Source of the DNA: Echinarachnius parma
Lineage: Eukaryota; Echinodermata; Echinoidea; Clypeasteroida; Echinarachniidae
Assembly: GCA_037951105.1 (NCBI GenBank)
Contig: JBAMJV010003788.1
Span: 186,001-250,000, forward strand
Reading direction: 5' to 3'
Length of the DNA: 64,000 bases
Shown piece after piece: positions 1 to 64,000 of this stretch (the first letter of the stretch is position 1; the number at the start of each line of letters is the position of its first letter). The notes under the pieces are model-generated. The model saw only the letters and a list, made by a program, of their open reading frames with translations. It was not told where the DNA came from and did not search any database. The position numbers and the translations under genes were made by a program.

Positions 1-722
1 GTGCAAAACGTAATGATGATAGAGTTATGATTAATACAACAATATCTTACCGGAATCTTGAAACAAGAAGCCACGGTCTTAAATTCATAGCATGTTAAGA
101 CCCCCATATCCGGTTTTACTGCACACACCCCAATAGCATAATTATTACAGGTGTGACATGATTTTAAGGAAAAATAAACACGCTTTCACATGATGCTAAA
201 TTGACTGATGATTATGCAATTTAAAACCCAAAACATCACCTTCAATAGTCGTTTTTCGATGCAACGCCTTCAATTTCACAAAAAGAAATGCATTTTGCAA
301 CATTCACTTTCGGCCTTCCCCCATATTCAGCTGTACCATACTTAACCTGTTAATAAAATTGTTACGGACATAACCGTATTTAAAAGATAGACACATGGGC
401 TTTAAAATGATACCAAATTTGATAAGTTTAAATCATTTAACACGCTTCAATCTTCGATACAACTTGAACATTAACAAATACGATACAAGAGGCAAATTTC
501 CCAACTGAATACTTTCGGCCCATTTTGCGACATTTGACTTCTGACCCTCCTCCATTCTGAAACGCACTGCGTATTCCCAGATTTGAAATAAATGACAAAT
601 AATGTACCATTTTAAAGGGAAATGATCATGGATTGTAATGACACTAAAACCACAAAATACAATTTGACAATAAGAGTGATATAATCGATCAAAGTTGAGT
701 TTCCGAACTTTTTTGAGGGGTT
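1..722. mobile_element. Foldback MITE, right part, cut by window edge
   Basis: The right end reads TTGAGTTTCCGAAC then a T run and GAGGGGTTTA, followed by TA. The same terminus closes the complete foldback element at 49,210-50,271, and internal phrases are shared in diverged form (for example GGCCCATTTTGCGA). The left terminus is not visible, so the element is cut by the window edge or truncated. TA flanks suggest a Tc1/mariner-type non-autonomous element. The open frames inside it look spurious. Confidence 0.55.
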
Positions 723-799
723 TATATATAGTAGAATCCACGTCTCCAGTGTGAAATAAGAATGGGAGGTAATCTCTGATTGGTTAGAGTACATCTCCA

Positions 800-1452
800 T
801 CAGTCAGGACCACTTTCGCTTTTCCACTATCGTGAAAATAGCGGTTTCCCACTATTCTCCAATCAATGTCGCTAGATGGCGCATATATCGTGGCGATAGT
901 ACCATGCGATACTATCGGTGATCGAAACAAAATAGAATTTTGTACAGCCGTTTTTTACATATATGCAGCTTTGTGTCCGCCATTCTCGCCTTCCGCGTGC
1001 TAAGTTTATCTTGCCGTTCTCTTATCTTGCCGAGCTATACGCCTCTCTCACACGCTCCCTCCTTTTCTCTCGTTATTTCGCACCGTACTAGTTCGTACGG
1101 CATCAAACACCTGTCGCGTAAGTCTATGCTCGAATCAACCGTTTATTTGAAAAACGAACCCGCATAATCGAGCAAGATTTTCTTAAAATGTTCTGGCCAG
1201 ATCATTTATACAAACTACACACCATTAGTTTATTTATCAAGGATGCTACACATTTACTATTTAGATGATCTGTCCAGAACATTGGGCGAAAAAAAATGTA
1301 ATTTAATTGAATGTAGTCGTTGCACAAATATCCCCATTGCCACAACACGTGGAACCGAAAATGACGCAATACTGCGTGTCACGTGATAATCGCGGAATAG
1401 TGCTTTTCCGCTATTTTGGCCGATAGCGGTTTTGCGAAAGTGGTCCTGACTG
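800..1452. mobile_element. Short terminal-inverted-repeat element
   Basis: The termini are CAGTCAGGACCACTTTCGC at the left and its exact reverse complement at the right, with further inverted similarity inside (AATAGCGG / CCGCTATT). TCCAT lies directly outside both ends (795-799 and 1453-1457) and may be a 5-bp target-site duplication. No transposase is present. The superfamily is uncertain: the ends match no textbook terminus, and five bases could match by chance. Confidence 0.6.
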
Positions 1453-1729
1453 TCCATGGCGCAATTGAATACTTTCCACCTAGTTGATTTCTTATCATTA
1501 TGGGTTTCTAATACATTTGAATCGCTACTGACGAACATGATCATTGAACGAGTTAATGGGATTACCACCATTAAAGGGAAATTCAACCCCAGACATTTCA
1601 TGTTTGCTGAAAAAGAGGAATCATGAGCGAAAATCTGAGCAAAAACGGGGGAGCAACACAAAAGTAAACTGTAATACTTGAGTGTGTTGTTTGTAATTAA
1701 TATTTTCCTTGTTCTGTTTTTGTTTTCAG

Positions 1730-1834
1730 GAAGAGTCGAGAAAGAACTATCTAGAAGTCAAGGGACCCTTGTTCCTCTCCTTCCTCGAGAAGAAACTTGA
1801 GAAGAGTTCATCTGGCTTCATCGTCGGATCCGGT
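1730..1834 (+). CDS. Sigma-class GST-like gene, penultimate coding exon
   Basis: Exon of 35 codons, entered after a good acceptor (TTTTGTTTTCAG) and left through a strong donor (GGT|GTAAGT), phase 0 at both ends. The peptide contains FLSFLEKKLEKSSSGFIVGSG-like sequence, which matches the alpha-helical C-terminal domain of sigma-class glutathione S-transferases and haematopoietic prostaglandin D synthases, just before the conserved LTxADL helix. The enzyme family conjugates glutathione to electrophiles or isomerises prostaglandin H2 in the cytosol. Earlier exons, including the thioredoxin-fold domain, lie left of the window. Confidence 0.7.
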
Positions 1835-2177
1835 GTAAGTTGATTTGTGATTTGTTCTGAAAGCATCTCGGGCTTTGTTGAAATTTGATGTATACGATTT
1901 TGGATCAAAAGAAGCCAAACAATGTAGTCATCCTGGGGTTAATATATCTGTCAGTTGCGTCTAGAATAAGATTTTCATCAATATAATTTTTCATTCATCG
2001 TTTTAACAAGTAAAGGCTGACTACCAAATCGTCTTAATGTTATAATATGTTCATGTATACGTTGTACATGAATTCCACTGCTGTATTGCAGTGGATAGCC
2101 TGGGTTGATTTTTGTACATGCCTTTTGTTTATGATTGAATGAAGCATGTATAAACCAAAAATAACGTCTTATTTTAA

Positions 2178-2342
2178 CTCACACTGGCCGACCTCGCTGT
2201 CTGCAACATCGTCGACATCCTTACTGATAGCATGCCCGAGGTTGTCACCCCATTCACCAGGCTGGTTGCTCACAAGGCCAAGATCCAGAACATTGATGGC
2301 ATCGCACGCTACCTCAAAGTCCGACCAAAGACAGAGCTGTAG
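2178..2342 (+). CDS. Sigma-class GST-like gene, last coding exon
   Basis: Codes for LTLADLAVCNIVDILTDSMP, then a helix with the PFTRLVAHKAKI segment and a basic end (RYLKVRPKTEL), then TAG. LTxADL is the hallmark of the GST C-terminal domain, and the end resembles sigma-class enzymes that finish near RPxTxL. The frame joins the previous exon perfectly in phase 0. The intron end directly before it reads TTTTAA, not AG. The only nearby AG (2143-2144) leads into an in-frame stop. The copy is therefore broken, non-canonically spliced, or contains a base error. Confidence 0.65.
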   Translation, partial: LTLADLAVCNIVDILTDSMPEVVTPFTRLVAHKAKIQNIDGIARYLKVRPKTEL

Positions 2343-2992
2343 ATGAGAATAGATGGGAACTAGTTGTTCATATTCATTATCTCAAACAATTTAACAGGTT
2401 ACTGGTATCTCTTTCTGTCTAGATTAAGTTGATCAATTTAGTAGGCTACTGGCCGTTGAGCTTAAGATCATTTTATAATCCCTGTTATTACCAAAATGAA
2501 GGGCTTGCAACAAATAGTCACGTATCACGTATCACGTTCACATCTTGCGCTATTTCGTAAAACAGGTGACTCTAATTTACGAAGTGTAGGGCCTACCATT
2601 CGTTGTTTTCCACGCCGGTAAAACACGAATAGTCGCGTTTACCAAACCGTGACGTGAGTGTTTAATCAAGATTTTTAAAATTGCAAGCACTTGACATACA
2701 TGGACAAAAGGGTTAAAAAATGTCGAAACCCCTTATCAAATCATTTCAATCATTATGTTTATGATATTTCTGTGCATAATTCAGAATAATCTGAGACAAT
2801 AATATGCAGTTCTGTCATTTAGTCAATGTACAACCATACCATTCTCATTAGTTCGCTTGTTATTAGAATAATTCTAAAGACGTGTCACGAGTGTCGTGCG
2901 TGAATTTTGACAAATGTTGACTTGCAGCTGACCGCTGCTATACGCAGCTGACCATTTACTCCGCATTACGCCAGAAGTTTCCGCGATCTTAG

Positions 2993-3069
<77 letters not shown>

Positions 3070-4858
3070 CCAATCAATCAATCATTCAATTAAATAAATT
3101 AATTTATTTGACACCCGAACTAGCTACTTGTAGTCGGTATGTAGGACTGGTTCTAATACTCTGTTGAATTTAAACCGGGAATTAGTATCTTCTCAATGAC
3201 AATTGACATAATTTATTTTAACGCAAGCGCCCAATTTACGTGAGCTTTCGTGGATTGCATATAGTATGTCAACAAACTGTTGGGTCACGTAACCCAACAC
3301 TTCGTAGACTAGGGTGACCTGTTTCACGAAAAGGCGCAAGACGCGAACGTGAACGTGCGCGTGAACTAGCTAAACACTAATGCCCACAACAATGCTATGC
3401 AATTGTCCAAAGACGCATTATCATATATTATGTTGATGTCTGATGAGTATGCAAAGCATTGCCGATCCGTAACCGTAATATTTTGTAACATTAAAGTGAC
3501 AGTTAAATTATGGCTGAGAGGTGGAGGTAGGTTAAATTTCGTTGTGTGTGAAATAGAGAAAATCAAGTTGAAGAAATTTAAAAGTAATGCACTCTTGAAA
3601 AACAAACAATACAAACGCATTCAATTTAATCATCCATACATTTTAGTTTTGTAAGACCTACATGTATATACGCAGTCGTCTTTGTTAACCAGGTCAGAGC
3701 GGCAACTGTTGTTTGATGGCACTTTTAGGTAAAAAATCTGTTTCTTTTAGAGACTTCCCAGAAGAACGAAGGTGTCCGTGATTTTAAGGTGCATAGGTCT
3801 CCTTGAAAGAGTCGTTGAATACATATTGTGGGTAATAAATGCAACCATGATATGCAATTTCATAAAACAAACATTACAAAGCATACACAATTCTGAAATA
3901 TACGAAGAGGCCTGTTTTTTTACAATATGTCTGCTAATTTTTCTATGAGTTACTGAAAAATATGTTTCAAAAGGACTAAGTAGCGCCCTCATGCATTAAA
4001 TTTATTTCTACCATCATGACCATTTAATTTTTTATTGTGATGTAATATGTATGAATGTAGGTTTTCCCGTTCATTTTACCACTTTTTTCATTCAATTTTA
4101 TAAATTTGTACTTCAATTTCGTCACGAGAAAATAATAGAGCGGAAATCCTAACTTTAATTTTGTATTTTGTTGATCAATCTAACAAAAAGACCACTCAAT
4201 TTAGTTATTTGTCACACATTATCGTCAATTATACAATTCGAAATCGTCGGTCACAGTTGCTGAACAAATACAAGCGAAAGCAATTTCGTCAATTTGCGTT
4301 CATTTTTTATTAGAATTCGATTTAAATTGTTGTACTACACTGTAATGTTCTGTTTTATATTATCTCGATTTAATTGTTAAAGTGTAACATAAATCATTTA
4401 GAGGGGAACATACACGCGTATACACATTCAGAACACACCCACACACACACTTGAACAAAATGGCCCCCAAATAAAATTAACTTAGACATGCATATATCCC
4501 ATGTCCAAATTGTATTCATTCTGCAATCACGAGCGAATGAATACGTTTATTCTGCTTACAAATATATGTGAATACCATAAACTGTATTGATTATATGCAA
4601 AAATGCAAACCCCATTCCTCCGCAAAACATTTATATATGATAATATTATTAAAATTTGTAATCATGCTTAAAATGCAAGCCCTATGCCTCCGCCACAAAC
4701 AAGACTTTTAAAGCGACCAAGGACCATCTTTGACATTTGAGTTCTTACCAGTCTGTGAAGACTCTTATTATACCATTTAACATAATTGGTGCACTTTTAG
4801 CACACAAGAGGAAACATGACATTTCTTTAATTCTAAAAGAGACTGGAGATGACATTCT
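2343..4858. other. Intergenic, no gene seen
   Basis: Follows the GST stop codon. It holds the AATC array and otherwise AT-rich unique-looking sequence. The open frames at 3366-3654 lie on both strands, lack splice context and show no recognisable domain. Confidence 0.5.
2993..3091. repeat. (AATC)n microsatellite
   Basis: About eighteen uninterrupted TCAA/AATC tetranucleotides, followed by a few degenerate units. Confidence 0.95.
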
Positions 4859-4860
4859 CA

Positions 4861-5198
4861 CACCACGTCGTTTTTAAACCCTTTTCTTTTTAAAACTAAA
4901 TATGCTTTCGAAACATTTGCAAGTCCATACACATACTAGCAATTATTTAAAACAAGCTATCGAAACCATACATCAACACATTTGCGTGAGACACCACGTC
5001 GTTTTTAAACCCTTTTCTTTTTAAAACTAAATATGCTTGTGTATTTCCCCCTTCGGAAGAGTTTTAATTACTCATTAATTGTGCAAAGTATTAGCTTATC
5101 CTCAGAATCACCTTTCGAAACATTTGCAAGTCCATACACATACTAGCAATTATTTAAAACAAGCTATCGAAACCATACATCAACACATTTGCGTGAGA
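4861..5198. repeat. Interleaved direct duplication with a 74-bp difference
   Basis: The block 4861-4990 recurs at 4992-5198 with almost no mismatches. The second copy carries about 74 extra bases (5039-5112) between TATGCTT and TTCGAAAC. Either the second copy gained them or the first lost them. The extra piece has no GT/AG ends, so it is not an intron. Confidence 0.85.
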
Positions 5199-6119
5199 CT
5201 AATTAGCTCTAATTTGTTTGATTTAATATTGATTGGGTCTTGTGGAATACATGAGCATAATTTGCTCATGCCAAACTTTGACGCGATAGGGCTCAGGTCT
5301 CGTGGATGTGGGGGGGGGGGGGGTGCTTTTTGCATCCTAGGAAGGATCAAACAAACCATGTTTGTTACGATTTGCTATTTTTTAAAGAACATATTGCCGT
5401 TATGATAATGGACTTACATGTCAAGTATGATTGTAGAGAGTATACTTCTCGATACTTGGATATAATACAACACAGAGTCCTGTTTCGTTTGGTTACTAAT
5501 TATACATATCAGTGATCCAGTTTACAATCATATTATAATATGAATTATTTCATTTCTAACTATAAACCCCAATATATCTTCAAGATAACCCTTTATTGGA
5601 CCTGAAACATCAAATACAGCAACATGTATACTGTGTTTATAAGTTCATCAGATGCGCATGAGATGGTGGAGGCATTGCTAGTGCTAATACATAATAAATC
5701 ATTCGTTTACATCCATGCAATGAATGAACTAAGTACATGTATAATTAATATAATCTGTCTTTTCTGAATAGTGAAACAGAGTTTCATGGATCTGGGTATA
5801 CTAAAATCACAATCTCTCGAACAATCGAAATTAAACCATTGAATCTAACATTCAATATAGATCCCACATTAAAAGATATGAAAAACTAGTATAATAAGTA
5901 ACTAGAAGTAACTTTAAAAACAACTTTCAGGGTAAGTAAAGCAATTACTAATAATTAAGTTGCATTTAATTATCGTACACATTATTACATACATAATTCA
6001 TTTATATATATATGAATAAGTGACCTTTTTCTAAGCAAGATTATGCGTCGCCTTTTCTGAATAATGAAACAAAGTTACGCGGACATGGGTATGAACAAAC
6101 ACAATATTATACAAATAAT

Positions 6120-6843
6120 ACACGGTATATAGTGCGTTGTGTAAATGCATCGCACGCGAGGCTATGTTAGTTGTGCGTTGCGCACGAGGCGTAAGCCGAG
6201 TGCGCAACGCACAGCTAACAAGGCCGAGAGTGCGATGCATTTACAAGACGCACGATAATAAGACCGTAATATTATTTGTTTTATAAAACGAGCTCAACCA
6301 CGGAATTGTATATTTTGATGGATTATTGAAAACAGACTAGCCACAATTAGTAACCCAGTATATCTACTCTCTAAAGTATGAATTTATTATCAATTTACAA
6401 AATTTATCATCACTACTGCACTCGCTTCTCTGAATTTGACTCTGCAGCTCAGCAGATCAAATGCAGTCGATGTGAAATTACCGAAAATTTCCCGTAAAAG
6501 TGATAATTATCCATTATTTCCATTCCAAACTTACCAATATCAAACCACATACCATATAATTTACGAAACTGCTAAGATTTATTTACTACAGGACAGATAA
6601 TTTACAAAACGAAGCATTTTCTATCTTCTTTTTATCACTTTCGCAAGTTTGTCTTCGTAGAACTATGTAAACAAGCATTGTGACGTCACGGGGTTGCACA
6701 CCTTCGGCACGATGGTTGCGCACTATCGGCACGATGGTTGCACAGTATCGGCACGGTGTGCAGTTGGTGAAAAGTAATCAATGCCCACGTGATCGGTATT
6801 AGCCAATCACGTTACTGAATTTACCGGAGCCGTTTTATAAAAT
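6120..6843. mobile_element. 724-bp insertion with 8-bp target duplication
   Basis: Flanked by CAAATAAT at 6112-6119 and 6844-6851. The paralogous copy B has a single CAAATAAT at 9084-9091, an empty site. The first ~165 bp fold into a strong hairpin (TGTAAATGCATCGCAC against GTGCGATGCATTTACA). Inside are about three ~22-bp direct repeats around CGGCACGATGGTTGC (6703-6762). An 8-bp duplication fits hAT- or P-type elements, but the termini were not assigned. Confidence 0.7.
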
Positions 6844-7396
6844 CAAATAATCGATGAAAAAACCATGATGAAATTCAAGATTATAAACATTCAATACCGC
6901 AAACTAGAATATATACGAACAAGTAATAGAGCATTAAACTGAATGGTACTGAGCTAAACTTTCTGGAGTAAGTAAAGCAATTACTACTGAAATGCTGCAT
7001 TCCTCCTTGAACTACGTAATTCCATTTAATGATATACTAATAAGTGATGAAGCCAAGCACAATTCTGAGTAAACATTTTCAATTAACACAACACGACAAC
7101 TTTCCAAAATCCTTCTGGACACCACATTCCCAAAACAGGTTCATACAAATGACATCAGCTAAATACACGTACATCTTCTACCAAAAAAAAAAAAATATTA
7201 ATACTTTTCAATCAAATCGCTATATAAGTCGGTGTGAGCTCATTAAATACAATAAAATCAAACATAATCTGTTCCAATTATATCCAGTAATGTATATTCC
7301 TAACAACATAATTGAATATTATTTATTTGATGACCATCCGTGATAATTTCCAATTTTAAATTTCCAACTGATCTGTAGTCTTGAATTATAAAAAAA

Positions 7397-7432
7397 CAAT
7401 GATGATGATGATGAGGAAGATGTTGATGAAGT

Positions 7433-7471
<39 letters not shown>
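7397..7471. repeat. (GAT)n microsatellite in duplication copy A
   Basis: ATG/GAT triplets with scattered interruptions; the matching tract in copy B is longer (9626-9752). Confidence 0.9.
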
Positions 7472-7472
<1 letters not shown>

Positions 7473-8449
7473 ATGATTCATCATAATCATCACCATAAGA
7501 AGGAGAGAAGATGAGGTGAATCTACACTTGCATGGCACTATGCATCTGCTTTTTTTTATGGTGTCATTTATCTCTTTTATTGAGTGCTTATACAAATACA
7601 ATATACAATTATACGATAAAGAAAATGAGGTCGTAAACAAAACGTGCAACCACCTAACTTTAATATTTATTGATTTATGTTCGTGTGTGTGGGGTATATC
7701 AATGAATTTATGATTGATTGTTCCTAACAGAGTTGGTTTAAAGCTAACTTAAAGAATACTATATGGATGCAGAAAACTTTAATTTAGACTGGAATGGATA
7801 CACAGGCATTATTACTCCCTTAATTCTGCAGATAAATGTTGCTGTGAACAATACAATAATACTTTAGTGGGAATTTACACTGGGGTGAAATCTCGTATTT
7901 AGATAAACCAACATTTGTATCAACATGGATGTATTGAGTTAATTTAATCTACATAATACAATCACTCATATCTTTAAGCTAGTAAGACGTTAATGTAATT
8001 TCAAAGTAACCATTTTTTTGCAGTTATTGAGTGGATACAGGTGTTCTAAGCTGCTTTTACGCGTAAATTATTTATAGACAATGATAAAGCATACACTATT
8101 TTGTTAATTTATGCAACTTCAGGCATACCGTACGTATAATAGTATTATCGGTTATCCTGTTAACATGGTTAATAGGCATAGTAGCTAGTTAAGTTGATGT
8201 AATGGATCCGAAGTTCTGAGCAAAGTACTAAAGGGAATAGTACCGAAGTAGTGAATTAGTCTCATTCTTTTCATATGAGATAGAAATGGTTCTAAACATT
8301 TTCCCCTCTCATTCGGGCTTTGGGTAGTACGTTTGGGAGCTGGATGATTGCCTTATTATCAAACGATAGGTCACATATTCCCGACTTGCCTGACATTGTT
8401 TGGAACAATTACCCATTACAATACATAGCTGTGACGACACATTCGGTAT

Positions 8450-9649
8450 CACATATCGGTGACCCAGTTTTCAATCATAATATGATACTATTATAATATT
8501 ATTATAATATCATGAATTATTTGATTTCTAACTATAAACCCCAATATATCTTCAAGATAACCCTTTATTGGACCTGAAACATCATATTATACAGCAACAT
8601 GTATACTGTGTTTAAAAGTTCATCAGATGCATGCGATGGTGGAGGCATTGCTAGTGCTAATACATAATAAATCATTCGTTTACATCCATGCAATGAATGA
8701 ACTAAGTACATGTATAATTAATATAATCTGTCTTTTCTGAATAATGAAACAGAGTTTCATGAATCTGGGTATACTAAAATCAAAATCTCTCGAACAATCG
8801 ATATTAGACCATTGAATCTAACATTCAATATAGATCCCACATTAAAAGATATGAAAAACTAGTATAATAAGTAACTAGAAGTAACCCTAAACGCAACTTT
8901 CATGGTAAGTAAAGCAGTTGCTAATAATTAAGTTTCATTTAATTATCGTACACATTATTACATACATAATTCATTTACGTATATATGAACAAGTGACCTT
9001 ATTCTAAGCAAGAGTATACGTTGCTTTTTCTGAATTATGGAACAAAGTTACGCGGACATGGGTATGAACAAACAAAATATAATCAAATAATCGATGACAA
9101 AACCATGATGAAATTCAAGATTATAAACATTCAATACTGCAAACCAGAATATACGAAAAGGTAATAGAGCATTTAACTGGATGTTACTGAGCCAAACTTT
9201 CTGGAGTAAGTAAAGCAATTACTACTAAAATGCTGCATTCCTCCTTAAATGACGTTATTACATTGAATTATATACTAATGAGTGATGAAGCCAAGTACAT
9301 TTCTGTGTAAACATTTTCAATTTACACAACACGACAAATTTCCAAAATCTCAAGTATAAATCCTTCTGGACACCACATTCCAAAAACAGGTTCAGAAAAA
9401 ATGACATCAGCTGAATACATGTACATCTTCTATCCACAATACAAAATACTTTTCAATCAAATCGCTATAAGTCGGTATGAGCTCATTAAATACAATTAAA
9501 TCAAACATAATCTGTTAAAATTATATTCAGGTATTTATAATCATAACAACAGAATGTAATATTTTATATTTGATTATGACACTCCGTGATCATTTCCAAC
9601 TGATCTAGAGGCTTGACCTATAAACACAATGATGCTGATCATAATGATA

Positions 9650-9690
<41 letters not shown>

Positions 9691-10617
9691 GATGTTGATG
9701 ATGATGATGATGATGCTGCTGCTGATGATGATGATAGGATTCATCATCATCATCATCATACGAAGGAGAGGAGATGAGGTGAATCTACACTTGCATCGCA
9801 CTATGCATCTGTTTTTTTTTGTATGGCGTAATTTATCTGTTTTTATTGAGTGCTTATACAAATTATACAATTATACATTTATACGATGAAGAAAATGAGG
9901 TCGTAAACAAAACGTGCACCCACCGAAATTGAATATTTATTGATTTATGTTCGTGTGTGTGGGGTATATCAATAAATTCATGATTGATTGTCCCTAACAG
10001 AGTTGGTTTAAAGCTAACGTAAATAATGCTATATGGATGCAGAAGAGTTTCATTTAGACTGAAATGGCTACACAATCATTATTACTCCCTCATTACTGCA
10101 GATAAATGTTGCTGTAAACAATAAAATAATACTTTAGCGGGAATTTATACTGGAATGAAATCTCGTATTTAGATAAACCAACATATGTACCAATATGGAT
10201 GTATTGAGTTAATTTAATATACTTAGTACAAGCACTCATGTGCAAAATTAAAGCCAACACTATTTTGTTATTTTATGCAACTTCAGGCAGTTTTTGATGA
10301 TCTGTACCGTACGTATAATCTTATTCTCGTTTATTATGTGTATAAGTATGCATAGTAGCTAGTTTATTTGATGTAATGGATCCGATGTTCTAAACAAAGT
10401 ACTAAAGAGAATAGTACCGAAGAAGTGACGTCTCATTCTTTTCATATGAGATAGAAATGGTTCTAAACAACTTGTCCTCTCCTTCGGGCGTTTGGTAGGA
10501 CGTTGGAGCCGGATGATTGCCCTATTATCAACCGCTAAGTCACACATTTCCGACTTGCCTGGCATTGTTTAGAACCATTACTCTTGCATATAAATAGCTG
10601 TGTCGAAATATTTCGGC
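8450..10617. repeat. Tandem segmental duplication, copy B
   Basis: Second copy of the ~2.2 kb unit, starting at CATATCGGTGACCCAG and ending at GTGTCGAAATATTTCGG. It stops about 45 bp from the end of the adhesion-GPCR coding region, so any long 3' UTR of that gene would run into it. Confidence 0.85.
9626..9752. repeat. (GAT)n microsatellite in duplication copy B
   Basis: ATGATG triplets with a GCT interruption. The Met- and Ile-rich open frames over it are repeat artefacts. Confidence 0.9.
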
Positions 10618-10658
10618 ACTCTATAATATATAACAAAGACCGGCGGGCATTCTCTTGC

Positions 10659-10664
10659 TTTATT
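10659..10664 (-). promoter_or_regulatory. AATAAA polyadenylation signal overlapping the stop codon
   Basis: On the minus strand the coding end reads CCC TAA TAAAGC. The hexamer AATAAA therefore starts inside the TAA stop. If used, cleavage 10-30 nt later gives an extremely short 3' UTR. Confidence 0.5.
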
Positions 10665-11007
10665 AGGGGTGACTCTCATCTGTAATCGACAGTGCAGATT
10701 CGCCTCCATACGTGGGATTGTCAAACACCTCTGACGTCGGGCCATCCGTCTGGGATGATGTGAAGGTGTCACTGGGACTGTTATGGCTGGTCATATTTAC
10801 GATCTTGGTGATCGCAGTCCCCTTAGACCCCGGGTTACCAGACCCGCTCGAACTCTTAGTCGTGTTTGTTTGGCTATTCTCTCCGTCCCCGCACGCGGCA
10901 CAGCGCAGGCCCCACTGCTTGCGGATGATTGGCTTGCGCACGCAGTGCAGCAGGAAGATGAAGAGCCCCTGGAAGGAGTTGAAGACTATGAACACCGCCT
11001 GCATGAT
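10663..11007 (-). CDS. aGPCR exon: TM7 and cytoplasmic tail
   Basis: Acceptor CTCCTCAG, phase 0. It opens with IMQAVFIVFNSFQGLFIFLL, the TM7 pattern of adhesion GPCRs, then a basic juxtamembrane stretch (RKPIIRKQWG). The tail is rich in Ser, Thr and Gly and holds FDNPTY at 10,708-10,725, a fit to the FxNPxY endocytosis/PTB motif. It ends at TAA (10,663-10,665). Confidence 0.9.
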   Translation of the reverse strand: MMQAVFIVFNSFQGLFIFLLHCVRKPIIRKQWGLRCAACGDGENSQTNTTKSSSGSGNPGSKGTAITKIVNMTSHNSPSDTFTSSQTDGPTSEVFDNPTYGGESALSITDESHP

Positions 11008-14000
11008 CTGAGGAGAGATTACATACATTGAAAGTATTCCAACGGTGTGTACATTAGCATATTTGAATATAGCATGCATTCCTAACTCGTTAACTCGCTT
11101 GATGATTTGCGGAATAGTGATAAAAGATAAGAATTGTACAGAGATAATTTTGAAGGTGAATATACGTACTTGTTGTTAAGCAGGAAACCCTTGTAAAGTC
11201 AAATATAAAGCTGAGCTAATTTAGGAAATTAGGAATGCACTGCGCACAATGTCGTAGCGTGGTCGAACTGATTGGAGGGCACGAACATTATTAGGGGCAT
11301 ACCTTATGTATTTCTTTATTTAGTGTAAGACCTTCAATTATGTTTTTTTTTTTTTTTTTTTTTGGACAAATTATTGTGGGGGGGGGGGGGGGATTGCAAG
11401 ATGTCAGACCCTTTTCGAAGGGTGAAGTATTTTTGAATATTACTTCGGTTGAATTATAAGAAGTATAACAAGTAATATATCGCAACAAAGATGGGATTAT
11501 GCTATGGAGAATTTAAAAATTCCCAAATCATAAAAATGAAATATTGCGACACACTAGGATATTCTAGTGATTTGATACATTATGGAGTGTTTATGCGCAC
11601 AAACAGACTTAAGAATTTGTGTCAATTTCAATTCTTTTGAGCACCCCTCATATGAACAAAATAGTATCTTTAAAAAAACACATTACTTTTTTTGAAACAA
11701 GATGTGGCTTGTAAGAAATGACTTTGTCATTATTTGCATAAAACCCTTAATAAAAATACCTGACTTATTTCCCTGATGAGAAGGAGATAACCACTGATCC
11801 AGGTCAGACCGAGCAGAACCAAGATGGTGACGGCGTTCTGGATGCGTTCCACCGTCTCCCGTCGCTCGCCATCCTTGTCCTTTCTTACCTTCCCGCTCAC
11901 CCTGGCCGACTTTTCCAGCTGACGGACGACGAGCACGAAGATGACGGCATTGATGATAAGAATGATGGCCACGGGGATCAGGAGCCCACCGATCTGCGAC
12001 CAGAACTTCAGGAAACAACTGCGAACGGGATGATTATGATTTGAGAGAAAAGTTAAAGGGATCTAGTAACTTTGTTGACATGTGCAAAAAGTGATGAATG
12101 GGTAATGCAATGCATATTATTGTTATCTCATATGTCCACAGGGTATTGTGTGAACATTTTAAGTCAAATGGACATTGCATGGCCAAGTAATGAGCAAAAA
12201 TGAAAAATGATATTCAATAACTCACTGCACTCACTTTGTACACAGAAGAAAAACTCGCCCGGAGTTTTTCTTATCTGAATACTTCGATCGTACATATCTT
12301 TGTAACGAAAGGGAAATTTGAAAAACCGAAACCTGTCCCATGATTTTATTGTTAATACGAATACAACAAGGTATGAGGGAACCGCTAGAATGAACAATTT
12401 ATTTTGAGGATTTGGACAATGTTACTAAGTCCCTTTAATCACTAAAATGTTAGGATTTATTCTTATTTCAAAAGGATTATAATTATGTACTATGCAAAAC
12501 CAACCTGAATTAGTATCACTAAATTTGTGATTTATATACATTAAGAAATATATAATGCAGTTAAAAAGATGAAGGTGACTATATACCAACCTTTCAGTGC
12601 CTAGAAGGCAATCAACACGCATTAACCTTAAAAAAATAGGTAAACAAACAACATTTTAATGAACAGGTCTTGAGTTGACACTGCATAATTGTCAATAGGA
12701 AACAATCAGTGCACTTACATTTGCACAGTTAATCAGACAATTCAATTACTACAGGTACTTACATGTCTTCGTTTGCGTAGTTCTTGTTGGCTATGGCTCC
12801 GGTTAGGATGACGATTAAGGCGGGAATACCTAATAATGAAACACATACAATAATACTAATTTATGATAGAGCATAAACTATCCCTTGCATATTTCATATT
12901 TTCTTTACCAACAAAAAACATGACCAAAAAGCCTGTCTATCAGTTTGCCGGAGCTACTACTTCTACTGCAACATAAATGGACAAACTCACCCCAAGCAGC
13001 CATGGCCGCCTTGACCATGAAGTTCGGGACGTAGGAGTTGAGAACACGGACGAGAAGGAGGTACATATTCACCCCCTCGACGCCCATCCAGGCAATGGAA
13101 GACAGAACGAAGTAGTGAACGAGCGCCGCCAGCAGCCCGCATGCGCCAGACATGACCTCGGCTTCGTTCCTCATCGTGTCTACCCCGACCATGACGAGAT
13201 AGGTGACGTAGAGACAGAGCAGTGTGACGCACAAGCAGATGAAAATCTGATGGGTCTGGCGACTCCGAAGTTTACTTTATTTACAGAATGAAAACAAAAA
13301 ACGAGCAGGAAGAGTGTAACACAAGGTAAATATGTATGTATGCATCTTTGAATTCATTGAAGTTGCACAAAGTGTGAACAAGATGTCATCTCTGAAACGT
13401 CTCTTATCGCACGTAACCCAACCATAATAAGAAACGTAGCGTATCGACAGCGTGACACACATATGGATTTTAGAGTGTTCCATCCGCAGTTATTTTATTC
13501 AGTATGAAATATCAAAATTAACCGAGTAGTATGTTACTTTTTGATTCCCATAATTGCAGACGAAACGGATGAAAGTACATTATCCTATCATGCCTATTGC
13601 ATCCATCAAATTATGCCTCAAGTATATATGTACTTTTAACGTACAACATCTCCCATGTCTGTATAAAGACATATATTCTTCATCAATGTTTTACGAATAA
13701 CGCAAAAGGCCTACTTCTGTTACTGTGACCCAAAAGAACAGCCAGTGAACATTTCTGTTCAACCCGTTCGCACCTTTGTTATCTAAAGTTGTTAGTTTTA
13801 GAAATCGATAGTTAATGGTTCACAAAACCATAACTTAATGGAGCGAACTGTAACATATACATTAAGTTGTATTACATGTATTTGATTGGAGGATTCGACG
13901 GCTCGAGCTGTGGAATAGGTAGCTGTTTGAGCCATTGGTGAAGGTGTTCATCTTGTTAAAGTTGATTTTGTTGTTGTAGTTGTAGCAGTATTTGTTGTTG

Positions 14001-17000
14001 TTATACATTAGTCAAGCTAATGAAAAGGGTTCGAAGCTTGTGTTGTGTTGTGAAGGTTTACAAGATTAGAATGAGGTTTGGCTAACAAGTTATTATTTGG
14101 CGATCACTTGCTGGGAAATAACAATGCGATTAATGTTTTACAAACATAAATATTCTTGTAAAATCAACTTATATTCGAGTATAGCAATTACCTCTCTTTA
14201 TGGGAGAACCTTTTCTCAAGTAACATGATTTAGTAGTTAATGTTCATTACTTTTAGAACATTATAATCAGGGGCGCTCGATATGGGGAATACATGAATTA
14301 TGAATGATGCCCAAGGGGCTATTCCACTAATGGTCGGGCAATAATCTTCACCCTCCCTGAACATATTTTAATCATATTTCATCCATTATCATTTACCTGT
14401 TCCACAGATAATTGGCGAGTGTGATGACCAGACACACTATGGATATTGCGCACCCAATGTAGCTCAGTACACTGTATGTAAGCACTGGAGGTGATTGGTA
14501 GATATCCTAACGAAAATAAATAATAATGCCACAGAAAAGGTGTCAAAATAGTGCTGATAAAAACTATTCATTATCCTAAAGCAACATCTGATTATTTCAT
14601 AAATAATATCGGTGATGATATTCGTTTGTCTCGTAATGTATGGTCAACAATGAATTTAAATATTACCTACGTTTCGTGCGCCGCTGCAAATGTGATTATT
14701 TATTATAAACAAAACCAACACAGACTTAAATAATAATGATAGTTTCTTCAAAATGTAATGTCCACCGACAATTTTGAACTATGGTGAACAACCTGAAACC
14801 TGTATTGGCATAATGATGTGTTCTTTCCCCTATAATTTCTAGCAAAATTGTAAATTTCGAGTTCACTCTCAATTTATATTATACAAGCAGAATACAATAA
14901 ATGGAACATAGAAATGCACATATCGTATAAACAACCACTATACCTATATTAGTTATGTAAGTATATACCTAATTTATTGTTTAATCTGTCCAGGTCTGGT
15001 CCTGAGAATACTCTGGTTTGGGTCTATGGAGAATACATGTTATGTCAAAATCAATCAGTCCTGAACGGGTTATTCAGCGATTATGTACAGTTACTGAACG
15101 GTATATTGATACAGTAACACTTTGATAATTACATCATACCATAAGCACAGCAAAGTTGGTGGCATGATTACACGAGCAGGTGTACGTCTCTCTTGAGGGG
15201 TGCTCACTGTTCTCATTGTCCGGTGCAGTCGTAGTCCTTGGCATCAGTTTGCAACCGCGCGAAGACCAGTCGTTGGTTGTAAAATCCCAGAACACGCACG
15301 TCTGATTAATATAGCCAGGCTGTAGTTTGGACAACGGAAAGGATATTATATAAACTTATTCACGGTCAACGCATTATGAAACAAATGTTGAATAGGACTA
15401 TATCAATTATTCATAGTAATTATATAACATAAAAACTATTTAAAGAGATGTTTTGCCGTAACCGTTATAGGCAATGGAATTAGCCCCTTCCGGTCAAGAT
15501 AGTGGCAGTGGTGCTTTTATTGATGGTGTGTGAGTTTGATCGTGGGTGTGCGTTTGTTTGAGTGTGTGTTGGTGTATGCGCCACTATCACATTATCAATG
15601 TGTACTTGGTAAGAATCGAGGGTGCGTAACTATGAAAGCATGTTTGCACACTTTAAGTAGCACTGGCTGGAATGATTCAAGGGAGTTCGCATCAATTAAT
15701 TAATATGGGACCGGAGAAAACACACTGAAGAGTCTAACCTGGGTAAAACAAACAAACAATGATATTTTTGTTACCTCCAGCGCCGTGAACGTGAGGTTGA
15801 TTGGCCGCGCGAGGTTCTCCACCACTCGACCAGCGAAGCTGAGGGCTATAACGGGAGTGTTTGCCGTGCGGTTCAACTCGGCGTTCGTCTGGCTGAAGTT
15901 ACGCACCGAAGGCGAGATGAAGAGAGACGGTGTCGCGTACACGTTCATGATCACCCTGATGTTGGTATCAGCAGTCCCGTTGCCCTGGTTACCATCTGAT
16001 GGTGACGAGACAATGGCTGCGATCTCTGGAGGAATGCTCACCTATATTAGAAGAGACATATATTTGCCATGATTAAAAACTGAAAAAATGTATGTTTATA
16101 ATGTTGTTCATGTCTTCATTATATCATGTTTTTGTCTAAGTCAGGTTTCAAGGATGATAGTTGATGGCAAATATTTGTGTTGTGTTCAAAACATGCAGAA
16201 ATGAACTTTTGTATGATACCTCAAAACAAACGAACTTATTTTAGATTCATCAAGAAGAAAATTGTAAATCGTAAAAAGAAAGCGATATGGGAAATTTAGG
16301 CTATATACGAAAACATACAATTGTTTGTTCAATATGTGATTAGTGGTGAGACTTTTTGCTAAAATCACACAAGTCTTAGGAGTACTATCAAATAGCATGA
16401 ATATTAATTTCAGACAATTTCAGTGACAATATACATATATATTTTTTGTAAAATAGATTCATTGCAGTATTATTTATCTGGCAAATAATGTTAAACCTCA
16501 CGTAAGATAATCATTGGCGAAACATAACAATTGTAATGGATAAGTACCTGGACAATCAATCCCTGATTCTCGTTACCAACGTTCTTGTCGTCGATCATGT
16601 CTACGGTGATGTTGGTGCGGGAAAGGTCCGATGAAGAATCTCCCGTGACGGAGAAGACGAGACCCTGGTCGAGATCTGACGGGGGCACGCTTTGCACCTG
16701 GATAGCAATGGTACAGTGTATGTAATGTATTTCTAGACAGCATTTCCACAGGTCAGCATAGTTACTAGATCAACTGACTGACCCGTATTCTCGCGTCTAA
16801 GTCCCGTTAAACTGAACTCACTTAACCTCTCGGTTAGGTCCTGATTACATTAAGTCAGTTGTGAGCAAAAATTGGATAGTCTGAAGTCATGTATCATGTC
16901 CTAAGCTAGGTCTTGTATACCCTATATATTTGTCTACATTCCTACTTAGTTATGTAAAAGGCCAATCTAACTTTAGTCAAGACATTGTGACTAAATGTGT

Positions 17001-20000
17001 GCTATTCAGTGTTTACTGGTTTAGTTTTGTTATACCTGCACGATAACGCTTTCCTCCGCTATTTTAAGGGGACTCCCTACTTCGACGACGACGTTTTCGA
17101 GTTGGTTTTCGAAGGCCTGCACGATGCCAGATACGGAATTGTCATTCTCCTGCGCAGCTTCCAGTTCACTTTGGTCAACCATAGCGATGTTGCTGACGAT
17201 ATTAGTTACAGATCTAGTCACCTGTTCAAAGGGAAAGATGCAAAATAAACAAGATAAATATGCAGGATTAAAAAGTCCACTGAAGAACTGAAAAAATGTT
17301 TGTGTTTGATACCCAAATAAACTCAAATAAATCAACAATAATTTGATTAATAAGACATTTTTGTTTTTATGAAATGGTTCTAAGTAAACTAAAAAAATGA
17401 ATATATTTTGACATGGCACGTTTCGAAGCTCCTGTTCTAGAAGTTAAAAACTAACTAAATAGCTTACATAATTCACTAACTGACTAACCAACCAACCAAC
17501 CGAATAATCACACAGACCACCAACAACCAGCCAGCAAATATAATTATACAAACAAGAAACAGCTAGCCAAATCTACCAACTAAATAACAGACCGACATCA
17601 GTCAATCGACCAACCAACCAAAGTTTTCACTATTATTATGACACATACGGGTAAATCGTCGTGTTAGATTTTTTTCACAATAACTCTATTAAATTTGTGT
17701 TCTTATTCTTTTTAAACAAACACACACAAAAAAACACACAAACAAGCAAACAGGCAAAACAACACATACAGTTACGAACCAAGCAACTCATGAAACAACC
17801 ATCCAATAAAGCATTACGGACTGATTACTCACCTCCTGATCACCGGAATTCTGACTGACGATATCATTTGCAATACTGCCGACCGTGGAGATGTCATCTG
17901 ACGTTATCTCCATCGTGTTGCCTGTGACTATTGCAAGTTGGCTTGTTACTTCTTCTACGTTGCTGTCCGAGATTGAAACCTTTGGTTGGTGTAAAATTAA
18001 ACAATAATACAGACGATGTTGCGATCATTGAATAGGTATTTTACTGAGTATCCAGAATGTCTAGGTTTTAGTCAAATGTACCTCCATGTAGCAGACCAAA
18101 ACAAATAATAGAGGGAACTTCTTCATCGTGATTCCTCTCTACGCGCAACAGTTCTATAATTATGGCAAGTTCCAAACTAACTTTGCTTAAATAATAACTT
18201 TTTTCGTGTAATTATTTATGTCTCGTCCATTGTCATAATTGTAGTTAAAATGTATACAATTTATCTTATGGTGTCATTGCCAACACATGTGAGTATGATG
18301 GCTAAATAAGTACGTTGGAGCCCCGTACCCGCGTAAATCATTTGGTATGTAAAATGATTGAATATTGAAGACATTGCAACGTTTTAGTTTAAGGAGCGCT
18401 TGGACAATAACAAAGTTACGAAAATTCAAACCCCTTTCGAAAGAAAAAACACTCTTTTGCAAGATAAACAGTTACTTTTAGTTTTGAAATAAACATTAAA
18501 AGTTCACCTCGTCCAGTTCTTCGAGCAGTTCTGAAACGTTCCTGAATGGACCGCAATTGTCAATAGGTCTCCAGCTGGCCTGGCTGATTCTATCGCCGAC
18601 ACACTGGGCACGGGCAACTGGCTGGTGAGCTATAGTATACAATGATAATGTTGATATCATTTAATCAACGGTTCATTTTAATGAGTAGAGAACATTATTT
18701 GCTAATAGTAAGATGTTAAAGAGAAAAATAAATTGGCAACAATACTATAACTCATTCATAAGCCAGATAAACAATAAGATCTTATTTCCAAAAGGTGCTA
18801 AATCCACTTTCCATAGCAAATGAGTTAACGATATCAACGCATTGATAAGCTACGTAGCTTTCTAGAAATCGACATTTTAGGACGAATCAATCGATCAAAA
18901 TCAAAATATGAAACGTTGTATTTTCATATTCCCATAAGCATGTGCACGAAATTAGACAAGAAACCTGATTTTCTCCGTAATTGAAAAAGTGGGTTTAGCA
19001 CCTTTCGGAATTAAGCTCATTATACAAACTACAGGCTTTCCATTTTACTGTAAGCTTACTTAAATACTATTAGGTTCATATTCAAAGCTGGGTCGACATA
19101 TGCCAGTTAATGGTTTGGGATTAGGCTATCAGATTACATGCCCGTTCCAAAAGGTCAACTCACCATTCGTTGTGTTGAAAGGACACTTCATTGTCGAGTT
19201 GGTCCACGAGTTCAATTCCCCATTCTCGAAGGAGACTCGTCCAAATCTCGAATTCCACTCGATTCCATAACAAATCGCTGCAATATAATAGATCAGTATC
19301 AGAGGAAATGAATTACAATATATTGTAATTAATATACAAACATACTTCAATACAGACAACAAAACATTTTAACAAAACATTTTGCAGTAGTGTAAAATGC
19401 GGATAATCTGTATGTAATCAATCGTATGAAAACAAAATCGAAAAATGGGGATACATAGAGCCCCCTCCCCCCCCCCCCCCCCATCATAAACAAATAATGT
19501 AATACAAGCAATTAACAACATGAGAGTAAGTCTTTTCACAAGATATAGAAACATGTATAAAAAATAGCGTGCCTAGCGGAACCATTGTGTGCCCCCGTCC
19601 TAATCAATCCGACCACGGTACGCTACTGAAAGGCGAAGTCTTACATGTGGAGGTGATAGTGCTTTGTGATAAGTCAAGCAGGCTACCCAGCGAGGCAGCC
19701 AGTGATTGGAGAGATGATGTCACGAGGTCTAGAAGAGCGATCGATGACGTGTTCGCCCAGGCGACAAAGAATATGTTGAGGTCAACGATCACGCTTCCTG
19801 GTCTAAAATTTGAGGGGATGACGGTCGCTGACAAGCTGGAGATGTTCTGAAGTCCGTTTTGAATCTGCAAGAACAGAGGATATACAGATTGTCAAGGCCT
19901 GATTGCGCGCACTGCATAACACTGAGCCAGTGTATATTTCACAACTTGCGCAAGGCATTCGCAATACGGCACCACGCGATTATAAATGAACTGCTCCCAT

Positions 20001-21783
20001 AATTACCCTTGGATTTCATATTACATCAATGCCTTCCCTCAATCATTTGTAGATACCTCCCCCCCCCCCCCTTATAGAGATTCTTATTGATTATAAATGC
20101 AGCAGGATATTATTCATTAACTGTCCCTGGATCTAAATATGTTAATGTATCGCGCGATGAGGTCATTACTCACAGTGTTCGTGATATAACTACTCGCTTC
20201 CATGTAAGCTGCTGAGTTTGGGTTAGACAGATCCTCCGGTGATGATATGGTGATGTTGAAAGTAGCATTTCTGACCTGAACTGTAGCCAAATCTACATCA
20301 AAATGAAGTACAATACAAAACAATATAATACAGTCAAACCTGCTTATAACCTCTGGTCCTCCCCTGAAAAATCATGTGTTAAACGACCTGCCTAACGCGA
20401 CCAGCGACCTCCCCATTTGGGTCCCGACGCACGTATAAACCTGTGTATAGCGACCGAAAGATACCGCCTGAGCGATCAAGGCATCAATGCGGTGATCTAT
20501 GGTCGTGCAAGGCTCCAATTCTGAGCATGTCAACACAAACTTTTTAAAAATGACAGTGAACTTCAGACGGACGCTTGATAACAGACACCAAGTGCTTCAT
20601 ACTCATACACGAAGAGTATTTGTGCACTTCACTCCAGTACCCAATGCTGATACAGAAATGCGTAAAACAAATGCACTTCACTCAACATCACAACCAATTC
20701 ATCAATGCCATCTAACAAATATTTTAACATTTCCCTTGTAGTTCTTATTCTTTTTCAATGGTAATCAATGCGCTTGTTTCGACCAAACAATGCATTTTGT
20801 CTTCATAATTTTATAGAAACTATACACCTGCGCATTTAAAAGTGCAGTTGATTCTCATAAGTTTCATGATGAGTAAACAAATGACATATTGACACATTGT
20901 AACATTTTAATTGCACGTAAAAAGATAACACAAACATTTAATATCATTTGAAATAATAATATATAATAATAATACATAATTTCAATTCTCGTTTTGTTAT
21001 GCATGCAAAAAATATCGACACGTGTGCGTACAGATGCCTATAAATTACCCATCTGTATATAGGCACAATTCATGAGACCAGAAATTAAAATTGGCCGCCA
21101 ACCTGTCTAATGTGACCACCTGTTTATAACGACCACTTTTTGCCGGTCCCTTGAGTGGTCGCTATAGACATGTTTCACTGTAAAATACTCATTACAATAC
21201 TACTCAATACGGTTTAAACAAACAACAATACAACGTCGCTGGGCAAGTAAAAGGACAAATTGACGGTATCGATAGCAAAAACAGATGCATACTTTTTTTT
21301 TAAGAAACAACATTTTAGGAAATTATTTTTTCCAATTGCGTTACTCAGTAACAATGTTTAGTGAAAAAGTTACGTAGGCTTTAATGATACCAAGTCGTTT
21401 AATTTGGCGTATGCTCAGTTCTTTGTAATGGAGTTAATACGCATTCCTTTATTGGTCTTTATTGTACGCCGATAATTAATGCGCCGATATCATGCATGCA
21501 GAAAGGACAAAATGCAATTGCCCTTTTACTCGCATTGACAATGCAGAGCTAATGCGCGCGATTTGACAGTTATTAATGGGCAGCAATAATGACAAAGAAG
21601 AAGAAAAATAAGAAGGAGAATGAGAAGGAGACGGAGATGGAGAAGGAGGAGAAGGAGAAGGAGAAGGAGAAGAAAAAGAAGAAGAAGAAGAAGAAGAAGA
21701 AGAAGAAGAAGAAGAAGAAGAAGAAGAAGAAGAAGAAGAAGAAGAAGAAGAAGAAGAAGAAGAAGAAGAAGAAGAAGAAGAAG

Positions 21784-21815
<32 letters not shown>

Positions 21816-22254
21816 GTAGTAGTAGTAATAGTAGTAGTAGTAGAAGTTTTATGGTGGGGGTACCAAACTGCGCGCAGTTAACTTTTAACACATCATTTCG
21901 ACAAACAATATACTGATTTGGATGATTATAATACCATTTTATTCAGAATATTGTGTAGCATAATACACATGTTTTGGTTTTAAGATCACTCAATTTAAAT
22001 TACTTATTTCGGCTTTTTTTTTTTTAAACCCTTCCATTTTTATTGACAAAAAAGAAAGGGACCAAACTTCGCGCAGCAGTTTTCCCATTCATTTGTACGC
22101 GCACTTAAAAGCCCATTGTAGCTGTTTTCTGTCATTTTTGAGGCATTTTCATGTGTGTGGAGCTGTATGCATAATCACTAGTTAACTGCGCGAATTTAAC
22201 TGCGCGGAGTTTTGTGCCGCGCGAAGTTTGGTACCCCCACCACAGTAGTAGTAA

Positions 22255-22322
<68 letters not shown>

Positions 22323-24272
22323 CCTTTGATGTAGAGTGCCGCCTGGTTCGTTACTGCTCTGTCCTGGTTGCCACCCATGCCTACACACCGGTAGTAACCG
22401 ATATCCCTCGGGGTCATCGATGGTATGGTAAGGAAACCTTCGTTCTGTGTCCCAGAAATTGAAACATTGTCCTTCTGCCACTGAAAGCTCACGGCATTGT
22501 CGAAGCTACATAAGAGTATGACCCTGTCAAAAAGACCCACCGTCTGACTGCGCGGGGAGGTAATAACTTCTACTGGCACTATGAGAAAATGTATTAATGA
22601 TTATCATGTTAATAATATAACGTTTTATTTACCCCGAGTATAGCCACTTCAGTGACAAACACTGGTTTTCCGGCTTCCAGCAGGCCAAGCAAAATTATGT
22701 GAAATTAAGGCGTATTACACTTATTCGATACTTGAATGACAGACACATGACTGGGAGTCCGTAGGTAGCATTTGTTTTCTTCTACCAATGTCTCTGAGCC
22801 ACATGTCCGGTATCAAAGAATATAGACAATTTTGTCATTCCTTAATCATACTTGGCTTGTAGGCCAAACTCACATCTTCATCGATATATTTTAGTGTGTC
22901 AGAGGTTTCGGTTTGGGGGACCTTTACAGCTCGTTGTAACAACCCAAGATAGAAAACAGTAAAACTAATTATGAGTGAGGGGGTTTAGATTGCAATTTGT
23001 GGACGTTTGTTCCATATGTTGATAACGCTTTGACTGAAATTTGTTTTCCTGACTTCAAATTTGCGTCTGTCCTTGATAAGTTTCATGGAATGGCCTCTTT
23101 TTGTTGGTATCCTCATATCTGGAAAAAGTTGTCTGGTTTTGTTTTGTCCACCCGTGTCATAACCATAGTCCATGCTGTAGACTCTATTATTAATATTTTC
23201 TAGAATCTCTCCTTATAATTCACTACAAACATGATGGCACTTGAACACGCAACGTCCGTCTCCAGCCGCTTTTCTCAAGATGAGCACATCGCTCAATCCT
23301 GTTGGCTTAGTGCCATCAATTGCTGTTATCGATACATGTATAGGGTAAACGTGATAAATAGAGTCGAGAATCCCGACTAGTTTAGTCCTAACAATATCAA
23401 ACTACAAATGTACATGATCTTTGCATCTTCTTTTTGTTGAATTAGGAATTGAAAATGTGTAATGTTGAAATTATATCAAGCATGTAAGGGTTGTTCTGAC
23501 TCATCTTACTTACGAGTATACAATAGAGTCACAAACCAGCAAAATGTTGACTTTGTTGACATAAGAGTAAATGGTTACCATGATTACATTTTCATTTGAT
23601 CGATCGGTACTTGAACATCAGCAGACGCACACGAATCAATTAATTATAGTATAGAGGATACAGTTATGTGTTTATTATTCATTAGCTACTGTGCTATGTT
23701 CTTTATCTGTTTGGTAACACAACAAAAAATAAACGAACGTTACACTGATCTATAATTGTCCAAATACACAACATTTACTTGGAAATCTAGCGGTTCTCTC
23801 ACACCTTGTATTCATATTAACAATACATGTATACGCATTGGACAGGTTTCGTTTTTTTCCGAATTTCCCTTTCCTTAAAAATATTTGTGCGATTGAAGTG
23901 TTCGGATTTTTAACTATCAACTGGATAGTGATACCGTGTACAAAGTCAGTGCAATGTCATCTACATTTCTGCTCACTTCTCGGCCATATAACATCCATTT
24001 AACGTGAAATTTTCACAAATTACTGGTGGACATATCAGATCACAAAAATACACTTTGTATCGAGCAATCATCACTTTTTGCACATGTCAACAAAGTAGGT
24101 AGATCCCTTTAATAAACAAATGATGCTTTCAACTCACTGATGGGAGCATTCATGTTGATATCGCAGTTGACGCCATCCCACTGGTCATCGCACATGCATT
24201 GATAACCCACTCCCTCTCTGTTCACACACCGTCCATTTTCACAAGGGTTTGATGTGCATGGTTCAGGAATTA
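10663..24272 (-). CDS. Adhesion G-protein-coupled receptor (EGF-Ig-SEA-HRM-GAIN-7TM), 16 exons, 5' end not included
   Basis: Sixteen exons join without a frame break into about 978 codons. Domains in order from the EGF: EGF-like (six Cys), one Ig-like domain, SEA with an intact GSVIV site, hormone-receptor motif, GAIN ending in a GPS with four Cys and HAT, seven membrane segments, then a ~95-residue cytoplasmic tail. SEA-HRM-GAIN is the order known from ADGRG6; Ig plus SEA recalls ADGRF5, so the subfamily is left open. Such receptors sit in the plasma membrane, sense matrix or cell contacts, and signal through a tethered agonist exposed at the GPS. The exon set starts mid-codon, so more N-terminal exons exist. 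The CUB/LDLa exons at 43.4-63.6 kb are the obvious candidates. Exons are visibly richer in GC than the introns. Confidence 0.85.
11760..12018 (-). CDS. aGPCR exon: TM5, intracellular loop 3, TM6
   Basis: Begins one base before a codon boundary and ends in phase 0 (AGTCAG|GTATTT). TM5 is IPVAIILIINAVIFVLVV. Loop 3 is strongly charged (KVRKDKDGERRETVERIQN). TM6 carries LLGLTWISGYLLL, a match to the family's GLTW signature. An overlapping longer frame here is a shadow. Confidence 0.9.
12053..12438. mobile_element. MITE with TTAA target duplication, intronic
   Basis: Ends are TTAAAGGGATCTAGTAAC and, inverted, TTAAAGGGACTTAGTAAC. TTAA target duplications are typical of piggyBac- and Kolobok-type elements. 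It lies in the intron between the ECL2 and TM5 exons. A related right end occurs at 24,072-24,114. Confidence 0.6.
12763..12829 (-). CDS. aGPCR exon: TM4 end and extracellular loop 2
   Basis: Small 67-bp exon (2+63+2) with acceptor CATTATTAG and donor AT|GTAAGT. Codes for IPALIVILTGAIANKNYANE; the split codon to the next exon gives EDICFL, which contains the loop-2 Cys expected to pair with the TM3 Cys. Confidence 0.88.
12991..13262 (-). CDS. aGPCR exon: TM2 to TM4 start
   Basis: 272 bp (1+270+1). TM2 is IFICLCVTLLCLYVTYLVMV. TM3 follows GAC (the conserved Cys) and contains WMGVEGVNMYLLLV, matching the family's WMxxEGxxxY pattern. The acceptor after CTTCGGAG was chosen because it alone completes the split Ser codon and keeps RQTHQ in frame. 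Confidence 0.88.
14397..14506 (-). CDS. aGPCR exon: TM1
   Basis: 110 bp, phase 0 start, two bases over at the end, donor GGAACAG|GTAAAT. After DIYQSPP comes a hydrophobic stretch (VLSYIGCAISIVCLVITLA) that forms TM1 directly behind the tethered-agonist exon. Confidence 0.88.
15140..15319 (-). CDS. aGPCR exon: GPS cleavage motif and tethered agonist
   Basis: Sixty codons, phase 0 at both ends. Carries all four GPS Cys (TCVFW, RGCKL, CSC) and ends TCSCNHATNFAVLM. Cleavage would fall between Ala and Thr of HAT (Thr at 15,158-15,160), releasing TNFAVLM as the tethered agonist. The usual residue before Thr is Leu; Ala is a mild deviation. An insert-like Thr/Asn/Glu-rich stretch lies between the Cys pairs. 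Confidence 0.92.
15775..16041 (-). CDS. aGPCR exon: GAIN subdomain B, middle
   Basis: 89 codons, phase 0 both sides (TATAG|GTGAGC to CTGGAG|GTAACA). Contains SPSVRNFSQTNAELNRTANT and RPINLTFTALE, the beta-rich part of GAIN-B with N-glycosylation sites. Confidence 0.85.
16548..16697 (-). CDS. aGPCR exon: GAIN domain
   Basis: 50 codons, phase 0. Peptide VQSVPPSDLDQGLVFSVTGD continues to NENQGLIVQ. Donor CAG|GTACTT, acceptor CTATCCAG. Confidence 0.8.
17036..17221 (-). CDS. aGPCR exon: GAIN subdomain A/B junction
   Basis: 62 codons, phase 0. Amphipathic helices such as VTRSVTNIVSNIAMVDQSEL, then GIVQAFENQLENVVVE, as in the helical GAIN-A region. Acceptor TTTGAACAG, donor CAG|GTATAA. Confidence 0.82.
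17833..17979 (-). CDS. aGPCR exon: GAIN subdomain A
   Basis: 49 codons, phase 0. VSISDSNVEEVTSQLAIVTG and IANDIVSQNSGDQE are helix-like and follow the HRM exon directly in frame. Donor GAG|GTGAGT. Confidence 0.8.
18508..18629 (-). CDS. aGPCR exon: hormone-receptor motif, second half
   Basis: 122 bp (2+120). HQPVARAQCVGDRISQASW, then PIDNCGPF, fits the C-terminal half of the HRM (ARAxC...W...C), and leads into an acidic helix (VSELLEELDE) starting GAIN-A. Confidence 0.82.
19164..19277 (-). CDS. aGPCR exon: hormone-receptor motif, first half
   Basis: 114 bp (2+111+1). ICYGIEWNSRFGRVSF, then NSTMKCPFNTTN. The split codon to the next exon forms Ala. Acceptor ATTGCAG, donor ATG|GTGAGT. Confidence 0.82.
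19645..19864 (-). CDS. aGPCR exon: SEA domain, second half with GSVIV site
   Basis: 220 bp (219+1). IQNGLQNISSLSATVIPS leads to FRPGSVIVDLNIFF. GSVIV matches the SEA autoproteolysis consensus GSVVV; cleavage would fall after Gly at 19,796-19,798. Donor ACAT|GTAAGA, acceptor TTCTTGCAG. Confidence 0.88.
20174..20280 (-). CDS. aGPCR exon: SEA domain, first half
   Basis: 107 bp (2+105). VRNATFNITISSPEDLSNPN, then SAAYMEASSYITNT, the typical SEA opening strand and helix. Donor ACT|GTGAGT. Confidence 0.85.
20331..21180. mobile_element. pogo/Tigger-like MITE in the Ig-SEA intron
   Basis: Starts CAGTCAAACCTG after TA and ends with TGTTTCACTG before TA. The subterminal TTATAACC/GGTCGCTATAGACA sequences are inverted relatives. 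CAGTNNAACC ends with TA duplications are the pogo/Tigger pattern. No transposase is present. Confidence 0.65.
21590..21845. repeat. (GAA)n then (GTA)n microsatellite, intronic
   Basis: A degenerate GGA/GAA lead-in, about fifty pure AAG triplets, then GTA/AGT triplets. It reads TTC on the transcribed strand of the receptor gene. The poly-Lys, poly-Arg and poly-Leu frames are artefacts. Confidence 0.95.
21851..22243. mobile_element. Short element with GGTGGGGGTACCAAACT ends
   Basis: The left end GGTGGGGGTACCAAACTGCG and the right end, inverted, GGTGGGGGTACCAAACTTCG bound about 390 bp. A third CCAAACTTCGCGCAG copy lies at 22,052-22,068. Both outer sides are AGT/GTA triplet arrays. Confidence 0.6.
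22244..22323. repeat. (AGT)n microsatellite touching a splice donor
   Basis: About 26 triplets. On the minus strand it begins GTACTACT directly after the Ig exon, so its first GT is the donor itself. Confidence 0.93.
22324..22578 (-). CDS. aGPCR exon: Ig-like domain
   Basis: 255 bp (2+252+1) coding for one complete Ig domain. First Cys in VILLCSF, core Trp in VSFQWQKD, second Cys in DIGYYRCVG, closing strand QAALYIK. Acceptor TCTCATAG. The donor is G|GTACTA and merges with the triplet repeat. Confidence 0.88.
22985..23173 (-). pseudogene. LINE (CR1-like) C-terminal remnant
   Basis: The frame includes RGHSMKLIKDRRKFEVRKTN, then FSQSVINIWNKRP and a stop. This is the Cys-poor C-terminal end found in non-LTR retrotransposon reverse transcriptases (RGHxxKL...R...FS.RV...WN.LP). 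It lies in the EGF-Ig intron and the body of the element is missing. Confidence 0.65.
23174..24137. other. Intron between the Ig and EGF exons
   Basis: AT-rich. The only feature seen is the right end of a TTAA-type MITE (CAACAAAGTAGGTAGATCCCTTTAA, to 24,114), related to the element at 12,053-12,438. Confidence 0.5.
24138..24272 (-). CDS. aGPCR exon: EGF-like domain
   Basis: 135 bp (2+132+1). Six Cys in the EGF spacing: PCTSNPCENGRCVNREGVG, then QCMCDDQWDGVNC. Acceptor TTTACTTTACAG, donor ATCA|GTGAGT. The exon starts with TA, so one base comes from an upstream exon; the last LDLa exon at 43,456 ends with a single A, which would give Ile. Confidence 0.9.
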
Positions 24273-24435
24273 CTGTAAAGTAAAACAAAATCAAATAACA
24301 TAACATGGGCCCGTATGAACGATTGGAAGTTAAAATTCATTGTAAGTCGCACATTTTTCGAGTTTCAACGAATCAGATTTCCGCAGTTAGAACACATGAG
24401 CGTTATACCGACAACAGGAAACATACACGTTGATG

Positions 24436-24554
24436 TCATTGTACAATTATATTGGCAGTTAAGGCATCCTTTTGGTGATGCTGGTGACATGGTCCTCCTC
24501 TATTGACACAACGGGCATTATCAGAAGGGTTCGATGTGCACGGTCCATGAAGTA
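24436..24554 (-). pseudogene. Decayed duplicate of the EGF exon
   Basis: Begins like the intact exon (GTAG|TACTTCATGGACCGTGC), then GPCTSNPSDNARCVNRGG matches it closely. One Cys has become Ser, the remaining Cys spacing is lost, a one-base deletion shifts the frame (GGATGCC against GGATGGC), and no donor is left. It sits about 165 bp upstream of the intact exon, as expected for a tandem exon duplication. Confidence 0.75.
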
Positions 24555-24652
24555 CTACACAGTACGAAAAAAAAGAAGAAAAGAACATGTTAATTTTAGT
24601 TTTAAAAATGGATGCTTTTGACATACGAGAGGGTTTTAAATTGCTTTTACCC

Positions 24653-24683
<31 letters not shown>

Positions 24684-25103
24684 GCATCCCCTCACACAAC
24701 AACACCAACATAAATTGTGATGTTTTTTGGGGAACATTATTTGCGTATACGAAGCCCCTTATCTACGCAACTGCGACCTACCAATGGCAGACTGGCCGAA
24801 ATCGAGAAATATCCTGAAAAGCATGTCTGAGTACCAGAAAATTTGTCTAAATTCATCTAAGCTGCGTCATCATAAAAGTTCATGTCGTAGTTTATGGGCG
24901 GCAGCCACTTAATTAAATTCAAGTTTATTATGGCTTTAAACATTTTAAAGGTTCACTGAAATAAAAATGAAGGTTGTTTTCAACTAGAAGTGTACACGCC
25001 AACTATTTTGTATGCATTACCTCTAAAAAGAACTCTCCAGAGTAAAAAAACCTTCATGATATCACCTGTCAATCATTGATCAGCTAACCGGAGATGTACA
25101 ATG
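24555..25103. other. Upstream of the EGF exons, no exon seen
   Basis: Holds a C19 tract (24,651-24,669) followed by CA repeats, then AT-rich sequence without recognisable coding matter on either strand. Confidence 0.5.
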
Positions 25104-25262
25104 GTCATACATGTGAATCAAAACATGGTTAACCAACAGTGAAAAAACTGCAACCAACAACCCACGTTAGTTTAACGAACATGATGTTGATTGAACTTAC
25201 GTGGGTTGTTGATTGCAGTTTTAACCACTGTCGGTTAACCATGTTTTGATTCACATGCATAC
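25104..25262. repeat. Hairpin-forming inverted repeat
   Basis: Arms of about 65-70 bp: CATGTGAATCAAAACATGGTTAACC against its complement near 25,240, with CAACAACCCACGT facing ACGTGGGTTGTTG. Short loop around 25,180. Confidence 0.85.
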
Positions 25263-25785
25263 AATATAGGTAGGTGATTCGTTACCTATGTGCTACAGCC
25301 TACGGAACATTATGGTTGGGGGAACATTCTTCCCAATTCATAAGAGAGAGTGTAAACAGTGGACAAGCCTGTCTGACCCTACTACAGTGGCTTATATATG
25401 TTCACTCGAGCATGTACGACGGACAATTATTATGGAATATATTTATTCGATGTGATGGTTACATCTATGTATCGTATTCGTCTGATTTGTTACATTATGC
25501 TAAGTGACGTGCATTAATTGTACGTTATGTATTGTACGATATGTATTGTTTCAAAATACTAGGCGTTTTGCAGTATTGAAACATAGTGAACACATGTGAA
25601 CCCCCCCCCCCCCCCCCTCCCCCCTTTGCGCACTACGTGAAACCATGCTTATGAGAGAGGATGTGATGCTTATTGTTTTTGTTTTTGTATAATCTTCCAC
25701 ACGTGTAGAACGGAGAACACTGTATAATTGAACAAACTCCAGGGAAGAATTGTTGGAGCCTACAAGACGGTGTGGCGGCTCAAAG

Positions 25786-26071
25786 TAAACATGCCAGTGG
25801 AAAAAATGCCAGAGGAAATAATGCCAGAGGTAAAAATGCCAGAGAAAATGATGTCAGTGGAAGAAATGTCAAAGGAAGAAATGTCAGAGGTAATAATGTT
25901 AGAGGTAAAAATGCCAGTGGTAAAAATGCCACAGGTAAACATGCCAGAGGTAACAATGCCAAAGGTAAAAATGCCAGAGGTAAAAATGCCAGTGGTAAAA
26001 ATGTAAGTGACACCACTGCCAGTGGAAAAATGCCAAAGGTTAAACTGCCAGTGACCAAAATGCCACTTGTA
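25786..26071. repeat. 15-bp minisatellite (TAAAAATGCCAGAGG type)
   Basis: About nineteen units of 15 bp with point variants. A period divisible by three leaves several frames open on both strands (a KMPEV-like pentapeptide in one). No splice or start context supports coding. Confidence 0.92.
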
Positions 26072-26328
26072 TTGCAATATCTACTTAGTATCTACTTATG
26101 CGAAAACTTGGATTAATCGACTGTCTACGGTCTAGTGAAGGAGGAACCCTAGGGTTCTTGATTTGTACTTTCAATATGGCCGTTTTGGGGGTGTGAAACC
26201 CCCCTCTCAATACATATTTAAAGACACTGGTCAGTGAAAAGGAATCAACATGCACTACCTATACTAATCTTATTACATGTATATTTATCATTATTATGGT
26301 TATCACTATTATAATAATTATTATTATT

Positions 26329-27645
26329 ATCCCGAAAGAGTGGAAACGAGCGATCGTGGTTCCCATCCCTAAAATAAGTCCTGCAGCCATAGACAGGCTT
26401 CGCCCTATATCATTAACCGACCACTTCGCGAAATTCGCGGAAAGCTTCGTTGCTGAATGGGTACTACATGACATAGCGCCTAAGTTGGATCCTAACCAAT
26501 TCGGACACAGGAAATGCCTCTCGTCATCACACCGCCTCATTAATATGCTCCATCCTGTATATATACTTCGCACAAAAAGTTCCGCAATCGAGGTTTGCGC
26601 ATTAATAACTATTCTATTAGGTTATTACCATTGATAAATTTGTTATCATTGGAAAGTGTGAATTCTCCCCTTTACATTAAAATAATGCGTTGAGTACTTA
26701 ATCATGGTATGTGCATTGCATCGAAATGTAGGGCAAAGTCAAAAGTGAAATGTTGAAAAATGAACAGATTTTGTCAATAAAGGGCCTTCCTTTTGTTTGA
26801 AGATTAAAACGTGGCTTGAATACTTATTACGTTATTACAATTCATGAATTTGTTATCACTGGAAAGCGTGAAACCTCCTCTTTACATTGATATAACATTT
26901 GCTATGGATATTTTGTCATGGAATATGCATTATATCCGAATGTAGGGCAAAGCAAACAATGAAATGTTGCAAAATACAGTGATTTTTGTTAACAGTGTGC
27001 CTTACTTTTGTTTGAAGATTAAAACGTGGCTTAAATGCATGACCACCTCACCCCTATTCAAGCCAAGGAAGGCACATTGTTGACAAAATCAGTGCATTTT
27101 GCAACATTTCACTTTTGACTTTGTCCTACATTTGGATGCAATGCACATTCCATGATAAAATATTCATAGCAAATGTTATATCAATGTAAAGGGGAGAATT
27201 CACGCTTTCCAATGATACAAAATGTATGAATGGTAATACTAATAGTGTAAAAGAAAAGTTATTAACGCGCTAACCTCGATTGCGGAACTTTTTGTGCGAG
27301 GTATATAAATGCCGAGAAGCCAAAATAATGTTCAAGTATTGTCCAAACAGATTTTAAAAAAGCATTCGACCGAATAGACCACTCGATAGCAATATCAAAG
27401 TTGATTGACCTAGGTGTCCGTCCAGCCGTTATCCAATGGATCTGCGATTTCCTATCCGCGCGACAATTATCGCGACACCCTGTCTGAGTGGTCGGTGGTC
27501 CAAGCCGGAGTACCACAAGAAACACATCTCGGCCCAATCATATTTCTTGTAATGACCAACGACGCACATCCACACAACCATGACAACCAACTCAATTCAT
27601 ATAAGTACGTGGACGACCTCACCCTTGTAGAATGTAGACAAATCC
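26329..27645 (+). pseudogene. Non-LTR reverse-transcriptase fragment, split by an insertion
   Basis: The left part (26,329-26,560) gives PKEWKRAIVVPIPK, RPISLTDHFAKF and DPNQFG. The right part (27,303-27,645) gives DFKKAFDRIDH, GVRPAVIQWICDFLS, a GVPQ-like block and YVDDLTL. These are consecutive RT motifs including the catalytic YxDD-type box. Between them lies a foldback element. Frameshifts and stops in the right part show it is dead. Confidence 0.75.
26566..27300. mobile_element. 735-bp foldback element inside the RT fragment
   Basis: The left end CTTCGCACAAAAAGTTCCGC and the inverted right end CTCGCACAAAAAGTTCCGC continue as long imperfect palindromic arms (GGTTATTACCATTGATAAA and beyond). 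TATATA lies on both outer sides, consistent with a TA target. No protein is encoded. Confidence 0.8.
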
Positions 27646-28062
27646 ATAGGCGTACCCAGGGGGGGGGGGGGGGGGGGGTTAGGGGGTTCAAACCCCTCCC
27701 CCCCCCCCCTTAACCACAAAAATGACTGTTTTGGGGGGTTTGAACCCCCTCCCTTTCAAATTTTAACTGGCCTCTAGACCACATTTTAGAGTTATCGACC
27801 GTCATTAACGATGGTCTCGGCCTCGAACAGTTTGAATAACCCTGGTCTTGGCCTAAAAAATGTCAAAAATGTTCGGTCTCCGCTTCGAAAAATAGATACG
27901 ACTACCCCACCCCCCACCCCCCCACACCCCACACCCCCCACACCCCCACCCCCCCCCCCCCCCCCCCCCGCTTACAGGATTCTCAACGAATGGGTCTTTG
28001 TATCGGCCTCGAAAATTTTGGACCGGACCTGGTCTCGGTCTCGAAAGACAGAAGAAGGAAGA
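27644..28062. mobile_element. Element with GGCGTACCCAGG end and GGTCTCGGCCTCGAAA subrepeats
   Basis: Opens CATAGGCGTACCCAGG followed by a G tract, as in the fuller copy at 40,771-41,126. Inside are degenerate repeats of GGTCTCGGCCTCGAAAA and several poly(C) runs (27,697-27,708; 27,940-27,969). No right end is seen. It interrupts the 3' side of the RT fragment. Confidence 0.55.
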
Positions 28063-28167
28063 CAGAAGAAAATATGAAGAGATGAACTAACACCATACAT
28101 GCAGCCAAAGAGCAACTTTTCGCGTGATTAGCCAAGCAGTACAGGCGTACTCAGAATCTCGAAGGAT

Positions 28168-28302
28168 GCGCGCATGCGCATTGCTAGTGTTGTAGGGTAC
28201 GTGATAACCTCGCGAATCGCGAGATTTCACGTGACTATGAAAATCCCTCCTTTCAAGCGGAATTGTTGGTAACCCCGGTAGTGAAGATGGCAGAATGGTG
28301 GG
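28168..28302 (+). promoter_or_regulatory. Possible CpG-rich promoter with short first coding exon
   Basis: CGCGCATGCGCA (28,169-28,180) fits the NRF-1 consensus. At 28,287 the sequence AAGATGGCAGAATGGTGGG|GTAAGT combines a good start context with a strong donor after 16 coding bases (MAEWW plus one base). No downstream exon was identified. Confidence 0.3.
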
Positions 28303-30480
28303 GTAAGTTGAAGTATAATTTTCGCTCTTTATTTTGGCATATTGCTTGCTTATTTTTGATTAAATTTAGACATTTTACGAATGTCCGTTGCATTCTACTT
28401 CAATTTTGATCGTCTTTTTGCAGGCTTTGTGCAAGCTTCAATTCTTTTTTGGAACTCGAGCCGATTAAATATCTAATCTAATTTCTGCTCGAATGGTTAT
28501 GAAGTTCCAACGATGAGCGTCAAAATCATTTCAAATTCGATTTGAGGCACACATTATCATATGGTATTTGAAAGACCGTAACATGAGAACAATTTCGATT
28601 TACGACGAAAGTGACCAACGTTCTTCGAAAATCCCGTAACCTGATGCTTGGTTACGGAATCATGAAAGGTCAGGCAAACTTGTATGATTCCGTAACCGGC
28701 TGCTCCGATAATCGCTCAAACAAAAGTTTGCGTGACCTTTCTTGATTGGTAACCAACCAATCAGGTTACGCGATTTTCGGAGAACGCATAATATTTCTAT
28801 TTATGGCGAACTCGTAAGTGTACTAGATGGTTTAATTTGTGGAATTTGACTCGACTAGAATTCTAAATAATCTGGAAATGCCTGAAAAAAGAAGAACACA
28901 TAATACTCTTTATGGTAATATAAACATGTCAAGGAGGCAATTTGAATTTTAAAACAATTTAAAACAAGTAAAATAATCCAATTTTGGGTGATTTTGAATC
29001 GAATATTTAGCTAATTTTTCATGTAATATACTAATGTCATCACAAGAGTATTAAAATGTATAGTATTTCCTTTGAAAAAAGACCCCAACCTCAAATATAT
29101 TTCCAAGAAAGGTCAAGATATAGGCGACAGAAGTGACTTCATTGATATGCAAAATGCGCGCACTGTGACTGTATGGTGTGCATGAATATCGTATGATGAG
29201 TACCAGGAAGCTGCCACACGCATGTTGCTCTATGACTGCATAGGAACGGCCGCGTAGAAAGTTATGAGGAGGGCTTTGTCCAATGTTTGGATGAACTATA
29301 TGGCGTGCGGATGGAGTCATAAGCCATCGATGGAAGAACGATCGATCCTTTTTAGTAGGACATACATCGAAGGGGTATTTCTCCATGCATTGGTGAGTGT
29401 GTTGCTGTGTAAAGACATGCAGTGATATGAGCAGTCATCGATCCCAAACATTTCATGTGTAATAGTTGTGTATCTCGTGTGTATCTAGAACGACATGCAA
29501 TAATGTGGGCTAACACACTGGTAGAACAACCTTCGTTTCTTCTTTATTGCCCAATGAGAGAGCTCGATTTCTGGTTGGATACGGTCTAACGGCCGGGGTA
29601 CTAGTCTAGGTTCTGGACCCTGTTTACACCTTTCCCCCATATACCTCGTAATACCACTGTGAACTGTGAAGCTGTAGGGACGGATTCACTGCATACAGGT
29701 ACAGAACCTAGACTAGTACTATCAAGGAGGTATTAGAAAGCCTTTCTAATACCTCCTTGGTACTACCATGGAAGTAGGAGTTGGTACTACATACAACTTG
29801 CATGTCTTCGATGATGTAGTGTGCAGTACAAGGGACCTGGTATTGCAGAGTGGTTGGGGTGTTAAAAAGAGAAAGACGGTCGATTGAAAGAAAACAAAAC
29901 GCATAGATATAGAGGGAGCGGGGCGAAGTGGAGGACAAGGGACAGGAGGAGTGACTACCATTATTAAAGGCACACATGTTTGCATGTATATTTTGACAAA
30001 CTTTGATCGAGTAACAGCTCCCTATACTGTAAATCCATGTAACGCATTCCCCAAATACGACCCTGAGCACGCCACAGGGTGCCATACTAGACACCTGTTT
30101 TAAGCGATGACATGTCGTTCATTCTCTACACATAGTAGAACTATCCATATGTACACAAATCTAAACCCGATTCCCACCCGCTCCTCACCCTCACTTTATA
30201 TATCTCCCCCCCCCCCCCCCTCTCTCTCTTTCCTTTTTTCGCCGCGTCTCTCCGCGAAACCAGGGAATTAGAATAGCATACTTTACTCTGTAGTTCTATA
30301 CACAGGACTCACACAAATAATGCATGTGAAAGGTATGGGTTCGAAGGCTGCTCGATTTACTGCTGATACATACAACACGCATCATGTGTTACAAAATCTC
30401 TTCGAAGCGCACGTTGGTACGTGTTGTAGTACCACAACAGGTACCAACGTGCGCTTCGAAGATATTTTGTAACTTACTTC
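28303..30480. repeat. Stretch with several short hairpins, no gene
   Basis: Inverted repeats at 28,619-28,789 (CGTAACCTGAT... with TTCTTCGAAAATC/GATTTTCGGAGAA ends), 29,598-29,719 (ACTAGTCTAGGTTCTG against CAGAACCTAGACTAGT), 29,722-29,761 (AAGGAGGTATTAGAAAG) and 30,393-30,470 (TCTTCGAAGCGCACGTTGGTAC, near-perfect). The 30.2 kb C tract is followed by TC repeats. Open frames show no domain. Confidence 0.6.
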
Positions 30481-31065
30481 GATCTATTTTTGGATCGAAT
30501 ATATATGGCACTGTAGGCCCGTTATAGAACTATAGCCTGATAGATAGATATATAAATATATAGTACTTTGGTTTTTAGTCACTTTAACAATGATTAAGCT
30601 GTATGTATATAGTATAAGTGTTTGTTATTCAATGACTAAATTTATTTTTGTATTATTTGTATAATAATTATGTATCATGTGATTATGTTGAAAATAAAAA
30701 AACACACATGAAATGAATTAAAATGAATTACACCACCCATTGTAAAGTTTTGGGCAAGTATTTAACATCGCACACCAGCACAAACACATAATAATAAGTT
30801 TACCCTAATAAGGCGGGGGACCTTATGTCACACCGTTTGGAAGTCACTCAATATTATCTGTTTGCGCTTCACCACGAATAATGCTCATTTTCATAATTAG
30901 TGTACAAAACATTTGGAAATATAATTTGTCAAAAAAGGGGTTTAGTTATTTGGTCTTGTTTTCATAGCAGATGTCTAATTGGCGCTCGAAATAATTGAAT
31001 TATAGTTAGAAATCAAATAGAACACCACAAACAATAACATACATAAGTAACAAATTAGAAATATA

Positions 31066-32025
31066 CTCCGCAAAAAAAGAAACTGGACACTTGTATAAGT
31101 TTGAAATATTTCATATTAATGTACGATAAAGTGTACATGATCATATATCAAATTAAAGGGAATTTAGTCCTCTACATGCAGGGTATAATTTAAAGGTGTA
31201 ATCGTTCATGCATGAAATGCCATGGTCAATTAAAACTAGCAAAAATAGCAAAACAATGGAGGACCACACCATTCGACTGAAGTGATAGTAAGCGTTTCAC
31301 TTAAAACAAGATGAGCGGGGAAGTAAATTATGACATTATTCAACTTTATTGTTATGAACAAACTCTGGAAATACAAATTTGTCAATAAAACAGGGCCAGG
31401 TTATGAGAGCATTATCATACTGGTCTGTATTACAGGCATGAAGCTTGTCTATTTCATGTGTCCCCTGAAATTTTAACCATATTTACCTAGAGAAATGTAA
31501 TGTTAAAGAATGCCCAACTGTTTGACCAAGGGTGACTTCAGCTGTTAAAGATCTTTGAACTACGGTATAATTCTTGAGAAGAATTTATACCATTTTCATG
31601 CTGAAACTGTGGTTTTGACTAATAAAGCTTTGCCATGTAATTCCCCACTTTGTTACTTTTGGATGAAAATAACACCTATAACGTTCACAATTTGTCTTCA
31701 TTTGTACTTTTTATTGAGATGAAGATAGAAAAGATCACATTTGTAATGAAAATTTATGCCATCTCATGAATATAGCGTTTTACATTATGCTTATCAACAT
31801 TTATATGGTTGAGTGGATGTTCCATTTTTGCTATTTTTGAAAACAGACCTTGGTGTAGTTAATTGACCGTGACAAGTCATGCATGAATGATTTCATCTGG
31901 ATTTCATGCGAATATTGAAGAGGGGTTTTTTATCTTTAATTTGATATACAATATCATATATTTTATCGTTAATGAATACGAAATATTTGGTCTCATACAA
32001 GTGTCCAGTTTCTTTTTTTGCGGAG
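31066..32025. mobile_element. Foldback MITE with CTCCGCAAAAAAAGAAACTG ends
   Basis: Left CTCCGCAAAAAAAGAAACTG and right CAGTTTCTTTTTTTGCGGAG are exact inverses, with TATA outside each. The inner ~960 bp is also largely self-complementary (CATGCATGAAATG.../CATGCATGAATGAT). The ends and TA target are Tc1/mariner-like. No transposase is present. Confidence 0.85.
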
Positions 32026-32800
32026 TATACATAAGGATTAATCAACACTATACAAAAACATACGGCATAACTTTCCTTTTTAATTTGTTATTGTTGTGTT
32101 GTGTTTATTAAAAATAGAACCTTGGTGCAATATTTACAATACATAATTTGTAAATTTATGAATGATTTATTAAAACTATACAAAAACATAAGGCATAACT
32201 TTGCTTTTTAATGTGTCATTGTTGCGTTGTGTTTATTAAAAATAGAACCTTGGTGCAATATTTTACAATGCATAATTCCTTTTCAGGTGAAATATGTATA
32301 TACAAAATATTTATTGATATTATGCTCATAAGAAATATTCTGATATAGAAATATCAATACAAGAATATAAGTAAGCTCAATATTAGATTTATTGTAAACA
32401 TGCAACAATTATCAGTAGTCAGATCTTTTAATTATGTATACTTTGTAAACTTTGGAGAAATTTTATTTCATATATAATCTGCAACAACTTTAAATTGATA
32501 ATGTATCCCCAAACACAATTCAATTACTTGGTTGTTCTTCTCTGATGTTTACATTTCAATATCAATTTCACGTCATAGTTTCACAAGCATTAAGACGGTT
32601 TACTCTGTATAATTATGTTATATAATGGTTTAACTTGATCAAACTCCTTAAATATATTTGGTACTGTGTTTGATTTGTTTATTTCAGTAGGCAAATAATA
32701 TAATTACTTTTTTGAAATTAAATAACTTTTTTTTATGAATGACCTACCTGAGTATATTTCTAAAAAATACTTCTTATTAATCTATGTCTTTATTACTTCT
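32026..32800. other. AT-rich, one short direct duplication, no gene
   Basis: The phrase CATAACTTTCCTTTTTAATTTGTTATTGTTGTGTTGTG and the following AAAATAGAACCTTGGTGCAATATTT occur twice (32,064-32,140 and 32,193-32,264). Confidence 0.55.
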
Positions 32801-33107
32801 CCTTCTCCTTCTTCCTTCTTCTCCTTCTTCATTTTCTTCTTCTTCATCTTCTTCTTCATCTTCTTCTCCTTCTTCTTCTTCTTCTTCTTCTTCTTCTTCT
32901 TCTTCTTCTTCTTCTTCTTCTTCTTCTTCTTCTTCTTCTTCTTCGTTTTCTTTTTTTTTCTTCTTCTTCTTCTTCGTTTTCTTTTTCTTCTTCTTCTTCT
33001 TCTTCTTCTTCTTCTTCTTCTTCTTCTTCTTCTTCTTCTTCTTCTTCTTCGAATTTTCTTCTCCTTCTTCTTCTTCTTCTTCTTCTTCTTCTTTTTCTTC
33101 TTCTTCT

Positions 33108-33142
<35 letters not shown>

Positions 33143-33240
33143 TTCCTCTTCACCTTCTTCCTCTTCACCTTCTTCCTCCTCTTTGTATTCCTCTTCTTCT
33201 TTTTCTTCGTCATCCCTTCTTTCCCCTTGTCTCTTCATCT
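32801..33240. repeat. (TTC)n / (GAA)n tract, about 430 bp
   Basis: Almost pure pyrimidine strand with CTC, TTT and CGA interruptions. The very long poly-Phe, poly-Ser, poly-Glu and poly-Lys frames are artefacts. Confidence 0.97.
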
Positions 33241-33873
33241 CTTTCCTCTTCTAATATTCCTCCTCTTTCTCTCTCTATTTCACCTGATTATACATTGAGT
33301 ATTTTTTCTTATATTCTTACTACCTATCCCAACTCTTTTCAATGTAAGCAATTTTGTGTTTATTAAAATGTAGTTTATCTTGACATGATTTTCAATTTGC
33401 CTATCTATGTATGAAGAGCACTCAACCAAAAGGCGCTAAATCCACTTTTAACCAAATTGCATGTTTTACACGATTTGAATAGACCTCCCTTATATCTAAA
33501 TCACTACATTTTCCCTCAGTGGTTGAGTGGTGTGGTGTGTTTGTGTGTTTGTGTTTGTGTATGCTTTTTAATTTGTTATTGTTGTGTTGTTATCCCAAAT
33601 TGTCTGAACAATATATTTAGACCTCAAATAGCCCAGTCTTCTTAAAGCTATGTTTCATTGATTATAAATTAAGTAAAATTTGGTATGATTGTGAAGGTAA
33701 TCTTGTACTTTACAAGCCTCGAGCAATTCAGATTTTAAAAATGTTTTATTTACTTATTAATCGAAATTGAAAATGAGAAAATTCACCCTCCAAACCAAGG
33801 CCCAAAGTCACCCCGAACTCGCCGCTTAGCTTGATGCCTTTTGCGAAGGGGTATGGATCTCTGCTATATCGAT
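33241..33873. other. Upstream flank, no gene seen
   Basis: AT-rich with short GT-rich patches. The end becomes CpG-richer toward the putative promoter at 33.87 kb. Confidence 0.45.
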
Positions 33874-33885
33874 TGCGCATGCGCG
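33874..33885. promoter_or_regulatory. NRF-1-like site
   Basis: TGCGCATGCGCG matches the palindromic NRF-1 consensus YGCGCAYGCGCR. It lies 100 bp upstream of an ATG in good context within a locally CpG-rich stretch. Confidence 0.4.
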
Positions 33886-33984
33886 ATCGCCGCGGCATAA
33901 TATAGTTTGTGTGCAGCTGTATTGCTTACAACCACATCGCTCGCTCGTTTTATTCCAACTCTTGTTTCGACTGTATCAACTCGA

Positions 33985-34200
33985 ATGGCGGACGACCTGA
34001 ATTTAGATTTGAGTTTTGAAGTAGAAGAAGGGCTAGATGAGACAGAGAACAGCTCCTCAAGTTCCGATGAGGATGAGGGGGATTTAGGAGATGATGCAGA
34101 AGATGAGCTTGAGATCGATCCGATGCCTGTACCGGTACAGTCCTCCCGCGGACCGTTGCCGCTGCAACACGACCCAGATCGGTGCGCAATGTTAGAATAA
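33985..34200 (+). CDS. Candidate acidic protein or first coding exon, unknown family
   Basis: An ATG in CGAATGGCGG opens 71 codons: MADDLNLDLSFEVEEGLDET, a Ser run, then Asp/Glu-rich sequence to a TAA. It is acidic, Ser-rich and unlike the surrounding AT-rich DNA. Non-repetitive codon use and the upstream NRF-1-like site favour a real gene start. It may continue by splicing (a weak donor, GATCG|GTGCGC, at 34,180) and not end at the stop. I do not recognise the family; a transposon-borne gene is possible. Confidence 0.4.
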   Translation: MADDLNLDLSFEVEEGLDETENSSSSSDEDEGDLGDDAEDELEIDPMPVPVQSSRGPLPLQHDPDRCAMLE

Positions 34201-35334
34201 TTTCGCTATGCTACTTCGCTCGAGCTCAGCTCAATGCATTTATAATAGCTTGACTCAATCGAGAATAAAACTTCGCCAGTGTTGATCAGCACGCAATTCC
34301 GCAAACAACATCACGTGCATATTTCCCCAGTATACGGTATAATCAGGGATATGGGAGTGCAATGCACGTTGTCGATGTCACATGGGCCTTGTACTGTAGC
34401 TAGCTGAGCTGTGATGATTTTACATCCAATGTTTACATCACCAGCGCGCGATCGAGGCTTCGTCGGCTGCGCTTGGGCCCATCGGCTTGCATGGGTGGGC
34501 TGGCAGCGCAGCGCCGGGCAGGCCAGAGTAGCGCTAGCTCACGGCGGTTTCACGCGTTAGATAAGTAAAACGGACGCGTATCAAAATAACCCGGATGTGA
34601 TCAAGAACTTTGTGAAAAAACCCACTGCTTTGCTCCACTTGAAGGTCCGGTGAAACTGACATGACGCAACTTTGGCCAAATGTTTGTCTTAATGAGGTAT
34701 GTAAACCCTGACTTTTCTTAATATTTGTGTTTAAAACAATACCACTTCTTGATTATTTATAGTGTTATATTACGAAACGATTGAAACATGCAATTTTGAA
34801 CCATATTTGAATAGCTTACTTTTCTGTTTTAGATTTGTCCCGTTTTTTTACTTTGGACCATTTAATACCGAATCGTGCAAGATTTCAACATTAGGATTTT
34901 CTAATTTTATATTGTTATGGAAATATAGTATTCCTAATACATGAAAATGTTAACCATATTCTGACCCACCGCTAGATTTTGTGCAATCGCCCTTCAAACT
35001 TGGACGAGATTTGCTGCGGTTTTATGCTGCTTTTGTGGGGGTAGCGGATGGTCCCACTTTCCCTGCCTGCTCTACCGGCCTAGTCTGGATTGAGCGGTCG
35101 GTAGTGACGGTTGAATTTAACTTGCGCTTTTTCGATTTTCACCCAACGTTGCCAGATCTGGCATAATTATTCTTTCTGGCATAATTTTGACCCTTTTAGC
35201 ATCTGGCATTATGCCTGTCATAATTTGACGTTTTTAAAGCAAAATTCTGGCATAAATTGACTCTTTTTTTGCATAATTCTGGCAGAATTTGCAGAAAAAT
35301 AAGGTATAAAAAATAAAAAATCATCACCAATGGC
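34201..35334. other. CpG-rich to AT-rich stretch, possible arm of a degenerate inverted repeat
   Basis: Three blocks here recur inverted and in reverse order near 41.5-41.97 kb: CTAGCTCACGGCGGTTTCA (34,538), ACATTAGGATTT (34,889) and CTGACCCACCGCTAGATTT (34,960). No coding feature was recognised. Confidence 0.4.
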
Positions 35335-35720
35335 AATGCAATGGCAATGTCATGATCTCGACCTGACATTTTTTCTAAGATCCTGCCCTCGGCCTCGGAA
35401 TTTGTGTCCTGGTCTCGCCTTAAAAATTTGGGACTGGACCTGGTCTTGGTCTCAAAAACGTTGAACACCCCTAGTCTCGGCTTTGAAAAATGTCTACGAC
35501 TACCCCCCCCCCCTCCCAGGGGTTAACCCCGTCCCCCCCCCCCCCCCAGGATTTCCAACCAATGTGTCGAAAATTTGGGACTGAAGACCTGGTCTAGGCC
35601 TCAAAATTTTGTGACGGGACCTGGTCTTGGTTTCGAAAATTTCTACGACTACCCCCCCCCCCCCCCCCCCCCCATTTACAGTGGGTCAACTGAAGACCTC
35701 AAATTTTCTACGACTAGCCG
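35335..35720. repeat. Remnant of the GGTCTCGGCCTCGAAA repeat family
   Basis: Repeated GGTCTTGG/GGTCTCG-TCGAAAATTT phrases and CTACGACTACCCC followed by long C runs, shared with 27.7-28.06 kb and, inverted, 40.8-41.1 kb. The ends are not clear. Confidence 0.6.
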
Positions 35721-35939
35721 ACAGTGAAAAATTATAATAACAATGTCAAAGAGCCCGGCCATGAAAGTGATAGATTTGTCAATCTAGTAGTTGTACTACT
35801 AGTCGACTGTCTTCAGTTCTGCCTTGTATAATATTTTCATGGAGAAAACATGTCATTACATTTTCATAATATAACAATATTAGAAAATTATATTTTGGAA
35901 TTAATTGAAATATTTTGATATTATAATTAATAATTGTTT

Positions 35940-36519
35940 TTCCTTTTGTATGCTGATGCCCGTAGGTATATGAAGTCACTGGAAAGATCCACCAATCAAG
36001 CTTCTCCACTCTGGCTCTGCTGAATGTGGTACCTGACCGGCCCAACCAGTGTCAAATAGTTCTACACGTCTTAATTGGCTCTGCTGAACCCCATCCGTTA
36101 ACCGCTGACTCTCTGGCCTTCCATGCAGTCTATTCCTGGCCCCTGGGTGCAATCTCATCACTTCATGGTAATTTTTTGTTTGTACAATTTTAAGAAATTG
36201 GTTGATTGGATGCTTAAATTGTTAAGTTTACGTAACCATGGATTTAACACCTTAACTGTATTTAGGCTAGCCCACATCAGCAATAGACTTGGGCTACCCG
36301 ACTAGTCCTATTGCCTAGTACTAGTAGTACTAGGGCTAGCGGGTAGCCCAAGCTCAGCCTAGTACAGTGTGATTTATGTTCAAAACGATACCACTGAATA
36401 GTTATTCTTGTTTTTTATCATGAAATGGTGGGAAAGTCAAATTTTGAACAATTTTAAGATGCCATTGATTATGTTCCAAGTTGTTTTGACATTGGTGTAT
36501 TTCATAGAGAAAACATTGC

Positions 36520-36579
<60 letters not shown>

Positions 36580-36960
36580 GAAAATTATAATTTGTTTTTA
36601 AAATGTTTGTTGTTTTCTTTGTTCTACTTGCTGTAGGAAGACACTGACTCTGCTGAGTGCTGGACTTGCCTGGGTTAGCCCAACCATTGTAAACTAGTTC
36701 TACATCTTACTCTTGTCTGAAGCTGGCCTTCCCTGCAGTCTGTTCCTGGGTGCCCCAGTGGTTCTAGTGTTGGAGATATGCAAAGTTGGTTGATTGGAGT
36801 GATTAAATTGTCCAGCTAATTTATGTTACCGTGAATCTAACAATTTATTTTTAGGCTAGCCCTCATCAGCAATGTAACATGGTTTAAGCGTGGGCTATAC
36901 CTGGCTATTCATATTGCCTATAATAGAAGGACTAGCCATGCAGGTAGCACAGGGCCCACC
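35940..36960. repeat. Two diverged direct copies around a poly(A) run
   Basis: 36,000-36,370 and 36,650-36,960 share CTCTGCTGA-TG, CCCAACCA, TAGTTCTACA, CTGGCCTTCC-TGCAGTCT and TTTAGGCTAGCCC-CATCAGCAAT in the same order. A run of about 55 A lies between them (36,523-36,577). No coding sequence was recognised. Confidence 0.6.
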
Positions 36961-37322
36961 TAGTACAATCACAATTTTTTTCTCCACATTAATGGAAATG
37001 GGTAGGCTAGGGTGCTTAGCCTCTTAACACATTATTTGAAATATAATCCAGTAATTCATTTTTGAAATAATATAGACCTACCAGGTAGTAGCAGTAATAT
37101 TACTAGTGCCATTACCACTTGGTAATATAATATATTTATTATATTACCAAGTGGTAATGGCACTAGTAATATTACTGCTACTACCTGGTAGGTCTATATT
37201 ATTTCAAAAATGAATTACTGGATTATATTTCAAATAATGTGTTAAGAGGCCGAGCACCCTAGCCTAACCATTTCCATTAATGTGGAGAAAAATTGTGATT
37301 GTACTAGGTGGGCCCTGTGCTA
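36945..37322. repeat. Near-perfect ~380-bp palindrome
   Basis: Arms of about 185 bp run from TAGCACAGGGCCCACCTAGT inward and back out to GGGCCCTGTGCTA. The centre is at about 37,134 in an AT-only stretch. Only a handful of mismatches are seen, so the structure is young or under homogenisation. Confidence 0.93.
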
Positions 37323-40114
37323 ATAATGAATTGGTTACTGTTGTACTTGAACTGCTTTATACTGCGGGGTATGTTTTTTTCTTTTAATTTAAAATCAATA
37401 TACATTGTATGTGTTGGGGTATTAAAACAAATAAGATATGATGAAGTTGACAATTCTTATCTTGATTGCATGTCTGCATTAATCGCATTTTGTAGGTAAA
37501 ATACTGTTGGTATCTAGAGCTTGAGCTATATGCAAAGTTTGAATAACCCTTTTGAAGCTTGCCGGATTATGAATTATTACATTTTGGTGTGTTAACCATG
37601 TCCATTATTATCTTTAAATTGAGTTCACTTGATAAATAAATTTTAGTTATTTTCTCTTTTCTCATCAAAACAGGACTAATGCAAGATCATGGAGCTTGTG
37701 ACAGCATGAGATCAGTTCTTCGGTGCTTCAGTGGAGCAGAATGACAATAACATTGATAAGGTATGTCTTTTTTTTCTGAAATATTTGGTATTGTGACAGT
37801 TGATCCAATGTTGTTGCTTTAATTTTAGTGCTAGGAATAATAATGAGGGTTTTTAACCATTTTTTTAAATTATTGATTTGAGAAAAATCAATAGTAAAGC
37901 AATTTTTCCTTAAAGGGAAAGGCCAGTAGTGGGAAATAGCTTTATTGGTCAAACTAATTGATTAGTATTATTGAAATAACATAAAAAGGAGCGTGTGTGG
38001 AAGATCTGAACCGTACTATCGTCAAATGCAGAAAAATCAGTAAAACCGTTTATGAAAGCCGCTGACATTGAGCCTAAATTCACCGTCAGATTGGCCCGTC
38101 TGCGCTGGCCACATTCGTACGCTCGTTCGAGCGATTTGCTTGGGCGAATTACCATGTGCGCATTTGCCATAGGATTTACACGCATTGCACGTGGCTGTAT
38201 ATCAACCGTCGCGATATCTATCCAGGCCGGATCGATATGATAATTTACCAAATATATCAATTAGTAGGCGGTTTCCAGGCAAAATTTGTATCATCACGTA
38301 TTAGTCAAAACATATTCTTTCACATGATTGGTAATAAGAGCTTCCATTTCATTTTTTGAGAGGAGGGCGTTTCCAAAACTGGTCTATACCTTTAAGTAAT
38401 TTAGAACTTATACTTGCTGTCAAATGTAATGAGTAGAGTGAAATCAAGGACAGTTAAGTTGAATTAAATATAATCAAATTTTGAGGTATCAATGTAAATG
38501 GAATGACAAAAAAAAGTATTTCCAGTTGGACTCTGATACAGATAGTATTCATTAATTCCATTTTCTGTGCATTTCTTTTGTTGAAATACTTACAGGCGAT
38601 CTGTATTACACCGAACGCTCATAAAGAGGAAGGGTGGGGGGAGGGGGGGGGGGGGTGGGGAGTACAGAGTACTATTCACAGAGATTTGGTTATCTTGTCT
38701 GACTTAACAAGTGATTTAAATTGAATCAACTACTACCTCTGAAACGTGTATTCCAGTTACATAGGGTGGGGAGGGATGTGTAATTATTATAATCTTCTTC
38801 TTTTTTTTTGAGGGGGGGGGGGGGGTGGCAATCTTTTTTTTCATTGTTTTTATCAAATTATTTTTTAAAAAGGCACTCCCTGACTTAACCCCCACTTTGA
38901 TAAACATATTTTGACATTCAATTTTTAAAAAGCTCATTATGGGAGGACACACACTTAGCCCCCAATACAACTACCCCACTTCAATACCTATTTTGACATT
39001 TAAAATGTAAAAGGCTATTTCAAACATAATTTCTAGTCATTGTTTGTTTCTTTCTTGCATTAATTCCTACAGTTGGGATCAGCTTGTTCTTAGAACCGAT
39101 GACATCCCTCATCACTACCAAAAGCACATCATCTACTAGTGACAAGTTGGGTGGCAGGAGAGAGATGCAACTTCACACACATTCCTTAACAATGTCATGC
39201 CACTAGGTGGCAATACTCGGTTCAACAGGAATACACTCCACTATCCCTGTGTTCACAAACACAAATTTCATCCCTTAATCATGACTAAAGAATCAGCAGC
39301 TGACTATAGAATCAGCTGCTGATTAGCTATACGATGAAATTTGTGTGTCTGAACGCTGACTAACGAAACGACGTATAGCGAATCATGATTAACGAAACGC
39401 GGGTTTGATCATCGTTTCGTACGAGAGCTGACTAAAGAATTACGTTCGTTTCGTGTGTGAACGTCCGGTGACTTTGGTGTGTGTGAACACGCTCTATGTT
39501 GAAAAACTAGACTGAAGTAAAATCTGTAACTGAAATGGATACCATGAAGCAGCACCTTGAGAACATTTGCAAATCGACCATGAGAGCCATCATATCGTTT
39601 GGACAGATTAGACAGACAATATCTTACAGCATCAGCAACCAAACCATATATCTTGGCGCTGAATCTGATCTAATGCACTTGATATTTTAAATGATAATTT
39701 TTCATTTAACTTGTATGTATATAATATATTTTCACTGGTATAATTAATATCTTTCAGCCCAATGGGAGGGAGGGGGGATTTTTCCATATATCCCCCCCCC
39801 CCCCCTCAAACAATATATTACAAAATGATCTACACCAGTGAATGTATTTTAGAGGACAAATTTTCATTGGCTGGGACACAGTGAAATTTCAATTTCTGTC
39901 CTATGTCTGTGTACTAATGATGTGATGTGAGGATTATGATATTCAGTAAAATAATAAGAATCCTATAAAATATATACACTGAGCCTTTTGTTTTCTTTGG
40001 ATTTTATTATGATAGCTTGAATGATGTGGAATATTCACAGTATGAATTACAACTGTCTAAACCATCAAACATAAATTAAAATATCTTTGTCAAATATTTC
40101 GTGTAAACCTTGAA
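37323..40114. other. No gene recognised
   Basis: AT-rich with G tracts near 38,640 and 38,815 and a C tract near 39,790. The 38.0-38.3 kb block is CpG-richer and open on both strands, which looks like an old repeat and not an exon. A short inverted pair (GACTAAAGAATCAGCAGCTGA / TCAGCTGCTGATTAGC) lies at 39,284-39,325. Confidence 0.45.
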
Positions 40115-40292
40115 CAGTGGAACCCTGTTAAAGAGAGCTCTGATGTAACTAAACGTAAACCCTCTTATAACAAGATAATTGTGCTGGTCACAGCTCTTTA
40201 TAATCTGTTTGTTTTATGACCCTGGTATAAAGAGAATATAATATAACAAATTTTTCATGGTCCCAAGGACGTCGCTTTAAAGAGGTTTCACT
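40115..40292. mobile_element. Short pogo-like MITE
   Basis: Begins CAGTGGAACCCTGTTAAAGAG and ends CTTTAAAGAGGTTTCACT; a shorter relative of the element at 20,331-21,180. Confidence 0.5.
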
Positions 40293-40770
40293 AATTGCAA
40301 CATGTATGATGGATTGCATTTGAATGGCTGTAATTTGTGTGTACTGTGCCATATGTGTGTCTTTTTGATAGTGTGTTTTGAAATGCTTGTGTGCATGTGA
40401 GTTTGTATGAATTTGGTGAGTATGACTGTCACATGTGTGTAGTCTTTTCTATAACATCCTTACCTAAGATAGATTCAAAGTATGAAAAACTTTAATTAAA
40501 GTTTACTTAGTCATCATCAAAGAAAACAATACATTACATACATTTAATAATATTAGATCTCCCTTTTTGTTCATTTTTCATAATAAATTAAAAACATTTT
40601 GATTGTGGAGCACTACTTATAACTCCTATAATAATCACCATCTGTCAAAGTAAATAATGCCACTTGTAACTGAAGAAATCCCCTCCCCCAATTGTAGTGC
40701 TATTAATTTGAAGATTTACCAAATATTAAACAGTAATATCTGTAGGTATGTGGTGGTGGTGGGGGGCAGT

Positions 40771-41126
40771 GGCGTACCCAGGATTTTGTAATGGGTGAGG
40801 GGGTTTAATTTTTTCTGTAGAAAACATTTATGTCAGGGTGGGGGGGGGGGGGGGGGGTAGTCGTAGACAATTTTTGAAGCCGATACTAAATGTTTTCCAA
40901 CATTTTCGAGGCCGAGACCACGGTTTTTCGCAATTTTCGAGGCCGAGACCATAGAAAATGACGGTCGAGACCGCTAAAATTTGGTCTCGAGACCATTTTA
41001 CAATTTGAAAAGGGGGGGGGGGGGTTAAAATCCCCCAAAACAGTCATGTTCTGGTCAAAGTTGGGGGGGAGGGGTTGAACCCCCACCCCATCCCCCCCCC
41101 CCCCCCCCCCCCGTCCCTGGGTACGC
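40771..41126. mobile_element. Element bounded by GGCGTACCCAGG inverted ends
   Basis: GGCGTACCCAGG at the left and CCTGGGTACGCC at the right. Inside are inverted copies of the TTTCGAGGCCGAGACCA repeat and three G or C tracts (around 40,840, 41,018 and 41,095). Confidence 0.7.
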
Positions 41127-43455
41127 CTATGGTCTATAATTATTACTAAGAGAACATGCAAGCCTTTGTATGCATTAGTCACATACAAAAACACATTCAA
41201 TACAAATATTGGAAGGTCTAAATACTGGGGGAAATATTTATTAAAAAAAAAAGAAAACTGACCAGAAAACAAAAATAAGCAACGAATAAAACAACATTTT
41301 TTTTTTATTGTCGGTTGCTCTAAGTAACTTGCGTTGGATCAATTGGAATCAACGCCGCAAATACGCGATGGTGATTGGTTCCCGGGAATGGCTTGTCGTG
41401 CAACGGGTCCTTTGTGCAATTGTCAACAAACACGCAACACACACAACACAGTCATGCTAGGCGAAAATAGACAAAACATTGCTGTTCAAAAACATACTTT
41501 TCTCCAAATCTAGCGGTGGGTCAGCGGGTTCTCAACGGATTATTGAAGCCAAATAAATTGCGGATTCACACTCATTTTCAGTTTGAAATCCTAATGTAGA
41601 ACTTTGTTGCTATTTTAGTGTACATTTACGTAACTTTCGTCAGGTATAATGGCTTAAATCAGTTCACAAATTTACGCTTAATTTCCTTTTTATTTCACTT
41701 TTTCTTTATGACATGTCATTTAGTGTTCATGAACGTGTTTTGCATATTTGTTTCATACACCTGTGTAAATTATAAGACTTGACGTGGGAAACTTAAACAT
41801 TAATCGCCATTTATAGAGCAATTTATCGTCAATTAATTTTGGCCACTTGTGATTGAACTTCGTGGTGAAATTGTTGATTACCCGTGAACGCGCGGAAATC
41901 CGTGCGTGTGCGCCGGCTACCCTTTTTAAGTACATGGCTTATGAGATTGAAACCGCCGTGAGCTGGAGCGAGCTAGCTAACCGCTATTAGTATTGCCCGC
42001 GCGCTGCACGTCGCGCACCGTCGCTTACGTACGTACGTACCATCCAGCGTATAGCTACAACACGTAGTGCGGTGCAATTGAATCATGATTTCACTCGCAG
42101 ATTCGGTGATTGATTTACCCATTTTTACCTTATCAGACACATTAATGAATAAAAGAATAATCATACAACGAATATAAGTTGTTGTTTCATTAGTTCAAAA
42201 GGTTTAAACCACCATAATTGTACAGAAAATAGTTTAAACAACCACGAAATCCTCGGTATGATCCCGGTATATTATGAGGTAGATACAGCAGCTTCCTATA
42301 GGAAACCCCTTCGCTGACGTCACCACAACATACACAGTTGATGACTCCGCAAGTCGCTGGATTTGGGTTTTGAGACTTTTTTCTAATTTTTTTAAATTAT
42401 TTTAAATCTTTGGATGTGTGAGTACTTGGCATGCTTGGAAATCAATATTTTCATATTCTGTATGATCTCAGCTTTCTGTAAAGATATAATTTGGCTAATA
42501 TTGGGCTTTTCAATGAAACTTAGCTTTAAGGTTTAATAGGGATATAACGTTAGGGTCAAACTGAATGTTACCAAAAAAAATTGTACGCCATAATTACACA
42601 CCAATAGCTATAATTCAGATGCTTAAATAGTACAAAAACATATCAATGGCTAATTCTAAACGTTGTTTTCATGTTTGAAGAAGCCTGAAAGTTTCAACCA
42701 CTTCTTATCGATACATTTAATGAGACGTTTGGTGATAAAAGACATTTCATTGTTTGTGCAAAGTGTAGATATGTAGTCTTGCACGAGCGTTACAAAACGA
42801 AAACCTTACAAGCGAATTAATTAAGATAAGTCTTTACAATAACGGTGTTCAGCGGTAATTAGGGTAACAGTTATACAACCAAATGTGATAACCAAAGCGA
42901 TACTTTATTCCTTGGGTATTAAAGTCAAAAGACTAATAACCTTATGTATTTCTCTCGTTGCTCACTTCAGTTTCACCAAAGAGCTTCAAAATTTCAAATT
43001 GTAGCTCATTGGTTCCACAGACATTGGACAATATCTCCATAGTAAAACGACCCCGCTGTGTTCAGAGCCGTTTGATCGACTTGGCGCATGGTATGTGCTA
43101 GTATTGACACATCTCTTTAATAGTGTTTTTATATTTTCATTCTGTTTAAAACCTTGCGTAAACAAATTTACTTTTGCTGAAATAAATTAAATATATTTGT
43201 GAAAAACATAATCAAATTTAGTAATGAAAATATACCTCTCATAATAAAAAAACAAACACTTATTTTAAAGGCATGGATGATGTTTGCCATTAATTTTATC
43301 CTTACAAGCCGACTAAGGGCTTGTAACAGTTGTTAGGTTTTTACAAAAGTTGACAAGCACTAATAACAACTTTAATTGAAGGTAAAATTGGAAATAGTTT
43401 TCAGTAAAAAATCCATCGTAGATTATCCAAACAATGTTCTGATTTTATACTTAAC
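41127..43455. other. No gene recognised; left flank of the CUB/LDLa exons
   Basis: Contains the right arm of the degenerate inverted repeat (AAATCTAGCGGTGGGTCAG at 41,507 onward), a CpG-rich patch at 41,880-42,060 with ACGTACGTACGTAC, and AT-rich DNA after 42.3 kb. No next minus-strand exon for the CUB/LDLa series was found here. Confidence 0.45.
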
Positions 43456-43548
43456 TGCAATTCCTCTCATCCGTCCCGTCATTACAATTAGCCGTCAAGT
43501 CACACAGAGCGTTAGTGACCTGCGTGTACCCATCGCATATTAATCCAT
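43456..43548 (-). CDS. LDLa exon 4 (last before the 19-kb gap)
   Basis: 93 bp (2+90+1). LICDGYTQVTNALCDLTANC, then NDGTDERNC. Four Cys; the Ca-site acidic pattern (CD, NC, DGTDE) is kept. Acceptor CTACTTTGCAG, donor TGCA|GTTAAG. It is the most diverged of the four and two codons shorter. Confidence 0.82.
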
Positions 43549-46500
43549 CTGCAAAGTAGGATACATTAAATTCAGTACACAAGAAATGGAAGAAAACTAA
43601 TCAATATTTTAACAGTTTTATTGCAATGTATACAGTACGCAAGCAAATTAAATACAATTAATAAACATGAGCACCTTAAAATAGCAAGTTTACATCAAGA
43701 TCGTCATTGATGCTCGACAAACCTGATGGATTTAAAGGGATAGCTGAATTTTAGTTACCAAAACCTGCACCATTACATTAAAAAATGATAGTTATAACTC
43801 CACCATGCTCGAAATGAATACAACATTGTTGATGACTAAGTAAAAAGCCTGTTATCATTTAAAAACAGCCATTAAAACTCAAGAGAGCGCTCTCTAAACC
43901 CTCATCGGCTTCAACCATTTAAAATAAACTATTGTGCATGTAATGTTTTGTTGAAATAGTGATTAGATCAACAACTATTCCAAAACATATTTTGTAAGTG
44001 TTTTAAAATTTGTTTAACAGCTGGTTGAAAATTATCGAATAATTGTAGGGCCCAACAATTTTTACAAATGGTAATGTTTATGGATATTTTAGCCATTTCT
44101 GAACCGATTAAAACAAAAACAAATTGATCTGTCATTACAATTGTATGCTCTTTCGAATTTGACACTCAGTTTTTCATTATCTCACAAACCATTATTTTGT
44201 GTAGCGCCCTCACTAACCATAATATAATGTTTGTACCTGGCTATCTTATATACGATAATTATATTTTAAAGGGACATTCCGCCTTTACAAATCATCTGGA
44301 AAGTTTCCAGTACCCTAGATGGGGATAATATGACACACATGTGAAATTTTAAATTGAAATAACGCTGTATATAATAAAGATTATTTGAAGGAAAAACTAC
44401 CAAGAACAATAGCAAAGATATCCTCTCTTCAATGTACTACATTCCGGCCACTTAATATGTTTAGATGATTTATTGTCAGAATACAACTATCTGGAACTTA
44501 TTCACGAAAAACCTGTGTATGCTACAAAATAACAATCTCACATGAAAAAAGAAGGAATAGATCTCAAGTTTGAAGAATATTTCAGTATTTGATTGATTCT
44601 TCGGTCATTAAGTTGCACACGGCAAACGCAGACAGTTTGGCGTACACTCATAGTCTGTGGAACACTAAACATGTCATGCAGTATAACAAGGGAAGTGGAA
44701 GTCTGTGAAATGAACTTACAGACGCGGGGTTTTGATATAAATGCAATATGCGGACGTGAGGGAAATGGCGTCACTGAGACGGGGTTTGAAAACACCTTTA
44801 TTTATATGTAGAAGTCGTTTTATAAAATGGAATCTTCACAGATAGTCTGGACTATTTTATTCTGATGTTTGCGTGCTAAAATAAACCTCCAAACAATTAA
44901 ACCAGTTGAACAAAAATCGATCTACGTATAGCCCGGTATAGCCGGACTAGGCATTATACTCGGCAGGAAAAATAAGGGAGAGCTTAGCGTAAACTCCCCG
45001 CCGTGACCTCATCGCAAACTAGAACATTCGGCATGCATAACTAGTACAGCATTTGTACCTGACTTTTCAGCTGCGTAGTTATAAATTGTAATGGCGTGAC
45101 ATGATAATCCACCAACCGCGCCATGCCACATCTACTATTTAAGTGGTCTTACGATGGTATACCATTTACAAGCCGACACGCAAAATCAGCTCGGTAACCA
45201 GTGCAGTGTGTACTTAATGCATGTGTGCAAAGCATTTGTTTACGTGGGACTTAATTAGTGCAATGCAGGCTGAACAGTACATTATTGTAATGTGGGCCTC
45301 AGTCTCAGCCCGGCCACGGACCTCCGAGTGGCGCTGCGGAGATATCGATTGGCACCGCGCTACATTAGCCAACGTGGACGAATTTACAGACGGGCAAAGG
45401 ATCATTAATGGGACAATAAAACGCATCGCGTTTGGAGGTTTATAACTAATTATATCATCTGACTTAGTAAAATACGCGTTGGTGATTGGCTAAACACGGT
45501 CACATGACTTGGGTGTCAATTTGGTATGACACTGCACCAGAGAGGTATGACACCTACCCGCGATTCAATCAACATTACACAAAATGTACACATATATCAT
45601 GTAATACCGGTACGTACGGTACCGTATCGTACCGTTATATACCGTACCGTACGATAAACATTCTTCTCGCAGCCTCGCAGGCACCAAAATCAAACGAAAA
45701 TCAGCGATTTCCAGTACAATTTGATCAGATAATTACCTGATTAACACAATCGAAGGAAACAATCAACACATATTTCCGATATAGAAATGCAGTGATCGGA
45801 ACATGTTGAGATTTTAGTGCGGAGAGAGGCAAATTGCGTACGAAAATCGACTGTATTGTGCATTGTGCACAGGCTATGTGTGTTGTGTTGTGTTGCGTGA
45901 TGTGTGTGTGTGAGTGAGTGAGTGAGTGAAAAGCCTAACGTCCACGAAATTAGATTTAGATGATAGTCACAGATCATAGTCAGATAATATAACAGTTGTC
46001 AACTTTCTTGTCGGGAAAATCATGGCATGTTCCAATCCTCGGGATTTTAAATGCTATTTCGGGAAGAAAATAAGTCCCTCGACTATGTCTCGGGACTTAT
46101 AATCTTCCCTCAATAGCATTTAAAACCCTCGGAGTTGAACATTCCGTGATATCACCTCCACCACCAGTTAACAACTGTATAATAACTCCACGTAAAGGAG
46201 GTTTCAAGCCCTATTTTTTGAGGCAAGCTGGTAAATTACATTTTCTTTCATAGAAGCAATTACCTCGCAACTTTTAACATTTGGCTTGCAAAAGGCGGAT
46301 TGTCCCTTTGCCACTTTTGAATTATTCGATGTATTCAAACGTATGGCCACATATTTGTTGCATTGTACAACATTCATATTTCGAAAACAAAATTTGTTGT
46401 GATAATAATTGGCATATATTATAGACACAAACTAATCAATTGACTCTTTATGTCCCCACTTCAAGATTCTTATTTTTTTAATACTAATAGTTAAACATAC

Positions 46501-48994
46501 TGAACATTATTACTTCCGATGTAGCTGTGAAAATCTGACGTAACGTACGTATATTTTATTATGTAACATGTTTATGGCCGTTATTGTTATATCCGTGGTA
46601 ATTTCTATTGTATATCATTGTAATGTCATTTGCTGTCATGTGTTATCGACTTTATACACTTGCTCCTTTATTGAAATTCATCATTAAGTGATAATAAATA
46701 CATGATAATCATATACATTACCTGTAATATTTAACACGCTGATATGAAGACTGAATCCTTGGTATTGATAGGATGAATCGGACCGGAATTCAACAAATAA
46801 ATCACCGGCGTCTAAATATCTGAACACCGAATCTACATTCCCTGAAAAGTTGAATGTTGGCAATAGAGCGCTTAAATCCTCGCCAATGTTCAGAATATCA
46901 GTATGCCAATAATAATAGTAACGTTGCAGGTAAGCGCGCTCGATAGAGATGTTGTAGAAGAGGTCATTAGTTTCTTCACCGGGTGTGTACCGGAATGTCC
47001 AGAGGGCGTACGCATTCGGTGGGTAGTTGGAGGGATAATTGTGTGATGTAAGCTGAACTTCATCACCAAAACCTATCGTAAAATCTGCATCATGAAAATA
47101 GTATTACAAAAAAAAACAGTAAATCAAATCCTGTTTGAGTGAAATATGTTAAAGGGATAGCTGAGTGTTGGTATAAGGGGGAACTTCACGAAATATTTTT
47201 TTGTGAGATAATGCAAAACTGACTATCAAATTTGAAAGAACATACAATTTTAATTAACAGAATAAACTTTATTTGAACAAAATCGGTTCAGAAACGGCTG
47301 AAATATCCATAAACATATTTGTATTCAAACAGTCTTCACCAGGGGATATTTTTACTTTTTAGAAACATTTAAAAAAATGCTTAAAGACTACATGTACTTT
47401 GAAAAAAATCTGAATAGGTTTTTAAAAAGTTGTTGATGATATCTCTATTGAATCAGTATTTTAACAAAACGTTAAATGCACAATTTTGTATGAAAAATGG
47501 CTAAAACCAATTCTTTGTTTAGAGAGTGCCCTCTTGAGTTGTAACGGCTCTTTTTGAATGATAACAGGGCTTTTACTTAGTCATTTGTAATTGTGTATAC
47601 TTTTCGAGCATGGTGAAGTTATAACTATTATTTTGTACTGTAATGTTGCTGGTTTTGGTACCTAAAGTTAAGTTTGACCAATTATACTCAACTATCCCTT
47701 TAAGTAAATGTCAATGTTAGGGATGTTGTAGTTACGTGTGATGACGTGTATGCAATATCACTCCGGGCAAAATTCGTTTTTGGATTGTTAAGGTCATACT
47801 GACATTCAGTGGGAAACAAATAAATAAAACGACATCATAAATAGAACGCCCATATAAAAACCTTGTTTTACGTTATATAATGTTTTTGATATTCAATTAT
47901 TAGATGGAAAGTACAGTTTGGGAGAAATCGAAATTATTGTAGTAATTTAAACTCGTAAGTTATCATTACAAACCCACAGTTATAACTCAATGATCTTTGA
48001 ATGGTAGCAAAAAACGTATAAACGTTTTCATTCAGCAGCCCATAACGCAAGAGGGCGCCCTAAATACACATCACGTTTCAATAGCAACAAATGTGAATAT
48101 AACGTTTGGTTGAAATAATTATTCAATAGAGAGGTCATCAACAAACGTTTAAAACTATTTCGGTATATTTTTTGTTTTAAATGTGTAGAGATTTTACATA
48201 ATTAATTATTATATTACACATATTGAATAAATGCGCCTGTAGGCTACTTCGTGTATACTGTCAAGTAGATGTATGCCTCTGGCTACCTTTCCTCTTGTTA
48301 ACATAATTTGTTGATACCCAGGGGGCAAAACACCATTTTTGTAGGATTTCAGCTTTTGCCTGTTGTAAAAGGTTGGCCACCAGAAATGACTTCTAGGACC
48401 TTCTAGGAACACAACCTAGGTGGACAACCTCGCGAACTAGCTACTGGAAGTCCACAGGATGAGTTTCAAGAAAACTACACCTAATGCACTAAATAGTGTG
48501 ATTTAGCCTTGGGGTCATGTATACGCCAGTCACACATCTTGCACAGTTACACCACAATGCATGGTGATACAAGCTTGTTATATCATGGAGGTCTTTCCTA
48601 GAGTCTTGCCCGTCGTTTGATACCAAATTTGAACATATTGCATCTTCGGTTACTGTGTCACATGCCGTTATAACGTGATGCTTCACACATGGACGTGACA
48701 TTTCGAATACAGCGCTTATGTATAAAATGCCAATAACTATTTAAGAGTTAATAATAGGCTATATTTTGATCTTTAAAAATTTAATTCGATTTGAAATACA
48801 TGTTAAGAGCATTATACAATGACACCAACTATGTAAATTGATAAATCAATACAAAACAAAACCAATAAAAACAAGCAAATACATAAAAATATGAGTTGTC
48901 AATGTATTAATTTGTTTAGATTTCGATAAAATGATACAAAATCCGTCCGAAACTTCGAAACTTTTCATAATTTGAATAAGATACGGAGGAGGTG

Positions 48995-49041
<47 letters not shown>

Positions 49042-52000
49042 GTGTGTTTTTTGTGTATGTGGGGGGGGGGGGATTGGAGGGGGTCACAAGACCATCAGTG
49101 GACTCCGAAAATCATTATAATCGAGGACTACTCACCCAGTATTGATGAAGTGTAACTGAAGGCTTACATGACAAGTTCAACGCAGAGTCTCTAACTAGTT
49201 CATGATCTAAACCCCTCAACAAAAGTTCGGAAACTCAAGTTTGATCGATCATATCTCTCGTATGTTTTAATTAGAATACTCGAAATCGGTGTCGCAATAA
49301 AGCCTCATTATATACCTTTCAAACGGTGCATTATGTGTAGTTATTATGCAATTGGGGCGATTGCAGTAGCCCAGAGAATAGGGGGAGGCAGGAAGTGAAA
49401 TCTCACAAAATGGCCCCAATGCATTCAATTTACGAGTGCATGACTGTGTTGATCAGTTTTCTAAAGGTTAACATTCTATTGAATACTGCCACCCTTTCCA
49501 TTCATCAACATTTTTGAATTGGATACCATTTTAATGGAAATTATCTCTTCATTACGATGGCATATTAATCGTAAGGATTATGCAAATGGAGTGTGGGCAG
49601 CGAACCGGAATATGGAGCGTTTTGAAATGAGTCACTTTTGAGGCTCCCCCACATTCATCTCCCTGCAGCCGCCCTTTACAAAAATCATTATAAATGTCAC
49701 ATTTTCATACAGAAGAGTTGTTGGGCTTTCCGTTGATATCAATTTAAATCATGAATATTTTATTTGAAATGCTAAAAAATCCTCCCAAAAGCTCGAAAAA
49801 AATGCAACGCTCTGATTTTTTGTCAACTCCATATCTTTTTGTCTGATTTCACACTCGACCCATCTCCATATTCCGGTTCGCTGCACACACCCCATTTGCA
49901 TAATCCTTACGATTAATATGCCATCGTAAGGAAGAGATAATTTCCATTAAAATGGTATCAAATTCAACAATTTTGACGAATGGAAAGGGTGGCAGCATTC
50001 AATAAAATGTTAACCTTTAGAAAACTGGTCAACACAGTCTTGCACTCGTAAATTGAATGCATTGGGGCCATTTTGCGAGATTTCACTTCCTGCCTCCCCC
50101 TATTCTCTGGGCTACTGCAATCGCCCCAATTGCATACTCACTACACATAATGCATCGTTTGAAAGGTTTATAATGAGGCTTTATTGTGACACCGATTTCG
50201 AGTATTTTTATTAAAAAATACGAGAGATATGATCGATGAAACTTGAGTTTCCGAACTTTTTTTGAGGGGTTTATGTCATGTCATTGCGGATAATTAGCTG
50301 TAGTCGACATGGTCGAGGTCATGACAGCAGTGGAAACCAAGCCGTACACAGCAACAGCATATTCCTTCAGGAACATATCAGATGCGCAATGTTCCGGTCA
50401 AATAAAACCACATCAATGTGAAAAGGGGGTGTTTGAAGGCACTAAAAGGGTCTTTTTCCAGTGAGAAAAAAAAGGCAAGATGCTCAACATCTTATAATTT
50501 TATACCCTAACAAGAATCTCAAGAAGAAAAAAAGAAAAAACAGCTGCACCAGGCAAGAGCAATGAAGTTCAGCGCATGACACTGATTGTTGCTAGTGGTA
50601 GACAGCTTGATATGTATGACTTCATAAGAAAAGCATGAGTTCAGTGACATATTCCTCCTATTCTGTTCGGGGAACCCGGCAGTATGTGAAGTGGTAGGAA
50701 GACTAGCCTAGTGAGGTTTTACAAAAGGAAACCAACAGGACCAATGTGCCAAACCAAACGTTTCTGATTTGCCTTAGGATAACAGAAAGAACAGCAGTGG
50801 TGCTTTTACAGAGGTGTAACATTTTAAGCAATTCCAAAGCATGGAACCGCCTTATTTATATAGGGACTGTTATTCTGGCATCCTTTAACACATCAACATG
50901 ATATTGTCTTGCCCATACTTGCTGTGTAGTTGACACTAGAAATGCTTTTCCATCATTGAGGGACTATCCAAACTCTGTACATGATGGAATGTTTGGCTTG
51001 GGAATGTGCACATTTTTTGGTTTATCAATGATGGCATGAGAAGCTCGTTTGAGACTAAGGAGAAAAGCGTCCTTGAGGAGATAATCACTATAGCAGCTCA
51101 CTGGGGAAGCTAAACTGGGATGACTAGTGATGTGACGTCAATGGCCGACGTGAAAAGTGAGGTTATTTACAGTGTAGGTGAATGTCCATTATATACAATA
51201 AGAAATGGAGTGTTTGAGTGCAAGTAAAAACCAAGCTCAGATCTACAGCATCCTGGATCCCACCGGAGGCTGCATGCATCTAAGAGCTGGTAGGGCAGCC
51301 TTCTGGAAAGCAGTCACAGATGTTGAGTTGACTGCTATGCTTGGTAGTTGATTCCAGATTCGGATGGATCGTGGGTAGAAGGAGAATTTGTAGGGGTGTA
51401 TTGTGGCTTGTGGTATTGAGTATTTGAGGTTGTGGTCGTTTCTTCCAAAGTACAAGGCTGGTACGATGAGGACTGGAGGTGAGATGCTAACAAGTGCATG
51501 GTGAATTTTGAACAGCACGGTAGTCTGTGCAAGGAGCCGGCGTGTGTGAAGGAGGTCCCAATCAAGTGTAGTTACAAGTGCAGAGGCTGAAGTGCTCCTC
51601 CTGTAGTCTTGATGCACAAAGCGGGCTGCTGCTCTCTGCACTCGCTCTATCCCTTGAATTGAAGTGGAGTTGTACGGGTTCCAAGCTTCGGAGCCATACT
51701 CAAGTTGGGGGCGTACAAGGGCCAGGTATGCCCTGTTCTTCACTTCTTTCGAGCATGGGGACAGGGTTCGCCGCAGCAGTCCTAGGGTTCTGTTGGCCTT
51801 GTGCAGGATGGTCTGGCAGTGAGAAGCCCAACGAAGGTCCTTTGAAACCGTAACTCCTAGGTACTTGTATTGATCTAACCTTGGGATGGTCTCATTGTGC
51901 AGGTAGTACTCATGGATGCTAGGCTTGTGCTTCCTGGAGATGGTGAGGCTAGCAGAGCCACTTGGTGGACCAATCTGCCAAGGTGTGTAGGACTTCTTGT

Positions 52001-55000
52001 AAGATACTGTGGTCGTCTTCGGATGATATGTCACGGTAGATCACACTGTCATCTGCAAACAGGCGCATTCTGGACTGGATGTTTTCAGTGATGTCGTTGA
52101 TGTAAAGCAGGAACAGGGTTGGACCGATAACCGATCCTTGGGGTACACCAGATGTTACTGCCCTCCAAGATGATCTTGATCCATTTACTGTTACTGCTTG
52201 TTGCCTGTTTGAAAGGAGTGCCATTATCCAGCGAGATGTGTCTCCAGTAATACCATAGTGTTGTAGTTTGGTATGAAGATGTTGGTGGGGGACACGATCG
52301 AACGCCTTCCGAAAGTCCAAGAAGACAACATCGGTTTGACCTCTCCTTTGAAGGGTATGTGCCCAGTCGTGTGTAGCTGATATGAGTTGAGTTGTAGTGG
52401 AGAGCTTCTGCCTGAATCCATGCTGTTCATCTATCAGGATGTTGTTAGATGATACATGTTTGGAGATGTGGCTCAGGACAACATGCTCCATCACTTTGCA
52501 ACAGATGCAGGTCAGCGAGATTGGTCTGTAGTTGGAAGGATTGCATTTATCGCCCGACTTGTGGATGTTTGTTACAAAAGCCTGTTTCCATGGTGTAGGG
52601 ACGACACCGGTGTTAAGGCTTTGCTGGAACAAGAAAGCCAAGGCTGGAGCAATCTCGTGGGCGATCAGTTTCAGGAGTCTGGGTGGTAACTCGTCTGGTC
52701 CGCTTGCCTTCACTGGGTTGAGCTGCAATAGTTGCTTCACAATTCCAAGACGATGGACATGAAGATGACCAAAGTTCCCGTAAGGAGAAGGCCCATGCAT
52801 GTGCTCTTGCTGATTTTGTTCCTCAGTGAAGACAGATTGGAAGTACGAGTTCAAACATTCTGCCTTGTCCTTGTCAGAGGCGTACAGCTTGGATTCTTTG
52901 CGTAGAGGAGGAATTCCGATGTTCTCAGAGCGTTTGAGTTTAACGTAAGACCAGAAAGACTTGGGGTTGTCAGTGAGGCTGTTTCCAATCACGTTGTTGA
53001 TGTATTCCTGGTGTGCATGGTTTACTAGTTTGGAAACTTTGTTGCGGTACTGTCTATATGCGTGCCACGATGAGATGCTGGGACGACTTCGTGCTTTTTT
53101 GAAGAGACTGTCCCTCTTCCGCATATGCCTTTTCAAGCTGGGATTAATCCAAGGGAGGTGAAATCTGTTCTTTGTCATTTTAGATGGAACATAATCTAAC
53201 ATGCAGTTGTTGAGAAAATTTGATATATTGGTCCAGTTTTCATTGACAGAGTTGAGTTCTGGGGATGACAGAAGAAAGTTAGTGGTGAACTTGTCGACAG
53301 CATCCTTGAGCCCTTTCTGATCCGCCTTGTGGAACTGGAAGACTTTCCTTGGTGGCTTGGGAGCAGTTCTTGGGTTACCCGAGAAGGTAAATGACACTAT
53401 GTTGTGGTCCGAGATGCCTGGATGGACACATACCTCTGACACCAGTCCAGGATTGGAGGTTATGACGAGATCCTCTTAGGAGGCAGTATCTTCAAGAGAA
53501 TTGACTCGTTGTTCAAGAACGTTTAAGCTCTCAGTTTATCCAGATCGCTATCCTTAAACTGGTCTGCTTTCGTGCTGTACACATCCATTGTGAGTTCTCG
53601 TGTCCGAGTGATAATCTCATTTGTTAAAGCATTGACAAGGGTTTTTTTTCACCAGCAGTGTCGATATGTTCCGATCCTGGGCTGTCCTCACCCACAGCTC
53701 TGAGAGATCAGTGAGATGTGCTTGTGACGTCAGTGTCATTGGCATGAATAACTATACTCTGACGACGCTGTTAACTACTCTGTTGTACAATGTGTAAAGT
53801 AAGACCCTTGTAACAGCCTATTCATGCCTGTTGTGTAGATTTAAGGGCAGGAACCTCCATAGCAGACCCCACTGTGAGAACACCACTTTTTTCTATTGTT
53901 TGAATCCACCACCAATGTACAGATGACTTTGACCAAGCTAAGGTTCAAGCTGTCCATAATCGCACCACTTTTCACAGGGTAAGCTCAAAAGGTTTGTTTT
54001 AGTAGCTTAATATCGTGCAAAACTTATGTGGATCAGGAGCTGCGCTTTTCCCACTGACTTCATAGACTTTGGCTCATTTGGATAGGGCACACCTCTGTTC
54101 CTGTTGAGCAGACTTCAGGCTGGCCTACCTGTATGTAACTACAAATTAAAGTTTCTGATATCAGTACGGAAATGAAATTCTTCCAACAACAGATTTGCGT
54201 GCCATTCAGTGACTGCTTCAAATGCTTCACCTTTATGAGATGGCCAGTGACATATGGCGCACATTGCATCAACAACTGTTCTTTTACAGTTCGGTTGTCA
54301 TTGGCATTGACTACATCCTGACCAAATGTATGGTGTGGGCTGGATGAATGGAGATGCAGCATAGAAGGAGCATGCACTTCAACTCTGTTTGTAGAGATGG
54401 CTGCATTTAGTGTGTTTTTTTTAGATGCTTTTCAAGTTCCGCTTCATGTGGACTTCCAGCAGCTAGCCCAATCACGCTGTGTTTCTAGAAGATCATATGA
54501 GTCATTTATGTGGGCCAGCCTTTAACATGAGCCAACTGTGTTCATGTCTGTTATACCTCCTTTGCAAGTTTCACGATGTATCTCTTTTAGACCTAGAATG
54601 AAACTCGCCCTCAAACGGGTCATGAAAGCCTACAGACACACTTCGTGCAAACTGGGTGGGCAGACCTCGATTATAATTGTTGTTGGAGTCCATGGATGAA
54701 AGCCTGCCCTTTTGAACACCATCTTCCCTCCTCCCGTGTAGCTCATTCAAGGGATAAGCTTAATATGTGATTTTTGTGGATATATTTTGTATCATTTCAT
54801 AAAGTAATTTAAACAAATTATAACATTAACAACTCATATTCTTATGTATTTCATTGTTTTAATTGCTTATGTTTTTTATTGTTCACTAATTTACATACTT
54901 AGTTTCATTATATAATGCTCTAAATAGTTATCTTAAATGTGTATTACGTTTTTAAAGATCGAACCATAGCTTGTTATTCACTTTTAAGATAGTTGCCTTT

Positions 55001-58000
55001 TATTCATATGCGCTGTAAACGAATTTCACGTCCATATGTGACGCATCACGTTGTAACGACGTGTGACACAGTAACCAAAGATGCAATATGCTCAAACTTG
55101 GTATCAAACGATGCGCAGGATTCTAGGAAAGACCTCTATGAAAAAAAGAAGCTGGAATCCGCAGTGCATTGTTGTGTAATTGTTCAAGATGTGTGACTGG
55201 GTATTCATGACCCCTAAGGCTAAAACGCACTATTGTATGCATTAGGTGTGATTTTCTTAAAAACTCATCATGTGGACTTCCAGTAGCTAGTTCGCGAGGT
55301 TGTCCACCTAGGTTGTGATCCTAGAATGTCTTAGAAGCCATTTCTGGTGACCAAACTTTTACAACAGGCAAAAGCTGGTAAACCCCATTTGCCCCCTGGG
55401 TAATCACGATTTCAAACATTCCTTACCATTATTATTAAGACTTTTTAAAAGACAGGTGATGCGTTATTTTAAAAGAGAGGTACTTACTACAGTCCTTTTC
55501 GTCTGTTCCATCGTAGCAGTTGAGTTCATAGTCACAGACAGAACTTCCGTTTATCGCAAATTTACGAGCATCGCACACTAAAGGATCTGCGTGATGTGAA
55601 GAATGAAATAACATATTTACAGTGATTAATAGCATGACATGAGGGTCTGCTTGCTATGCATAATGACCGCTGATCATAATTTGAAAAAAGCTTCATTATT
55701 GATAAGGGTTGCTTTTCATAATTACATGACGGCTCCGCTTTTTATAATACGAAATGAGGGTCGCTCTATTCATATTGAAACAAATGGGTCGATATTATTT
55801 CATGAATAGCGACCCTGATTTTTATGAATTATGAATTATTATGAATATTATCTCTCTTCTTACATTATGAAAAGCCACCTGATTTCGTATTATGAAAAGC
55901 GACCCCTTCTTACATTATGAGTATCAACCCCTCCTTAGGATTATGAATAACTATCCTTTTCTTTTATTATGAACAGCGACCCAGACATTGATTTTTGAAT
56001 ATCCCCCTTATTCATGTCCATGAATAACGACTCTCATTTTGTGTTATAAATAGCGACCTTTATATCGTCGTGCATTTCACGAAGTGACACGAACCGGCAC
56101 ATGCATATGCGTGAATATCGCGCGTGCCGGTTCGTGAAATTTTGACTCGAGCGTCGGTGAGTTTCACGAAGTGACACATACCCCCAAATCGTATCTAATG
56201 GCATATATTGAGTTTTATTCATATTGAACACCTATAATTAATTCATGGCCTACCATTTGGCCAATTTGTAGAATTTAATTCTGCTTAATTAATTGAAAAA
56301 GTAAGGTTATACGCGAACCACATCAGTCGTATCAGATTGCGCATGCGCACATGCGTATGTACTATTGTGCGCGGTACGGTTCGTGAAAGCATCACAAAGA
56401 ATTTCACGAATTGACACATACCCAGAAAATCGTATCAAATATCGTAATATATTAAGTTTCTTTTTAGTTGTATTCAATCTTAGCATCTGTAATTCAGCCA
56501 TAGTCAAACATTCAGCCAATTTGAAGATTTGAATTGTGCTCAAATATTGCAAAAATTAAGTTTATATCCAACGGCACCTACCAAAAAAATCCAACTGGGA
56601 ATTTCACGAAGTGACACATCGCGTGCCAGATCGCGCGTTCGATGTTTTCACCTTTTATCTGTCAGATTATTATTAGACACGACATGAACAAGTGGATTCT
56701 CTTCTTTCTTTTCATGTACAATTCATAATAGTACAATAAGTTGTTCATCACGAATTCGCTGTTTGAAAATTCCGAAATCTTTAATTGCGTTTTATTCAAA
56801 ATGTGGTTTCGTGCTTACGCGCACACATGTGTCACTTCGTGAAATGCGCGATGATATGACTCTCATTGTGAACTATGAATTATGAATTGCTAATGAATCT
56901 AACGCATTATGTATGGATTTATGAACATTCATAACATATTTTCTTATATTTGATCACTAAATTATTAATAATGGATGCCATACAAACCTGTGAAATTATG
57001 CACGGTGACTGTGAGTCTAAAACCCGGATATTCATAACTTGGCCTGGACGAGAATTCGACAAACATGTTCTCAGGTGGAAGAAACAATATCCTGGGACTT
57101 CCATAGACGCGGCCATTGAACACCTGGGAAAGAGACGTATTTGAAGGATCCCATCCCGAACCTACAGCCAACCGATCGTAATAATGAATACGAATATATC
57201 CGAAGGAGATCATGTAGAAAGTGTCGGTTGGGTCTCCGGCAGGGTCATACTGGAATGTCCAAAGTACGTAGGTATTGGGTGGGTAGTTCGATGGGTAACC
57301 ATGAGATGCCACACTGAGCACCTTACCTAAGTCCAGAAGACTTCCTGCAGAACAAAAGAGTACGTGATTGGAAAACACATACAAATTTTAACGAAATTCA
57401 AACAAGTTTGAACAAAAGAAAACTGATTTCAGTGAAGACTCTTCCAAATGTTGAAAAAGGAATGCACCATACCTGCATACAAAGTTCACTTCTCAAATAC
57501 TTTGATTTTAGCGTTATATTATTCTATATTATATCAAAATAATAAATACAGTCCACTCCCAAATATTAACTCCAGTTAACGACCATACATGTCTCATTTT
57601 GTTGTAATGATCACATTATGTTAGTATCGTGTTGTATGTAATTTATTTCCAAAATAGGGGATGAACCAGTCTCCTTAGGAATATGAAAGGGAAAATGGCT
57701 AGAATATAATTTTGTTTTGTTACGCATGACATAATATGTAATGCATATATTACAAATATCTAGTGTATGTAAATCTGTCCGCTACCAGCTACGTAATTTA
57801 GGATTCATCCGTAAATATTTGACATGTTCCTCTACCCAGAAAATTGTCCATGCACTCATTTCCTCTCGTTTAGATTTTGGTAATGCCCTAGTTTATTAGT
57901 TGCCCCAGTCCCAACTTACAAAATTACAGAAAACTACAAAATACAGCAGCCCGCATCGTCACACTCACAAAGAAATTCACTCACATCACCCCTGTACTAC

Positions 58001-61000
58001 AAACACTTCATTGGCTACCAATCGATCAACGCGTTAAATTTAAGATTTTGTTGTTAACATTTCACTGTATACATGGTTCAGCCCCTAGCTACAATACTTT
58101 TTTGATACAACCTTACAATCCTATACGACCCCTCCGATCCTCTCAATCTAGCTTACTTTCTATCCCACCAAGCAAAAAATCATGGGGGGACAGGGCTTTT
58201 GCACATGTGGGTCCTTCACTCTGGAATGAGTTACCCCAGCACATTAGAAATATTACGTCTTTAGAGTATTTTAAGACAAGTTTGAAATCACATCCCTTTC
58301 AAGTTGCATTTCATTAATATCCAGTAGATTCCCAGTATGTGTTGATATGTTTATGTTCCATAATTATGTTCTTTGTTTTTATTGTCCCTTTTTTTTTCTT
58401 CCCTTCTTTTTGAGTGTGTAAAGATGAGTTTACTGTGCCCTGAGCACCTTGAAAAAGGTGGAATTGGCGCATTACAAGACCGCTTTATTATTATTATTAT
58501 TATTAATGCCTAAGATGGATGGAAGGAAGTGTCAAATTGAGCAAGGCGCATTATTGGTGTATCAATACAACAAAAACAATTTCTCAATATCGTCATCTTA
58601 TGACACGAATAGTTCATGCTTCTTGTCATTGCATATTCAACATGACGCATAATTCAATTTTGAATTGTCAACTTTGGATTTTAACTTGGCCTACAGCCGC
58701 GATGCAATATAAATTCAACATACACTACTCACAAAAAGTAATTCCCCCCCCCCCCCCCTTGCAATTTATCATATATCTCAACAAGTATTTTTTTCCGATT
58801 TTGATCATTCAAACGGTAATGAACGTGGAATTTTCTTAACGCAAAACATGAATGGTATGTGTCTGCCAATTGATGGCATTGTTGGTGTGAAATAATGCTT
58901 TTTATGAACAAAGGTGTGAAAAACAAATCTTGCACTTTTGTGATTTGTGTCAGCTTCTACACGAATAACAAGCACCATTTATTGCATTTCACTCTATGAT
59001 TTCCTTTTAATAAGCATCACAATTAAAACATGACATGGCTTCGGCCACCCTAATCCCCAAGAATTTCATATTAAAAGGCCTATTGTTTCAGAAAAGTGTA
59101 TGCTTTTGGAAAATGGTTCCACTAAGAACAATGCAGCAGTAGTACTGAATTACATAACAGATTTGCGAATTAGGCCGACCGCAATAAATATGGTTGCCAT
59201 AGAATTACGTTTTTACCATGAAAATATGTATTTTATGATACAAAGTGCAAAAAACAGGTGCACTTTATATGGCATATTGGGTACATTTTGTATACGAGTA
59301 AGCATCTTCATTGAACATGACCCGACACATGCATTTTTATGAAACAACAGGCCTTTCAATATGACATTGTTGGGGATTATCGTGGCCAAAGTCATGTCCT
59401 ATTTTAATCCTTATTGGAGTTGACCTAATTCACAAATCTGTTATGTAATTCAGTACTACTGCTGCTTTGTTCTTAGTGGAACTTTTTGTTAAAAAACATG
59501 CATTTTTCTGAAACAATAGGCCTTTCAATATGAAATTGTTAGGGATTAGAGTGGCCCATGTCATGTCCTGTTTTAATTGTGATGCTTATTAAAAGTAAAA
59601 CATAGAGTAAAATGTAATAAATGGTGCTTGTTATTCGTGTAGAAGCTGACACAAATCACAAAAGTGCAATATTTGTTTTCACTCCTTTTGTCATAAAATG
59701 CATGACTTCACACCAACAATGCCATCAATTTACAGACACATACCATTCATTTTTTGCGTAAGAAAATTCCATATCCATCACCATTTGAATGATCAAAATT
59801 TGTAAAATACTTTTTGAGATATATGAAAAATGCTAGGGGGACTTACTGTTTTGTGAGTAGTGTATATGTGGGTTGTTCGACTCCAAATTATGCACTATTT
59901 GTATAAGCACCCATTTATTATTCATGTCACTGTTCAAAATAATCATATAATTATAATTTATGCTCACTTTTCATCACATTTTGTCACAGACGTTACTGTC
60001 GGAAAATTGTAATTGTAAATAATAGCGCAACATTATATACAAGTTTTCCTTGTATATTTGCGTCCTCAATATAACCTTTGTTCGTTATGGAAAAAATAAA
60101 CCCCCAAAATACACTGCAGGTATTATTTTACTAAAAACCGGAAACATTTAACTTTCAATGCTGGTAAAACATACGATAATTCTTAACAAACAGTCATTGA
60201 TCACAATGTCAATATCTCGTTATTAGAGCGAATTTGAATACACCTATTTAAAGATTTTGTTTTAACATTTTCATCAGGTTTATTTACACTCATTACCTGC
60301 GTAATGAGCAAAAACGTTTTGAGGGGCAGAACAAAACTCCGCATCGCCACCAGGTATAGTGGGTGATGGCAGGGTTGCTAACCAAGCGGTGATTATGACA
60401 CTTTGCGAGTGAGCGAAGCGACTAAACGGGGGGAGGGTGTGGGAGGGAGTGTTGCCACTCCCACTCCCACACTAGAAAGTATCCAATCTAGTGCATAACT
60501 AGGAATGAAATTCGGACTTGACGCCATGCATGTACTATACAATGTGGGTACATACGTCATGATTCTACCGACTGGAAAAAGGTTATATTTTTTTCACGAA
60601 GAAAACTTGATCCTAAAAATGCCCCTCCCACTCCCCCCCCCCCTCCCCCCCCCCCCCCAAAAAAAAAAGAATTAATGTTCTCAAAGTGATATACACCGAC
60701 TTGCTCCAAATGACATACTATTGATGATATAACACCATAAACAGGGTATTTCAGACGTAGAAAAGACCGATTCCCGAGGAAACGAAGCTGCAGAGAGGGG
60801 GGAGAGGTGTGATGGGAGGGAGGTGTCAGCACTTGTACGGTGAGGGAGTTTTGTTCATGTTTTACTTGAAATTGTGCAATCAGGTGCATACCGGGAAAGG
60901 AAATTTAACTTGACATGAAGCAGTATCTGAGTTATCATGTCTCAAGAAATACCCCTTTTAAAATTACTAAGATATCGATTTAGAAATAAGTCATGTTTGA

Positions 61001-61037
61001 TTCCTTTTTGTTTGTGGGGGGGGGGGCAACATGCCCC

Positions 61038-61068
<31 letters not shown>

Positions 61069-63555
61069 CAGTACGCAAGTGCACATTGTGGGTTACGTCA
61101 ATGGCTATTTGGCGAGGGCATAATATGTACCCTCACACCTTTCTAGCTAAACGCGACACCTACCACAATCTCTTTCATCAGTCCCGTCATAACAATCAGC
61201 TATCAGGTCACAAACCGAGCTACCATTTACGACAAACTTGCTTGCGTCACACACATGTGGATCTGTATATGGAGATAACAGAATTAAGTGTAGTACTATA
61301 CAAATTGCATTTATGGAGTTTTACTCAAACGGTAGTTATACAGGGTGGCCCCAAAAAACGGAACGGGGCACTTCCCAAAATAAAGTAACAAAATGAACAT
61401 GTCCATCGGATAGAAAGTCGTTTCCAATGAACAACGATACCAAGAAAAGTAATTTTGGACGTGTAGTTTTTGTTTCAGGGCGCTTTGAGTGAGACCATGT
61501 CAGGTCCCTATTTTTGTCAATTTTTACCAAGTCAGTGCCTGATAAATGAGACTTACTGCCCGACGTACCATTGAAACCGCGAGTATGCCGCGCGCCATTG
61601 TTAGTGTGCATTCAGCTGTGTGCCGAGCGGTGCCGAGAGAATGGGCATAATTGGTCAATAGTTTGACGGGCAGTAAGTCTCATTTACAAACTCAAAGTTT
61701 GAACGGCTCTTTTTGAATGATAACAGGCTTTTTATTTAGACGTTTATAAGTGTGTATTCATTTTGAGCATAGTGGAGTTATAACTATTAGTTTGTAATGT
61801 AATGGTGCAGGTTTTGGTTACTAAATTTCACTTTGACCAAAACTCTCTTTACCAGAACTCAACTATCCCTTTAATACTTCTTCGAGCCATGACACAGCGA
61901 AGCAAATAGTTACGGTATTCAGACAGGCGTCAATTGTTGGGATGAGTCAACCCTTCCATGAATGTTCGATGTATACCAACGTAGCCTAGCAAACGTCCAG
62001 GTGGTCATTTTATAAACCAACTATAGGGTTGACGGTATTTATTAATATGGGCCCATGAGTATGTTTATTATTTAACATGTTGGGTAGTATTGTTAACCAT
62101 TGGTTATATGTCGTTAATGAGGTATACATTCAAGATTTATTTTGAAACGCAACCAAGCCCATCATTACTACGTTTCTGATCATTCACAATTTGTACTTTT
62201 CTTTGTTTCATTTAACAAATTTTTGTTTGCATAAATACCTGTAAATTTCTGCACAATGATTGTTAGATTGAAACCCTGATTCCGATGCGATGAATTGGAC
62301 GAGAATTCAACAAACATGTCCCCAGATGGAAGGAATAGTATTCTGGGTATTACATTGTCGTTGCCAGTGAACACCTGATATAGAGATGCATTTGAAGGTT
62401 CCCATCCAGAACCGACAGCCACCCAATCGGAATGATGATTATCAAGTTGGATGTGTCCAAACACAATTCTGTAGAAATTGTCAGTTGGGTCTCCTGCAGG
62501 GTCATACCGGAATGTCCACAGAACGTAGGCGTTGGGCGGGTAGTACGATGGATAACTATGAGATGCAAGATGGACGACATCACCAAGGACTAGTGAGAAA
62601 TCTTTACATTGAAAAGGTAAAAACAGAAATATTACTTTCTTGAAATAACCATATCATAAGTTAACAACAACATCAATTTAGAAACAATATAAATTACATA
62701 AATGTTGGTAACATAATCGCTTGTTATATGAAATAAACATTTATTCTTTACATTGCTGACTTTGGCGTATTATGCTGAGCCTCAGTCATTTGTTTGAGGT
62801 ATTAGATTTCTCCAATAATTATTTATCTAGTTGAAGTACTTGAGATTACGATACTGTAGGAAAACATAGATATGATGGTGACTACGTAACTCATGTTCTT
62901 TCCTTTGTTTGCGTGTTTTGGAATGTATTACACCAATGGATCCATGGATCCTGTTTTCAAATGTGTATGCTTGATATTCCGATAATACCTATGAAGGCTA
63001 TTTATATACGCATCTGTTTTTTTCTACAAGGCTCGAGAAGTACTCTTTATTCCCTGGAATTATGTAAACAATACACAAATCTACTCCCCAAGAAATGTGA
63101 TATATAATTGATTTAAGATGGAAAAGTGAAATCTGGTATTAAAACCAAATCAAATATGCTCATATTTTATGCGACAATTTTCAGAAATGTCTTTATATCC
63201 ACGGATTTCAATCTAAGCGTTACTATCACACTGCTAATTTGTTTCAAATTATTCATCATTTTCATTGACAACTATCCGGTGAGGGTAAACTTTCCCTTCA
63301 CCAAACTATACAGGACCGACGACAATAACACGCAATATGTATGTAAGTGCACGCTAACAATAGCAGTGCATTGGTATTTGGCCCAAAATAATTTAGATTC
63401 AATTAAATTTAATGCAAAGGTCTTTAGAAATTACGTATATGTATGAACATACTTACTACAATATTTTTCATCGGTTCCATCATAACAGTCTGGTGCAAAG
63501 TCACATACAGACGTTTTGTTCACCACGAACGTACGAGAATCACAGATAAAATAAT
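43456..63555 (-). CDS. Alternating LDLa-CUB exons of a large extracellular region, both ends incomplete
   Basis: Seven exons in the order LDLa, CUB, LDLa, CUB, LDLa, CUB, LDLa (63.5 kb down to 43.5 kb) join in frame into about 491 codons. Every junction is phase 1, the signature of exon-shuffled extracellular modules. No signal peptide, stop or polyadenylation site belongs to the set, so it continues on both sides. It probably continues right of the window, and at the left probably into the EGF exon of the receptor at 24,272, since phase and strand agree. The modules are atypical: CUBs without Cys and LDLa with four Cys. Several N-glycosylation sequons fit secretion or surface display. An independent CUB/LDLa gene that ends in an unseen exon between 24.6 and 43.4 kb is the alternative. 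Confidence 0.75.
43732..44200. mobile_element. Copy of the TTAAAGGGATAGCTGA repeat family
   Basis: Starts TTAAAGGGATAGCTGAATTT. The end near ATTGTATGCTCTTTCGAATTTGACACTCAG is the inverted match of the inner part of the element at 47,149-47,703. The right terminus is not intact. Confidence 0.5.
44201..45988. other. Intronic, no exon seen
   Basis: Includes a CpG-richer block (44.9-45.5 kb) and a cluster of GGTAC/CGTACCGT palindromes (45,604-45,655), plus GTGTGT/GAGTGAGT repeats near 45.9 kb. The open frames have no domain. Confidence 0.4.
45989..46180. mobile_element. ~190-bp hairpin MITE
   Basis: ATAACAGTTGTCAAC and, inverted, ATACAGTTGTTAAC form the ends. Inside, ATTTTAAATGCTATTTCGGGAAGA pairs with TCTTCCCTCAATAGCATTTAAAA around a short loop at about 46,085. 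Confidence 0.75.
46722..47084 (-). CDS. CUB exon 3
   Basis: 363 bp (2+360+1). The CUB core is visible as SHNYPSNYPPNAYALWTFRY, then DLFVEFRSDSSYQYQGFSL. None of the four canonical CUB Cys is present (the Cys before the core Trp is Ala). Less like the other two: the AVGSG block is replaced by LNIGEDL. Acceptor ATGATGCAG, donor ACAG|GTAATG. Confidence 0.88.
47149..47703. mobile_element. TTAA-flanked MITE, ~550 bp
   Basis: TTAAAGGGATAGCTGAG at the left, CTCAACTATCCCTTTAA at the right. TTAA targets point to piggyBac- or Kolobok-type mobilisation. Relatives lie at 43,732 and 61,700-61,874. Confidence 0.7.
48990..49072. repeat. (TG)n microsatellite and G tract
   Basis: About 28 TG dinucleotides with CG interruptions, then an 11-base G run at 49,062. 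Confidence 0.93.
49210..50271. mobile_element. Complete foldback MITE, 1,062 bp
   Basis: The left end AACCCCTCAACAAAAGTTCGG and the inverted right end carry the same sequence with a longer A run; TA lies outside both. Nearly the whole element is a palindrome (for example GGGGCGATTGCAGTAGCCCAG against CTGGGCTACTGCAATCGCCCC). Same family as the element at the window start. It lies inside the 7.1 kb inverted-repeat region. Confidence 0.9.
51243..53442 (-). pseudogene. Non-LTR retrotransposon (CR1/Jockey-group) ORF2, broken
   Basis: The upstream frame begins in the end of the AP-endonuclease (SDHNIVSFTFSG), then the linker and reverse transcriptase: RPISLTCICCKVMEH, DFRKAFDRVPHQHL, SGVPQGSVIGPTLFLLYIND and FADDSVIY (catalytic box at 52,048-52,059). 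The frame stops after LADWSTKWLC at 51,949. Coding continues in another frame from about 51,955 (SLTISRKHKP...YLGVTVSKDLRW...YGSEAWNPYN) to TAG at 51,243, so a small deletion joins the two. A further stop interrupts the endonuclease just upstream (near 53,477). Inactive; clade not assigned. Confidence 0.88.
53443..54944. other. Decayed LINE 5' part and unassigned sequence inside the 7.1 kb element
   Basis: The first ~100 bases continue the endonuclease reading with a stop. Beyond that the frames are broken. The minus frame at 54,060-54,377 (105 codons) has His/Cys-containing stretches but no motif I can name. Confidence 0.4.
55488..55586 (-). CDS. LDLa exon 3
   Basis: 99 bp (2+96+1). LVCDARKFAINGSSVCDYEL, then NCYDGTDEKDC. 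Four Cys, an NGSS glycosylation sequon, and acidic Ca-site residues retained. Acceptor ATCACGCAG, donor TGTA|GTAAGT. Confidence 0.9.
55640..56061. repeat. Degenerate minisatellite (ATTATGAATAGCGACCC type)
   Basis: About a dozen irregular ~25-40 bp units with the core TATGAA-AGCGACCC (for example 55,798, 55,891 and 55,971). The array resumes after the element at 56,062-56,857 (GACTCTCATTGTGAACTATGAATTATG). Confidence 0.75.
56062..56857. mobile_element. 796-bp TIR element with repeated ATTTCACGAAGTGACAC boxes
   Basis: The ends ATATCGTCGTGCATTTCACG and, inverted, ATATCATCGCGCATTTCACG. The 17-bp box occurs at 56,074, 56,161, 56,401 (variant) and 56,601 on the + strand and inverted at 56,829. Multiple subterminal boxes resemble transposase-binding arrays. 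No protein is encoded. Confidence 0.75.
56988..57344 (-). CDS. CUB exon 2
   Basis: 357 bp (2+354+1). SHGYPSNYPPNTYVLWTFQY, then YYDRLAVGSGWDPSNTS and ENMFVEFSSRPSYEYPGFRL, a clear CUB fold pattern with the YD acidic residue kept. No Cys at all. Acceptor GTTCTGCAG, donor ACAG|GTTTGT. Confidence 0.92.
57780..58515 (+). pseudogene. L2/CR1-like LINE 3' end
   Basis: Reading across a few stops gives LQNTAARIVTLTKKFTHITP, LQTLHWLPIDQRVKFKILLL, HCIHGSAPSYN and WNELPQHIRN, ending at a stop at 58,317. This is the conserved C-terminal region of L2/CR1-type ORF2. The sequence then reaches GGCGCATTACAAGACCGC and a (TTA)n tail (58,488-58,505), a typical 3' terminus. It is 5'-truncated within the LDLa2-CUB2 intron. 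Confidence 0.85.
58723..59862. mobile_element. Foldback MITE with CACTACTCACAAAA ends
   Basis: CACTACTCACAAAAAGTAA at the left and TTTTGTGAGTAGTG at the right, TA on both sides, 1,140 bp. The arms are complementary almost throughout (CATACCATTCAT, GTAGTACTGAATTACATAACAG). A C15 tract sits in the left arm only. Confidence 0.85.
59863..61163. other. Intronic, no exon seen
   Basis: AT-rich to 60.3 kb, then a GGGAGGGTGTGGGAGGGAG patch (60,430-60,460) and poly(C)/poly(G) runs at 60,637-60,658, 61,016-61,027 and 61,036-61,054. Confidence 0.45.
61164..61262 (-). CDS. LDLa exon 2
   Basis: 99 bp. PHVCDASKFVVNGSSVCDLI, then ADCYDGTDERDC. Four Cys. Acceptor CCATATACAG, donor TGTG|GTAGGT. Confidence 0.9.
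61339..61690. mobile_element. Fragment with mariner-like CAGGGTGGCCCCAAAAA end
   Basis: CAGGGTGGCCCCAAAAAACGG follows TATA. The block with GTCCATCGGATAG, GGGCGCT-TGAGTGA and TAAATGAGACTTACTGCCCG recurs in related form at 63,756-64,000. Ends of this kind are frequent in Tc1/mariner elements. Confidence 0.5.
61700..61874. mobile_element. Right end of a TTAAAGGGATAG-family MITE
   Basis: GCTCTTTTTGAATGATAACAG through CTCAACTATCCCTTTAA matches the right half of the element at 47,149-47,703. Confidence 0.6.
62239..62601 (-). CDS. CUB exon 1
   Basis: 363 bp. SHSYPSYYPPNAYVLWTFRY, then SDWVAVGSGWEPSNAS and GDMFVEFSSNSSHRNQGFNL. No Cys. Very similar to CUB exon 2 (shared DPAGDPTD and PRILFLP), so the LDLa-CUB pair was probably duplicated as a unit. 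Acceptor TGTAAAG, donor ACAG|GTATTT. Confidence 0.92.
62602..63456. other. Intron between LDLa1 and CUB1
   Basis: AT-rich; no repeat or exon recognised. Confidence 0.5.
63457..63555 (-). CDS. LDLa exon 1
   Basis: 99 bp. YFICDSRTFVVNKTSVCDFA, then PDCYDGTDEKYC. Four Cys and an NKT glycosylation sequon. Acceptor CCTTTTGTAG, donor TGTA|GTAAGT. It starts with two bases of a split codon, so another exon lies further upstream, right of the window. Confidence 0.9.
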
Positions 63556-63755
63556 CTACAAAAGGAATACAAGTGTTCCAGTCATCAGATACCTCTAAAC
63601 TAGATATTAAGGAATACATCTATATTCATTAAACATAATATTACATTACTAATATTGCACTATATTACTTATATTACTAGGTTAAAGTGCAAGAATAACT
63701 GTGTGGTTAACATTAGTGTAAATTGGAATCGGCGTGAGCGTTGAACTCGCTAAAC

Positions 63756-64000
63756 AGGGTGACCCCAAAAATGGAACGGGGCGCTTCCCACAATAATTAG
63801 CAAAAGTATTTTGTCCATCGGATAGGATATCTTTAGAAAATTCAGTTGTGTACCGAGATAATGGGCATGATTGTTCGACGCTATGACGGACAGGAAGTAC
63901 GATTTATCAGGCACCGACTTGGTAAAAATAGACAACAAATGGGAACCTGACATGATGTCACTCAGAGCGCCCTAAAACAAATACTACACGACCAAAATTA
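63756..64000. mobile_element. Second mariner-like end fragment, cut by window edge
   Basis: CAGGGTGACCCCAAAAATGG with the same GTCCATCGGATAG and CACCGACTTGGTAAAAAT blocks as the copy at 61,339. Confidence 0.5.

What the first reader, a model, noticed from the sequence alone, without database searches (positions are those of the whole stretch)
10663..63555. One giant adhesion GPCR with a (LDLa-CUB)n-EGF-Ig-SEA-HRM-GAIN ectodomain
Seen: 16 receptor exons and 7 LDLa/CUB exons on the same strand, all in frame, with no stop, start or polyadenylation site recognised between them. The LDLa exon ending at 43,456 leaves one base and the EGF exon at 24,272 needs exactly one. Known: ADGRG6 has an N-terminal CUB and SEA-HRM-GAIN. 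Inference: this is one gene with an expanded, still open-ended CUB/LDLa array, an architecture I do not know from described receptors. Caveat: phase 1-1 modules always match, so phase is weak evidence.
Basis: partly seen in the sequence, partly recalled or inferred. Interest (0 to 1): 0.85.

Follow-up and report, generated by a model that had tools for sequence, protein, structure and literature searches.

The report
Adhesion GPCR with CUB-LDLa ectodomain array
An animal cell-surface receptor gene carries, in front of its usual parts, a long chain of two alternating small binding modules, and related copies elsewhere in the same genome show that chain and receptor most likely form one very large gene.

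Summary
In detail: 23 exons at the stated coordinates on the minus strand, 7 LDLa/CUB exons (all phase 1-1) and 16 receptor exons (986 codons, no stop). Pfam finds CUB x3, LDLa x4, EGF, Ig, SEA, HRM-like, GAIN/GPS and 7tm_2.

One gene is the best reading, because paralogous loci in the window's own genome repeat the order. In C361 an alternating CUB-LDLa array leads through two EGF-type exons into the receptor: 49 exons, 3,453 codons, no stop, with 216 bp between the last cbEGF exon and the receptor EGF. C8664, C5372 and C4583 are collinear as far as fetched. C5391 and C7108 showed no CUB/LDLa in the 10 kb fetched.

Features that could have split the gene were tested. The stop after the last LDLa lies in an odd donor, GTTAAGTAT, that recurs inside other arrays. 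The ATG before EGF is not conserved. A stop-containing EGF copy is decayed. One signal-peptide-like exon in the gap lies in a repeat and is not fully excluded.

The window copy lacks four exons present in C361, leaving a 19-kb gap. The 5' end was not found and no RNA was seen. A second array on the contig leads into a MUC4-like gene instead.

The parts
63457..63555 (-). LDLa1 exon, phase 1-1, 99 nt
62239..62601 (-). CUB1 exon, phase 1-1, 363 nt
61164..61262 (-). LDLa2 exon, phase 1-1
56988..57344 (-). CUB2 exon, phase 1-1
   Evidence: low-confidence fold model matches CUB structures
55488..55586 (-). LDLa3 exon, phase 1-1
46722..47084 (-). CUB3 exon, phase 1-1
43456..43548 (-). LDLa4 exon, 93 nt, phase 1-1, donor GCA|GTTAAGTAT
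24273..43455 (-). 19,183-bp gap, inferred to be one intron; lacks the last CUB-LDLa pair and two cbEGF exons that C361 has here
31176..31272 (-). signal-peptide-like ORF with a weak phase-1 donor inside a dispersed repeat; rival start, judged chance
24439..24554 (-). degenerate duplicate of the EGF exon: acceptor kept, frame broken, donor lost, in-frame stop
24138..24272 (-). EGF exon, phase 1-1
22324..22578 (-). Ig exon, phase 1-1
20174..20292 (-). SEA exon 1, phase 1-0
19645..19864 (-). SEA exon 2, phase 0-1, holds FRPGSVIV
19164..19277 (-). HRM-like exon 1, phase 1-1
18508..18629 (-). HRM-like exon 2, phase 1-0
17833..17979 (-). GAIN exon 1
17036..17221 (-). GAIN exon 2
16548..16697 (-). 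GAIN exon 3
15775..16041 (-). GAIN exon 4
15140..15319 (-). GPS exon, CSCNHATNFAVLM
14397..14506 (-). TM1 exon
12991..13274 (-). TM2-3 exon
12763..12829 (-). TM4 exon
11760..12018 (-). TM5-6 exon
10663..11007 (-). TM7 and C-tail exon with stop; AATAAA overlaps the stop codon

Best explanation
The 23 exons belong to one gene for a very large adhesion GPCR of the form [signal peptide not found]-(LDLa-CUB)n-EGF-Ig-SEA-HRM-like-GAIN/GPS-7TM. The array has 5 CUB and 6 LDLa exons in the stretch seen (3 and 4 in the window) and may go on. Likely working, inferred from the domains: the glycosylated array reaches out and binds matrix or cell-surface partners; the SEA (FRPG/SVIV, like the GSVVV self-cleavage motif reported for ADGRF1/5 SEA domains) and the GAIN (HAT, canonical H-X-S/T) give two self-cleaved joints; pull or ligand on the array removes the N-terminal part and frees the tethered agonist TNFAVLMDIY... 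to switch on the 7TM. Shown here: exons, frames, domains, collinearity in paralogues, purifying selection on both halves. Inferred: transcription as one mRNA, cleavage, ligand binding, force sensing.
For: Exons and phases; domains; solved relatives of the receptor part: ADGRL3 1.3e-46, ADGRG2 8e-44, ADGRG6 3.7e-42. Collinear loci: C361, alternating 16 CUB/16 LDLa, two EGF-type exons, EGF to TM6, 49 exons, 3,453 codons, 0 stops, TM7 exon open at 178,627-178,974; C8664, CUB/LDLa, EGF-cbEGF, EGF, SEA2, then contig end; C5372 and C4583, CUB and a degenerate LDLa before EGF. Seven array exons match C361 one to one in the same order; dN/dS array 0.265 (0.202-0.364, 491 codons), receptor 0.38 (0.281-0.544, 864 codons). 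LDLa4 donor: 3 of 11 bases match the U1 complement in the normal register, 10 of 11 shifted by one, the only such site of 3,801 GT on the minus strand; GTTAAGT[A/G]T is on 9 of 41 LDLa exons of four arrays, and the 8 outside the window are each followed by a further CUB exon. ATG before EGF not kept in C361, C8664, C5391. No strong unassigned coding exon in the gap on the minus strand.
Against: No transcript. The junction intron, 19,183 bp, is the largest of 22; the next is 8,403. The window gap lacks four exons that C361 has there, so this locus may be rearranged. The LDLa4 donor is the weakest by the usual model, scored with the window's own donors. One signal-peptide-like ORF (31,272-31,176, donor score 0.8) scores as high as 1 of 60 Markov versions of the gap; it lies in a repeat also found in a C361 array intron. 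C5391 and C7108 show no CUB/LDLa in 10 kb. In C1912 a CUB hit and the 7TM hits are on opposite strands. By hand count of the printed lists only 5 of 40 contigs with array hits also carry a listed 7TM hit (both lists are capped). The second array on this contig leads into a MUC4-like gene, so arrays are not tied to receptors. The exon picker favoured phase 1-1 by 4 bits and was told to allow GTTAAGTA.
Confidence: 0.8

Rival explanations
1. Two neighbouring genes: a CUB/LDLa gene that ends after LDLa4 or at the decayed EGF exon, and a separate receptor that starts with its own signal peptide in the gap.
For: TAA directly after LDLa4; decayed EGF exon with a strong acceptor and a stop; signal-peptide-like ORFs at 31,272-31,176, 28,096-28,024 and before EGF; 19-kb gap; arrays exist in a non-receptor gene.
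Against: The same donor works inside other arrays; decayed EGF copy also in C5391 and without its donor; ORF before EGF not conserved; no such ORF found in the C5372 and C4583 gaps at donor score above 0; C361 leaves no room for a boundary.
Confidence: 0.12
2. The family is one gene elsewhere, but this copy is broken in two: the 19-kb repeat-rich gap has separated a once joined array, and the halves are now decaying or used separately.
For: Four exons lost next to the junction; gap full of repeats and palindromes.
Against: All 23 exons open and dN/dS against C361 well below 1 on both halves; the loss of phase 1-1 exons keeps the frame.
Confidence: 0.08

Closest known systems
ADGRG6 (GPR126)
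   Same: CUB in front of SEA-HormR-GAIN-7TM; 7TM/GAIN part matches at E 3.7e-42
   Different: One CUB, a pentraxin and no LDLa, EGF or Ig (passages of PMC11475505; PMC6954182); no pentraxin match here; that paper calls ADGRG6 specific to jawed vertebrates
Amphioxus adhesion GPCRs with LDLa, CUB and I-set domains
   Same: Same kinds of domain reported in adhesion-GPCR N-termini (passages of PMC2246102)
   Different: The passages name the domains singly; the figure with the order was not seen, so an alternating array there is neither shown nor excluded
ADGRF1 and ADGRF5
   Same: SEA with a GSVVV-type motif before GAIN (passage); Ig domains in ADGRF5 (recalled)
   Different: No CUB/LDLa array (recalled); 7TM matches the ADGRL/G chains better than ADGRF1
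Enteropeptidase and TMPRSS6
   Same: CUB next to LDLa; best solved matches of the array (9nrc 1.2e-7; enteropeptidase 0.013 to 0.11)
   Different: Membrane proteases, no 7TM; CUB with cysteines (recalled)
Neighbouring MUC4-like gene on the same contig (C3787:90-146 kb)
   Same: Same CUB-LDLa array and the same EGF-cbEGF exons behind it
   Different: Goes on into EGF_CA, NIDO, VWD and a MUC4 C8-3 match instead of a receptor

Membership tests
Adhesion GPCR (class B2) | 7tm_2 fold family | tested here: met
   E 1.6e-38, full profile 3-250 of 250; adhesion GPCR chains lead the list of solved relatives
Adhesion GPCR (class B2) | GPS/GAIN directly before TM1 | tested here: met
   GPS E 9.2e-12; HAT fits H-X-S/T (motif from the abstract start of PMC13062082 in a listing); GAIN subdomain A only weakly matched, E 0.0011
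Adhesion GPCR (class B2) | autoproteolysis and tethered agonist | not testable with these tools
   motif only
ADGRG6 | N-terminal CUB | tested here: met
   three in the window, five with the fetched flank, all without cysteine (37 of 38 over four arrays)
ADGRG6 | pentraxin domain | tested here: not met
   no match at E up to 1 in the assembled proteins or the scanned minus strand
ADGRG6 | SEA and HormR before GAIN | tested here: met
   SEA E 6.5e-6; HRM-like through GPR128_N, E 5.1e-5, below its curated cut-off
ADGRG6 | calcium site in CUB | tested here: inconclusive
   by eye the Asp of F-x-S-D-x-S is present in CUB3 but not CUB1 or CUB2 (alignment); no structural test
ADGRG6 | orthology of the 7TM | not tested
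   no tree; no animal proteomes on hand

The most novel reading that the evidence does not exclude
The CUB-LDLa-cbEGF half is an exchangeable cassette: one set of tandem exons is joined, by exon shuffling along a tandem cluster and perhaps by splicing between neighbours, to either a MUC4-like protein or a family of some 19 adhesion GPCR loci, giving receptors with fast-changing ectodomains of different array length, as in a recognition or immune repertoire.
Probability: 0.12. Interest if true: 0.8.

Novelty: new variant of a known kind. Interest (0 to 1): 0.5.

Why it matters
It adds an adhesion GPCR with a long alternating CUB-LDLa array, in a locally expanded family (19 loci share the TM7 exon at 69% identity or more, window included). 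It shows an N-terminal half shared between a mucin-4-like protein and a receptor side by side on one contig, a direct case of domain shuffling through phase 1-1 exons. It also gives a natural series of duplicated exons that keep an atypical GTTAAGTAT 5' splice site, which fits shifted pairing with U1 and could be tested.

Tried and rejected
Rejected: termination after LDLa4 (donor recurs inside arrays); terminal EGF exon at 24.5 kb (homologous to EGF, score 104 against 31 at most in 200 shuffles, indels break the frame and the donor is gone; no AATAAA seen by eye between it and the EGF exon); ATG before EGF as the start (for C5372 and C4583 the pattern of that script failed and the in-frame TGA was read by eye from the printed sequence); signal-peptide ORF in C8664, which is an EGF-cbEGF exon whose conserved part begins at the acceptor; signal-peptide ORF at 31.2 kb (repeat), not fully excluded. 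An exon at 20.5 kb was considered and left out (Ig joins SEA exon 1 in phase without it).

Led nowhere: tRNA and Rfam gave nothing; the start of the array was not found: candidates at 254.6-290 kb of the contig are no better than on the other strand, and C361:102-105 kb holds no CUB/LDLa match. Paper searches for this architecture gave only the papers cited; most subscription papers are not held. The wish to count last-pair and cbEGF exons genome-wide was not met. The species is unknown to me.

Not done: Pfam was not run on the minus strand at 1-5,305 nor on the plus strand outside 24,001-43,601. Only 10 kb upstream was fetched for C5372, C4583, C5391 and C7108. No tree was built.

Full report
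What is there. The window (C3787:186001-250000 of a 1.2-Gb genome in 14,790 contigs) holds on its minus strand a 16-exon receptor, 24,272 to 10,663, 986 codons without a stop, and upstream of it seven alternating LDLa and CUB exons, 63,555 to 43,456, each phase 1-1. The receptor part matches ADGRL3, ADGRG2 and ADGRG6 chains best, the array TMPRSS6 and enteropeptidase CUB-LDLa regions. The array goes on past the window edge: 5 CUB and 6 LDLa in 229-272 kb of the contig.

Oddities of the modules. Over four arrays (38 CUB, 41 LDLa exons found by models built from the window's own exons), 37 of 38 CUB exons have no cysteine and 38 of 41 LDLa have four; the three others have 3, 3 and 5, and the two with 3 are 51-nt exons whose acceptor my picker may have misplaced. 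CUB and LDLa alternate at 75 of 75 neighbouring pairs. A model of CUB2 from three sequences is of low confidence (mean pLDDT 63), yet the leading matches to it are CUB structures, with TM-scores around 0.5-0.6.

Is it one gene? Within the window, phases agree but prove little. Two exons around the gap raise doubt. LDLa4 ends in GCA|GTTAAGTAT, the weakest of 22 donors (leave-one-out -1.13; two thirds of all GT sites score as well), and without splicing TAA follows. Yet shifted by one base it matches the U1 complement at 10 of 11 positions, unique among 3,801 GT sites on that strand. Shifted and bulged U1 registers are described in a review of which I saw passages (PMC9311317); that GTTAAGTAT is the classical example is recalled, the original paper was not held. 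The telling fact: the same donor stands on LDLa exons within C361 (1), C8664 (2) and the second C3787 array (5, plus one GTTGAGTAT and one CUB exon), each followed by more module exons. So it most likely splices.

Paralogues. C361 has 16 CUB and 16 LDLa exons in the fetched stretch, then EGF-cbEGF (153,238-153,468), cbEGF-cbEGF (154,602-154,844), EGF (155,061) and the receptor, all + strand. The chain of 49 exons reads 3,453 codons without a stop. Its TM7 exon was missed in 167-175 kb and found open at 178,627-178,974, so the last intron is about 11.6 kb. C8664 has the same order until its contig ends, with about 1 kb between the two halves of its second cbEGF exon and a run of N where Ig would be. 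C5372 and C4583 have the last CUB and a degenerate LDLa before EGF and are close to each other, 91.7% over about 1 kb, so they are hardly independent. C5391 has cbEGF and a decayed EGF copy but no CUB/LDLa in 35-45 kb; C7108 has nothing in 27-37 kb. Thus 5 of 7 loci examined, window included, show CUB upstream on the same strand.

Selection. Array exons match C361 exons one to one in order. dN/dS is 0.265 (0.202-0.364) for the array and 0.38 (0.281-0.544) for the receptor; dS differs (0.31 and 0.153), which may reflect gene conversion in the receptor half.

Results against. The window gap of 19,183 bp has none of the four exons that C361 has there. With a donor score above 2 the only signal-peptide-like exon in the gap is the decayed EGF's. 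With a score above 0 two more appear; the better one, 31,272-31,176, reaches a score seen in 1 of 60 Markov versions of the gap, but it lies in a repeat with a copy in a C361 array intron, and scores of 42.6 and 47.4 occur in other noncoding stretches. Arrays also occur without receptors: the second array of this contig leads through the same EGF-cbEGF exons into EGF_CA, NIDO, VWD and a MUC4 C8-3 match. In the capped lists few array contigs carry a 7TM hit, and in C1912 the strands differ.

Working. SEA FRPGSVIV resembles the GSVVV motif named for ADGRF1/5 (passage of PMC6954182), and HAT fits the canonical GPS motif. Two self-cleaved joints below a long binding array suggest tension- or ligand-driven release of the tethered agonist. 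This is inference. In ADGRG6 the CUB folds back on HormR through a calcium site; the cysteine-free CUBs here, two of three lacking one of the acidic residues by eye, need not do so.

Known or new. LDLa, CUB and Ig domains in adhesion GPCRs are reported from amphioxus (passages). I found no description of an alternating array in the papers searched. I call it a new variant of a known kind.

Noticed in passing
C3787:90,001-146 kb (L029-L033, L039), outside the window: A second CUB-LDLa array (15 CUB, 16 LDLa) on the same strand leads into EGF_CA repeats, NIDO, VWD and a MUC4 C8-3 match: a MUC4-like gene sharing its N-terminal half with the receptor family.
   Followed up: partly
43,447-43,456 and LDLa exons in C361, C8664, C3787B: Atypical GTTAAGTAT donor kept on duplicated LDLa exons (9 of 41, plus one GTTGAGTAT and one CUB exon).
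   Followed up: yes
24,439-24,554: Decayed duplicate of the EGF exon; a similar degenerate copy lies 5' of EGF in C5391 (about 35,620-35,685).
   Followed up: yes
C5372 against C3787: 7TM exons 97-99% identical but Ig 58% and EGF 66%: a mosaic that suggests gene conversion or exchange of ectodomains.
   Followed up: no
51,246-53,475: Minus-strand LINE-like element with a reverse transcriptase (RVT_1 2.9e-30) inside the LDLa3-CUB3 intron.
   Followed up: no
33,901-34,197: Plus-strand open frame with coding-like codon use (LLR 18.9) in the gap, no Pfam match.
   Followed up: no
5,522-8,443 and 8,491-10,612: Tandem duplication of a stretch of about 2-3 kb downstream of the receptor, in pieces 80-93% identical.
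   Followed up: no
36,945-37,322: Palindrome with arms 97% alike in the gap; also a CTT array at 32,796-33,208.
   Followed up: no
10,660-10,670: AATAAA overlaps the receptor's stop codon (CCCTAATAAAGC).
   Followed up: no
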